A stretch of DNA of 64,000 nucleotides from Xestospongia bergquistia. Its lineage: Eukaryota > Porifera > Demospongiae > Haplosclerida > Petrosiidae. Each line of letters starts with the position of its first letter. The first letter of the stretch is position 1. Shown here piece by piece: positions 1-64,000 of the stretch. The position numbers and the translations under genes are program-made. The notes under the pieces were generated by a model. That model worked only from the letters and a program-made list of their open reading frames with translations, was not told where the DNA came from and made no database searches. The stretch covers positions 6,951,501 through 7,015,500 of the forward strand of contig OZ014413.1 of assembly GCA_963965975.1 (NCBI GenBank). Direction: 5' to 3'.

Positions 1-651
1 ATAAAATGTTATTACTAGATGAAAAAAATTTGCAGAAAAAATGTCATTTCTACAATTTTTTCCAAAATTTAAAGCAATTTTGCATAAAATAAATTGTAAT
101 TGTAAACTCTCCGATGAAAATACAAAAGGTTTTCATAAATACCTACTAACTTTTTTGCATAACAATTACTAAAAACAAGCAAGCTGGGCATGCTAATTAC
201 TCAGAAACAACTTTTTCCTGAAAACAGTTAGCATGGAATTAATTATAGTGCAGGCTATAGTTACAAACATTATGAGAACATAATAATATATATATTACCA
301 CTTTCGTTGCAATGGCAGGAGGCACTGTTGTTATTGTAGTAGGAATAGTTCCGCTCTACTTTTTTTCTGAAAAGAAAACATAAGTAACTTTCAATGAAGC
401 ATCTAACAATGGTAATTTCATTTGTGAGAATCGAATCAAGAAAATAGGCCTCTAATTTTCCTGCTCTAATGAGGAAGATAGTTGCTGTTTTGTTGTTATT
501 GTTGCTGTTCCAACAATTCCCTCTACATCTGCTACATAAGTTAATTATTAGCTAAGCTCGCAGAACTATATTTGCATATGACAACATTTACTTCACAATT
601 TCTTTTTAGAGCAACATCAGCTGAGATAAAAGACAAGATTTGCATGCTCAT
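1..651. other. AT-rich stretch without recognised gene
   Basis: No long reading frame, RNA gene or repeat was recognised here. It is simple AT-rich sequence that ends where a 300-bp direct repeat starts. Confidence 0.5.
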
Positions 652-960
652 TGTTGGATTAAATTAAGAAGACGTCTTTATGGTCGTTGCTTCCACTTGA
701 CTGGAGTAATATAGGAACAATCACAGGCTTATTAAATGTAACTACTAGTTTGGTAGTGCTTGATGCCTGTATCCAATAGTAACATTCTACCAAGCTATCA
801 AGTGAGCATAAAGCATAATCTCTCCCTAGTGATACCACACAACAAGGTAATATGTTGACATAAGAAGTTTTATATAAGTATGTTGATAAATAAGCTCCTT
901 AAAGTTTTATTTGATTAATGAGACCATGTGAAGTTAAAGTATATTAATTCACTACTTGTC
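652..960 (+). repeat. LTR-like direct repeat, copy 1
   Basis: This segment recurs with scattered substitutions at 3020-3334. It starts TGTTG and contains a TATA-like stretch (ttatataag) and a polyadenylation-like gataaata. The two copies flank a decayed Ty3/gypsy fragment in direct orientation, as LTRs would. The right end is ragged and I could find no matching target-site duplication. An LTR is the best guess, but a non-autonomous repeat inserted twice is possible. Confidence 0.5.
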
Positions 961-1000
961 AGTGTGGTTTGGCTATTCTAATAGAAACAATAAACTCAAT

Positions 1001-1005
1001 AATAT

Positions 1006-1058
<53 letters not shown>
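1001..1058. repeat. (TA)n microsatellite
   Basis: An almost uninterrupted TA dinucleotide run directly before a dispersed repeat. The copy of that repeat at 30.5 kb is also preceded by a long dinucleotide run. Confidence 0.95.
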
Positions 1059-1059
<1 letters not shown>

Positions 1060-1760
1060 TTTTATTAAATGCTTCATAGTCCGTGTCGAAACTATTAAGA
1101 GTGAAACTTTATCAAAACAAACAAGTATCTTGTTACGTGTGTCTCTCCTCCTCATTGACTACGCATGTATTATTTGTCGGAAATATGACGATTGTATTTG
1201 ACCTCTTTATTAGTTAAAAAAAGAAATTTTTATAATGCTGCGAGGCCTGTCACTATGAAATTTAAAATAGGACTGTCTTACACAACACATTCTTGTCCTC
1301 ATCATTTAAGTAGGCCTGTATCATGCTACTTTGAAGATATGCTTTGAACTTTGCAAAGCTTTGTAAATCGTCAGTGTTTCTTTTTCATTGTTATTTTCAT
1401 TTCATTTCGAAAAAAAAACACTCAATAGAGCGTATATGATAATACAGCATGACATGGTTAGTGGAAGGGTTGATAAATAATATGTCATAAATATAATTTT
1501 AAAAATTGAAAATTAAGAATGGATTAGATATTCTATATATAATTATGCATCAGCTTCAATAACCTCCATTGAAAACCCATCTAATTTATTTGGTAAGTTA
1601 GTTGCTGTCTTCAACAAAAATCAGTATAGACGGTCGACCATTAAAATCAATATCCAAACCTTTGACACCACCTGTCTTGGTGGACAAACTCTGACAGTGT
1701 TTCTTGAGGGTGACATTGATCTCATTGTCAAAAGTATCTTTAGTATCGATAGGATTTCTC
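1060..1760 (-). repeat. Dispersed repeat, copy 1, with short conserved reading frame
   Basis: This stretch matches 30465-31240 over most of its length, for example the shared cactatgaaatttaaaa and ggatttctccat blocks. On the minus strand at about 1617-1750 it can be read as a short peptide containing KDTFDNEINVTLKKHC. The other copy reads KDTFESDIYITLMKHC, so the differences are mostly conservative. Both frames soon end in a stop. The segment may carry the last exon of an unknown or transposon-borne gene. No family was recognised. Confidence 0.5.
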
Positions 1761-1869
1761 CATTTGTAATAACATGGCTATCAGTGTTGCTCACATAATG
1801 TACAATGAATAAAGCCAAATCTTGAGCAATCACTTTAGGCAAACGCCTTCTGCAATTGTCCATTGTTTC

Positions 1870-2990
1870 AAATTTAATTAACATGTGGATCTACCAAACT
1901 GGTTAATCTGTTGCCATTTGTATGCTTAACTCAAAACTTTAAGATAATACCATTGATTTGAGGACCAACTAAATAAAATGGTTAGAAACAGACTAGTGTG
2001 CTGTATTAACGTAAAAACATACAATGGTGTCTACACCAAGAGCCAGATCTAACATATAAGATAGTTCTTTGGATGGCATAACCAATGAAAATGACAGCTC
2101 AGGATATTAACGATCTTCGGAAACAACTACCAACTCCTACAACAGTGCAATATATGCAAGAACAAAAACCTAAATTCTTATTGTGCTATTGATGTGATAA
2201 CAAGTCAACAAAAGAATGTGTCCTTTGTTCCTGTTGCGAAAATTGATAACAATATATCACGTTTGAAGTGACTAAAAGGTGATATCAACAATGCTTCACA
2301 GGCAGACTCATACACATTACCTCACGTTGATGACCTTTTTGCAACTATCTCAGTTGGTACCATTTTCTCAAAATTTGATCTAAGTCAAGCATACAAGCAG
2401 GTTGCTACTTGATGATGACCTGAGGATATACACAAGAATCAATACCTATAAGGGATTTTTCACTATCACAGATTGCCTTTTAGCATTTCCACTGCACTAT
2501 CTTTGTTTCAATGTACCATGGAGAGTCTTTTACAAAGACTAATGAAGTCTTTGTCTGTATGAATGACATCCTAGTGGCTGTTGTTAATGAATAAGATAAT
2601 TTTTAAAAAGTTCTACATATATTAGATCTGCTGGAGTGTCCTGATGAAGTCAAAATGTGTATTAATGTCAGAACACAGTACCAAAATGGAAAGTGCAGAT
2701 CCCCTATGACATCTTTTAGACAATGTTGCCATAGCACTACAGATAAAAACAAAAAAACACCATACTTTAAGAGTTCGTTGTCTGGTTCAAACAGGATTGA
2801 CTATCAATGACCCTGAGCCTGAAATTTACAAAGTTAACTAACAGCTAATATTAAACATTGTCAAAAGTTTGCAGTGAGAGGTTGTTTGTATGCAACAAAT
2901 TGTCTGCCCTGACAAGTAGATTCCTGTCACTTTAACAAGCATTACTAAACCCCTCTCATATAAAGAGAAAAAATTCTGACCACATTAAAA
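1870..2990 (+). pseudogene. Ty3/gypsy polyprotein remnant 1
   Basis: Conceptual translation around 2330-2580 gives a reverse-transcriptase fragment of Ty3/gypsy type (FSKFDLSQAYKQ, then a GFF..YRLPF-like stretch and a degraded FQ..ME region). It is broken by stops and small indels. A piece resembling the integrase C-terminal region follows at 2830-2960, so most of the RNase H and integrase core is deleted. The block at 1876-2290 is repeated at 3950-4200 in the second copy. It is dead; the calls rest on motif similarity only. Confidence 0.65.
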
Positions 2991-3019
2991 TGTTAAAAGA
3001 CAAGTTATGGTATACTCAA

Positions 3020-3334
3020 TGTTGCATTAAATTAAGAAGACGTCTTTATGGTCATTGCTTCCACTTGACTGGTGTAATGTAGGTACATTACAGGCTTCTT
3101 AAATGTAACTACTAGTTTTGTAGTGCTTGATGCCTGTATCCAATAACAATGTTCTATCAAGCTATCAAGTGAGCATAAAGCATAAACTCTCTGTAGTGAT
3201 ACCAAACAGCAAGGTAATATATTGACATAAGTAGTGTTATATAAGTATGTTCATAAATAAACTCCTTAAAGTTTTATTTGATTACTGAGACCACGCAAAG
3301 TTAAGATACATTAATTCACTACTTGTCTTCTACA
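3020..3334 (+). repeat. LTR-like direct repeat, copy 2
   Basis: Second copy of the 652-960 segment, in the same orientation. It extends a few bases further and ends ttctaca, an LTR-like CA end. It sits directly after gypsy remnant 1. Confidence 0.5.
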
Positions 3335-3899
3335 TTGTTTACTGACTATTCTTTAACTTGTTTATATTCCTTTTCTTGTTACACTGTGTAGGCACTATTG
3401 ATCCAGATGAAATATTTCTGTTATATTTTTCTGATATATTTTTGATGCCATTGAAGTTGAAATCCTGCAAAAGCTAATCAGCTCCTTTCTGCTAAAATGA
3501 TATCAACAATTTTAAAAAAGTTGTACAAAGTATGAGTGGTAAGCCTTATGACATAGCAAATAAAGTAGGTAATGTGATGACATTTGAAAAAGGGAATATT
3601 GTTTGCTTTATTGTTGTATCTAACATTTATAACAAAAAAAATATATAGTGTACTACATCATGACTTGTAATTTCCTGTTTGTAGTTTTTAAATCTTGTGT
3701 CTAATATGATTGTAAAGTGAACTACTTATACCTTTATTACTAGTCATAATATATTCGACAATGATGATAAGTCTATATCTGATAACGAGATATGCCAAGG
3801 TCTCTGCTTTTACTTCCAGTACTGAAACATGGAAATTGTATTCAGAATTGCTTGGGTTTTATTTTAATTGAAATAATATTGAGAATCCAGGGTAGAAGT

Positions 3900-5530
3900 G
3901 ATCCAATGTGATGAATTAAACCAAATCCTGAGCAATAACTTCAGTCAAACCCCCTCTCCAATTATCTATTGTTTCAAATTTAATTATGATGTGGATCTAC
4001 CAAACTGGTAAATCTGTTGCAATTTATATGCTAAACTCAAAACTCTAAAAGAATACCATTTATTTGGGGACCAACTAAAACAAAATGGTTATAGACAGAC
4101 TAGTGTGCGGTATTAACGATAAACACATACAATGGTGTCCTTTGTTCCTGTTGTGAAATTGATAACAATATATCACGTTTGTAGTGACTAAAAGGTGATA
4201 TCAACCAGGCTTCACAGGCCATTACCTCATGTTGATCACCTCTTTGCAACTATCTCAGGTGACACCATTTTCTCAAAATTTGATCTAAGCCAAGCATACA
4301 AACAGGTTGCTACTTAATGACCTGAGGAAATACACAAGAAATAATACCCATAAGGGAATGTTTCAGTATCATTCAAACATGTTCAAACAGGTTTGACTAT
4401 CAATGAAATTTACTCTCATTTTCACTGCTACACAGAATTAAGTGTGCTGGATAGGTATATACTTTGCGGATCACAGGTTGTTATTCCTGTGGAAGGGAGA
4501 GAAAATATTCTCAAACCTCTGCATCAGATGCACACACAAGACTGAGCAAGATGAAGTTTGGCTTGTTAATACATATGACGGCGAAGTTTACACTCAGACA
4601 TTGAGGCTGAATTTAAACATTGTAAGTTTTGTCAACTACATCATTCTGTGCTGAGTAATGCTCCTTTCTACCCCTGGGAATTTTCCATCAACCATTCGTA
4701 AGAGTACATATTTCACATTGGTCCTTTTTAGGAAAACTATATTTCTTGCAAATTGGTGCCCTTTCTAAATGGATAAAGGTTCATGCTGTTCCCTCTATCA
4801 CTACTGTAACTACCACTGAGAATTATATTTTTTACTAATGGTATTCCAGAACAATTAGTATCTAATAATGGGTTCATTAGCCAGCAATTTTCGTTCTTCA
4901 AGAATATAAAATGGAGTAAAGCATATCATTACTTCTCCTTATCAACTCAGCTCAAACGGTCTGTCTAAGCATGGTGTAAAAAATGGATTTGTAAATTAAA
5001 AGGTCATATTCAGACAAGAATTTCAAATTATTTATTTAGGTATTGGATTACTACTACACATAGTATTATTGGTGTCTCGCCTGCTGAATTGTTGATGGGT
5101 TGAACACTCTATACTCATCTAGATTTACTCCATCCTGATACATCTCATAAATTTTGCATGAAACAAGATAAATTGACAGCTAATATTAAACATTGTAAAA
5201 AATTTGTAGTTGGAGGTCGTTCATATGCAAAAAACGTCTCTGCCCTGAAAATAGATTCTTGTCACTTTAACACGTATTACTAGACCTGCGAGTATACAAC
5301 TTCTGACCACATTCAATGTTGTCACATTGATTAACTTCAATATCGATATACTTTAGTGACAATTCAGAATCAGATGACTTCAATATTTGGACTTTTCAAT
5401 GATTTGCACCAACTACTAACTTTCAACAATCTCATCATCCAAAACCTCCCCTTATCATTCTGTTAGGAACCGAAAACATGTCAATCAATATGGTCCATAC
5501 TTTTCAATTTAAAAAGGGAGGAATATTGCA
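3900..5530 (+). pseudogene. Ty3/gypsy polyprotein remnant 2
   Basis: A second gypsy relic. A short reverse-transcriptase piece (FDLSQAYKQVAT) lies near 4270-4310. Integrase follows: a pre-integrase region near 4460-4600, a zinc-binding-like HCKFCQLHH near 4617-4645, and core-like segments at 4690-5110 (SKWIKVHAVPS, GIPEQLVSNNG, IIGVSPAELLMG). All are interrupted by stops and frameshifts. A purine run at 5511-5523 (aaaaagggaggaa) is in the place of a polypurine tract, suggesting a 3' LTR began near 5525. A stretch near 5550-5590 resembles 3640-3680. Confidence 0.7.
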
Positions 5531-5914
5531 ACTAAACATTTTTAAATATTAATATGTAGTGCATTACATCATGACTTGTAACTTCCTGTTTTATTTCTTT
5601 ATATTTTTAAGTTAGTTATTTTGTAGCATTCTAAGTCTTTTAACCCTTCAACTCAGCATTTCTGCAGGTGTGTCAATTATTGCAACACGAGCATTGTTTA
5701 AATTGCCTTGTCATATAATCTATGCTTTAGTTTTGTTATCATTTTGTGTATGTATTTGAACATTTATGGTCTCTTAACTAGTCACTTAGAATGTCTAAGG
5801 TCTTTACTGAAAATGTATGTGTGCAATGGATGGCTGTTTACACCGTAATAATCAATATACTTGTCTTATAAATGATTTTCTTAGCTTAGTGTGATTATAG
5901 ACATGTTCATACAG

Positions 5915-5916
<2 letters not shown>

Positions 5917-5971
<55 letters not shown>
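5917..5971. repeat. (TA)n(TG)n microsatellite
   Basis: A TA run passing into a short TG run. The stretch from 5530 to about 7220 around it holds no gene I can recognise; two plus-strand frames of 78 and 68 codons look like chance. Confidence 0.9.
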
Positions 5972-7227
5972 ATTTTTGTAGCATTATGTATGTTGTGTGT
6001 TAAATTATGCATCTAACCTTTGCTAATATAATGTATGTTACCCAGATCTATATCTATATCTATGTGTATTTATAATTATTATACATTATTGTACAAGGGT
6101 TTACTTTTGAAATAAAATGATTACTAGTATTTCATAGGATCAACATATGTATAATACAACTCAAAAAAAGGTAGTACACACATTGCCAATTCATATTGCT
6201 TGTATTGGTATGTGGTTGTTTAGTTGTTTTTCTATCATTTCATTTTTTGTTACTACAGACTATACCCTCATGTTGGGATGATTTCCCAGATGGAGATGGT
6301 GATAATTTTTTTTCAAAAAGTGGTGTTCATAAAGTCAAGCAGTAGAAAACTAAAATAAGGTTGGAGATGATAAACCAGAAGTAATATTGATGCAAGCTTG
6401 GGTAAGCATTGCTATTGCTACATTAATTCTGAATTGTAGGTAAGTTAGATGCTTATTTTCTTGAGATGACAAGGATATTGACATTGATGATGGCCAAATC
6501 AAATAGTTAGAAGATTGCATGTTTGTATCACTTCATTGTCCTATGATTGAATCCATAACATGCAAGTAACTAATCACTCTTATTTACTCGTCCCATATTG
6601 TTGTTTGCACACATCAACCATCTCAGGTTTCTGTACATTTTCTTTTCCAGTTGTTGAAGAGTTTGATCTACGGCTCTTTCTTACCATTTTGTTATCATGG
6701 ATTATACTTAAAATTGTGATGATTCTTTTGTCCTTTCATTACAAACCAAGTAAACTGTTGCCTAAATGTTCTGTTCTAAATTCTCATTTTTCATAGTTAC
6801 TTTAATCTTCTGCCCATTTCTACTTTTCCAATTAGGAGGCATCCTTTTGCTATCCTTTCATGTTTTATACCTGAGCTATAAAACACAGGCACCAAATCCT
6901 GCCAATTTCATTTCCAGAAAGAGGTTAGAAATAGTATAGTAATTATCCATGTCAATATGATGGCTAGTTTCTGTCTTGGCTTTGTGACAGTTCACTGTAA
7001 AATTGGAGGTGTCATCGCAACACCATGGTGTCAAACTGTATGGTCTTACATTAGCACCTGCATGCTACTGTAGCACTTTGGTGCTATGTCAGCAGACTCA
7101 GCACCAGACTATCTTATTACAGCACTGCTTTTGTGTGTCAAAATTCAGTAAAATGCTATGCAATGTAATGTTCATTGTCTTACAGCTAGATGTCAAGAAT
7201 TGTCTTTAAAAAGTATAATAATAACAA

Positions 7228-7507
7228 CTAAACTATATTATATTTAAGCACAATATAAAAAGAAGTTTCATATGTGTCAGAATTAGTTAATGAATACAGT
7301 CTGTAAACACGAAAATCTTGTATGTCAGTAGACCAAATGAAGTATATTTGTTTAGTTTTCTGGACTACAAATGCATGCCTGTGTTCACTAAAAAATAAAG
7401 TCTGAAGAAGACGTATTTGTAATAGTACTTCATTTGATACAATGTACACATCAGATATTTGTCCAAATGTTAATCCATCACAGTCTGCACCAAGAACGAT
7501 ACATGCA
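7228..7507 (-). pseudogene. C-terminal fragment of unknown, possibly transposon-encoded protein
   Basis: A minus-strand frame stays open for about 90 codons up to a stop at 7228. It can be extended upstream of its first ATG to read ACIVLGADCDGLTFGQISDV, continuing with a hydrophobic core and ending in YIVLKYNIV. From memory it resembles the C-terminal domain of large animal proteins often carried by DNA transposons; this is weak inference. Upstream sequence is not open, so it is either a last exon or a fragment. No name is assigned. Confidence 0.35.
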
Positions 7508-8352
7508 CTATCTTCTCATTATTTCACTCACATTAAAAAAGCTATCAAATTCTTCATCTTCACGTCATCATAAAACATTTCATTAGTTATTACAAAGTCA
7601 AGTACTTTTTTGCATTGTATATGGCCATTATATATGCTGTTGCAACAATATCACTGCAAGTTATAAACAGTAACTATGCAAGCAGCCTCTAAGCATGTAA
7701 ATATGCATACTGCATTTAATTAACGTGGGCGTAGCACATATAATTATGCACTTTGTGGTCAAAGGGTTAACTGTTGTCCTAGTTTTGTTGTAAGCAGGGA
7801 CTTACTTATACCTTACTACTAGTCATAACATTTATAAATTTTGTGATAATGATAGCTTGATCAAGCTAACCATCACAATTGTTATATAATTTAGTAGCTA
7901 TTTATGTGACTCACCTGAGCTGCCAAGTCGACTCTCAGTTTGAAAAACTTGTTACATTGGTATGTTCATATTTCAGCCTGGGCAATAAGGTTAAAGCAGA
8001 AATTTGAGCTGATCAGTCCTTTTGTTATGATCCATAATGTATAACCAATGAATTCTTTCTCTTTATACTATATGAAGGCAAATGCACATATTAATGAAAC
8101 AACAGAAGCATAACTTACCCACAATTCTCTAATTATTACCTTTGCCATTACTGACAGTCTTCAATAGATGGGGTGGGTCAACTAGAAAGTACAAGTTTAT
8201 ATATACAACATATAGATTGACAGTCTTGTGTAACATATGACTTGGAGCCTGGTTGATGGAGTCAAAGAGTTGTTGATTAGCAGCTAGTCCATAACAAGGC
8301 TCTCTGTTAAGGAAGTTTAATCAGTAAGTCTGTCAAAACACATATATAATGA

Positions 8353-9187
8353 TCAATGTATTACTGGTTTTGATGATGTAGTCATTGTAGTCGTTCTTCT
8401 TTTCTGGTGTACATAGGAAACAATAAATGGTGTGGCTTTGAGGATGACTGCTGTCTGCATCCTTTCCTTTGTCTGCATAAACATATTAAAATCATCTGAT
8501 TTAGTTAATGCCTGACAGTATTCAGTACACATATCACAATGATTAATATTTGTTTCTGAACCAAAATAATTACGTATCAGAGAAAGCATAAAGTCGTAAT
8601 CATCACACCTTATAATAACATGATCTACATCATGGAAGATCTCACAATGAGTACTTATAGAAAATGCTATGTCAACACCAAAGCACAAACATTATGTATA
8701 TAACTGAAATATTCCTAATAATCTTTTTTCTATGGATTATTGGAAGAATCAACATAGGCAACAATGTTCTATACCTCATCTACAAATGTAATAATTACAT
8801 GATATGGAGACCTAATGAAATCTTCCATTCCTCAACATACCCATGCCAGCTTAGATCTTGTTGCATAGCTAAGGTACAATTTACTGGATATCTACAGTAG
8901 TTCATTCAACTATTAAAAAGACTAGTAGATCATTGTTCAGTTCATCAGTCACTTCAATCCACCCTATATAATATACATGTTTATTATAATAGACTACTGA
9001 AATGTATTATATACCTTGAGAAAGGATTCATCTAGCTTTTAGTCTCCCTTCCAGTTGATAAAAAGTTTACAATAGGCTCATTTTCAAATGACTCCAGAGG
9101 AAATAATATTTTAAATGAAACTCTACATTCATTTTTTTGCCTGAATTCATTTTTTGCTGGACTTAAAGTCCATATCCCATGGCATAC
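8353..9187 (-). CDS. Candidate multi-exon gene, Cys-containing exons, unknown function
   Basis: Three minus-strand stretches look coding and have plausible acceptors. First, 9187-9032 follows a strong pyrimidine tract and ctgcag, and reads VCHGIWTLSPAKNEF onward to a stop. Second, about 8887-8800 follows ctactgtag and reads YPVNCTLAMQQDLSWHG. Third, about 8664-8353 follows ttgacatag and reads a hydrophilic peptide with paired Cys (HCDMCTEYCQ) to a stop. The stop closing the first stretch means these may not form one transcript. Exon joining, start and function are all unproven. Confidence 0.3.
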
Positions 9188-9289
9188 CTGCAGAAGAGAG
9201 ACTGTCAATGTTACTGTAAAATGTGACCTAAAAAGGACTGATGCAACTACATTTGTACAAAACGTCACACGAAAATGTGATTGATTATA

Positions 9290-10715
9290 ACAATAGATGG
9301 TGTTATCCATTGGCAAGGGAGGTAGACAAAATAATACTTCAACAACTGGTTTAAGATCACAGTTACCAAATGATTAAACCAATAGGGAATAGTATACTAT
9401 TAAGTTTTATGTATCTAGCTTCTCTTCATCACTTATATCACATTCAACAATTAATTATGTTCTTTTAAAAGGAGGCAAAGTCATTATAGCTAACACTCAC
9501 CAATAAATGATATCTGGAGCTTCGTGATTATTCGTTTCAAATTTATATCATGAATTAGGGAGAAATGATGAGCAAGTTACGTCAACAATAGGAGAATATC
9601 AACTAACTCAGAAAGAGATTGTACCCAATCTTTCCCTTAGCAAAGAAAGAATTAACTATTTCTATAATGCTTTAACAATGCAATCACGTGATTCGTTTCC
9701 AAGACCGTGCTAAATAACTATATTTTTAGAATCTTACCATCATGCAGTTGTGTGTTTCCATAGTTACAGCACACACCCATTAATGCAGCAGGTGACTAGC
9801 TGCTGTCGCTGACAAAGGAACTAGTTGATTTTACAAATTAATTTGCTTTAACATATTACTGTTTTTATTACCTGTAATAATTGGTATATTAGGCCTAGTG
9901 ATTATATATAATATTATAAAGCTAATAACTAAAGGAATATTAGTGTAAATATTACACTAACCACAATTAATGAGGAAGAAGACATCGATACTGGTGTTAG
10001 GACACTATGGAAAAAGCATCACAGCACACAATTAGTTATGAAGATGACTCAAACATTATAAGCAACAATTCACATATATTAGACTGAGTTTTGTCTTCAT
10101 ACTTTTTCTATTGTGCGTTTATAATATTTTTCACCTTGGTTATTTCTCTTTTGCAAATTAATGTTTCATCTTGTTAACTCTATTGAGCTTCAGTAATTAA
10201 GTCATCATCAATATCATGATGTGAATTTGTAGTATTTCACTAACGTCATAATGTAATGACAATATGGTGTTGTAATATGATATAAAAATATAATTTGTAC
10301 CATCTAAAACACGTGCACATCAATATCGTTTGAAATAGATATTTCATTAAAATGCTAGCATCATTATATATATTAAGCTATGTAGTAGTAGCAGCATCAA
10401 TTCAATACAAGTAATAACAAATTCTAAAATGAAAGTTGATGTAGGAATGATAATCTCAGAAAGAAAAGAAACAAAGTAGAGATGACCAAACAAATCCATT
10501 AAATTTCATATAATATTATTGTAATTAGCCACACCTTACAACATGATGGTTTTGTATATTTATTTATTGCAGTACCTGAACTTTGCAGCTTTCCCTTGTT
10601 ACAAGTAGACATGAGAGCATGTATATAAGTCTATATTGCTTGCATAGACTTGTTACCTATGTTCGCATGATTTAAGTACTTGACAATAAGAAAGGGCGTT
10701 ACAAACAAATGGTTT
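9290..10715. other. Gene-poor AT-rich stretch
   Basis: No supported gene. A near-palindrome (ttagtgtaaatattacactaa) lies near 9940-9960, and dispersed AT-rich sequence fills the rest. Confidence 0.4.
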
Positions 10716-10719
10716 GTTG

Positions 10720-11110
10720 TTTAAGCACTAGATTCAACACAATTAACATTCAAGGAGCCACAACAATTATCTATATATAAGTCCTAAAGCAATTGCAAAA
10801 GCTATGTGCAGTACTAATTAATGGGAGAAAAGAAAGAGGAAGAAGAAAATTTGAATATTTGACTAACTCCTAGTTATCATCTAATTAAAAACCAATTGTT
10901 ATGGTTTAGTATGTGGGAAGTGGGTGCTTAAATAAGCCTGTACAATATTTTAGCAGTTATTGGAAAGCCTCATAGCGTAATAGATATAATCATCACTTTC
11001 GTCTTTGTCTATTCTATATATATATATATATAAAGCTACTATGATAAGTACATGAGTTGTTTTTAGCAATTTTATTGATTTTCAATTGTATAACTAACAG
11101 TTAACACTAT
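10720..11110 (+). pseudogene. Relic of a POT-gene upstream region
   Basis: This stretch matches the sequence upstream of the POT gene at 24366 and of its inverted copy. Shared landmarks are the agctatgtg segment, the purine-rich aagaggaagaag tract, ctaactcctagttatcatct, and gtgggtgcttaaataa followed by acagttat. No POT coding sequence follows; a different duplicated block starts at about 11110. It is an orphaned promoter fragment. Confidence 0.6.
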
Positions 11111-12660
11111 GTTTATGTGTGTGTGTGCATGTTTGTTCGTTGATTTGAGTCTATTAACTGTCTGTGACTTTTTGAACAATATGAATCTCATATTATTATT
11201 GGATATATGATAGACAATTGGTGTGCTAACTTATTAATTTCATATTTCGAAGACTAGTAGTATGATGTTTAGAATATGCTGAACAATTAGATAACATAAA
11301 TGGATTTTACAAATTTAAGAGTGCTACACAAAATGAGTCCATGAGATTAGTAACTATAACCACACTTACCCTGACTTTCCCATGATATTTAACCAAATGA
11401 AACATTACATACGACATTATTGTATCTGCTCCATAATCCTGTGCTTCAAGGCTTTAGTAAAATGACCTCTCGTGATGAAAGGACTGTTCATATGTAGCAC
11501 AACAACAATTCCTCTACCATCTAGGACCACACCCATTATAGATTTTTGAGTCAATTGGCCGTACGGACGAACAAAGTATCTAAAATTCAGCACAAAGTTG
11601 GATCACCAGATATCATAGTTCCAACATTAGACACACTACATCACAAGTCTCTACTTGAGGTAAACAACTTTAATCATTATGTTATTAACAATTTAAATTA
11701 TATTCTTAGATATTGTAGGTTGTGTGGTTAATTTTTCGATCCTACTACACTTAAACCTTTATTAAAGATATTTGATCATTATTGTGAATATCCTCTTACA
11801 CCTAATAGTGTAGTAATGGCTTATATAACTTGGTATAAGTGTCTAGTATTGTTCTGTGATGAGATTAATCTAGCCAATTTAGTCAAATATGGTAAGTTGA
11901 TTATATTATTTGTATAATATATAGTGATATAGTCTGTTATTACTGGACACTATCAGGACAAGCCTTAATATGAAGGTATCTTCAACATAGAAATTATATA
12001 ATACACTAAAGTATTATGATAGGGCTAGACTTAATAAATATGTTAGAGGGTGTTATTAATTCTGAATACCTACTACATGCATCCTTTATTGAACAGTTCA
12101 AATTAAGGTAATTATAATATTAATAGTATCTTTTTAATAGTATTGCTTTTATAAACATTACTAATATGTTTCTCTATTATTTTTATTATTAAATTATTAC
12201 TTGAAAAGTTGTTCTATTTTATAGAAAGTTATGTTATTCTCACATGAAATTATTGAACATGTGGATTTTATAGAACTTCTGATCATATCTGGATAACACT
12301 AGAGAAAATACTGTTTGTAGGACGTTTTAATCCACCCAATGATCCCGGGGGAAAAAACTGTCTCGTAGGTAATTAATGAACACTAAATCATATGCATGAT
12401 TATCGTACTCTCTTCTAGTTCTCTATGTCATGTTCCAGTAGGGTATATAGATTATGGTGGTCTTATATCACTAAATACAAAATTATGGTACAATTAATTG
12501 TGCCATGTTCAGAATAGTCCATAATATCTGCGATGCTTTATAATCTTTTGGCGTCTCCCCTGTTGATTGACTGGTATGAATACGTGATAATGAAGATAAG
12601 ACTTTTTCAGAATAGGTAAGTCATGTAACTTGTCTTTGTTGATCATGTGATAGTCATGTG
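11110..12660 (+). repeat. Segmental duplication block, copy 1
   Basis: Homologous along most of its length to 40750-42320. Landmarks are the gtttgttcg/tgtttgtgc stretch, ctgactttccca, attgtaggttgtg, tgttattaattctgaata followed by ctactacatgcatcc, and catgtggcccagatgtttta. In both places it precedes fragments of the large membrane-protein family. No intact coding frame was recognised; a 61-codon frame at 11546 is not conserved in the other copy. Confidence 0.7.
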
Positions 12661-12779
12661 GCCCAGATGTTTTAGTCACAGGATACCCTGTTTTGTCATA
12701 TGACTTCTGTCTGATTGATATATGATTTGTTTGTTCTGATTATGCAGTGATCATGTAATGGATTGTCCTTATCATGTGA

Positions 12780-12915
12780 TAGTCAAATATTTGTCATGTG
12801 AAATAACGTGATTGTCATAATTTTGAGCATGTGATTATCATGTGATCTGGTATCATTTGTTACATTAGTGAGGATCATTGGTCATTGTACATCATGTACT
12901 CTGGGTTTGCAGTAG
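12780..12915 (+). repeat. Direct repeat with clustered CATGTGAT-type motifs
   Basis: Repeated at 13886-14002. Both copies contain gtgaaataa.gtgattgtcat, atgtgattatcatgtg, ctggtatcatttgtta and gtactctg.gtttgcag. Preceding sequence (12640-12780) carries more tcatgtgat elements. Confidence 0.7.
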
Positions 12916-12929
12916 ACCAAAAACTTACT

Positions 12930-13470
12930 ATGATATTTGATTCCACACAATGAAAACTGTTGTCGTTTCTCTATACAGTAGCTGCTCCCCTGCTCATTTA
13001 TCTGTTATAAGCTTTCAAACTCACATTTTACACTCAACTAATTATGTTTTATGTTCAGGCATTATAGACCTACAATCATTAAATTTTATCAATAGCAATA
13101 CTCAAAGTTTGCCTTTTTTCATGTCTATATTGAATCTGAATCTCAGTTTTACTCAATGTTTTAACAATTAGATGATAAATTTGAGGAAAGATGGTCTCAG
13201 TTTAGTATTTCCACTTATCTCTTGACATTAGTTGTTATCCTCATTATCCTCAGTCATTTAATCAAAGCTTTCTTAACACAATTGCTAGTTCGTCAGTTCA
13301 CATACTGTTTACTGTTGTATTTCTCTCATTCTCAAAACTATTGTTAGCAATTTTGATATGTTTGATGTTATGATTCAGATACTAGTTACAAAGTTTTGTA
13401 TTGGGATGGGTCAATGGAATATGATGGTGGATCATATCGTATACTATAATGATCATCACATTGGTAAATG
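12930..13470 (+). pseudogene. Membrane-domain relic of the large-protein family
   Basis: Degraded sequence matching the first to fifth membrane segments of gene 1. It includes ctctatacagtagctgctcccctgctc, a LNLSFTQCFNN-type remnant of LNLGFPLCFYDG, and the YWDGS region as tattgggatgggtcaa. It carries stops and indels, and similarity ends at acattggtaaatg near 13470. A nearly identical copy of the last part (13330-13510) recurs at 15120-15310. Confidence 0.75.
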
Positions 13471-13544
13471 TTATTTAAGTTATTCCCAACAGTCTAACAA
13501 TGAAAAATTTGGGAAAATCTGAAAAATCAATTTGGATTTGTGTA

Positions 13545-13645
13545 ATATCAATAACAGTTATTGCAAAGGATAACAAAAACAACTACAATATCAATACTTA
13601 AGGAGTTAGTTTCTGTGTTATTTAGTCCAGTTAAACTCTTTTAAA
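13545..13645 (+). promoter_or_regulatory. Large-family 5' leader block (orphan copy)
   Basis: Matches the leader in front of genes 1-3: gataacaaaaac, atatcaatacttaa, a gagttag/cagttaa step, ctgtgttatttag and ctcttttaaaat. Here it leads only into a decayed gene head. Confidence 0.6.
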
Positions 13646-13885
13646 ATCCTCTTACTTTCAACTATCCTGGTCCTTTTTTGCTTGTAAATTGTTTGAAACA
13701 TATCATGTTAACTTATCATCAGATTTAGAGAAGTACCTGTGTGACACAACCTGGTCTTCTCAACGCCTTGTTTTATCATTAAACAGTTCTGTCAATTTTA
13801 CTCTCTTGCGTGGTATCTTCTGTCAAGTGTCAAGTAATCAAACTAGTAAGATTGATATATGCAATGATTATCTAACAGCATGGTC
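13646..13885 (+). pseudogene. N-terminal relic of the large-protein family, start codon lost
   Basis: Aligned to gene 1, the ATG position reads ATC (13646-13648). A one-base loss in the signal-peptide region shifts the frame. From 13689 the sequence is open again and closely matches gene 1 residues 17-80, for example ETYHVNLSSDLEKYL. Similarity stops at the tggtcacgtg junction at 13885, where a copy of the 12780-12915 repeat begins. It cannot encode the family protein. Confidence 0.85.
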
Positions 13886-14002
13886 ACGTGAAATAATGTG
13901 ATTGTCATAATCATAATCATGATCATGTGATTATCATGTGTTCTGGTATCATTTGTTATGTTAGTGATGGTCATTGTACGTCATGTACTCTGAGTTTGCA
14001 GA
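13886..14002 (+). repeat. Second copy of the 12780-12915 direct repeat
   Basis: Fused directly to the gene-head relic. The sequence from 14003 to about 14735 is non-coding; its second half (about 14270-14700) is homologous to 43050-43640 upstream of gene 2. Confidence 0.7.
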
Positions 14003-14734
14003 AAAAATAACATTGTAAAGAGATGGTTTGAATGCAAATGTGAGAAATTTCATTTGTGGTACATGAAAGTGTCATCGTTATTTACTCATAAAACAACTAA
14101 TAGACAACTATTGTTTAAAAATGGTCAAAGCTCATATTGTGGTTCATGTTCAGAGAGCCTGTCATAGGTCACTGCAGTGATTGACTAAACAGGTTTTGAG
14201 TGTGTATATGTGGTCGTGGATGTTTGTGTACATATATATATAGATAGATAGATTCCATTGTGATCCACCAATGTAATCATACACGATTGAATCATAACCA
14301 TATGTGATTGAAACAACTCCTAGTAATGGCCATTAAATTTTTAGAATAAACTAGTCCTATACTTTACAGAACATGTTAGATCTAATTATTTGTATGTCGT
14401 GTTATGATTTGTTATTTTTATTGAAGATCAATTAGCTCATGTGACAACATAGTAGTCTCATTTGTATATTGTTGTACACTGAACTAATCCATATCCCAAA
14501 TTAACTATATATGACAAAATATGGACTCCAGTTCTATTACATGTATAAGTTCCAACTGAATCATAGTTTCTTAGAGTAAAGATTTCATAAGATTAGTCTT
14601 CTTATAAAAAACATTATGGAAGGAAAATTATGGAATCCAAAAGTCATGTTAAATACTCACTCTATGTAATTTGTTACTTTGTAATACCATACCAACAAAT
14701 TATTATAATGAGTAATTAATTATTTCTCTATGCA

Positions 14735-15270
14735 GTAGCTGCTCCCTTGCTCATTTATCTGTTATAAGCTTTCAAACTCACATTTACACTCAATGAATTA
14801 TAATATAATAATAATAATATATAATAATTATTTTATGTTCAGGCATCATAGAACTATCATCATTAAATCTTTATCAAGAGCCATACTAAAATGTTGTTTG
14901 CTTCATTTTTATGTTGATATTGAGTCTGAATATTAGTTTTCCTCTATGTTTTAACAATTGGATGACAAAGTTGTGGAAAGCTGGTCTCAGTTTAGTATTT
15001 CCACTTACCACTTGACATTAGTTGTTATCCTCTTTATCATCAGTCTTTTTATCTAAAGCTTTCTTAATACAATTGCTCATTCCTCAGTTCGCATACTGTT
15101 TACTGTTGTATGTCTCCCATTCTCAAAACTTTTGTTAGCAATTTTGATATGTTTGATGTTATGATTCAGATACTAGTTACAAAGTTTTGTATTGGGATGG
15201 GTCAATGGAATATGATGGTGGATCATATCTTATACTATAATGATCATCACATTGGTAAATATTATTTAAG
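14735..15270 (+). pseudogene. Membrane-domain relic upstream of gene 1
   Basis: Degraded copy of the membrane domain (ctctatgcagtagctgctcccttgctc, the cctctatgttttaac region and tattgggatgggtcaatgg), with stops and a small AT insertion. Similarity ends at acattggtaaat near 15265, the same point at which the 13.4-kb and 51.8-kb relics end. The promoter of gene 1 follows within about 100 bases. Confidence 0.8.
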
Positions 15271-15344
15271 TTATTCCCAAAAGTTTAACAATGAAAAATT
15301 TGGGAAAATTTGAAAGATCAACTTGCATTTGTGTAATATCAATA

Positions 15345-15436
15345 ACAGTAATTGCAAAGGATAACAAAAACAGCTAAAATATCAATACTTAAGCAGTTAA
15401 TTCCTGTGTTATTTAGTTCAGTCAATTTCTTGTAAA
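15345..15436 (+). promoter_or_regulatory. Conserved 5' leader/promoter block of gene 1
   Basis: The last 90 or so bases before the ATG are conserved in front of genes 1, 2 and 3 and one dead copy: ataacaaaaacag, atatcaatacttaa, agttaattcctg, tatttagttcagtcaa and tttaaaATG. There is no clear TATA box. Conservation to the ATG supports the start chosen. Confidence 0.6.
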
Positions 15437-18400
15437 ATGGTCTTACTTTCAACACTACTGGTGCTTTTTTTCCTGGTAAATTGTTTTGAGACATACCATG
15501 TTAATTTGTCATCAGATTTAGAGAAGTACCTGTGTGACACAACATGGTCCTCTCAACACCTTGTTTTATCATTAAACAGCTCTGTCAATTTTACTCTTTC
15601 TCGTGGTATCTTCTGTCAAGTGACAAGTAACCAAACTAGCAAGATTGATATACGTAGTGATTCTCTCACAGAATGGGCAACTATAACATGTGTTCATAAC
15701 GACATATTAGAGATTCTTCCACAGTCTAGAAGAGGTCTAGCTTTCTTCAACACTACAGTCACTTTAGAACGATTGATATTTAAGGATTGTGGTACTTATC
15801 TCACTACTATACAGGATTCTACAATTACTCAATACCTCAATAGTTCATCTTTGTATTACACTTCATCTCATGCTTCTGCATTAGTCTTTGTTCATTGTCA
15901 GGTCAATATAACTCAAGTTAACATCTACTACTCATATGGGTTTGCTATGATTGGTGTAAATCTGATTGATTCTACTATCAGTGAAGTTAATATATCTTAT
16001 TCAAGTCTTAGTACTAACCTATATCGTCATACTGAACACAAAAGAAGGACAATTGGTTGTGGTGCTATTCTTCATTTTTTTGATCATCAACTAATGATAT
16101 ATCCTACAAATATTACTGTCAACTATGCACGTTTTAAAAATAATTTTGATTTGCATAAAGCATATCCCTATATTTCTAAGTTCTCTAATAATTACTTGAA
16201 TATTGTTAATGCTGCTGGTCTGACTGTACTTTATACTCAACAAACATATTTTGTCAGTGTTATTATTAACAATACAGAATTAACATCTAATGTGGGAAGC
16301 TATAATTCACCAGGTGGTCTTCTTGTTCTTCATTACAACAGCTCCGTTAATACAAGCACGATTGTTAATAACTCTCTGTTTTCTAATAATTCTAATGGTC
16401 CTAAGTCATTTTTACATGGAGCAGCTCTTGCTTTATATTGGATTAAAGTAACAGATTTATCAATGACTCAACACCAATTTTTGTTAATTCAAAATACAAA
16501 GTTTTATGATCAAACAGGACATTGTCATAATTGTTTACCTACTGGTGCAGTATATGTTGCTGTAGCTGAACTAGATAAGATTGTTAATATTGAAATTCAT
16601 TTTAAAAATTGCACCTTTAAAAATAACTTAGTACGCCGGACAGGAGTGTGTCTTTTTATGTCTGTCTACAATAATGCTAAGTTTTCAAACATCTCTGTTG
16701 TTCTTGAAGACATAAATGCAACGAATAACTCTCAAAAGTTAAGATTTAAGCCTGTTTCAACTGCAGGAATCTTCTCATTTAGTAATGTAGCCTATGTGTC
16801 TATTACTGGAATGTCAACCTTCACTAACAACTATGGATCTGTGATTGATGCTTTCAACTCCAATGTTTATTTATCTAAATATGCCAATGTGACTTTTAGC
16901 AACAATGTTGGATCAAGAGGTGCTGCTATTAAATTGCTAGGTAATGGATATCTTTATTTTATTGGAGGAGCTGTAGTTAACTTTACCAATAATCGAGCAC
17001 AGGAATTTGGTGGAGCAATATATGCAAGTTCTGCTATAAAAAATAGCATATTACTAAAAGAACAATGTATCATAAAATTAATTAAAATCACAGAAGAAAA
17101 GAAAATTTCTTTTACAGAAAATGTAGCTATCTATGCTGGTAATTCAATATATGCTTATCCACTCTTTTCATGCAAATTCAAGCAAAAATTTTCTAATAAT
17201 AGAGCATTGCTAGAATTTTACAGAAGCCATTTTCATTTCATTGGAAACAAGAAAACGAATAAACTGCACACTATATCAACTTCAGCTTCAAAACTAACTT
17301 TATGTTATCCTAATGGTACACACAGAAATTCCATCAAATCAATTAACACCTATCCAGGTCAGAAGATCAAGATCTACATGGCATCTATTGATGCTTTAAG
17401 CAGAAATGTTTATTCAACTGTTGCAGTTAACATTGATAAAAAAAGCAACAGTTTAGGCTTACATAACAACCAAGAACAAATACTTAATGAAGGTAATAAT
17501 TGTACCTCATTTGAACTTAAATTATATAGCAAAGAAACTAACACCACTGAAGGAAAGTTAATATTTTCTTTACCAAGTTTCCCAGCTGCTTTAGTGGTCA
17601 ATGTCACAGTACAACATTGTCCTTTAGGTTTTGTTTGGCATAATAAAACACAACAATGTGTGTGCTCATCAGTGTTTTATAATGAAGACTTTTATTTGGT
17701 TTATGGTTATAAGGCTGATTGCGAAATTGATTACATGTCAATGGCAAGACCACGTTTATCTGCTAATACCTGGGCTGGTTATATGAATACATCCACACAT
17801 TTTGGTGTCTCAATACAATGTCCACTTGGCTATTGTAATGGTAATGGAGCTTTTTTTTGCAGTTCTTCAACTAACAATATGACAACGTCAATTAGCAAGA
17901 CTTGTTATAAAGAAACTCTTCAAACACTCTGTGTATATCATCGAGAAGGTCCATTGTGTGGTACTTGTGGTAGGGTTAAAGAAGGTCAAAAACTAAGTGT
18001 GGTATTTGGTTCTACAGAATGTAAACAATGTAGTAATTGGTGGTTGTTGACATTAGTCCTCTATGCAATAGCTGGTCCCCTCCTCATTTATCTGTTATAT
18101 GCTCTGAGACTTACGTTGACAACTGGTACACTAAATGGAATTATATTCTATGCTCATATGGCTAATTGTGGCATCATAGATCTTTTATCATTACAATTAT
18201 ATCAAGAGCCATACTCAAAGTTTTGTCTAATTTTTTTGTCTACATTGAATCTGAATCTTGGTTTTCCTCTATGTTTTTATGATGGGATGACAGAGTTATG
18301 GAAAGCTGGTCTCAGTTTACTATTTCCATTTTATTTGTTGACAATAGTTGTTGTCCTTATTATCCTCAGTCACTTTTATGTCAGGCTTTCTAACAGAATA

Positions 18401-19210
18401 GCTCACTCCTCAGTTCAAGTACTGGTTACTGTTGTACATCTCTCATTCTCAAAACTATTATTAGCAATTATTGATGTGTTTACCTCAGCAAGAATCTATT
18501 ATGATTCAGATAGCAGTTTCAAAGTTTGGTATTGGGATGGGTCAATACAATATGGTAGTGGATCACATCTCATTCTAATGATCATCACATTGGTGATTGT
18601 CATTTCTCTCTTGCTACCCTATGTCCTTATTCTCATCTTTGCTAGACCAATAAGACGCACTAGCATAAACAAATACATTCGACCTCTGCTAGAAGCTATC
18701 CATGCTCCATATAATGAAGGGAAGGAATACTTGTTTGTAGCTCGACTTGTTTTCTTGGTTGGAATATGTGTCATATATGCATCACTAAGAGCTAGGAATG
18801 TTCTTAATGTATATATTATAACATCTCCTTTTTTGGTTATTCTACTTCTCTTACATGTTCACTTCAAACCATTTAAGAACAAAGTGATATACTTCCTTGA
18901 CTGTTGGCTTATGTTTAACATCATTTTGATATACACAACAACTTGGTTTTTCTTTATAGAAGGTAAAAATCTAGCTATTGCAGTGTTTGTGTCTGTTATG
19001 GTCTGTATGGTGTTCCTTACATTCTTGGTAATATTGTTGTATCATATTCTACTGGTAACTGGCAAGATATATTCAATAACTACAATGTTTTATTTGATGC
19101 AGCACAAGTATAAGCAGAAAATGCTTTCATACAAACCATTACTGGCAGCTAATGACTCATTTTATAATTCATGTGAATACAGAGAACCTTTATTAAATTC
19201 TAGTAACTAA
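15437..19210 (+). CDS. Gene 1: beta-helix ectodomain, polytopic membrane protein (1257 aa)
   Basis: Intronless. A signal peptide (about residues 1-17) precedes an ectodomain to about 867 that is rich in Asn, Ser and Thr with very many N-glycosylation sequons. Recurrent short strands (VNFTNNRAQEFGGAIYASS-like) are typical of right-handed beta-helix or polymorphic-outer-membrane-protein-like repeats. A Cys-rich stalk follows (HCPLGFVW near 727, LCVYHREGPLCGTCG near 834). From about 868 to 1208 come roughly nine hydrophobic segments, with LNLGFPLCFYDGMTELW, SFSKLLLAIIDVF and FKPFKN between them, then a tail ending REPLLNSSN. The layout recalls polytopic membrane proteins of protists and invertebrates with Cys-rich ectodomains; receptor or adhesion function is inference. 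It is the intact member most similar to genes 2 and 3. Confidence 0.9.
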   Translation: MVLLSTLLVLFFLVNCFETYHVNLSSDLEKYLCDTTWSSQHLVLSLNSSVNFTLSRGIFCQVTSNQTSKIDIRSDSLTEWATITCVHNDILEILPQSRRGLAFFNTTVTLERLIFKDCGTYLTTIQDSTITQYLNSSSLYYTSSHASALVFVHCQVNITQVNIYYSYGFAMIGVNLIDSTISEVNISYSSLSTNLYRHTEHKRRTIGCGAILHFFDHQLMIYPTNITVNYARFKNNFDLHKAYPYISKFSNNYLNIVNAAGLTVLYTQQTYFVSVIINNTELTSNVGSYNSPGGLLVLHYNSSVNTSTIVNNSLFSNNSNGPKSFLHGAALALYWIKVTDLSMTQHQFLLIQNTKFYDQTGHCHNCLPTGAVYVAVAELDKIVNIEIHFKNCTFKNNLVRRTGVCLFMSVYNNAKFSNISVVLEDINATNNSQKLRFKPVSTAGIFSFSNVAYVSITGMSTFTNNYGSVIDAFNSNVYLSKYANVTFSNNVGSRGAAIKLLGNGYLYFIGGAVVNFTNNRAQEFGGAIYASSAIKNSILLKEQCIIKLIKITEEKKISFTENVAIYAGNSIYAYPLFSCKFKQKFSNNRALLEFYRSHFHFIGNKKTNKLHTISTSASKLTLCYPNGTHRNSIKSINTYPGQKIKIYMASIDALSRNVYSTVAVNIDKKSNSLGLHNNQEQILNEGNNCTSFELKLYSKETNTTEGKLIFSLPSFPAALVVNVTVQHCPLGFVWHNKTQQCVCSSVFYNEDFYLVYGYKADCEIDYMSMARPRLSANTWAGYMNTSTHFGVSIQCPLGYCNGNGAFFCSSSTNNMTTSISKTCYKETLQTLCVYHREGPLCGTCGRVKEGQKLSVVFGSTECKQCSNWWLLTLVLYAIAGPLLIYLLYALRLTLTTGTLNGIIFYAHMANCGIIDLLSLQLYQEPYSKFCLIFLSTLNLNLGFPLCFYDGMTELWKAGLSLLFPFYLLTIVVVLIILSHFYVRLSNRIAHSSVQVLVTVVHLSFSKLLLAIIDVFTSARIYYDSDSSFKVWYWDGSIQYGSGSHLILMIITLVIVISLLLPYVLILIFARPIRRTSINKYIRPLLEAIHAPYNEGKEYLFVARLVFLVGICVIYASLRARNVLNVYIITSPFLVILLLLHVHFKPFKNKVIYFLDCWLMFNIILIYTTTWFFFIEGKNLAIAVFVSVMVCMVFLTFLVILLYHILLVTGKIYSITTMFYLMQHKYKQKMLSYKPLLAANDSFYNSCEYREPLLNSSN

Positions 19211-19362
19211 TGGAAATGAACACATTATTATTTTATATTTGTCTTTTTAAACAATGTATATGTATCATTATGTAAGTCATTTTGATAAACTAAAGTTTTA
19301 TTGTAAATACACTGAAGTTTGTTTATTTTTAATACTTATTTGTTTGACATCAGGTTCTGTTA

Positions 19363-19368
19363 AATAAA
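19363..19368 (+). terminator. Polyadenylation signal AATAAA of gene 1
   Basis: AATAAA 153 bases after the stop, inside a 3' region shared with genes 2 and 3 (tttgacatcaggttctgttaa). Confidence 0.6.
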
Positions 19369-19588
19369 ATTTATTTTAAAATGTCTACCTTCTCACTTTC
19401 ATAACTTTTCTATTAATGGCATAGTAACTGAATGTTATCCAGTGATAACCACATCAAATAATTAATTCTCTGATTGTGTGTAGGGTTGTTATAACCACAT
19501 ATTATTTCTTAACATTTATCTATTGACTGGGAATATATCATAAGTTTCAGATGGTCTTTGTCTGTACAGTTCACTCAAACACTTTAAA

Positions 19589-19925
19589 ATGACTTTTCTT
19601 TTATCTAACCTGGTACTATTATTTCTAGTTAGCTGTTATACATATAAAACACATCTTATTAACTGATCCTCAGATTTAGAGCAGTACCTTCGTACTGCAA
19701 CATGGTTTTCTCCATACCTTATGTTCCCAGTAGCAACTCTTTCAATTTTAGCCTTTCATGTAGAATCTTCTGTCAAGTGACAAGTCACCAGACCAATATA
19801 ATTGACATAATAACTCTTCCACAGAATCAACAACAATAACATGTGTTCATGATGACATGGCACAAACATTTCCACAGCAAAGATGAGTTCTAGTTTTCTT
19901 CAGCTCTCTAATGATTCTTAAAGAT
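19589..19925 (+). pseudogene. N-terminal relic of the large-protein family
   Basis: A head relic with its own leader (cagttcactcaaacactttaaaATG). It encodes a signal-peptide-like MTFLLSNLVLLFLVSCYTYK, then hits a stop after about 25 codons. Further sequence still aligns (tcagatttagag.agtacct, aatcttctgtcaagtgacaagt, acatgtgttcat.atgacat) but is riddled with indels, and alignment fades near 19925. It belongs to the same divergent subgroup as the relics at 49079 and 57240. Confidence 0.75.
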
Positions 19926-20157
19926 TGGTTATTAAAGATGATGTTAAATACAATAATTATGCAATAGGTACTAATAATGTTGTTCTCATGAAACTCACAA
20001 CATTATAAAGAATTTTCCTCGCACTAGATATTCATAAATAAATTAAAAGTGAAATATCAATGACACAAAGAAAAATACAAAGCAATATATTTTCAATTTC
20101 TATTCTAAAGAGTAGCTATAGAAGTTATCACTTACTTCCAAAGCCATAACCTTTTCA

Positions 20158-20400
20158 ATGATAAATAAACAACATCTTGAGAAAATGAAAGTGTATATTT
20201 TACTACAGGCAGTCTTATCTAAAGTATTAAATACTGTGGGAGGTGGGTGTTGTCATCTTGGTATTTTTAAATTTTTTATTCATTTAGATTTTAACGAAGT
20301 TAAGCAAACGTTATTAGATATAACTACTATTGTCCTTTCTATGCAATTACTTCCTGGCCATTCTTATAAAGTCAAGATAGAAGTTTGCACTTCAAGTTAA
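20158..20400 (+). CDS. Small hypothetical reading frame (80 aa)
   Basis: An open frame just upstream of the POT gene, with no recognised domain and no clear signal peptide. It contains a Gly/Cys patch (VGGGCCHLGIFKFF). It could be chance or an exon of something larger. No copy was found elsewhere in the window, so there is no conservation support. Confidence 0.2.
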   Translation: MINKQHLEKMKVYILLQAVLSKVLNTVGGGCCHLGIFKFFIHLDFNEVKQTLLDITTIVLSMQLLPGHSYKVKIEVCTSS

Positions 20401-20567
20401 GTTGTTTTCAATATGTATGAATGTGATACTTACAACAGTGTACATTGTTTCCCTATTGTTGCATTTGCATGAATAAAATTGAAAGAAAAGCAAACTGAAT
20501 AGATGATACTGCAGGTTTGGATATGACCTTTTGTACAGTAAAAATACTATCTACATAAAAATTCAAG

Positions 20568-22289
20568 ATGAAAAGATTTCGTTCTTATTCAGTTCAATGG
20601 ATTAATTCCAAAGCAGCAGTCCTGATGATTTGGATATCAATGGCAGTATATATCTATTGGACACTATTACCTGATGGTGACATATCTTCAGGAATAAAGC
20701 AAGCTCCTCATAAATATTCTCGTGCTGATGTTTACTTGATTTTAACACTTAGTATTTTTTACCCACTATTTGGATGGATTGCTGATGCATGGATTGGAAG
20801 ATATAGAGTTATTTTATATGGGTTTTATTCCTTAATAATAGGATGTATATTATTCACAGTATCTGTTATCATCATTGATCTAGATCTATCGGCTCATAAA
20901 GTCTTTCTTTGGACAAGCAAAGTCTTCAATTCATTTGGTACATCTGCAATATATGCCAACACACTTCCTTTTATTACTGATCAAATGATTGGAGCATCAG
21001 CTGATGAACTTACTGTTGCAGTACATTGGTGGTTTTGGAGTCTGACACTTCCTAATATGATTGCACACCACCAGCTGTGCATATTACAAAAATTGCCAAA
21101 AGCATTGACGTCCATTTTTCTGTCTTTCTCTGGTCTTACTATTGCCCTCTCTAGTATATTTCTTGGTCAACATTTGCTCAACAAAACACCTCAGATAACT
21201 AACCCTATTAAACACATTGCTAAAGTACTCAACTATGCCAGAAAGAACAAGTATCCAAGGAATCATAGTGCCTTTACCTACTGGGAACAAAATATCCCAT
21301 CACGGCTTGACCTAGGTAAGGATAAATATGGTGGTCCTTACTCAGAGGAAGAGATAGAGAATGTCAAGACAACAATGAGATTAATACCAATTATTTTTAT
21401 ATGTGCAATGATACAGTTACCTGTACATATAAGAGCTTCTCAGCAATATCATATGAGAGCTAAACACAATAGCACATTTGGATGTCTTTCAAGGGATCAA
21501 GCAAATTTTTTTCTTGAAATAGCTACATTTGGAATTCCACTATATCATTTCATTATAAGACCTATTCTGCGTAATATTACAAAGTATACTCCTAGTATGT
21601 TGAAATTGATTGGATTTTCTATTTTCCTTAAGCTTTTAGGAATCATTGGTATGGTAGCAATAGAGATTGTAGGTCACCTTGAAAGTCAAAATGTGACTTG
21701 TATGTTTAATAATAACGTTGAAGTGGTCATGTCTCTCAATTATTACTGGATTGTAATACCATTAATTTCAAATGCTATTGGAAACCTAGTTTTTTTTCTT
21801 GTTATTAATGAGTTTATTATTGCTCAATCTCCTCAACAAATGAAAGGGTTTTTATTTGGACTTTTTTATGCATTTGATGGTATGGCTACACTCATTGGAT
21901 ATAACCTTCATTATCCTTTTCAATTACTTCCTCAATCCATTCCTTTAAGTTGTGGTTTCTATTACTACCTCACTGAGACCCTCCTTCTCTCACTTGTGTT
22001 TGTTGTTTTCCTCATTCTATCTAAGTGTTACAAACTAAGAGTGAGAGATAATCCAGTTAATATTCACATGATAGCTGAACAACATATCACAGCTTATATC
22101 AACCAGGATGAAGAACATAGCTTAGGAAAAGGACAGGAAAGTGACTCCACTACATCTCTAATGTATTTGATAATGTATTGTTTGTTACTGTTTAAAATTA
22201 AAAGATTACTAGTTTGTTTGTTATGTTTATTGTTGTGGCTAATGACAACATCCTTTGACATGACTACAAAACGTATGTGTGTAGAGTAG
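20568..22289 (+). CDS. POT/SLC15-like peptide transporter family protein (573 aa)
   Basis: A multi-pass membrane protein of the proton-coupled oligopeptide transporter (PTR2/POT, SLC15) family, closest in feel to SLC15A4-type proteins. Landmarks are GWIADAWIGRYRVILYG (residues 69-85, the family's loop motif), SAFTYWEQ...SRLDLGKDKYGGPYSEEE (about 236-260) and FIIAQSPQQMKGFLFGL (about 415-431). About 12 hydrophobic segments can be seen. The ExxER motif usual in the first helix of proton-coupled members is absent (the helix reads KAAVLMIWISMAVYIYW), so coupling or substrate may differ. It appears intronless, and its length is normal for the family. The extreme C-terminus is unusually hydrophobic and may be chance extension. 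Confidence 0.85.
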   Translation: MKRFRSYSVQWINSKAAVLMIWISMAVYIYWTLLPDGDISSGIKQAPHKYSRADVYLILTLSIFYPLFGWIADAWIGRYRVILYGFYSLIIGCILFTVSVIIIDLDLSAHKVFLWTSKVFNSFGTSAIYANTLPFITDQMIGASADELTVAVHWWFWSLTLPNMIAHHQLCILQKLPKALTSIFLSFSGLTIALSSIFLGQHLLNKTPQITNPIKHIAKVLNYARKNKYPRNHSAFTYWEQNIPSRLDLGKDKYGGPYSEEEIENVKTTMRLIPIIFICAMIQLPVHIRASQQYHMRAKHNSTFGCLSRDQANFFLEIATFGIPLYHFIIRPILRNITKYTPSMLKLIGFSIFLKLLGIIGMVAIEIVGHLESQNVTCMFNNNVEVVMSLNYYWIVIPLISNAIGNLVFFLVINEFIIAQSPQQMKGFLFGLFYAFDGMATLIGYNLHYPFQLLPQSIPLSCGFYYYLTETLLLSLVFVVFLILSKCYKLRVRDNPVNIHMIAEQHITAYINQDEEHSLGKGQESDSTTSLMYLIMYCLLLFKIKRLLVCLLCLLLWLMTTSFDMTTKRMCVE

Positions 22290-22632
22290 GAGGTACATGA
22301 TTATTGGTTCTCTAATTCAAATTCAACAACGTGTTTGTTGTAATATATAGATACATAGGGTTTGTCTTACATAGTAAAGGCTTTGGTTTCTTTCTGGAAT
22401 TAAATTATAATACACATTAGATTTTGTAGCTAATTTTGTACTTCTCAATTAATAATATATGACTTTAATTAAAATTATGAATAATAAATTTAACAAAGCC
22501 AGTCACTGAGGTACTGATCTAAACACAGTTATTAGTGAAAGAGCTTTCTTCTGAATGTGTTGAATTAATCAAAAAATGTACTTTCAGAGATTAACCCAAA
22601 TTAAAGTGCTGTATTTTGTGTCGCTGGATCTC

Positions 22633-23605
22633 AATGAAAATATATGGCACTGTCAGAGGATATATCAGTAGCAGATTTTTTATGAAACTATTTAAAATAT
22701 CTATTGGCATAAAAATTAAGTATTGATCAAAAATTTTCGACTTAGTGTCAAAAAAATCCATATCCAAAGGTCCCTAAAACAATACTAAGTATGTATATAA
22801 AACTTTTGACATCCTCTACTTGTACAGTAGTAAATGGTCTTCCATATCTCTCTTTACCTAGATCAAGTCTGGATGGTGGAAACTCTCCATATGTAAAGGC
22901 ACTACGTCTCACTGGTTTTTTGTGAGTTAAAGCATACCTTATTACTCTCCAGATTAGTTTGATAGGATTGTTGTGTTGAGCTGGCTCAATAACCAAGTGA
23001 TGTTTAAAACAACAAAAAGACGAGACGGCAATGATGACGATAAATGTGCCATAGCCGAAAATACAAGAGAAAGTAAAATAAACAATGTTTTTATAAACAA
23101 TAGCTGTTATAATTGATGCCATTAACAAGATAATAGCTAGTAAAGTGTAATTCATATATAAAATCCAGTAAACAAAACTACTTAACTGTTGAGATGGTGC
23201 AAACTGAAGTTGATCAGTACCTAATTGGATTACATTGGCTTCAAATATACCATATCCAAAAAAGAATGGAAAACTCAGAACTAAACAAATACCAACTACA
23301 GCTACTCCGTTTAAATGTGCAAAGTATAAAATCACTAATGTAACCATACCGATAAAGAATCCAACAAATATTAATATTATTCCAACCAGTAAAACTTTAT
23401 ATCTCATCCATTTCTCACCTAACAAACCAAGAAGAGGATAAGAGAGATAGTGAAGCTCAGTTACAACAAAAATGACATATAAATAGTTATCAATGAAATT
23501 TGATGAAAGACCCCCTGATAATATTCTAGTAGTTATTAGCAACATGCTTGTTGTCATTACCACAAGAGCTCCTTTAGAACGAACACACACATTTTTGTAG
23601 TTCAT
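22633..23605 (-). pseudogene. Truncated POT transporter copy, inverted
   Basis: The 285-codon open part is highly similar to the first 285 residues of the POT gene at 24366, including RSAFTYGEF and RLDLGKERYGRPF. An extra T in a T-run near 22755 then shifts the frame into TGA. Nucleotide similarity continues past the stop for about 115 bases (to about 22633) and ends abruptly. The second half of a transporter is therefore missing, and the product, if made, would have only about six membrane segments. It is likely a pseudogene, though the first half is well preserved. Confidence 0.85.
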
Positions 23606-25337
23606 CTCTCTTTATCTTGTATATTTTAATAGTTGAATCAACAGGTATAGTACCACAGATAAATCAGTTACACAAATGAAGAATAACTGAAAACTATTAA
23701 AGAACAACTCATGCACCTATCATAGTAGCACTTTATGTACATAGCATTGACCAAGACAAAAATAATGATTGCATGCCATCAATTACACTAAGACTTTTAA
23801 AACTGTTAAAATGTCATGGAGGCTTATTTAAGCACCCACTATTCATTTAACAACTAAGTAAACAATAACAATAAAAGTTTTTCTAATTACCTAGTCATAA
23901 CTAGGTGTTAGGCAAACAGTCAAATTGTCTTCTTCCTCTTCCTTCTTTTCCACTACATATTACTTCACATAGCTTTTGCAATTTCTTTAGGACCTATAGA
24001 TAATTGTTTAGGTCACAATTATCTAATGAGGAAAAAGAAATGAAAGGAAGAGGAGGACCAAAATATTACTATTTGTCTAACTCCTAGTTATCATCTACTT
24101 AGAAATACTTTCAATGTTATTGTTATAGTCTAACTAGATGTTAAAATGGTAAGTGGGTGCTTAAATAAACCTTCAAGTCAATTTTAACAGTTATTTGAAA
24201 GCCTCTTAGTGAAATAAATTGACTACAATCATCATTTCTGTTTTGGTCATAGTGTTTTCTATGATAGGTCCATGACTATTTTTACCAGTTTCATTTATTC
24301 TTTATTAAATTTTGTATAACTGATTATCTGTGATACTATATCATTAAACTACAAGATAAGGAGAGATGAACTACAAAAACGTATGTGTTCGTTCTAAAGG
24401 AGCTCTTGTAGTACTGGCAACAAGCATGTTGCTAACAACTTCTACCATAATATCAGGATGTTTTTCTAGTTATTTCATTGATAACTATTCGTATGTCATC
24501 TTTGTTGTAATTGGACTTCACTATCTCTCTTATCCTCTTCTTGGTTTGTTAGGGGAGAAATGGATGAGATATAAAGTCATACTCGTTGGAATAGTATTAA
24601 TATTTGTTGGATTCATTATCGGTATGGTTACATTAGTGATTTTATACTTTGCACATTTAAGTGGAATTGCTGTAGTTGGTATTTGTTTAGTTGCAGCTTT
24701 TCCATTCTTTTTTGGATATGGTCTATTTGGAGCTAATGTGATTCAATTTGGTACTGATCAACTTCAGTTTGCACCATCTCAAGAGTTAAGTAGTTTTGTT
24801 TATTGGGTTTTATACATAAATTATTCTTCACTAGCTTTCATCTTATTAATGGCATCAATTATAACAGCTACTATTTATGCAAACACTATCTATTTTACTT
24901 TCACTTATATATTTGGTTCTGGTATGCTTATTGTCATGATTGCAGTCTTGTCTTTTTATTGCTTTAAACATCACTTGGTTATTGAGCCTGCTCAACACAA
25001 CAATCCTATCAAACTAATCTGGAGAGTAATAAGGTATGCCTTAACTCACAAGCAACCAGTGAGACGTAGTGCCTTCACATATGGAGAGTTTCCACCACCC
25101 AGACTTGATCTAGGTAAAGAGAGATATGGAGGACCATTTACTACTGTACAAGTAGAGGATGTCAAAAGCTTCTTACATATACTTAGTATTCTTTTAGGGA
25201 GCTATGGATATGGATTTCTTGACACAAAGTACCACATCACTGATCAATACCAAAATCTTATACAAACAGATGGTCCAAATAGTTTTGTAAAAAATCTTCT
25301 ACTGACATATCCTCTAGCAGTTCCATATCTTTTCATT
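22633..25337. repeat. Head-to-head inverted duplication (POT locus palindrome)
   Basis: The arms 22633-24006 and 24016-25337 are inverted copies, covering the first part of a POT gene and its upstream region. At the centre agataattg and caattatct flank a 9-base spacer (24007-24015). The right arm lacks about 40 bases near the centre that are kept in the left arm and in the relic at 10.8 kb. Confidence 0.8.
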
Positions 25338-26009
25338 GTATTTGCTGTTCCTTTCTATCAATTTATTATAGTCCCTTTCTTTTCTCAGTACATTCCTAGT
25401 ATGTTGAAACGAATGTGGATTGGACTATTGGCACTGTTAGTAGAGTCTATAATGACAAGTCTTATAAGCTATTTCATAACTAAAGATATCAAAAATGCTT
25501 TAATTATTGATGATATGTGTTTGACCTTCACTAACAACAAAACTTTTCAAAATCAAGTAAAATCAGATATGTTAACATTACCTTTCTATGTTATGGCTAT
25601 TCCTGAGTTTTTGTGTGGTGTTAGTGTTTTCTTTTTTCAATTCACAAGTGTTGAGTTTATTCTAGCTCAAGGTCCTCGTACTATGCAAGGATTGCTAATT
25701 GGAATATGGTTTATTCAAATATCCATCTCTTGTTTAACATTAACCTTATCTAGTTCTTGGTTAGGTTGTCAATGGGAGTATTATGTTGCTAAATCTAGTG
25801 TTGTTTTCATTTCAGTCATTGTTTATACTATTGCTTCATATAAATACAAGTATAGACAACGTAATGAACTATCTGATGTCAATGAGAGAGTTATCATTGC
25901 AGAATATACTGAAAGACAACTAGTGCAAGAATATGGCACAAATGATGTAATGACTTATAGGATGAACAATGACTTGTCCATAAATGATTTCCATAATCAA
26001 GACAACTAA
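24366..26009 (+). CDS. POT/SLC15-like transporter family protein (547 aa)
   Basis: Full-length paralog of the POT family. Family marks are RSAFTYGEF, RLDLGKERYGGPFTTVQVED (about 245-264) and EFILAQGPRTMQGLLIG (about 430-446). A stretch SFVYWVLYINYSSLAF resembles the second PTR2 signature. The first loop motif is strongly altered (GLLGEKWMRYKVILVG instead of GxxADxxxGRY), and no ExxER is visible in helix 1, so transport chemistry may have changed. It is intronless; the start is supported by the shared start of the inverted copy and the conserved gataaggagagATG leader. It diverges from the other POT gene at 20568. The C-terminal tail is hydrophilic. Confidence 0.85.
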   Translation: MNYKNVCVRSKGALVVLATSMLLTTSTIISGCFSSYFIDNYSYVIFVVIGLHYLSYPLLGLLGEKWMRYKVILVGIVLIFVGFIIGMVTLVILYFAHLSGIAVVGICLVAAFPFFFGYGLFGANVIQFGTDQLQFAPSQELSSFVYWVLYINYSSLAFILLMASIITATIYANTIYFTFTYIFGSGMLIVMIAVLSFYCFKHHLVIEPAQHNNPIKLIWRVIRYALTHKQPVRRSAFTYGEFPPPRLDLGKERYGGPFTTVQVEDVKSFLHILSILLGSYGYGFLDTKYHITDQYQNLIQTDGPNSFVKNLLLTYPLAVPYLFIVFAVPFYQFIIVPFFSQYIPSMLKRMWIGLLALLVESIMTSLISYFITKDIKNALIIDDMCLTFTNNKTFQNQVKSDMLTLPFYVMAIPEFLCGVSVFFFQFTSVEFILAQGPRTMQGLLIGIWFIQISISCLTLTLSSSWLGCQWEYYVAKSSVVFISVIVYTIASYKYKYRQRNELSDVNERVIIAEYTERQLVQEYGTNDVMTYRMNNDLSINDFHNQDN

Positions 26010-27090
26010 ATTATAATAATGCATTAACAACAATCCATTATAATGGTATACCAAATTGATTCCAATTTTACAATAACTTATGTAACTTTGTTTGTATAAT
26101 AATATTGAATCTTAACAGCAAGTTCTAATTCCAAGAGTTAATTTTAATTTGTGTTACCTTTGTAGGTGATCATATTACTTTTTAATGTTAGCTAAAATGA
26201 AAAATTCAATAATTTCTATTAATTAGAATTATTTAGTTCTGAGTTTGCGCTCGAGATGTCATTCGTGAGTAGAAATTTTTGCTTTCTTTATAGCTCTCTC
26301 CAGTTTTCTTAGCAATGTTTTTATTAGCTTATTCATGGGCGTGGTTCCATGCAACCACAGAATTTGATTGATCTGCACGCAAACCCCAGTTCGTGTTTGT
26401 TCAAACACACTCTCGCATCTTTGGTTCATCATTCAAATCCTTGTAATGGCGTGTAATTTTTTACGGATCAGGTTACTGTAAACAGTTTTGTACTTGGGAA
26501 TTACTCATTTAAAATAAAATAATTTCTAAAACATTACCTCACAACTACAGCTTTAATATAATTTGCTGTTCTTAATCTTTAATTTTTATGATGGACATTC
26601 AATCAAAAAAAGAGAGACATGCCAGTTTTCTATCTGTGAACATTCATATTTTCTTTATCATAATTACAAAAGTATGATCATCCGTGACTAAATGTTTAAT
26701 TAAAGCGTCATCAAGTTTCTTGTAAATAAATAAATGAACACTTTTAATACGAAAAAGTAATGTCACTTTCCAGTTAAAATAGAAAACTAAAGAATACGAA
26801 AAAATATAAAAAGGGAACCAAATGGCAAGAAGTCTTTATTATAACAACTTAAAAATGCTAGTTAAAAATTTGACCCTGTACCACTTTATTAATAATACTT
26901 GTGACATCAATCAACATTTTTATATCAAAAATTATTTCTCCAAAATTTTTAGAACAACTATGGTAACCATAACCAAAGCTAGTTTGGCACCAAATTTATC
27001 CACACACTAAACTACACAGTACAGTCTTTTGTAGGTATTGTTTTGTTTTGTAGGTGTTGTTTTGAGATCTTCAGAAAAAATAGTACTTAT
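26010..27090. other. Intergenic, no recognised gene
   Basis: The first 160 bases are the 3' region of the POT gene, repeated at 40300-40490. The rest is AT-rich except for a slightly more GC-rich patch at 26250-26450. A 62-codon frame at 26822 looks like chance. Confidence 0.5.
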
Positions 27091-27094
27091 ATAT

Positions 27095-29065
27095 TTGAAC
27101 TTCTCATTTTTTAGACATTCTATTTTATTCTTTAAAAAGTAAAGTTTGAAAAATTAAATATTGAGTTAATAGTCAACGTTCAAATTTTAATTTCAAAATA
27201 TTCAAGTCAATATTGAATATTGAATATTTATTTTGAATTTCAAAAATAATCAGTTAATATTCAATATGCAATATGCAATTCTTTAAATTAAACTTTCACA
27301 ATGATCATACAATTTGCCATAGCAACAAAGTGGATGCTTTGATATTCTTGCTTAGTTTCTACATGACTATTAATCGTGCGTGACATTGATTTATACTTTT
27401 ATGTATGACATTCTTGCAATAGCACTTTTTAAAAAGTTTGTAGGGACACCAGTACTTTTATCAAAGAAGCTAATATTCCAGCCAGTTCTGTCATGTCTTA
27501 GTACTTTTAGTAGAAACTGATAAATTTTATAAAATAACCATAACTCGACAACTAAACTAAACAACCAAAACATGATATTAAATACTTACTCACAAAATAT
27601 TACGTCATAAAGTAATGCACTAATCACTAAATGAAACACCACAAGTTCAATTTAGACTTAATATATATGAAAACTTCTAAGTTATAAGTTGCTGGTACAT
27701 CCAAACTATACAGACAACATATATCCACAAAAATCTTTCAGCTCTCCAACGAGGGCAAGTCTTTGACATACCTTCTTCACCCCTGTACCAAGTGACAACA
27801 CACTACAAACATCCGAGGAGATACTTGCAACATCTTGCAAATATAACAAGGGATTGTAATGGAGTGCTGTCACATATGTGACAATCAGTGAAACGAATTG
27901 ATGAGCAGACACCTTAATTTTAGAGGAATTTCCAGGTTATTGTTTATGGCAAGAAGCAAGCTTATGTTGGACCTTAGACCTTTTATTTCCATGAACAAAC
28001 TATCATTTTCAGGTTTTGTTCCTTTATGCTTCATCTCGTAGTCTGAATCTGAAAAGGCGGATTTGCTAATAGCAACTTTATGAGTCTCCCTTTCTCAAAC
28101 AAATCAGACAGTTTCACTGAGTATATTTTACGGCTGACAACCTTCCAGAATTTTGGTTATAATGATATAAAATTAAAATATTAACCTTAAATGCCAGTGC
28201 TATCATCTATCGGATGAAACTAGAACATATATAAGTCTCCTTTTTGTATGACAGATGACAGGTATTTATTGGTTGTAGTCTCATTTCCTTCCACAAACAT
28301 TTTATAACTTAATATACTTAACTTAATATTGTGAAATTATATCGTTCATTTAGAAGTTTCTTAAATTTAGCTTGTACTACTTTCACATTGGCAATAGAAG
28401 TAGGTTCAGTAACTAAAAATGATGATTACCTACCTACCTGTATGGGAAGTTATGATTTGTCTATAGTGTGATGAAGGTTTCTGATTATCAGAAAGCATTC
28501 TTCCAGTATAAGCATTTCCAGATGACCCATCTACAGTTAAATTAGTAATGAGCAAGCCAACAGTACTTACAAAAAAAAGTTTTAACACAAGATTCCCTAT
28601 AGACTTATGCATGGATATTAATATGTACATATATATGTGTGTGTGTGTGTATGTGAGTGAGTGTGTGTGTGTGTGTGTGTATAATAATAATTCAGTAATC
28701 ATAAAGCAAAGTAACAACTGTTCATTGTGAACAACTCAGTAAAAACGCTCTAGCAACTGTTATAGAGCCGTCCTGTCTTCAACAAGAACTTTAACTGGCT
28801 CAAAGCCTTCTCAAATGAGTATCACACTTAATGATGACATTGTTGCTATGGTAATGTTAAAATCATTGTGAATTTTCACTTAGAGAATTGCATATTGAAT
28901 ATTGAAAGACTATTTGGAATTAAATATTGAAGATTCAATATTGACTTGAATGTTTGGAAATTAAAATTCAAATGTCAATTATTACTCAATAGTTAATTTT
29001 AAATATTTTCCTTTCGAAAAATTGCTGCAATTGTAATCATTACTTAAGAAATCAATGAAAAGTTC
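27095..29065. mobile_element. Element with long terminal inverted repeats (decayed)
   Basis: About 220 bases at 27095-27315 are an imperfect reverse complement of about 28850-29065. Landmarks are ttgaacttctcatttt, tcaagtcaatattgaat, atattcaatatgcaa and cacaatgat. The interior (about 1.5 kb) holds short minus-strand frames, notably 27912-27706 (HQFVSLIVTYVTALHYNPLL) and a hydrophilic stretch near 28060-27915 (NDSLFMEIKGLRSN). They might be exons of a decayed transposase or cargo. A terminal-inverted-repeat DNA transposon is the simplest reading; the superfamily is not identified. Confidence 0.55.
28636..28681. repeat. (TG)n microsatellite
   Basis: TG run with minor interruptions inside the inverted-repeat element. 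Both short frames across it are low-complexity artefacts. Confidence 0.9.
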
Positions 29066-29149
29066 AAAAAATTTATAAGATTAAATAGGTATATAATTAT
29101 GTAGTAAATAAAAAAGGCCAATATTCAATTCCTTTTAGAATTGACTAAA

Positions 29150-29365
29150 ATGACTTATCATGTAAGTAGTGTATTAGTGTACATCTATAATGACTTAATG
29201 AACTTTTTTATAACTGGTTTGTCATGATATTGATTTGACAAACTAGTTTTTTTGACTAGTTTGTCAGTCTCTACACAGTATCAATCTTGTCCTATAATAA
29301 CATAGAATGACAAACTAATGACAAATATGGTTTCTTGCCAGGTTTGGCCATCTGTTGAACTTATG
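29150..29365. repeat. Dispersed repeat with perfect hairpin, copy 1
   Basis: Matches 50870-51085 over about 215 bases. At its centre tgacaaactagt (29236-29247) and actagtttgtca (29255-29266) form a perfect 12-base inverted repeat with a 7-base loop. A MITE-like non-autonomous repeat is likely. Nothing coding is seen from 29065 to 29820. Confidence 0.65.
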
Positions 29366-29821
29366 TGATATGAACTTACTATTCAACTACAAGTATAGTA
29401 TTTAAACTGCACAGAAATATATACAGTAGGTACATTATGCATTATTGAAGGAGTTAGGTTAAGCTGTATCAGAACTCAATTCAGCTTGGTACAATCGAAT
29501 GTATGGAGCTTTTCTAATAAAGTCCATCATTTGATATGTTGGTATATTGTCTCTATTTTGATATTGTTACAGGAAGAATTAGGTATAATTGCTGATTAAC
29601 CAATTAATTTACTGCAATTATGTAATAGATAGCAAGACCTTCCTTACCTGATCATCCCTTTTAGCCAATCTTTGAACATTCTAAGGGTTCTGTATGCCAT
29701 TGATGACTTGCTAGCAAGGTAATTAGAAACCAGTGAAATTGGATCACAGACTACTGTTATAGTAAGTTAATGCAGACTGATAGGGAATAACTTTGTCTAT
29801 TTTAAAGCCATTCAATAATTT

Positions 29822-30190
29822 ATGTATTTGTTTATATTTCTCTTCTTTTTGTTAGTCACTCCATATGTACACTCAATCAAAGAGGCACTTATAGGATATT
29901 TTGCTAAATATAGACATGATGCACAATATGGTGTTCTAACTTGTGCATATGTTGTAGATGGTTATCAGCTTGTTATCAGTGAGGAGTCAGGTCACCAAGG
30001 GGAAGTCATAAGAAGCATTTTAAAAGGACCACATAATATTGATGGTACCTTTGTCGTTTTTGATTGGGATATTAAGAGTTTCCAGTTTATAGATCATAGT
30101 GTACTCACACTTCCGATAATCAAATTTGCAGGCATTCAAATGATATCAAGTACTAATACTATGGTAATACATCCAGGAGTAGTCCTGTAA
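29822..30190 (+). CDS. Small putative secreted protein (122 aa)
   Basis: The frame opens with a clear signal-peptide-like MYLFIFLFFLLVTPYVHS. A soluble-looking domain follows, with YGVLTCAYVVDGYQLVI and then DGTFVVFDWDIKSFQFIDHS. The segment coding residues 77-104 or so is preserved at 61156-61290 with few changes, so this was a real, duplicated gene. I recognise no family. It could be the first exon of a longer gene, since the end of similarity (tttgcag.gcattc) resembles an exon boundary. Confidence 0.5.
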   Translation: MYLFIFLFFLLVTPYVHSIKEALIGYFAKYRHDAQYGVLTCAYVVDGYQLVISEESGHQGEVIRSILKGPHNIDGTFVVFDWDIKSFQFIDHSVLTLPIIKFAGIQMISSTNTMVIHPGVVL

Positions 30191-30317
30191 CTGAAACTAC
30201 TGAATCCAAAAAAACAGAAATGACTGTTGGGGGCTATAGATTTACTAACCTAATTAGGCTTTCTAAGCCAGTAAAAGTGGAATAATCTTATATTTTCATT
30301 TCCATCATTTAGGTGTG

Positions 30318-30463
<146 letters not shown>

Positions 30464-30464
30464 T

Positions 30465-31240
30465 ATCCATATATGTACTTTATTTATTAAATTCTTCTCA
30501 GCCAGTGTCTTAATTAATACGAGTGAATTTTTTGAAAACAAACAAATATCTTCTTACGTGTATGCCTCCTCCTCATTGTTGACTGTGCATGTAATTATTT
30601 GTCAGATATATGACAATTGTGTTTGACATCTCATTAGTTAGATAAAAAATTTTTATGATGTTGGAAAGGGCTGTCACTATGAAATTTAAAACAGGACTGT
30701 CTTACATACCACATTTATGTTCTTTCTAAAACATCATTTGTAATCATGTGTCTATTATATCTTACTACTTTTAAGATGTGCTTTGAAGTTTGCAAAGCTT
30801 TGCTAATCATCAATGTTTTTTTCAATTTTGTTTTCATTTCGTTTCACCAAAAATTTAATAGATTATATATGATTATATAATAGAGAATGATATGGTTAAT
30901 TTGGCATGCACAATAACTGTATAAAAGATAAAAATACAAACAACTTCACAATGACTTTATAAATTAAAATTGGAAATTAATGGATTGTATATTCTATTTA
31001 ATTATGGAAACCATAATTTATAATTTATTTATTTGGCAAGTTAGTTGCTTGTTTCTTGTCTTCAACAAAGATCAATATAGACAGTTGGCTGTTAAAATCA
31101 ATATCTACATTCTAAACCTTTGACTCCTGTCTTGGCTATCAAACTGTGACAGTGTTTCATGAGGGTGATATAGATATCACTTTCAAATGTATCTTTAGTT
31201 TTTGATAGGATTTCTCCATCCTTAATAGCATAATTATAGT
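30465..31240 (-). repeat. Dispersed repeat, copy 2, with short conserved reading frame
   Basis: Copy of 1060-1760. On the minus strand, 31220-31098 follows an AG acceptor-like site and reads DGEILSKTKDTFESDIYITL onward, ending KTGVKGLECRY and stop. A further minus-strand coding-like stretch (KDDKNSDNMSEKETAFFC) at 31336-31270 ends at a GTAAGC donor-like site, but its phase does not join cleanly. The function is unknown. Confidence 0.5.
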
Positions 31241-31345
31241 ATTTCTTAAGTAAAATTGAGTACGCTTACAGCAGAAGAAAGCAGTTTCTTTTTCAGACAT
31301 ATTGTCAGAGTTTTTGTCGTCTTTAGCTACAACTATCTTAAGTAG

Positions 31346-32145
31346 CTATGAAAATTGTATGCTATGCTTTACATATAGATATATATATATAATGGCTTCT
31401 TTACAATTAAATTGATACTTTCTGTTGATATCAATAAAATAACCAAGTCCATATGCTGCATACCATAGGCTAACCATTAAATCTCTTATTTCACAAGGAG
31501 ATTGAGCTATTATGAACTCCAAAGATGTAGGGAAAAATAATGCATAGGAAATTCTGTACAATATTTCAGGCATAATCATAGCTTTGTATGAAGCTGTGTC
31601 CATTTGGAAATGATCTTTACAAGCGAAAATGATGACATAATAAATAGTAGTGAATAAGGCATAAAGTAGGCCCAATCCAATTCTCTTAAGCATACTCAGA
31701 ATGTATCTGTAGAAACATGGATATATAACAAACTTATATATGAAGATGAATACTATAGATTGCAGAAGGGGAAATTGTTCAATTGAATTTAAAGTTGGTA
31801 AGGAAGTAGACATCATGTGTATGAGCATTGGATGTTATCCACGACAATTCCTGACCACAAGAAAAACCAATTAAACTTATTAACAGTGGTGTAAACCGCA
31901 ACATAGTCATGACATCTTGTACCTCCTCTTCCATACCTAGATCAAGTCGTGATGGGTAGTACTCCTCCCAGTAAGTTAAAGCACTACAAATGACTTGGGT
32001 ACTCATTCTTTCTGGAATAATTGAGTACTTTAACAATTAATTTAACTGGATTGATTTTATGAGGTGTAGTGTCCAACCAGTGTTTGAACAACGAGTTACT
32101 AATAATGACAGTAGACACAGCCACACCTGATAATATATAATGCAC
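31346..32145 (-). pseudogene. POT transporter relic
   Basis: Minus-strand fragments resemble the second half of the POT protein at 20568: NPVKLIVKVLNYSRKNEYPS, then after a frameshift SALTYWEEYYPSRLDLGMEE, and after another IGLGLLYALF and EFIIAQSPCEIRDLMVSLWY. The YGGP(Y/F) part of the loop motif is deleted, two frameshifts are present and the first half is missing. It is a dead copy. Confidence 0.85.
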
Positions 32146-32149
32146 TATT

Positions 32150-33480
32150 GAAAAAAGTGATATATGTAATTATCAGCAAATAACTTGAAAAGCATTAATA
32201 GGAATTAAAAGTAATAGGAATTGAAATGTCACTCCTTGACTTATACTACATCTGCTTAATTACTTAGCTCTGGAAACTATGATTTAATTATTGATGTGAC
32301 CTTACTCTGATCATAAAGAAAACTGGTCTTACCATATTAAAGCTTTCCAAACAATAAAATCAAGATTAAAATTAATTTTTATGCAGTACTAAAGTAAAAA
32401 TAATACATACTCCAGGGATTAACTTCATGAGAGGCATAAGGGGTTTTCATGCACATACCATTGACACATGACTTTAGTTAACATGATTCATTATAATTGA
32501 AGTTCAAGACTAATTAAATTGATACAACAGTCATAATATGTTAAATATATTAGACACAACAGAATTAAAACATAAAACAAAAACTGGACTAAAATGACAA
32601 ATTAGATGCAAGTAAGTTAATTACACATCGCAACTGCTACAACTGACATTGGTATTAATTGCACATAAAATAGACACAAGAGGTTAATTAACATGATATA
32701 TTAGACCCAAAGAGGTTAAATATACATCAAGACTAATACAACAGGCATAAGGGATTAATACGCATTGTGAAGGATTGTATAGAAGAGGTCTAGTGCTACA
32801 CACGCACAACTAGTCACCAAGTTGACAGGGTAATTTTAGAATCACAAAAGACTATTTTATTACAAAAGAACAGAATTTAAATATTACACAAGACATAGAA
32901 CAAGTAAGTATAAATGAAAAAGTAACACCAAAGAAAACAATCACTAAAAATATCTATTACTACAATTAACATACTTCACTACAACAGTAAAGGTGTAAAT
33001 AACAGTTATTAACAACTAAATAATTATATCACAAATCAACCATAACTCAAAATATTATCACTAAATACTTATCATACAATTATATCTAATATATTCATGA
33101 GTCCACCGCACCCATATATCAGACATAGGAGGTTTACCGTACATACAACAGAAATGACATTGTACATTACACACAAGGGAATAATTCACAGATTCATACA
33201 ACACACATAGTATATTAATAACACCATTAGTATTATATATACAAAAGACATGGTATGGTTACGATGAAATCAGATAGAAATGGTAAAAAAACAAACAACA
33301 CATAATATGCAATAATATGTATCAAGGGTCACATCAGGAAGGTCATGATATCATGACTCGGTCACATAACTCTCATACATTGACATCAGATCCACAGCTG
33401 GAAAATTATCTATAAACTTTTTTATGTCCATAACTATAACAAATTACATCAAACTCAAGATGTCAAGAAACAAGAAACAA
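32150..33480. other. AT-rich stretch with degenerate short repeats
   Basis: No gene is visible. Between about 32500 and 33260 phrases such as gacacaa.aggttaatta, acaacaggcataa and ggattaat recur loosely, suggesting an old degenerate minisatellite. Confidence 0.4.
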
Positions 33481-34393
33481 TTCTGACATAGACATCAGCT
33501 AAGCATTAGTATAGTGAATGTGTGCTTAATTAACTATGTATAATTATGTGAAGACATGTCATGTATTATGATACATATTGACTGACATGTCACTATATAT
33601 GTTGTGCACAGCATATTAAACACCATATGTCTGTCTTAACTACATCAACAAAACAGACAGTAATTAAGTAAGTACTTTGTGAAGAGTGTGGATAATTATA
33701 TAACATCACTATAGCAATATAGCCAATGTATTGTATTAGTATAAACTGCAAAGAGACATCTGTGCTTATACTATTACTGTAAATAAACAATCTAATATGC
33801 TTGTCCCGAGATGTTGAACTGGATTTGTCTCTCTCTGTCGTTCCCTCCACCCCTGTTGCTGTTTCTTGCCTTTATTCCTCCTTCCCTCTCTATCCCCTGT
33901 CTCTCTCATTCTCTCCTTTATAGTCTTATTTCATACTATTAAATTTGAATTTTGTCCTATATTTGTTTGTATTATCATATATGATTTATATCTGGTTCGG
34001 CTTCTCCACTTTGTTTAATGCGCTAATTAATGGTTCAACAATGAACAAAAATAATTGCATGTGATCTTCTGTGATTTGTCAAAAGTCATGGAATTGAAGG
34101 CCAAATCTATTGTGTTCATAATCTTTCATGAATACTCATAAAAGTTTATAAACATATTTATTTATGCTGAAACAGACAGACAACTAATTTACATGTAGAA
34201 ATTAAATACCTCTACATATAAACTGCATTCATTACAATAATTATCATTTGCAATTTATATCATGTAGTAATTATATTCTCTAAAACTCACTCATTTTCTA
34301 ACACATTATCTTACACCTCCTCCTATATAATTATTGTTGAAAAAATTATAAAAGAGATATGATATTTATAATTTCTTGTATACATCATGGTGG

Positions 34394-34471
34394 TTAAAGT
34401 GGTTCAGCAAACATAATTGTTGAAATAACAAATATAAGCACAAACAATACTGGACTATGAAATGATGTCAT
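34394..34471 (-). pseudogene. Signal-peptide relic of a gene-4 paralog
   Basis: The minus strand reads MTSFHSPVLFVLIFVISTIM and five more residues, then a stop. Gene 4 starts MTSLHIPVLFVLIIVILL. Downstream homology is lost, and the splice acceptor seen before gene 4 is also altered here. Confidence 0.75.
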
Positions 34472-34649
34472 TTCTTTAAACCTTTTAAGGACTTTAAAAT
34501 AATATCTGTAAGTCTAACTGTATAACATTTGTACTTACATAGATGATGACAGGATCACAAAAGGCACTATCCAAAGACCTACAATGAAATCATCATTAAT
34601 TAACTGTTTAACTTATTATGAAGAACACATTTAAGCAAAGCACAGTCTG

Positions 34650-34962
34650 TATATAGTACAACTAAAAAAATAGCCAATGTAAACTTAGGAATGTTGATCA
34701 GTATTGTAATTGGTTGTTGGGTAATTTATATTTGTATTGATAATCATAATATACACATGATCACTTAAGTCCCAATGTATACATAACATATACATATTAG
34801 TACAACTGTTTAGGTTGATCTACTGAATAAATAGCTAATGTAAATTTGGGAGCATCAGTATAGGTTGTTGGGTAATTTACATTTGTGTAGATAATCATGA
34901 TTACCCCATGAAAATTTATGTCCCAAAGTATACATAACATGTACATATTGGAATAACAGTTT
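34650..34962. repeat. Tandem repeat of about 155 bases (two units)
   Basis: Each unit begins gtttaggttgatctactgaa or nearly so, and includes gggtaattta.atttgt and tacataaca. The same unit occurs about three times at 39388-39800 upstream of gene 4. Confidence 0.65.
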
Positions 34963-35461
34963 AGTATGCATAAATATAAATGTAATACCTACCACCAAAG
35001 CAGTAGTAACATGAGTTGGCATATTAAAAGTTGTACACAATGAGAGGGAACAAGTCATCCAAAAATCTTTAGCCAAAGCTTAGAAGTAGTATTATTATAA
35101 CTGGTCAATTATCAACAGTTTATATTGTTGATTGTATCATTATCATTCATAGAAAAGTTGTAAAGAGTCATGCACATTCATAACATATAGCCAGTTTTTA
35201 TTGTACAGTTGCAAGTTGACAGGTCAAGATGAACAATTAATCATTTAATTATTTTTCATGATTACAATAGGGTATAAGTCTGCTACATTAACAAAGTTAT
35301 TAATTCATCTAAATTAACAATAGGACATGAATGTGTGAATGCATAATTCTTCTTAAAATTATTATACGTTTCTGTAATTTCTAAAATTATTGGTTTTTAA
35401 AGTTTATCAGAACTGCACATAATACTGTTTTAGTTCTTATACTGCAAATTATAAACTTGAC

Positions 35462-38400
35462 TTAATCTTGAAATGCTATCAGAGCTTTTCTCATTTCATC
35501 ATCTTCGTCATCTGATGGGATAACCACATGACCACAATCATGGCTTCTCTCTTTGCTGAACTTGCATTTACACTTTTCCCGACATTGACAAATTATAACA
35601 CCAAAGAAAAGAATAGCAACAACATAGTTATATGAGGCCATTATATAAGATAACCAGTAATACCTACCACCAAATACAATAGCTGATAGGAGTTGAATGA
35701 TCAACATTGCTATACAAAATGAGTCAATGTGGTTTATTCTTGAATTTCGAAATGGTTTGATAGATGTTTGAATGAAGCACAATATAATAACTGATGTTAG
35801 TTGCATAAACAACACTAAGTTAACATTGTATCCTCTGAAGACTGCCCACATCAAATAGACATATACAACAGTTATCATCCTCACTCCATACCAATAACCT
35901 TGTCCTTGTTTGTATGGACCCTGAAAAGCCTCTAGAAATGGACGCAAGTATTTATTAACACATCTCCATCTCATAAAATATCTACCCAAAGTAACAAATA
36001 TTATGTAAGGTATAATGTATAATAACAAACTTGTCACAGCTACAGCAAACAGAGCAATATGTTGAGAACTAAAGAAATAGTTAACATTACCATCACCATA
36101 CCACACTATTACTGTTCCATCTTGTGCTGTATGAACAGGAACATAAGCTATGATGTCTATACAAGTGATGAGGACTTTAGAGAAAGAGAGATGAATGAGA
36201 CTAGCTAAGACTTGAACAGAGTAACTTGCTGTTTTGTTAGAGATTTGAGTTGAGTGTTGACTAAATATGATAAATCCAATTACTAAAATACACAAGTACA
36301 CTGAATAAATAAATTGTATACCAGTTTTAACAGTTGGTGTCATTCCATTGTACAAACACATTGGAAAACCTAGATTAAGATTCATGAGGGATACGAAGAC
36401 TCTAGCAGCGTATATAAACCAATTGTTATTATCCAAAAAGTCAATAGTTGAAACAGAAGTGATATTCATAACTATTATAATACCAGCTAATGGTCCTTCT
36501 GATATAGTCAGTGGTAGTGTAAGCATTATTACTACCAGTAGCAGACCAGATAGAGCACATGCTACTATTGTAATTAACCATAGATGAGAACATGGTCTAC
36601 ATTCTGTACTACCAAATACAACACTTAGATTATGTTGACATTGTCCACAGAGTACACCCATCTTACTGGACTCACAAATAGAGAATGGGTCTGCCACATT
36701 GATTAGTAAAGTATCGGTCTTACAGTTACCAGGAGGACAAATAGAGGCAAAACCTAAATCACTCCTATTATCAGAGAATATATAACCCAACCATTGACCA
36801 GAAGAAATAGAAATAGTTGTTGTAGTGATGTTACATATTGCTGTAGGTGAAATAACTGTGATAAAACTATCACACACACACTCATCTCCATTCAACATGA
36901 ATCCCATTGGACAAGGATATACGTATATATTAGCTAACCAAGACGTTGGATATCCTGGTGTTGCAATATTTAATACCCCATGTTTGAATTCATTTAGTTT
37001 ACTGAGGACATTGTAATTGATTTGAGTACATTTATTACCAAAAAGAGGTACAAGTGTTTGTCCTTCTTTTAAATATAAAATATCTGGAAGCAACCTTTCT
37101 TGTTTAAAGTAATTACGATTTGTGAATGAAGCCATTGCAGGAGAGTAAACAATGTTACCAAAATCATCAATGGCACAAAGAGATGTGACTATTGTCTTAC
37201 CAGGATAAGTTTTAATGATATGATGTAATGTTGAGCAGTGTATGGAAATCGTTCCATTTTTTGCAGGATCAAGGTGACAAGAACATATTTTGACTGGTTG
37301 AGAAGAGATTTGTTTTAGGTCATTGTCAAGAGAGTTTGGTGGACCAAAATGTGTGATTGATCTCCAGTCAATATAGACTGTTTTAAAATCATTTTGTGAA
37401 TAGGGTAAAAAGCACTTGTAAAGAGAAGTGGCATAAATACTATTTCCTGCAAGTCCTGCTGTGTTCCCTTCAAATTTCAAAGTAATATTTAAATTGTGTA
37501 GATCTGTTTTATTACTATTGATTTGTATAGGACATCTACTGTGACCTGGTATAACTCCATTATCAACATATATAGCTCCACCATATAACAAAGCACTATT
37601 GTTACAGAATGTGGCAGTCAGTGGTTCTTGGAGAATAAGAAATGAGTTGTAAAGTTGAATGGCAGCTCCCATAGCTGCCTTGTTGTTTTTAAAGGATACA
37701 TTTCCTATTATATGTAGGTTGCTGTGATATACTGCAATTGTTGGTGAGTTGTTATCTTGAAAATTACTATTTCCCCTGATAAAGATGTTGTTCCAGTTTA
37801 TTAACGTCAAAGATGGAACTGTAGTATACGCTGTATAACCAAGATGACCTTTACGGCTGAAACATACTTCAGTATCTTCTAACACAATGGAAATGTTGCT
37901 TTTTTTGCAGATTCGAACTTGATCTGTCACGAATGCGTATAGACCAGAGCCAGATATATAAGCATAATGATATCTATATTTAACTCCTTTTAGGAATATA
38001 TTAATAGACTTTGCACAGCATAATTCAAAAATATTGAGATAGATATTTCCACCATACTTTACGTAAGAAAGTTCTGCAAGATATCCTCCTGTATGAGTCC
38101 CAATTGTTACATTATTGAATTCAATTGGTGTCCATTCATTAGTGCTGATTGAGTAACAGTTGTGACACAATATAGAAATAATAGTAATACATCCACCACC
38201 AATTTGTTTAGTTGATGGGATAACATATCCATCATATTCATAGACATCTTTTAGTGAAAATTGAGAATTCATCATGCCATTATAGAATAATACTAGTAAG
38301 AACCCTGTTATTGTTCCACCACTATCGGCAATGGTAGTATTCTTACTTTCAAATTTAGCTGCATAAGACTGATTATACAATACAGTTAACCCACCAGAAC

Positions 38401-39199
38401 CAACTATTATAGGAAGATTACATATCTTATGTCCTATCAAAGTCAATGGTGGTACATCTGGTATATAATTTATGTTAAAATAAAGGGTTGATTGTGACAT
38501 TACAATATTAACAGATTCCATATCAGGAGACGTTTGTTGAGTGTCTTTAAATATTACAGCTATGCCACAGCCGGCACACTCAAAAATACCAGAATCATTA
38601 CACTGACTACCACCAAATCCACCAAATCCATATTGAACTTGAACATGCTCCATTAATGATGAGCCAAGAGGATTAAGCATTAGTATAGCATATCCTACAT
38701 AATGTGCAATAGTCACACGATCTATCGTTATATTGTAACAATGATTAAATACAAGCAAAGACTTCTGTTTATATCCTAAATGTGGATGTGTATTATTGAA
38801 GGATGTCACAGCTGTTTTTGTTATAGTTGCTCCACATCCATTGAACTCCAAATTTTCTAAAGTAATGCTTGATATATTGACAAACCCAAAACCAGTAGTT
38901 GAAGAGGAATTTCCATTTTTTAGACATTTAATTAATGAATTCCTGTCAGTGAGTCCTGTTAATGTAATATTACTGACATTTCCAATTAAGCAAAAGGTCA
39001 TATTGTGAAGCACATAGTTCCTTTGTGTCATTTTAAAAATCAAGTTATTTTGTATTGATGCATTACCACTACATAACCAGTGCCACATTTGATCACTTGT
39101 ATTAATTGGAACAATATGTGAAGAAAGTGGTTTGGCAGTGGTAAATAGTAAAATAACAATTATAAGTACAAACAATACTGGAATATGCAATGATGTCAT
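35462..39199 (-). CDS. Gene 4: divergent beta-helix polytopic membrane protein (1245 aa)
   Basis: Same architecture as gene 1 but far diverged. It has a signal peptide (about 1-24), an Asn/Gly-rich ectodomain with beta-helix-like strands (AALMYGGAIYVD-type elements near 545), and a Cys-rich stalk (CPMGFMLNGDECVC near 761, GVLCGQCQHNLSVVFGSTEC near 846). From about 873 there is a polytopic domain with LNLGFPMCLYNGMTPTVK, SVQVLASLIHLSFSK, VNKYLRPFLEAFQGPY and KPFRNSRINHIDSF. Residues shared with genes 1-3 are concentrated there. The tail is Cys- and acid-rich (QCREKCKCKF, SDDEDDEMRK). A splice acceptor (ctccttacag) lies 13 bases upstream of the ATG, so a 5' leader intron is likely. Confidence 0.88.
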   Translation of the reverse strand: MTSLHIPVLFVLIIVILLFTTAKPLSSHIVPINTSDQMWHWLCSGNASIQNNLIFKMTQRNYVLHNMTFCLIGNVSNITLTGLTDRNSLIKCLKNGNSSSTTGFGFVNISSITLENLEFNGCGATITKTAVTSFNNTHPHLGYKQKSLLVFNHCYNITIDRVTIAHYVGYAILMLNPLGSSLMEHVQVQYGFGGFGGSQCNDSGIFECAGCGIAVIFKDTQQTSPDMESVNIVMSQSTLYFNINYIPDVPPLTLIGHKICNLPIIVGSGGLTVLYNQSYAAKFESKNTTIADSGGTITGFLLVLFYNGMMNSQFSLKDVYEYDGYVIPSTKQIGGGCITIISILCHNCYSISTNEWTPIEFNNVTIGTHTGGYLAELSYVKYGGNIYLNIFELCCAKSINIFLKGVKYRYHYAYISGSGLYAFVTDQVRICKKSNISIVLEDTEVCFSRKGHLGYTAYTTVPSLTLINWNNIFIRGNSNFQDNNSPTIAVYHSNLHIIGNVSFKNNKAAMGAAIQLYNSFLILQEPLTATFCNNSALLYGGAIYVDNGVIPGHSRCPIQINSNKTDLHNLNITLKFEGNTAGLAGNSIYATSLYKCFLPYSQNDFKTVYIDWRSITHFGPPNSLDNDLKQISSQPVKICSCHLDPAKNGTISIHCSTLHHIIKTYPGKTIVTSLCAIDDFGNIVYSPAMASFTNRNYFKQERLLPDILYLKEGQTLVPLFGNKCTQINYNVLSKLNEFKHGVLNIATPGYPTSWLANIYVYPCPMGFMLNGDECVCDSFITVISPTAICNITTTTISISSGQWLGYIFSDNRSDLGFASICPPGNCKTDTLLINVADPFSICESSKMGVLCGQCQHNLSVVFGSTECRPCSHLWLITIVACALSGLLLVVIMLTLPLTISEGPLAGIIIVMNITSVSTIDFLDNNNWFIYAARVFVSLMNLNLGFPMCLYNGMTPTVKTGIQFIYSVYLCILVIGFIIFSQHSTQISNKTASYSVQVLASLIHLSFSKVLITCIDIIAYVPVHTAQDGTVIVWYGDGNVNYFFSSQHIALFAVAVTSLLLYIIPYIIFVTLGRYFMRWRCVNKYLRPFLEAFQGPYKQGQGYWYGVRMITVVYVYLMWAVFRGYNVNLVLFMQLTSVIILCFIQTSIKPFRNSRINHIDSFCIAMLIIQLLSAIVFGGRYYWLSYIMASYNYVVAILFFGVIICQCREKCKCKFSKERSHDCGHVVIPSDDEDDEMRKALIAFQD

Positions 39200-39210
39200 T
39201 TCTATAAATC

Positions 39211-39863
39211 CTGTAAGGAGTATAAAATGATATCTATAACTTTAGCTGTATAACAAAAATACTTACATAAATGATGTCAGAATCACAACAATGTACTCTC
39301 CAAAGATCTACAGTGAAGTCAAAATCATTAACTGCTGTATATGTTACGAAGAGTGTATCTAGACAAAGAATTGTCTGTAGATAGTACCACTGAATAAATA
39401 GCTATGTAAACTGGTGAATGATTGCTGGGTAATTCCAAATGATCACTTAAGTTCCAATGTATACATAACAGATAGATACTAGTTTTACTGTTTAGGTTGA
39501 TCTACTGAATAAACAGCTAATGTAAACTTGGGAATATAGATCAGTGTTAGTTGTTTGGTAACTTATATTTATATTGATATTCCAAATGATCACTTAAGTT
39601 CCAATGTATACATAAAGATAATATTAGTAATACTGTTTAGGTTGAGCTACTGAATAAAAAAGTAATAATGTAAACTTGGGAGTATAATTTTATTGTTGTT
39701 TAGTAATTTATATTTGTGTAGATAATCATGATATCCCCATGACCACTTATGTCCCAATGTATACCTAGCAGGTACATATTCATATTACTGTTTAGGTTGT
39801 AAGTATGTATAAGTAGAAATGCAATACCTACTACCAAAGTGACAATAACGTGAACTGGCATTT
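39211..39863 (-). other. Probable 5' leader intron and first exon of gene 4
   Basis: A strong acceptor (tttatactccttacag) ends at 39211 on the minus strand. Upstream, a conserved ATG-containing stretch near 39863-39830 (MPVHVIVTLVVG, then gtattg) is also present at about 35020-34985 (MPTHVTTALVVG). It could be a short first exon. The intron would contain the 155-base tandem repeats at 39388-39800. The exon pairing is inference. Confidence 0.35.
39388..39800. repeat. Tandem repeat of about 140-155 bases (three units) upstream of gene 4
   Basis: Units share ctgaataaa.agctaatgtaaa, cttgggaatat and ccaatgtatacataa, and differ by small indels. Confidence 0.65.
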
Positions 39864-40149
39864 TAATAAATGTTAGACATTGAGAGTGAAAATGCTAAAA
39901 AATTTTAGACAAACCTTAGAAGGATGTATTAGTTTTGTTATTATAGTTCATTGCTTATCAATAGTTTATAATATTGTTTGTAACGTAGTTATCATTCATA
40001 GAATAATTGTAAATAGTGGTACACATTCACAACTTATAGTCAGTGGTTGATTGTACAGTTGCAAGTTGAGAAGTCAAGGCAAACAATTAAATAATAAGTA
40101 TTAATTGTTTTTGATAATGACAATAGGATATTAATCTGCTACATTAAAC

Positions 40150-40490
40150 AAGTATAGACAACATAATGAACTAGTAATGTTAATGAGAGAGTTATCATTG
40201 CAGAATGTACTGAAAGACAACTAGTACATATGGCATAAATGATGTAATTCTTAAAGAATGAACAATAACATGTCCATATCTGATTTTCATAATGATACAT
40301 GACAACTAAATTATAATATATAATACACCAACAATATCCATTATAATAGTACCCACAATTGATTCCAATTTTTCAATAATTTATGGAGTTAAATTTTCGT
40401 TTAGCTAATAAAATTGAATCTTAACAGCAAGTTCTAACTCCAAGAGTTAAATCTAATTTTGTATTATCTTTGTATGTCATCTTCTTACTA
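40150..40490 (+). pseudogene. 3'-end relic of a POT transporter gene
   Basis: Matches 25848-26170, the last 50 or so codons and 3' region of the intact POT gene. Shared pieces are agtatagacaac.taatgaact, gagagagttatcattgcaga, actgaaagacaactagt, gacaactaaattataat and cttaacagcaagttctaa. Frameshifts and lost codons are present. The body of the gene is absent. The next 250 bases hold nothing recognised. Confidence 0.8.
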
Positions 40491-40749
40491 GAATAAACGC
40501 AACAAAAGTTAAACTAAGGTCTGCCAAAAATTAAAAATAGCAAGTGTTTTGTCTTGAATTGTTACCTCACAGTAGACAGTATGAAATCTTTTTATGAAGT
40601 TTTTTTTTTTATTTTGGTCTACATGCAATAAAGATTTTATTAGTTCTTGGTGATAATTTTAAAAGAGATTGCATACAACATCTTAAACAGGAAGTAGCTG
40701 AACAAGGATATATACTCTAGATAAGACAATAGCATCTGAACAAAATTTA

Positions 40750-42320
40750 TGAACACAGTACATGTTGGTGGGTGTGTTTGTGCATTTGTGTGTCGGTGGA
40801 GTCTGTGAACTGTCTATGGCTTATTATTGCTGGATATATCAACACTTCCTTTCTAAATCAAGGGTGATGTCTATTGACATCCATAAAGAGGGATATAAAC
40901 AATAATTGGGTTTGCTAACTTACTACTTCCATATTTCACATCAGATAGACTAGTATCATATTGTTTAAATATGCTGACAAATTGAGTACATAAATAAATT
41001 TTAATAAAGTAAGAGCACTTCAGTTTCAATGCTACACCAAGTAGATTTATGACATTGGTAACTATAACAACACCCACCCAGACTTTCCAATCATATTTGA
41101 CCAAATGCAACAGTAACAAATTTTTCTATCATCCCAGACCCCATACATTATTGGTTTGACATGAAATTTTCAAGATCATATGCCTATGGATGAACAAAGT
41201 ATCTAAAATTGAAGATAATGTTTGATCACCAGATATCATACTCCTAACATAAGATACACTACATCACAAGTCTCTACCTTATACAATGTTAGCTCTACTG
41301 GACTTTGAGGCAAACAACTTTAATCAAGTTCAAATTATATTCCTTATATTGTAGGTTGTGGGGTTAAATGTTTCCAATACTACTATACCTGAACTCTTAT
41401 TATTATAGTTTATTATTAGTAGACACTATTGAGCATGCCTTAGTATAGAGGTGTCCTTGATATATAGGTTATATAATACACTAAAATATTCGTATAGTGT
41501 TAGACTTAATATGTTGTATGATATGTAGAGGATGTTATTAATTCTGAATAACTACTACATGCATCCATTCTTTAAGAGTTCAAATTAAGCTCCTCTTTTT
41601 AATAGTATGACTTTTATAGATGTTACTGATATATTTCCCTATTATAATTAATATTATTTATTTATTATATGAAAACTTATTCTTTTGTACAGAGAGTTAT
41701 ATCTTTTTCAAATCTAATTGTTGAACATTTGGATTTTATAAATAGTTCTCATCATATCCAGATAACACTAGAGAGAATACAGTTTGTTGGAGCTTGTATT
41801 CCTTCCACTGATTTTTGGAGGAAACATCTATATCATAGGTTCTTAATGAGTACTAAAATCATATATAATAGGCTATATTGATTAGCTGGTGTTATATCAC
41901 TAAATACAAATCTATGTAGAGTTAATTGAGCCTTCTGGAGAGTATTCCATACTTTTATAAGTGTATGCTGATCCTCTAACTAATTATATGATAGAATATT
42001 ATTCCATGTCATAGCTTAGCAATCTGAATTTAGTAAGCTAACGTCTTCCATTTTGAATTATTCCAGGCTTGCATTGATTCATTGTGGAAATGCAGCCTCA
42101 CAACATATACAGTCCTTATAATAATTAATGACTCCGTTGGTAATTGTATCTACAATGCCTTTTAGAGTCTCTTCCAGTTGATGAACTTGTATGAGTAATG
42201 ACTGATAAAGCTATAAAACATTCCAGGATTGGTAAGTAATGTAATGTGTCTTTCTCGATCATGTAAGTGTCATGTGGCCCAGATGTTTTATTCACAGATA
42301 ACCCTTTTTGTCATATGATT
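40750..42320 (+). repeat. Segmental duplication block, copy 2
   Basis: Second copy of 11110-12660, leading again into large-family relics. A 70-codon frame at 41669 and an 82-codon minus frame at 40871 are not conserved in the other copy and look like chance. Confidence 0.7.
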
Positions 42321-42474
42321 ACTATGTGATTGAAAAGTGTTTTTATACTCATGTACTGAGGATTGATCATATATCTAAACAGCAACAGATAATATTGTTG
42401 TTAATATTTTTAGATTATTATCAATTAAATAATTAATTATTGTATCATTGTTGTTAAATGATTTTAGTGGTGCT

Positions 42475-42870
42475 ATGGGAGTGTAGAGTATGGAGGACAC
42501 TCCCATTTTCTTCTAATTATATTGACTCTGACAGTAGTTCTTGGTCTACTGTTGCCATATGTTCTCCTATTTTTCTTTACTAAAAACTTAATCCACTAGC
42601 ATCTACCAACAAATACTTCCAACCTCTTCTAGTAGCTATCCATGCTACTTTTGAATAAAGGTAAATAATATTATTTTACATTGCGTCTTCTCTTTCTATT
42701 TGCTTTGTATGACATATATGCCAAATATAGAGCTACTGATGTTTATGCTCTTTTTGTCACAACAAGTTTAAAATTTGTAATGTTCCTTTCCTTTCAAACA
42801 TAAATTAAAGAATAATTTAAAAGTAAATTAATTAGCATTTTTAATAGTGGTTTTATAATGAACATAATAT
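42475..42870 (+). pseudogene. Membrane-domain relic of the large-protein family
   Basis: Degraded sequence aligned to gene 1 at about 18530-18900: gagtatgg.ggacactcc, ctactgttgccatatgttctcc, cttccaacctcttctagtagctatccatgct, then a gacatatatgccaaatatagagct stretch. Stops and frameshifts are frequent. Confidence 0.7.
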
Positions 42871-43399
42871 TTATATACTTGACTTCTTGGCAACAGTCTG
42901 GCTTAACAAATAAAAGGTTCTGGTATTGACCTTGTCATAACCAAATGGTCAAATAGTTATATATAAGAAGCTACTTCTAGTCAAAATATGTATGTAGCAT
43001 ACAAGGAGTCATATGACATTATGTTGTATATCTAATTAACGCTATAATGTATGCTTAATATGACATAATCACATGTGATTGAAATATCACGCAAGACTTA
43101 CTTATTTGCATTACAACTATAGAATAAACTAGTCCTATACTTCACAGAATATGTTAGATCTATTTATTAGTATGCTATATTTTGTATGCTATGTCATTTT
43201 TTAGGATCCAGTAGCCCATGTGATGGCATAGTTGGTTCATTTGTGGATTGTTGTGCACTGAACTAAGCAATATTCCCAAAGTAACTATATATGGAAAAAT
43301 ATAGATTCCATTCTTTTGGATGTATTAACTCCAAGTAAAGATGTTACAAGGTTAGTCTCCTTACAATATAATGTTAAAACATTACTTTATATAAGCAAA

Positions 43400-43440
43400 C
43401 TCTATTGACCTCCGTTGTATGCTAATGAAGGTCAATAGAG
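43400..43440. repeat. 12-base perfect inverted repeat (hairpin)
   Basis: ctctattgacct (43400-43411) and aggtcaatagag (43429-43440) are exact reverse complements around a 17-base loop. It lies in a segment of the gene 2 upstream region with no counterpart in front of gene 1. Confidence 0.7.
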
Positions 43441-43759
43441 TCTCAATTCAATATTCTTTTGCAATAATTTCTTTTGCAGTCCTACAACTCATGATATATA
43501 CACTTTAAAAAATACAACTTCACTGTGAAAATTGATACGTTATTTTAACATTTACTTTGTATTGTACATGGCTCGAATATTATAGAATCCAAAAGTCATG
43601 TTAACTACTCACGCTATGATTGTTGCTTTGTAATAGTATTCCATACTAACAAATTGTGTAAAGAGTAATTCACATGAATTCAAGATTCCAATAATTCTCC
43701 ATTGTCAGCTAAAAAATGTGTGCTTAAAATAACTGAAGAATTTTTACAATATTGTGAAA

Positions 43760-44240
43760 CTTGTGAATTACTATATTTTTACGTCATTGTGTAAGTCTAT
43801 TGTGTGGTAGTTGTAGTAAGCTTAAAATAGGCCAACACTTAGTATGGTATTTGGTTATACAGAATGAAAAATGTACTAATTTGCGGTTGCAGACACCAGT
43901 TCTCTATGCAGTAGCTGCTTCTTTCTTCATTTATATGTTATATGCTCTCAGACTCACATTATACACTCAATAGAATTATATTTTAAGTTAAGACTACTAA
44001 TTATGAAATCATAGATCTATTATTATTAAATCTTGTCAAAGGCCATGTTCAATGTTTTGTCTTATTCTTATGCCTATATTGAATCTGAATCTAACTTTTT
44101 CTCTATTTTCAACAATAGAATGACAAAGTTTGAAAAACTGATCTCAGTTTAGTATTTTCCCTTATCTCTTGACAATAGTTCTTATATTCAGTATCTTCAG
44201 TCATTGAATAGAAAGCTTTCTAAAACAATTGTTCATTCAT
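43760..44240 (+). pseudogene. Stalk and membrane-domain relic upstream of gene 2
   Basis: Contains decayed versions of the LCGSCGMLKEGQ stalk motif (ttgtgtggtagttgtagtaagc), the first membrane segment (ctctatgcagtagctgct) and SHSVHSS-region sequence, broken by many indels. A very similar relic precedes gene 3 at 51230-51870. Confidence 0.8.
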
Positions 44241-44324
44241 CAGGGTTCCTCAGACAGAATTTGCGTTATTATAAAATGACATCTAAGTTTACTTTCAACG
44301 TTATTGTAATAAGAATACTCAGTT

Positions 44325-44410
44325 ATTTCAAAAGATAACAAAAACAGCTAAAATACCAATACTTAAAGAGTTAATTCCTGCGCTATTTAGTTCAGTCAAA
44401 CTCTTTTAAA
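44325..44410 (+). promoter_or_regulatory. Conserved 5' leader/promoter block of gene 2
   Basis: Same block as before gene 1: gataacaaaaacagctaaa, caatacttaa, agttaattcctg, tatttagttcagtcaaact and cttttaaaATG. Confidence 0.6.
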
Positions 44411-46903
44411 ATGCTCTTACTTTCAACACTACTGGTCCTTTTTTCCCTGGTAAATCGTTTTGAAACATATCATGTTAACTCGTCATCAGATTTGGAGAAG
44501 TTCCTGTGTGACAAAACATGGTCATCTCAACACTTTGTTTTATCATTAAACAGCTCTGTGAATTTTACTCTTTCTCGTGGTATCTTCTGTCAAGTGTCTA
44601 GTAACCAAACTAGTAAAATTAGCATATACAGTGATTCTCTCACAGAAATGGCAACTATAACATGTGTTCATAATGACACATCAGATATTCCTCCACAATC
44701 TAGAAGAGGTCTGGCTTTCTTTAACACTACAGTGACTCTTGAACAATTGATATTTAAGGATTGTGGTACTTATCTCACTACTATACAAGATTCTACTATG
44801 ACTGACTACCTCAATAGTTCATCTCTGTATTACACTTCATCTCATGCTGCTGTGTTAGTCTTTGTTCATTGCCATGTCAATATAACTCAACTTAATATCT
44901 ATTACTCATATGGGTTTGCTATGATTGGTATAAATTTATATAACTCTAGTATCCGTGAAGTTAATGTATCTAATTCAACTCTTAGTAATGTCCTATATCA
45001 TCATACTGAACACAAAAGAAGGACAATTGGTTGTGGTGCTCTTCTACATTTTTTTGATCATCAACTAATGATGTATCCTACAAATGTTACTGTCAACTAT
45101 GCACGATTTACAAATAACTCTGATTTGCATAAAGCATATAGCTATATCACTGAGTTCTCTAATAATTCTTTAAATATTGTTAATGCTGCTGGTCTGACTG
45201 TACTTTATACTCAAAAAACATATTTTGCTAGTGTTACTATTAACAATACAGAATTTACATCTACTGTGGGAAGTTATAATTCACCAGGTGGTCTGCTTGT
45301 TCTTCATTACAACAGTTCTCTTAATACAAGCACAATTGTTAATAACTCTCTGTTTTCTGATAATGCTAATGGTCCTAAGTCATTTTTACATGGAGCAGCT
45401 CTTGCTTTATATTGGATTAAAGTAACAGATTTATCAATGACTAAACCTCAAGTATTGTTAATTCAAAATACAAAGTTTTATAATCACACAGGACATTGTC
45501 ATAATTGTTTACCTACTGGTGCTATGTATGTTGCTGTAGCTGAACTAAGAAATACTGTTAAAATAGATATTCATATAAAAAACTGTAGCTTTCAAAATAA
45601 TTTAGTACAGCAGACTGGAGCTTGTCTTTTTATGTCAGTCTCTGATAGTACTAAGAAGTTTGCAAACATCGCCGTTGTTCTCGAAGACATATATGCAACG
45701 AATAACTCTCAAAAGTTAAGATTTAAGCCTGTTTCAACTGCAGGAATCTTCTCATTTAGTAGCGTAGCAAACGTGTCTATTACTAGAACGTCAACCTTCA
45801 CTAACAACTATGGATCTGTGATTGATGCTCTCAATTCCAATGTTTATCTGTCTAAATATGCCACCAATGTGACTTTTAGCAACAATGTTGGATCCAGTGG
45901 TGCTGCTATTAGACTACTAGGTAATGGATATCTTTATTTTAGTGGAGGAGCTGTAGTTAACTTTACTAATAATCAAGCTCAGGAATTTGGTGGAGCAATA
46001 TATGCAAGTTCTGGTAAAAGAAATAGTTTACTACTAAAAGAACAATGTATCATACAATTAATTGATATCACAAAACAAAATAATATTTTCTTTACAGAAA
46101 ATGTAGCTATCTATGCTGGTAATTCAATATATGCTAGTCCACTCTTTTCATGCAAATTAAAGCAAAAACTTTCTAATAATACAGCATTGCTAGAGTTTTA
46201 TAGTAATCACTTTCATTTTATTGAAAACAAGAAAGTGAATAAACTGCACACTATATCAACTTCAGCTTCAAAACTAACTTTATGTTATCCTAATGGTACA
46301 CACAGAAATTTCACCAAATCAATTAATACCTATCCAGGTCAGAAGATCATGATTGACATGGCATCTATTGATTCTCTAAACAGAAGCGTCTACTCAATTG
46401 TTGCAATCACCATTGCTACAAAAAGAAACATTTTAGAACTACATAAAGACCATGAACAAATACTTTATGAAGGTAATAATTGTACCTCATTTAACATTAA
46501 AATATATAGCAAAGACTATAATACCACAGAGGGAATGTTAGTATTTTCTCTACCTAGTTTCCCAGCTGCTCTAGTTGTCAATGTTACAGTACAACATTGT
46601 CCTTTAGGTTTTGTTTGGCATAATAAAACACAAAAATGTGTGTGCTCATCAGCTTTTTATAATGAAGACTTCTATTTGGCTTATGGTTATAAGACTGATT
46701 GTGACATTGATTACCTGTCAATGACAAGACCTAAAATATTTGCTAATACCTGGGCTGGTTATGTGAACACATCCAGACAGTTTGGAGTCTCAATTCAATG
46801 TCCACTTGGTTATTGTAATTATGATGGGTCCTTTTTTTGCAGTTCTTCAGCTAACAATATGAAGATTTCAAATGACAAGAATTGTAATAAAAAAACTCTC
46901 TAA
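44411..46903 (+). CDS. Gene 2, first part: ectodomain ending at an in-frame stop (830 aa)
   Basis: Close paralog of genes 1 and 3 over signal peptide, beta-helix ectodomain and most of the Cys-rich stalk (HCPLGFVWHNKTQKCVCSS, QCPLGYCNYDGSFFCSSS). It ends at TAA (46901-46903), where gene 1 has CAA and gene 3 has CGA. The frame continues without any other defect into the membrane half (46904-48190). If translated, this part would be a secreted glycoprotein without membrane anchor. Either a young nonsense mutation, an allele-specific change or an assembly error explains it; readthrough is less likely. Confidence 0.8.
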   Translation: MLLLSTLLVLFSLVNRFETYHVNSSSDLEKFLCDKTWSSQHFVLSLNSSVNFTLSRGIFCQVSSNQTSKISIYSDSLTEMATITCVHNDTSDIPPQSRRGLAFFNTTVTLEQLIFKDCGTYLTTIQDSTMTDYLNSSSLYYTSSHAAVLVFVHCHVNITQLNIYYSYGFAMIGINLYNSSIREVNVSNSTLSNVLYHHTEHKRRTIGCGALLHFFDHQLMMYPTNVTVNYARFTNNSDLHKAYSYITEFSNNSLNIVNAAGLTVLYTQKTYFASVTINNTEFTSTVGSYNSPGGLLVLHYNSSLNTSTIVNNSLFSDNANGPKSFLHGAALALYWIKVTDLSMTKPQVLLIQNTKFYNHTGHCHNCLPTGAMYVAVAELRNTVKIDIHIKNCSFQNNLVQQTGACLFMSVSDSTKKFANIAVVLEDIYATNNSQKLRFKPVSTAGIFSFSSVANVSITRTSTFTNNYGSVIDALNSNVYLSKYATNVTFSNNVGSSGAAIRLLGNGYLYFSGGAVVNFTNNQAQEFGGAIYASSGKRNSLLLKEQCIIQLIDITKQNNIFFTENVAIYAGNSIYASPLFSCKLKQKLSNNTALLEFYSNHFHFIENKKVNKLHTISTSASKLTLCYPNGTHRNFTKSINTYPGQKIMIDMASIDSLNRSVYSIVAITIATKRNILELHKDHEQILYEGNNCTSFNIKIYSKDYNTTEGMLVFSLPSFPAALVVNVTVQHCPLGFVWHNKTQKCVCSSAFYNEDFYLAYGYKTDCDIDYLSMTRPKIFANTWAGYVNTSRQFGVSIQCPLGYCNYDGSFFCSSSANNMKISNDKNCNKKTL

Positions 46904-48190
46904 TCACTGTGCTTACATCATCGTGAAGGTCCATTGTGTGGTAGTTGTGGTATGCTTAAAGAAGGCCAAAAATTAAGTGTAGTATTTGGTTCTAAAGAAT
47001 GTAAAGAATGTAGTAACTGGTGGTTGTGGACAATAGTTCTCTATGCAGTAGTCGGTCCCCTTCTCATTTACCTGTTATATGCTCTGAGACTTACGTTGAC
47101 AACTGGTACACTAAATGGAATTATATTCTATGCTCATATGGCTAATTGTGGCATCATAGATCTTTTATCATTACAACTATATCAAGAGCCATACTCAAAG
47201 TTTTGTCTAATTTTTTTGTCTACATTGAATCTGAATCTTGGTTTTCCTCTATGTTTTTATGATGGGATGACAGAGTTATGGAAAGCTGGTCTCAGTTTAC
47301 TATTTCCACTATATTTACTGTCAATAGTTGTTGTCCTCATTATCCTCAGTCGTTTTTCTTTGAAGCTTGCTAGCATAATAGCGCACTCCTCAGTTCAGGT
47401 TCTGGTTACTGTTATTCATCTCTCATTCTCAAAACTATTGCTAGCAATTATTAATGTGTTTACTTCAGCAAGAATCTATTATGATTCAGATAGTAGTTTC
47501 AAAGTTTGGTATTGGGATGGGTCAATAGAATATGGTAGTTTATCACATATTATTCTAATGATCATCACATTGGTAATTGTCATTTCTCTCTTGCTACCCT
47601 ATGTCCTTATTCTCATCTTTGCTAGATCAATAAGACGCACAAGTATAAACAAATACATTCGACCTGTACTAGAAGCTATCCATGCTCCATATAAGGAAGG
47701 GAAGGAGTACTGGTTTGTAGCTCAACTTGTTTTCTTGGTTGGGACATATGTCGTGTACACATCACTAAGAGGTAGGAATGTTCTTAAAATATATATTATA
47801 ATAACCCCCTTTTTGGTTCTTTTGCTTCTCTTACATGTTTACTTCAAACCATATAAGAACAAAGTTATCAACTTGCTTGACCGTTGGCTTATACTTAACA
47901 TTATTTTGATATACACCACAACTTGGTTTTTTCTTATAGAATTTAAAAATCAAGTTATTTCAGTGTTTGTTTCTGTTATGGTCTTTATTGTGTTCCTTAC
48001 ATTCTTGGTAATATTGTTGTATCATATTCTACTGGTAACTGGCAAGACGTCTTCAATAACAAAAATATTTCATTTGATGCAGCACAAGTATAAGCAGAAA
48101 ATACTTTCATGCAAACCATTACTGGCAGCTAATGACTCATTTTACAATTCATGTGAATACAGAGAACCTTTATTAAGTTCTAGTAAATAA
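46904..48190 (+). pseudogene. Gene 2, second part: stalk end and membrane domain behind the stop
   Basis: Continues gene 2 in the same reading frame (SLCLHHREGPLCGSCGMLKE onward), through about nine hydrophobic segments to the family tail (CEYREPLLSSSK). It has no stop or frameshift of its own. An internal ATG at 46934 could start a 418-residue frame, but it has no signal peptide and is probably not used. 47072-47308 is nearly identical to gene 1, while flanking parts match gene 3. Confidence 0.8.
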
Positions 48191-48343
48191 TGCGAAATAA
48201 CAAATTATTATTTTATACTTGTCTCTTTAAAGAATATATATGTATTGTTATGTAAAGTCAATTTGATATACTAAAGCTGTATTGTTAATACACTGAAGTT
48301 TGTTTACTTTTAATACATATTTGTTTGACATCAGGTTCTGTTA

Positions 48344-48349
48344 AATAAA
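48344..48349 (+). terminator. Polyadenylation signal AATAAA of gene 2
   Basis: 154 bases after the stop, in the shared 3' block (tttgacatcaggttctgtta). Confidence 0.6.
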
Positions 48350-48519
48350 TTTATTTTAAAATGTCTACCTTCTCACTTTCATAACTTTTCTATTAACTTT
48401 CATAACTTTTTTATTTACAGCATAGTGACTGAGGTTATCCAGTGATTAACCACATCAAATAATTGTGTGATGGGTTGTTATAACCATAGGATATTTCTTA
48501 ACATTTATATCTGTTAACT

Positions 48520-48960
48520 GGGAATATAGCATGAACAATTAAAGACACATAATAATGAACTATATAGCTTAGATTTCATTTATAACTGTAGCTAAGAGAA
48601 CCAAATTTCAGGCTGGCTTCCCTTAAATTGACTAGCACACATAGATAATTTAAATGATTTTTGATAGGTGCCAATAAACTGTCTTCAACACTAGCTAGGA
48701 ATAATGTAGTATATAATACAGCTCTTCAATTTCAAGACACTAGGAGTTCTTATCTATATGACTATATATATCAACTGTATGGTTGCATTTATATGTGTAG
48801 TTCATATCAGTTATGACTCTTTATGTTCTGCTGTTGAATGATTTTTGTCTGAATATTAATAATGTTATTCCTAAGAGTTCAGCAATAAACAACTAAGGAA
48901 AAACTGAAACATAAACTTGCATTGTGTTGTATTTATCAAATTACATATACTGTATTTTCA
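48520..48960 (+). repeat. Downstream block shared by three units
   Basis: Repeated at 50360-50800 and 56690-57160. Landmarks are gagaacc.aatttcaggctgg, aggaataatgtagtatataa, ctcttcaatttcaagacacta and aacataaacttgca.tgtgtt. It separates a gene or relic from the next leader. Confidence 0.75.
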
Positions 48961-49078
48961 ATTTTATTGGAAAAACAATACCAGTTATTCAATGAGAATA
49001 ATGAAAGCAACTACAATATACAATATCAATACTTAGGATGTTGTTTTTCTGTATAGTTCACTCAAGCACATTTTAAAA

Positions 49079-50280
49079 ATGACAATACTTTGAGTCATTC
49101 TAGTATTTTTACTTTTAGTTAGCTTTTGTAAATTTAAAACACACAATTTTAACTTACCCTCAGATTTATAGCAGTATCTCTGTAACACAACATGTTTTTC
49201 TCCATACCTTGGTTCTCATTTTCTAATGAACAGCTTCGTCAATTTTATCCTTTCATGTGTAATCTTTAGTCAAGTGATAAGTAACCAAACTTATCAAAAT
49301 GACATGCACATTAACAGTTCCACACATTAAGCAACAATATCATGTTTGTGATGACATAGAGCACACAATTCCACAGCCAAAATGAGGTCCAGTTTTCTTC
49401 AACTCTCAATTGACTCTTAAAAATTTTGTGATTAAGGGTTGTGTTACAATCACAGACAACCACAATACTTCATAATTGTATACATTACACTTCCTTTTAT
49501 TCTGCTACCTTAGCCTTTGTTCATTATTTGGTCAAATATAATTCAAGTTAACATCTAATGCTCATTTGATTTGTCTTTGATTTGTGTAAGTTTAGATGAC
49601 TCAAGTATCAGCAAGGTTATTGAACCTAATTCCTCTTTGAGCTCTAAAGTACTTTTAAAAACAGCTAGATTACTGTGTTGGAATTATTATTTATTATCTT
49701 GATATGACATCAATCAGTTTGATGTTCTCACAACTGTCTCATTTAACTTGATTAGTTTGAACTATAAAACATAGATTTTGTTTAGAATAGTTATTCTTAT
49801 ATAATCAACATATATTATCATCAACAACTTTTATTGTATAATGCTGATAATGTTATTGTCAATGTTGCTGGATTGACCGTGCTTTATCATCAAAGAACAT
49901 ATAGAACATTTGTACTCATTAGCAATACAGAATTCTTGCACAACTTTGTTGGGTTTATACACCAGGAGGTTTGGTGATATTATAATACAAATCTCCTAAC
50001 TTCACATATGCTGAAGTAGAGAACACTGAGTTTGAAGGCAACATTAATTTTAATCATTTGCATTGTCATAAATCAGCACTAAGTATCTGTTGGACAGCCA
50101 GTTTTACCATCTAATTCTCACAGTTACTCTCTTTATGTTCAAAATAATGTTTTCAAAAAAAAAGCATTAAGGATATTAGATCTGGATCAATGCATTTTAC
50201 TTTCGTTATTCCAAACAAAATTACAATCACTATTCGCAAGTCATGAAATGAAAATAAACCATTGAATGAATGGACAAATC
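49079..50280 (+). pseudogene. Ectodomain relic of the large-protein family
   Basis: Starts with leader and ATG (49079) but stops after four codons. Collinear similarity to the ectodomain continues: tcagatttatagcagtatctctgtaacacaac, gtcaagtgataagtaaccaaact, gttaacatct, and near 49860 gttgctggattgaccgtgctttatcat. It fades near 50280. It is closest to the split relic at 57240/60372. Confidence 0.8.
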
Positions 50281-50359
50281 AATAGATTTTGTTATTATAT
50301 ACTAGTCTAGTCATTTTATCTCTTAACATTTATCTGTTGACTAGAAATAGAGCATGTAC

Positions 50360-50800
50360 AATCAATGACTTATAATAATTAATTGTGCAGCTTAGATTTT
50401 ATTTTTAACTGTGACAAGAGAACCGAATTTCAGGCTGGCTTCCCTAAAATTGACTTGCAGACATAAATTATTTTTGATATGTATCAAATAAATTGTCGTT
50501 AACACTAGATAGGAATAATGTAGTATATAATACTGCTCTTCAATTTCAAGACACTAACATTTCTTAACTATATGGCTATATATTTCCACTGGGAACATTT
50601 TATATGTGTAATTCATATCAGATATGACTCAGACTGTTCTGCTATTGAATGATCTTTTTCTGAATATTAATAAAGTTATTCCCAAGGGCTCAGCAATAAA
50701 TGACTAAAGAAAATACTGAAACATAAACTTGCACTGTGTTATATTTATCAAGGTACATCTACTCCACTTTCAATGTTATTTTAAAAACAATACCAGTCAT
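50360..50800 (+). repeat. Downstream block, second copy
   Basis: Copy of 48520-48960, following the ectodomain relic rather than an intact gene. Confidence 0.7.
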
Positions 50801-50869
50801 TCAAACAGAATAATCGAAGATATATATATATAACACTTGCTAGAAAGAAATATTGTACACTTCTTCAAG

Positions 50870-51085
50870 AACATGTAAGTAGTGTATTAGTGTACATCTA
50901 TAATGACTTAACAAAACTTTTTTTGTAATTAGTTTGCCATGATATTGATTTGACAAACTAGTTTTTATGACTTATTTGTCAGTCTCTATACAGTTTCAAT
51001 TTTGCCCTAAATAACATAGAATGACAAATTTAATGACAAACCTAGTGTCTTGCCAGGTTTGTTCATCTGTTGAACTTATGTGATA
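50870..51085. repeat. Dispersed repeat with hairpin, copy 2
   Basis: Copy of 29150-29365. The central inverted repeat is degraded here (gacaaactagt...acttatttgtcag). Confidence 0.65.
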
Positions 51086-51229
51086 TGTTAACTACTCACT
51101 CTATGATTGTCACTTTGTAGCAGTATTCCATACTAACAAATTGTATAAAAAGTAATTCACATGAATTCTAGATTCCATAGTAATTCTTCAATGTAAACTA
51201 CAAGGTGGGTGTTTAAAATAACTAAAGAA

Positions 51230-51870
51230 TTATTGTAAACTTGTAAACTACTATGTTTACATCATTGTGTAAGTCTGTTGTGTGATAGTTGTAGTAAGCT
51301 TAAAATAGGCCAAAACTTAGTATGGTATTTGGTTATTCAGAATGAAAAATGTACTAATTTGTGGTTGCAGACACCAGTTCTCTATGCAGTAGCTGCTCCC
51401 TTCTTCATTTATATGTTATATGCTCTCAGACTCACATTATACACTCAATAGAATTATATTTTAAGTTCAGTCTACTAATTATCGAATCATAGATCTATTA
51501 TCTTTAAATCTTATAATAGCCACGTTCAATGTTTTGTTTTTTCTAAATCTGAGTTTTTCTCTATGTTCAACAATGGAATGACAAAGTTTAGAAAATTAAT
51601 GTCAGTTTACTATTTTCATTTATCTCTTGATGATAGTTGTTATCTTCAGTATCCTCAGTCATTGAATGTAAAGCTTTCAAAAACAATTGTTCATTCCTCA
51701 GTTATGTGTGGTTTACTATTGTACATTTCTCATTCTCAAAACTATTGCTAGCAATTTGGGATGTGTTTTCCTCAGAAAGAATCTTTTATGATTCAGATAC
51801 TAGTGAAAATGTTTGGTGTTGGACTGGCTAAAATATGGTGGTGAATCATTTTTCATACATTGGTAAATGT
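51230..51870 (+). pseudogene. Stalk and membrane-domain relic upstream of gene 3
   Basis: Near twin of the relic upstream of gene 2. Two overlapping short frames (51563-51831) still encode pieces such as FSFSKLLLAIWDVFSSERIF, matching LSFSKLLLAIIDVFTSARIY of gene 1. Similarity ends near 51870 at acattggtaaatg, the shared end point. Confidence 0.85.
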
Positions 51871-51999
51871 TATTTAAGGTATTGCCAAAAATCTATCAAT
51901 GACTGATTTTGAAAATCGGAAAATTAACTTGCACTTACATTATTATAAAATCAGATCTACATTTACTTTCAATGTTATTGTAACAACAATATTCAGTTA

Positions 52000-52084
52000 T
52001 TTCAAAAGATAACAAAAACAGTTAAAATATCAATACTTAAGCAGTTAATTCCTGTGTTGTTTAGTTCAGTCAAACTCATTTAAA
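52000..52084 (+). promoter_or_regulatory. Conserved 5' leader/promoter block of gene 3
   Basis: Same block as before genes 1 and 2, ending ttagttcagtcaaactc.tttaaaATG. Confidence 0.6.
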
Positions 52085-55000
52085 ATGTTCTTACTTTCAG
52101 CACTACTGGTGCTTTTTTCCCTTGTAAATTGTTTTGAAACATATAATGTTAACTCATCATCAGATTTAGAGAAGTACCTGTGTGACACAACATGGTCCTC
52201 TCAACAACTTGTTTTATCATTAAACAGCTCTGTCAATTTTACCTTCTCGCGTGGTATCTTCTGTCAAGTGACAAGTAACAAGACTAGTAAGATTGATATA
52301 CGCAGTGATTCTCTCACAGAATGGGCAACTATAGCATGTGTTCATAATGACACATCAGACATTTCTCAACAATCTAGAAGAGGTCTGGCTTTCTTTAACA
52401 CTACAGTGACTCTAGAACGATTGATATTTAAGGATTGTGGTACATATCTCACTACTATACAAGATTCTACCATTACTCAATACCTCAATAGTTCATCTCT
52501 GTATTACACTTCATCTCATGCTGCTGCCTTAGTCTTTGTTCATTGTCAGGTCAATATAACTAAAGTTAACATCTATTACTCATATGGGTTTGCTATGATT
52601 GGTGTAAATCTGATTGATTCTACTATCAGTGAAATAAATATAGCTTATTCAAGTCTTAGTACTAACCTATATCGTCATACTGAACACAAAAGAAGGACAC
52701 TTGGTTGTGGTGCTCTTCTACATTTTTTTGATCATCAACTAATGATGTATCCTACAAATGTTAATGTCAACTATGCGCTTTTTACAAATAACTATGATTT
52801 GCATAAAGCATATAACTATATCACTGAGTTCTCTAATGATGACTTGAATATTGTTAATGCTGCTGGTCTGACTGTACTTTATATTCAAAAAGCATATTTT
52901 GCTAGTGTTACTATTGACAATACAGAATTTACATCTAATGTGGGAAGTTCTAGTTCCCCAGGTGGTCTGCTTGTTCTTCATTACAACAGTTCTCTTAATA
53001 CAAGCACAATTGTTAATAACTCTCTGTTTTCTGATAATGCTAATGGTCCTAAGTCATTATTACATGGAGCGGCTCTTGCTTTATATTGGATTAAAGGAAC
53101 AGATTTATCAAAGACTCAACACCAAATACTGTTAATTCAAAACACAAAGTTTTATAATCACACAGGACGTGGTCATAATTGTTTACCTACTGGTGCAGTA
53201 TATGTTGTTGTAGCTGAGCTCGAAAAGACTGTTAATATAGATATTCATTTTATTAATTGCAGCTTTCAAAATAACTTAGTACAGCAGACTGGAGCTTGTA
53301 TTTTTATGTCTGTCTATGACAATGCTAAGATGTTTGCAAACATCTCCGTTGTTCTTGAAGACATATATGCAACGAATAACTCTCAAAGGTTAAGATTTAA
53401 GCCTTTTTCAACTGCTGGAATCTTCACTTTTAGTAATGTAGCAAATGTATCTATTACTGGAATGTCAACCTTCATTAACAACTATGGATCTGTGATTGAT
53501 GCTTTCAATTCCAATGCTTATCTGTCTAAATATGCCAATGTGACTTTTAGCAATAATGTTGGATCAAGAGGTGCTGCTATTAGACTACAAGGTAATGGAT
53601 ATCTTTATTTTATTGGAGGAACTGTAGTTAACTTTACTAATAATCAAGCTCAGGAATTTGGTGGAGCAATATATGCAAGTTCTGGTGTAAGAAATAGTTT
53701 ATTAGTAAAAGAACAATGTATCATAAAGGTAATTGATATCACAAAAGAAAAGAATATTTCTTTTACAGAAAATGTAGCTATCAATTCTGGTGATTCAATA
53801 TATGCCTATCCACTCTTTTCATGCAGATTAAAGCAAAAAATTCCTAACAATACAGCATTGCTAGAATTTTATAGGAGCCTCTTTCATTTCATTGAAAACA
53901 AGAAAGTGAATAAACTTCACACCATATCAACTTCAGCTTCAAAACTAACTTTGTGTTATCCTAATGATACACATAGAAATTCCATCAAATCATTTAATAC
54001 CTATCCAGGTCAGAAGATCAAGATCTACATGGCATCTATTGATGCTGTAAATAGAAGCGTTTACTCAACCGTTGCAATCACCATTGCTACAAAAAGAAAC
54101 ACTTTAGAACTACATAAAAACCAAGTACAAATACTTTATGAAGGTAATAATTGTACCTCATTTAAGCTTAAAATATATAGCAAAGACTCTAATACCACAG
54201 AAGGAAAGTTAGTATTTTCTCTACCTAGTTTCCCAGCTGCTCTAGTTGTCAATGTTACAGTACAACATTGTCCTTTAGGTTTTGTTTTGCATAATAAAAC
54301 ACAAAAATGTGTGTGCTCATCAGCTTTTTATAATTTAGACTTCTATTTGGTTTATGGTTACAGGGCTGATTGTGACATTGATTACCTGTCAATGGCAAGA
54401 CCTGTATTATCTGCTAATACCTGGGCTGGTTATGTGAACATGTCCAGACATTTTGGTGTATCAATTCTATGTCCACTTGGTTATTGTAATTATGATGGGT
54501 CCTTTATTTGTAGTTCTTCATCTAACAATATGAAGATTTCAAATAACAAGACTTGTTACAAAAAAACTCTCCGATCACTATGTTTGCATCATCGTGAAGG
54601 TCCATTGTGTGGTAGTTGTGGTATGCTTAAAGAAGGCCAAAAACTAAGTGTAGTATTTGGTTCTACAGCATGCAAAGAATGTAGTAACTGGTGGTTGTGG
54701 ACAATAGTTCTCTATGCAGTTGTTGGCCCCCTTCTCATTTACCTGTTATATGCTCTCAGACTTACATTAACAACTGGTACACTAAATGGTATTATATTCT
54801 ATGCCCAGATGGCTAATTGTGGCATCATAGATCTATTATCATTAAAACTTTATCAAGACGCATACTCAAAGTTTTGTGTTATTTTTTTGTCAACATTGAA
54901 TCTGAAGCTTGGTTTTCCTCTATGTTTTTATAATGGAATGACAGAGTTATGGAAAGCTGGTTTCAGTTTACTATTTCCACTATATTTACTGTCAATAGTT

Positions 55001-55861
55001 GTTGTCCTCATTATCCTCAGTCATTTTTCTTTGAAGTTAGCTAGCAAAATAGCGCACTCCTCAATTCAGGTTCTTGTTACTGTTATTCATCTCTCATTCT
55101 CAAAACTATTGCTAGCAATTATTGATGTGTTTACTTCAGCAAATATCTATTATGATTCAGATAGTAGTTTCAAAGTTTGGTATTGGGATGGGTCAGTACA
55201 ATATGGTAGTGGATCACATATTATTCTAATAATCATCACATTGGTGATTGTCATTTCTCTCTTGCTACCCTATGTCCTTATTCTCATCTTTGCTAGATCA
55301 ATAAGACGCACAAAGATAAACAAATACATCCGACCTCTACTGGAAGCTATCCATGCTCCATATAAGGAAGGGAAAGAGTACTGGTTTGTAGCTCAACTTG
55401 TTTTCTTGGTTGGGACATATGTCGTGTACACATCACTAAGAGGTAGGAATGTTCTTAAAATATATATTATAATAACCCCCTTTTTGGTTCTTTTGCTTCT
55501 CTTACATGTTTACTTCAAACCATATAAGAACAAACTTATCAACTTTCTTGACTGTTGGCTTATACTTAACATTATTTTGATATACACAACAACTTGGTTT
55601 TTTCTTATAGAATATAAAAATCAAGTTATTTCAGTGTTTGTGTCTGTTATGGTCTTTATTGTGTTCCTTACATTCTTGGTAATATTGTTGTATCATATTC
55701 TACTGGTAACTGGCAAGACGTCTTCAATAACAAAAATTTTTCATTTGATGCAGCACAAATATAAGCAGAAAATACTTTCACGCAAACCATTACTGGCAGC
55801 TAATGACTCATTTTACAATTCATGTGAATACAGAGAACCTTTATTAAGTTGTAATAACTAA
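52085..55861 (+). CDS. Gene 3: beta-helix ectodomain, polytopic membrane protein (1258 aa)
   Basis: Intact, intronless and collinear with gene 1. It has a signal peptide (MFLLSALLVLFSLVNC), a sequon-rich ectodomain with beta-helix-like strands (NFTNNQAQEFGGAIYASSG), and a Cys-rich stalk (HCPLGFVLHNKTQKCVCSS, LCLHHREGPLCGSCGMLKE). About nine hydrophobic segments follow, then the same tail (CEYREPLLSCNN). The end of the membrane domain and the 3' sequence are nearly identical to gene 2, while parts of the ectodomain (IDSTISEINIAYSSLSTNLY) are closer to gene 1. Its 3' region is interrupted by a likely solo LTR. Confidence 0.9.
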   Translation: MFLLSALLVLFSLVNCFETYNVNSSSDLEKYLCDTTWSSQQLVLSLNSSVNFTFSRGIFCQVTSNKTSKIDIRSDSLTEWATIACVHNDTSDISQQSRRGLAFFNTTVTLERLIFKDCGTYLTTIQDSTITQYLNSSSLYYTSSHAAALVFVHCQVNITKVNIYYSYGFAMIGVNLIDSTISEINIAYSSLSTNLYRHTEHKRRTLGCGALLHFFDHQLMMYPTNVNVNYALFTNNYDLHKAYNYITEFSNDDLNIVNAAGLTVLYIQKAYFASVTIDNTEFTSNVGSSSSPGGLLVLHYNSSLNTSTIVNNSLFSDNANGPKSLLHGAALALYWIKGTDLSKTQHQILLIQNTKFYNHTGRGHNCLPTGAVYVVVAELEKTVNIDIHFINCSFQNNLVQQTGACIFMSVYDNAKMFANISVVLEDIYATNNSQRLRFKPFSTAGIFTFSNVANVSITGMSTFINNYGSVIDAFNSNAYLSKYANVTFSNNVGSRGAAIRLQGNGYLYFIGGTVVNFTNNQAQEFGGAIYASSGVRNSLLVKEQCIIKVIDITKEKNISFTENVAINSGDSIYAYPLFSCRLKQKIPNNTALLEFYRSLFHFIENKKVNKLHTISTSASKLTLCYPNDTHRNSIKSFNTYPGQKIKIYMASIDAVNRSVYSTVAITIATKRNTLELHKNQVQILYEGNNCTSFKLKIYSKDSNTTEGKLVFSLPSFPAALVVNVTVQHCPLGFVLHNKTQKCVCSSAFYNLDFYLVYGYRADCDIDYLSMARPVLSANTWAGYVNMSRHFGVSILCPLGYCNYDGSFICSSSSNNMKISNNKTCYKKTLRSLCLHHREGPLCGSCGMLKEGQKLSVVFGSTACKECSNWWLWTIVLYAVVGPLLIYLLYALRLTLTTGTLNGIIFYAQMANCGIIDLLSLKLYQDAYSKFCVIFLSTLNLKLGFPLCFYNGMTELWKAGFSLLFPLYLLSIVVVLIILSHFSLKLASKIAHSSIQVLVTVIHLSFSKLLLAIIDVFTSANIYYDSDSSFKVWYWDGSVQYGSGSHIILIIITLVIVISLLLPYVLILIFARSIRRTKINKYIRPLLEAIHAPYKEGKEYWFVAQLVFLVGTYVVYTSLRGRNVLKIYIIITPFLVLLLLLHVYFKPYKNKLINFLDCWLILNIILIYTTTWFFLIEYKNQVISVFVSVMVFIVFLTFLVILLYHILLVTGKTSSITKIFHLMQHKYKQKILSRKPLLAANDSFYNSCEYREPLLSCNN

Positions 55862-56005
55862 TGGGAATGTACACGTTATTATTTTATATTTGTCTTTTTA
55901 AAGATTGTATATGTATCATTATGTAAAGTCAATTTCATATACTAAAGTTGTATTATAAACAGTCTGAAATTTTACTTCTTATACTTATCTGTTTGACATC
56001 AGGTT

Positions 56006-56499
56006 TGTAGTGACTGAGTGAATTGGAAAAGAATTATAGAACCAGCTGTTTGTACAACTGACAACCGACCCAATGACAATAGTAATAATAACTATAATAA
56101 CTATAACAACTGTAGTACATAAGACAACTATGACAACAGCTGACCAAATATTAAAAGTATGCAGTATTTATATCAATACATGACGTAATAATACACAATA
56201 CTGAATATATGTTACATTATTTACAAAAAGGGACAACTTCTGTCAAAATATTTTGGCCTGTTTTGTGAAAAATAACTGTTAAAACATATCAAAAAACAGT
56301 TTTGCATTCAAATAAAATAGGTATGCATATATAGCAACTGTATGTATACAAAACTGAGATGTTTGAGATGTTTTAACAGTAGTTTGTTCACAAATTAGGT
56401 CACAAATGTATTAGCAGAAGTGGTCCCTTTTTGCTAATCAGGTCACATATAATTAATACATATAGGTTCAAAGTTTATCAAGTTACCTAGTATATCACA
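56006..56499. mobile_element. Probable solo LTR in the gene 3 3' region
   Basis: Compared with genes 1 and 2, about 500 extra bases split the shared 3' block. The insert starts TGTAGTG and ends TATCACA, and is flanked by a 5-base direct repeat AGGTT (56001-56005 and 56500-56504). TG...CA ends with a 5-base target duplication are the hallmark of an LTR insertion. It contains its own AATAAA (56311-56316). No coding part remains. Confidence 0.65.
56218..56440. repeat. Fold-back structure inside the insert
   Basis: Arms 56218-56295 and 56356-56440 are imperfect reverse complements: caaaaagggacaacttctg against cagaagtggtccctttttg, and ctgttaaaacat against atgttttaacag. It could be a nested MITE or a structured part of the LTR. 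Confidence 0.65.
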
Positions 56500-56510
56500 A
56501 GGTTCTATTA

Positions 56511-56516
56511 AATAAA
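56511..56516 (+). terminator. Displaced AATAAA of gene 3
   Basis: The family's shared polyadenylation signal now lies 650 bases after the stop instead of about 153. Confidence 0.5.
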
Positions 56517-56689
56517 TTAATATTAAAATGTCTACCTTCTCACTTTCCTAACTTTTTTATTAAGTTTCATAACTTTTCTATTTGCAGCATAGTGAGTGAG
56601 GCTATTCAGTGATTAACCACATTAAATAATTGTGTGATGGGTTGTTATAACCATATGGTATTTCTTAACATTAACTGGGAATATACAAT

Positions 56690-57160
56690 TGAGGACATAT
56701 AATAATGAAGTATATAGCTTCGATTTCATTTATAACTGTAACAAAGAGAACCAAATTTCAGGCTGGCTTCCATTAAATTGACTAGCACACATGCATAAAT
56801 TTAATGATTTTCATATGTACCAATAAATTGTCTTTAACAATAGCTAGGAATAATGTAGTATATAATACAGCTCTTCAATTTCAAGACACTAGGAGTTCTT
56901 GTGTATGTGACTATATACATATCAAGTGGTTGCATTTATTTATATGTGTAGTTCGTATCAGTTATGAGTCATTATGTTCTGCTGTTGAATGATTTTTTTG
57001 TCTGTATATTAATAAAGTTATTCCTAAGACTTCAGCAATAAACAACTAAGAAAAAACTGAAACATAAACTTGCATTGTGTTGTATTTATCAAATTACATT
57101 TACTGTTTTTTCAATTTTATTGGAAAAGCAATACCAGTTATTCAAACAGAATAATGAAAG
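56690..57160 (+). repeat. Downstream block, third copy
   Basis: Copy of 48520-48960, following gene 3. Confidence 0.7.
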
Positions 57161-57539
57161 CAACTACAATATACAATATCAATACTTAGGATGTTGTTTT
57201 TCTGTATAGTTCACTCAAGCACATTTTAAAAATGACAATTCCTTGAGGCATTCTTGTATTTTAACTTTTAGTTAGCTTTTGTAAATTTAAAAGACATGAT
57301 GTTAGCTTACCCTCAGATTTATAGCAGAATCTCTGTAACACAACATGTTTTTCTCCATACCTTGGTTCTCATTAATGAACAGCTTCGTCAATTTTATCCT
57401 TTCATGTGGACTCTTTACTCAAGTGATAAGTAACCAAACTAGTCATAATGACATTACACATTAACACTTCCACACAGTAAGCAACAATAACGTGTTTGTG
57501 ATGACAGAGCACACACTTCCACAGCCAAAATGTGCATAC

Positions 57540-58970
57540 ACCTGGATTCTTCAACTGCTACGATTTTCAGGCAACATGGAAGGTGCGGCTGATAACACAA
57601 TTGCTCTCTCCATACACCACTCCCACATTCTTTTGCTAGGGCTGTAAGAGGTTGGGACTGGACACCACCTTTCTTGTTGATGTAGGTCAGAGCTGAGACA
57701 TTGTCCATGTAGAGGTAAACTGTCAGGTGCCTCTCGCTCTTCACAAACGACTGAATTGCCAGAAATGCTGCCAACAACTCCAGGTAGTTGATGTGACAAT
57801 GACTTTCCTTGTACATCCACAGCCCACCTGCGCGGCGCCATGACAAACTGCTCCCCATCCCAATTTCAAAGCATCTGTCTGAATCTTTAGGAAGCGAGAC
57901 AGTGGTTTCAGGCTGGACCTGTTTCAAAGTTTCGCCCGCTCCACCCACCACAAAAGCTCCTCCCTCTCTTGGTTTGTCACAGCAATGGCTGAGTCTAGGC
58001 CCCAAAAGTGAGAAAGGGTGGCATGTTTTGTTCCCTGCAGAGCCCGATAGAAAAGAGGAGCCAGAGGGGTGGCTAACATTGCTGAATTGGCTCTCCCGAT
58101 GAATTGTGCTAGCTCCCTTCCTGTTATGGAAGTCTGGGCCAGGAGGCTCCTTGCCTGATTGCGAATTCTGCCCAATTTCTCCCGCTGGGAGAGCTACGGT
58201 CATTGATCTGGAATCGATCCGGAACCCCAGAAACTCCAATGACTGCTGGGGATCCAACACAGACTTCTGGTAATTCACGGAGAAACCCAGGGCCTCAAAT
58301 AAAACCAACATCAGTCTGGCCAGTACCTGGGCTTCCTCTTTTGATGGCGCTAGCAGCAAATTGTCGTCTATTATGTTATCATCCGACAACCAAACTGTCT
58401 CATCCAGGCCACCACTGGTTTGACTATTTTGGTGAACAGTCTGGGAGCAGCCGATAGGCCTAATGGGAGACTCGTGAACTCGTAGGTCTCCTCCTCCCAT
58501 TGGAATCTCAACCATTGCCGATCCTCCTGTTTGATTGGCCGGGCAAAGTAGGCATCCTTCAGATCCATTTTCACCATCCAATCTCCTTCTTGGATGAGGT
58601 TTCTGATCATCTGTATGTTTTCCATTTTGAAATGTTCCCAATGTAGGAACTGATTCAAATCTTTCAGAGTGAACACTGGCCTCATTGCTCCATCCTTTTT
58701 TGGGACGAGGAACATCTGTGAGATCCACTGATGATGCTGTGGGACCCTTAACCTCTCTATGGCCCCTTTTTCTAATAAACTTTTTATCTCTTCTCTCATA
58801 AATGCCTCTTGCCTTCCTGGCAAATGCACTTGTCTCAGAGGGAATGATTGAGTGGGCACTGTAACTAACTCTAGACTGTAACCCTGTACTGTCTGTAACA
58901 CCCACGGATCTGAAGTCACTTTTCTCCAATTTTGTTTGGCTATTGCCAACCGACCTGCCTTTGAGAGCAT
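57540..58970 (-). pseudogene. DIRS reverse transcriptase / RNase H, frameshifted
   Basis: Minus-strand frames give a DIRS-like reverse transcriptase: LLEKGAIERLRVP, FLVPKKDGAMRPVFTLKDLN, MVKMDLKDAYFARPI and FTSLPLGLSAAPRLFTK. A frameshift then falls at the catalytic YxDD region near 58370. The frame is picked up by DDNLLLAPSKEEAQ and LEFLGFRIDS, and later by an RNase H part with YLELLAAFLAI and YMDNVSALTYINKKGG. Several further frameshifts and loss of the recombinase make it inactive. Confidence 0.85.
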
Positions 58971-59342
58971 TGGCTAATACCTCTTTCAGAGGCAGATACA
59001 TTTCTTTTGTAACCCAATCGCTTATATTTATTATTGACAAAATACTTCTTAAATTTTTCTTTACTAAAAGACACAGATTTATGTGGGGTCTCATTATTAC
59101 ATTTATTACAGTACTTAGTCTCTGTCCTTCTTGGACATCCCCAACTAGTCCTTTTTGGACACCACCAGTCAGTCCTTCTTGGACATTGTGTTACCTGGAG
59201 GGAACCGAAACGTTTTTGGGGGCTTCTGACTCCAAGATGGCCTCTGCTGGCCTCTTCTCTGGTAGAAGGGGCGACTGTCTTGGAAACTGCTCCCACCTCT
59301 GCATTGGTAGGAACGGCTGCCTCGAAAAAACGGCCACAAACG

Positions 59343-60077
59343 CTAAGTCGAGGATGCCTTTCGTAGACACTCCACCGCCTCAGATCTCTCTTTGGCTTTC
59401 CTCTTAAAGCCTGGCCCGAACAAGAATGGTGCCGCCTGCGAAAAATCTTCGTCCTCCACCAGCGATTTTAAGTCTGAATTCAGCCGACTAAGGGCCTTCG
59501 ACCTCCTCTCCAGGCTGAAGTGAGCCCATGCATTCCCTATGAACACCAAGGCCTGTTGTATAGCCAACAACACTACATCTGGATCCGGTCTCTCTGGCAC
59601 CGTCAGCTCCTCCATCGCTGCCACGAGAGGCCCCGCAGCGTCCAACACGAAGTTCTGGAGTTGAGATAATTTTCTGTCAAATTCAATAGCGTCCTTCGGC
59701 AGCTCACTTTTCAAAATACTGTCCAATTTCAGGCAACGGGTCTCATCTCCCTCAGGAACACTGAATCGATCCATCCACGTTCTTCTTGTCTTATTGTCAG
59801 CAGGCCTAACCTTACAGAAAGCCGACTGTAGAAAAGCCTTTGTTGGCTCGGACACTTCAAATATGGGTTTCCTACCCATGTCTGACTCCTCTGGTATCTC
59901 ACCTGTCTCTTCGTCTGCCTCGTTATAACCAGCTTCTTTGCTGGAGGCAGAGGGCGGGTTGTCCATGGCCTTTGCCAATACCAATGATGAGGTTCCCAAC
60001 TGCGACATCATGTCCTGAAACATTTGTTTCATCTCTGACTGGAGACTGTTAATCGTAGAATTTTCCTCGATGCTCAT
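59343..60077 (-). pseudogene. DIRS gag-like first reading frame (244 aa)
   Basis: Open frame starting MSIEENSTINSLQSEMKQMF, with a coiled-coil-like start, an acidic Ser-rich linker and a conserved-looking core (TKAFLQSAFCKVRP, RRTWMDRFSVPEGDETRC). It is in the place and orientation of gag in DIRS elements. Downstream (59123-59189) a short unit encoding SKKD-like peptides is repeated three times in the linker to reverse transcriptase. The frame is intact but the element is not. Confidence 0.7.
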
Positions 60078-60689
60078 CTCAACTTCGAAGTAAGTGCTTG
60101 ACTGTATAATACGCAGCTAAAATAAAAGCCAAATTGGGAGAGAAAGTGTGTGCCTTATATAACGAGGTCTAGGCGGGCTATTGGATCTTTATGAAACGTG
60201 TCTTGGACATCTGTTAGGTTGTTGTTCTGATGTTTAGAGTCTGAATTTCATACTTATGTGTTACATTTTTAAAATTTTATAAATTATCTTTTGTAAGTGC
60301 TGATAAGTAGCTGTTTTGAGTTTAAATAAATGCCATTACAAAGTTGAGATGTGAGACCTCATTCTCTGAAGTATAATTGTATATATTACAAACCTTTTAT
60401 TCTGCTACCTTAGACTTTGTTCTTTATTTGATCAAATATAATTCAAGTTAACATGTAATATTCATTTGATTGATTTGTATAAATTAAGATGACTCAAGTA
60501 TCAGCAAGGATATTGAACCTAATTCCTCTCTGAGCTCTAAAGTTCTTTTAAAACAACTAGATTACTGTAGTGGAATGATTGATTATTTATTATCTTGATA
60601 TGACATCAATCAGTTTTGATGTTCTCACAACTGTCTCATTTAACATGTCTCATTTAATTTAAGTCATAGTTGCTTAAAAAATTATATGT

Positions 60690-62330
60690 TAATGTTTATG
60701 TTGGATTTTAGGAACTGCCAAACTATTACATGTACAAGCATATTGTGTGCATCTTGTGACACAAAGTTATAATCTGAGCTTTTTTCTTTTCACATATAAT
60801 ATATATACTAGTGTCTTGTAATGTGTTATTATTATTACATTATGACACACTTGGGCACAAATGTATATGAGTTTTCCACTAGTGTTACCATATATAGATT
60901 ATTTTATATCTCATGTTGCTATTTATAGTACTGATGTTTATTAAAATATAGGTAAACTAGACCTATATTTTTGGAATTACTTGTCTCAGACTACAAAGAG
61001 CTAAATTTATAAATAATAAACTCCCAGTTACTTCTACCATCTTACAAAGCTACATTTAACAAGGTTATAAATTATATATGTTAAATTTAATGAGATATAA
61101 AAACATCTGTAATAAAGGTTAGTGTACTTTTAAAAAATGATGTCATTATGGCATTTTGAAGTGGTGTAATATTGATGGTACCTTCGTCTTTTTTGATTGA
61201 GATAATAAGAGTTTCCAGTTTATAGATCATAGTGTACTCACACTTCCAATAATCGAATTTGCAGGCATTCTAATCATATATTTGGTGTTTATCTCTGGTA
61301 CTCAAGTAAAGCAGCAGAAATATTATCGTAATGAATGTTTACTTTTCAGTACTTTTGATGTCAACAATGTTGCTCAGCAAAAAACTTTCTAATTAAGCAT
61401 TTGTTTGGTGGTGTTTTTTGTTCAAACAATATTATCTATTGACAGGTATTGTATCATATACAGATTGAAAATTGAAAGATTGAAAATGTTATACACAGTA
61501 AATAAAATTGTAATTAGTAAGATACTTTGAAACTGATTTTCATGAAGAAAATTAAATAAAGTATTAGTTTATTGGATGACAAAATAATGACATTTGAATT
61601 AGTTACTCAAAATATTTATTGTCATTTGCTAAGCACATATACATAAAATTACTTGGGAATATGAAAGGTGTTATTTATTTGCAATTTATTCAATCTTGTA
61701 TTTTTTGTAATATTTCACAGATTTGTGTTCTCTAACATTAGTAATGAGTTTTGTACATTAGAATTACAGTCACTGTTATTAACATTGTGATATTATTATT
61801 ATTATTGATGAAGTCATGGCAGCTGTTATAGGAAATATATTGGGATTATAGCAAGATTAATGAGAATATAATAAATAAAAAGGAAAGGACCAGCTATTGC
61901 ATAGAGGATTATTTTCCAACATTACCACTAAATACATTATCTACATTTGGTAGAACCTAAACCCATGCTGTAGTCAGCACCATTAACACAAGAACACTTG
62001 ATACATATAATTCCTTCTCTGTTGTTGAGACACAAATATGAAATCAATAAAAGGACTATTATCTACCAAAACGTTAAATTATTTTTGAAATGAAAAGCAA
62101 TGAATTGAAAATCCTAATATATTTATTGTGTATACCATACTATTTGTACATTAAATAGTGTGTACTACTATAGACTATTTGAAAATGTTATATCATCTCA
62201 TATTAAGAATATGCAAGATATTGTTTGAACAACCCTTCCTTATCAGAGTTGTCTATGCTATGTTATCACAATAAAAACATGTGTCATGGTTCTTAATTAC
62301 CGTATTGTCATACATTCATAATTAATCATT
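60690..62330. other. AT-rich stretch, mostly unassigned
   Basis: Apart from the small relic at 61156-61290, I see no gene. Runs of ATT repeats lie near 61793-61806. Confidence 0.4.
61156..61290 (+). pseudogene. Relic of the small secreted-protein gene at 29822
   Basis: Reads NIDGTFV, then after a stop KSFQFIDHSVLTLPII, matching residues of the 122-aa protein almost exactly at DNA level. No signal peptide or start is preserved nearby. Confidence 0.75.
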
Positions 62331-63285
62331 ATAGCCAGCATTAGTATAGTGAATTGTCTGCTTAATTTACTATGCATAATTATGTAAAGATACTACTATA
62401 TAACATGTCTGGTATTATGATATATGTTGACTGACATTTTACTATGTTGTGCGCAGCATATTAAATAGCATATGTCTATCTTAACTACATTGACAAAACA
62501 GGTAGTAATTAAATAAGTACTTTGGGAAGAGTGTGGATGATTATATAACGTCATTATAGCAATATAACCAAGGTATTGTATTAATACAAACTGCAAGGAG
62601 ACATCTGTTCTTATACTATTACTTTAAATAAACAATCTAATTCGCTTGTCCCAAGATCTTCTGAGTGAAGGGACTGTGATAACAGATTATACAAAGGAGA
62701 TTAGATGAAACGGTCTCTAACCATGCAATAAAATATACCTTGCTAACTGTTCTCTCTGGAGTCCTGATAATTAGGATGACTATCAGTAAGAACTCCAACT
62801 CCCTTGTCAACATTTGAGATTCCTGATATTGGTTATGCAGGTATAAGTAATTTAATTGCATTCCATAGTAAGATTGCTACGTTGTCACGGATACTGAAAA
62901 AGGTGTGAACAGTTGTCTATTAGCTTTTTTCATCTTTCACCATCAATTGATAGCTAGATTGACCTTCACACTAATGGATAGCTCAGGGAACATCAGGTAA
63001 TATTCTCTCTACGGATATATATATAATATATATACACATGTATTTATCTCATTCCAAAGTTGTCCTTTATTTGGTTGCTGTGTATTATAGTTTCCTATTC
63101 TAATCTTGTTTTATGCTATGAAGTTGGTTGCTAGATAACATACTTTAGCAGTGAGATTGTACCTACATCTCTCCCTTTATCTCTTTCTTACTTTGTCCAT
63201 TGTAGTCTTGTTTTTATACTATGAAGTTTATTATTTGTCCTTTATTTGGTTGTTGGGTAATTAATATCATGTACTGTTGCATTGC

Positions 63286-63390
63286 ATTTGTCTCTCTCTG
63301 CCCTTCCCTCCCTCTCTCTTCCTGTTCTTCCCCTTCATTTATCCTTTCCCGTCTGTCCTCCTGTCTCTCTCACTCTCTCTCCTTTGTAGT
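63286..63390. repeat. CT-rich tract
   Basis: A pyrimidine-rich low-complexity run also found at 33815-33925 in the paired block. A 72-codon frame across it is not considered real. Confidence 0.7.
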
Positions 63391-63837
63391 CTTATTTCAT
63401 ACTATAGACTTTGAATGTTGTCCTTTATTTGTTTTCTAAGTATCTAATATCATGTATGATTAATATCTGGTTCAGCTACTGTCCTAATTAATGGTTCAAC
63501 AATCCATGCTAATTATTGCATGTGATTTTCTGTGATCTGTCAAAAGTCAAAATTGTCAAAATTGAAGGCCAAAACTATTGTGCTCATAATTTTTCATGAA
63601 TACTCTAAAGATTATAAACATAATTATTTATTCATGCTGAAACAGACAGGCAATAAAATTTATATGTAGAAATTAACCAGCTCTACATATAAACTGCATT
63701 CAATACATTTATAATTGATATCATGTAGTATTATATTCTCTAAAAATAACTTCATTTTCTAACGCATAATCTTACAAGTCCTCCTATACAAAAGAGATAT
63801 GATGTTGATAATTTCTTGCATACATCATTGTGGTTAA

Positions 63838-63907
63838 AGTGGTTCAGCAATTGTAAGTGTTGAAATAACAAAAGTACAACCAGTACTGGACTATGCTACA
63901 CTGTCAT
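63838..63907 (-). pseudogene. Second signal-peptide relic of a gene-4 paralog
   Basis: Aligned to the 34394-34471 relic. The minus strand has ATG at 63907 but reaches a stop after three codons. Leader sequence (ctttaaaggtttaaagaaATG) is conserved. Confidence 0.65.
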
Positions 63908-64000
63908 TTCTTTAAACCTTTTAAAGACTTTAAAATATCATTTGTAAGTCTAACTGTATAACAATTGTATTTAGCAAATATAAACTTTGGAAAGTTGATC

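Follow-up and report, generated by a model that had tools for sequence, protein, structure and literature searches.

The window, by which we mean the whole 64,000-nucleotide stretch analysed, lies at C3:6951501-7015500 in the 146.46 Mb, 21-contig genome of Xestospongia bergquistia. Its G+C content is approximately 31%, except for a 48% stretch near 58-60 kb, and scanning it for RNA families or tRNAs returned none. Read under the standard code, the long single-frame genes proposed from the sequence alone were confirmed on both strands (Table 1). Four full-length members had been claimed; genes 1, 3 and 4 are indeed intact, but gene 2 is broken by an in-frame stop that cuts the membrane half off from an ectodomain piece of 830 codons, and intact paralogs of gene 2 exist. 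Residues 1-188 of gene 1 are 90% identical to gene 3. For the intact genes the analysis supports the architecture first described: the N-terminus is hydrophobic, the ectodomain is rich in sequons, a Cys-rich stalk follows, and the C-terminal half is polytopic. Because each intact gene runs from hydrophobic leader through hydrophilic tail in one frame, the term intronless is fair.

Table 1. Family genes, their parts and decayed copies, in window positions
Feature	Position	Strand	Description
Relic	12915..13446	+	membrane-half fragments; tblastn
Relic	13674..13886	+	N-terminal fragment; tblastn; 83% identity to gene 1 residues 11-81
Relic	14720..15237	+	membrane-half fragments; tblastn
Gene 1 (g1)	15437..19210	+	intact, 1257 aa, one open frame
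Gene 1 signal peptide and predicted beta-helix ectodomain	15437..17617	+	residues 1-727; structure matches and Pmp-type repeat
Gene 1 Cys-rich stalk	17618..18037	+	residues 728-867; CPxGF, CxC, GxLCGxC and CxxC motifs
Gene 1 polytopic membrane domain	18038..19081	+	residues 868-1215; about 9 spans and a short helix, probably non-crossing
Gene 1 tail motif EYREPLL	19175..19195	+	residues 1247-1253; dileucine type
Relic	19643..19937	+	N-terminal fragments; tblastn
Gene 4 (g4)	35462..39199	-	intact, 1245 aa, divergent subfamily
Gene 4 tail motif EMRKALI	35477..35497	-	residues 1235-1241
Relic	42477..42890	+	membrane-half fragment; tblastn
Relic	43770..44204	+	stalk and membrane-half fragment, directly upstream of gene 2; tblastn
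Gene 2	44411..48190	+	broken by in-frame TAA at 46901-46903
Relic	49133..49645	+	N-terminal fragment; tblastn
Relic	51260..51828	+	stalk and membrane-half fragments, directly upstream of gene 3; tblastn
Gene 3 (g3)	52085..55861	+	intact, 1258 aa
Gene 3 tail motif EYREPLL	55826..55846	+	same residues as in the gene 1 motif
Relic	61880..62053	-	stalk/first-span fragment; tblastn

The window also holds decayed copies, as had been proposed, although their number and placement differ from the ten or so relics noted under the span 15437..55861. A tblastn search with nine family proteins as queries (cut-off 1e-6) returned 16 further pieces, which we grouped by hand into nine decayed fragments, whereas six to seven decayed copies were judged by eye; four of the nine, the first three and the last in Table 1, fall outside that interval. 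Each relic consists of either N-terminal or stalk/membrane-half pieces. The arrangement reads as a birth-and-death array of family copies, and it is not a chance one because paralogs elsewhere match the membrane halves of genes 1 and 4 at up to 90% and 93% identity, respectively.

Counted genome-wide, the family goes far beyond the set in the window. Searches with the membrane halves placed it at 287 or more loci on 14 contigs, counting as loci the places whose starts are at least 1 kb apart and excluding by hand rows judged to be repeats. First looks gave 557-779 candidates, not necessarily all members, and only the best 101-114 were scored in each search, so that 287 is a lower bound. At 211 of these 287 places the frame is uninterrupted for at least 1,100 codons (median 1,272) with no stop within the match. 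The main array lies at C3 8.49-9.72 Mb and comprises at least 103 loci. L075 on contig C4, the one member of a distant clade that we read, has the same architecture as the rest of the family with 19% identity to gene 1 over the stalk and membrane half. In bacterial, archaeal and viral contigs no relatives were confirmed by pattern-seeded scans, which can miss distant ones. Six PHROGs families were matched by one member each and were set aside as an identity for the family.

The membrane half had been read as better conserved than the ectodomain, a pattern taken to fit a variable outside and a constant inside. The direction of this claim stands: among 43 members, compared after short loci, twins and duplicate entries for a single gene had been set aside, 871 of 903 pairs showed a larger distance over ectodomain residues 400-727 than over the spans. 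Its size is modest, since the gap between genes 1 and 4 is small (identities of 23% and 28% in the ectodomain halves, 35% in the stalk and 31% in the spans) and the difference in pN/pS is moderate. Pooled over the 15 pairs of six full-length g1-like genes, pN/pS was 0.51 and 0.53 in the two halves of the ectodomain, 0.45 in stalk plus spans and 0.77 in the tail, where single short tails exceed 1 in single pairs. A set of 12 g1-like C-terminal loci, out of 15 before two twins and the broken gene 2 were excluded, gave 0.58 in the C-terminal half of the ectodomain, 0.52 in the stalk, 0.37 in the spans and 0.75 in the tail. The N-terminal set, 7 of 8 loci with L004 excluded and the gene 2 ectodomain piece included as L005, gave 0.58 and 0.60 in the ectodomain halves and a peak of 0.96 at residues 181-220; 13 g4-like loci gave 0.48 in the C-terminal ectodomain and 0.36 in the spans, with region limits taken from gene 1 and therefore approximate. 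In the g1-like set the lowest 40-codon windows (pN/pS 0.16) start at residues 981 and 1001, and the stretch around the fifth span is the most constrained. These values indicate that purifying selection acts on the copies overall, and does so more strongly in the membrane part than outside it. No interior 40-codon window reached a pN/pS above 1, so that at this resolution nothing points directly to positive selection; the windows that did exceed 1 (start 681 in the N-terminal set, starts 1 and 321 in the g4-like set) lie at locus ends or hold little aligned sequence. Ectodomain and span distances are tightly correlated in the same 43 members (r 0.90, Mantel p 0.001), so a wholesale exchange of ectodomains among cores leaves no trace here, and domain swapping is not supported.

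In many organisms that have no adaptive immunity, the diversity of recognition resides in large, duplicating families of surface receptors, many of them still unknown. The sponge family could likewise serve self/non-self recognition, adhesion or microbe sensing, the roles proposed by the sequence-only reading. As a recognition repertoire it would combine many variable ectodomains with a constant signalling core, with few members per cell. The number of loci, their concentration in the main array, the greater divergence of the ectodomain and the birth-and-death decay in the window are all what such a repertoire would lead one to expect, but the absence of interior windows above 1 and the correlated distances are not, and we consider it rather unlikely.

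The membrane half was analysed by family-averaged hydropathy and loop charge. Mean hydropathy showed ten peaks once touching ones were merged. Loops 4-5 (+2.1), 6-7 (+4.8) and 8-9 (+2.6) and the tail (+2.7) are positive, loops 1-2 (+0.5) and 3-4 (+0.2) are near neutral, and loops 2-3, 5-6 and 9-10 carry -0.9, -1.5 and +0.4. By the positive-inside rule, this predicts an N-out, C-in protein with nine crossings, a count which assumes that one of two short helices between peaks 1 and 4 does not cross; loop 7-8, with a slight positive charge (+1.5), fits this topology less well. The sequence thus supports the claimed membrane half of about nine spans. The predicted structure of this half shows helices, and we draw no fold from it because its pLDDT is 42. 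Among 26 members, Pfam returned nine families at E <= 1, the best being DUF7630 (0.0063, four members), which corresponds to the stalk, and gave no convincing match to the membrane half. PDB sequence searches returned no match for gene 1 (E <= 1) or for A1 or L075 (E <= 10), and the matches of A4 (E 2.2-2.3) are at chance level. The sequence-only reading had placed these proteins in no standard receptor class, and no known family of fixed function was matched by Pfam or NCBIfam profiles or by PDB sequences.

Two readings of this core bear on its function. Following a TRP-like logic, the beta-helix would be a tether and the spans would form the pore of an ion channel or mechanosensor. About nine spans would suit such a protein, as would the conservation of a polar span at approximately residues 986-1017 and of the motif VW[YF]xDGxhxY in an outer loop. 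Yet no Pfam channel family, TRP-like and polycystin profiles included, was found at E <= 1 in the 26 members and no PDB sequence match rose beyond chance level, although with a membrane model of pLDDT 42 the absence of a channel match says little; we regard this reading as distinctly unlikely. A receptor that signals through G proteins or in a similar way, and bears a giant ectodomain, would share the N-out/C-in orientation, and many GPCRs appear among the Foldseek rows for the membrane model. These rows all have E >= 0.09 on a poor model and mean little, and we set this structure search aside as evidence; moreover, the spans number nine instead of seven, and no 7tm Pfam match was found at E <= 1 in the 26 members. 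We judge this second reading very improbable. Term searches of a GPCR paper (PMC4302439) gave no passage on such proteins.

The stalk (residues 728-867) has cysteines that are invariant both in the 26 members (A1) and across 15 rows among which is the distant paralog L075 (A5), and they probably form disulphides. The GxLCGxC region of the stalk in paralogs weakly resembles PF24633 (DUF7630), which stayed below the cut-off of 27 bits in all proteins scanned by hmmscan (15.6 bits for L069 and L038, 21.5 for L075). In the genome scan three places passed this cut-off, their open frames being 704, 1240 and 989 codons long; one of them is L075, at 27.7 bits. A literature search for the name DUF7630 found no paper. 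PDB matches of A5 to EEA1-type sequences fall on the stalk cysteines at chance level (E 0.9-1.4).

The ectodomain is rich in sequons, as had been claimed: gene 1 has 24 in 727 residues against 14.3 +/- 3.3 in shuffled sequences, and gene 4 has 20 against 10.8 +/- 2.9. It is probably N-glycosylated. A structure without a beta-helix did not appear; the ectodomain is predicted to be a right-handed parallel beta-helix, a single solenoid of parallel strands, and the beta-helix class is thereby supported, on a low-confidence model (mean pLDDT 46). Structure matches to gene 1 cover approximately residues 99-605, with none at E <= 0.001 in Foldseek or in a viral structure library. Pmp-type repeats are sparse, with 1 to 7 pattern matches per protein. 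The repeat in gene 1 (residues 513-534) is below the Pfam cut-off; PF02415 passed in gene 4 (22.5 bits, cut-off 20.6), the sole pass among the five window pieces scanned, and in none of six full-length paralogs, and TIGR01376 was above its cut-off in five of seven members. DUF1137 (20.8 bits in L070 and 11.3 in gene 4, cut-off 25) and NCBIfam nanowire_3heme (15.9 bits in L069, cut-off 40) were rejected as below cut-off. Many beta-helices are polysaccharide lyases or hydrolases, and polysaccharide lyases, epimerases and galactosidases make up much of the list of structural matches, but a membrane-anchored enzyme of this kind is hardly credible here: in ten ectodomains the invariant columns hold Gly, Cys, Asn, Phe or Leu, and none of them is an acid, a base or His, although one Asp is present in at least 90%, and no lyase family was found in the Pfam scans.

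At the C-terminus, the motif [E/D/Q]xR[E/Q/K][P/A][L/V/I][L/I] is present in 25 of 26 aligned members (mean of 0.008 and maximum of 1 in shuffled sequences). Among 55 sequences reaching the C-terminus there are 37 distinct tails, 33 of which carry it; three of the four misses are near variants, with one or two letters changed or the motif shifted by one, and L049 differs. Since the members share ancestry, these occurrences are not independent, and the point lies in the contrast between the REPLL columns (73% pairwise identity) and the remaining tail (22%), with 46% in the spans. The textbook dileucine form is [DE]xxxL[LI] in the passages of PMC5297682, with the acid at -4, whereas in the family it is at -5. 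In a random-tail screen, as given in passages of PMC2882754, an acid at -5 was nearly equal to one at -4 and P at -1 was helpful. The alignment supports a conserved, dileucine-type sequence, and the tail may act as an uptake signal. The motif is absent from L075.

Among known systems, the closest working parallel is the trichomonad Pmp family, described in passages of PMC6701047 as surface proteins, often with a single span, that have Pmp-type repeats and endocytic tail motifs and some of which raise adhesion. The sponge family shares such repeats and has a dileucine-type tail of variant spacing, but differs in its nine or so spans and Cys-rich stalk. Chlamydial Pmp (POMP) autotransporters (PF02415/TIGR01376) also carry GGA[ILV] and FxxN repeats inside a beta-helix, according to passages of PMC11166332; here the repeats are few and hydrophobic helical segments stand in place of a C-terminal beta-barrel, and Pfam scans of window pieces and paralogs found no Pmp middle domain or autotransporter. 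Lacking the barrel, the family is not chlamydial Pmp, and having more than one span it is not typical trichomonad Pmp. The fold class predicted here is shared with beta-helix adhesins and phage tailspikes (PfbA, pertactin, Sf6 tailspike), at 8 to 11% identity, and a shared fold shows no shared function; these proteins are not known to have a comparable set of spans. Among the matches listed for open-licence PMC articles (title and start of abstract), no published description of the architecture was found. Proteins of similar layout may exist unnamed in other eukaryotes; PANTHER PTHR11319 is presumably a label for such proteins in protists. We take the family to be an expanded one of putative beta-helix surface receptors whose membrane core matched no Pfam model here.

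The explanation we tentatively prefer, at close to an even chance of being right, is that these proteins are surface glycoproteins, a large family growing by tandem duplication, which first capture a ligand and afterwards are internalised. The right-handed beta-helix, long and N-glycosylated, would project from the membrane with its N-terminus outside and bind a surface ligand, most plausibly a glycan on food or microbial particles or on other cells. The disulphide-rich stalk would connect it to the core of about nine spans, the cytoplasmic dileucine-type signal would recruit clathrin adaptors, and the receptor with its cargo would be taken up or sorted to endo-lysosomes. Several observations sit uneasily with capture followed by uptake: nine spans are not needed for it, the polar and strongly conserved span (40-codon windows over 981-1040) hints at transport, channel or signalling activity, and the non-canonical tail motif with its absence from L075, the paucity of Pmp repeats, the low-confidence beta-helix model without significant Foldseek match and the charge of loop 7-8 also count against it. 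Where the nine kept spans and the constrained stretch around the fifth are concerned, the chief alternative would be channel or signalling activity. A wider reading, a so far undescribed and very large receptor superfamily, diversified in the germline to tell apart self, microbes or food, that joins a variable beta-helix rod, a new nine-span signalling or conducting core and adaptor-driven uptake, seems to us rather unlikely. Whichever applies, the family pairs its many loci with a conserved core that matched no Pfam model in 26 members and with a testable trafficking signal; the single-exon genes are easily cloned, making ligand capture, uptake and signalling each testable, and a profile of the core would permit counting across eukaryotes.

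The stop in gene 2 and the dileucine-type tail are features additional to the sequence-only reading. Some adjoining matches in the genome score identically, for example those at C3:9190766 and C3:9213139, which may reflect recent duplication or duplicated assembly.

The membrane half of the single-exon receptor family carries a near-invariant motif, VW[YF]xDGxhxY, in the outer loop preceding the sixth span (residues 1030–1039 of gene 1). A second, very distant clade shares the receptor layout and comprises L075 (C4:1566000-1570000) plus matches on contigs C4, C8, C10 and C1. The dileucine tail is absent from L075, the only member of this clade that was read.

Other features lie among or near the receptor genes (see table). 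A Pfam scan marked a POT-type transporter gene in the window by a match to PTR2 (PF00854, 45.6 bits). The transporter pieces are located between receptor genes and, like these, are single frames. By eye, the full and partial copies look related to one another; scanned alone against Pfam, the 547-aa copy gave no match. Two further open frames lie in or next to a stretch of approximately 48% G+C, versus approximately 31% elsewhere in the window, and by eye resemble a putative DIRS-type retroelement. The tandem repeat, immediately upstream of gene 4, is possibly a promoter-side repeat of that gene.

Features located among or near the receptor genes
Feature	Window position	Strand	Basis
POT-type transporter gene or apparent related copy	20568-22289	+	Pfam for the PTR2 gene; copies related by eye
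As above	24366-26009	+	As above
As above	22748-23605	-	As above
As above	31349-31834	-	Assigned by eye
Open frame	57454-59094	-	Open-frame listing
Open frame	59346-60116	-	Open-frame listing
Tandem repeat, 145-base unit, 1.9 copies	39432-39715		

Outside the window, at C3:9.17-9.22 Mb, several receptor-family matches are paired approximately 22.4 kb apart with identical scores within each pair, and one pair also has identical internal stops. These pairs may represent a recent segmental duplication or duplicated assembly.
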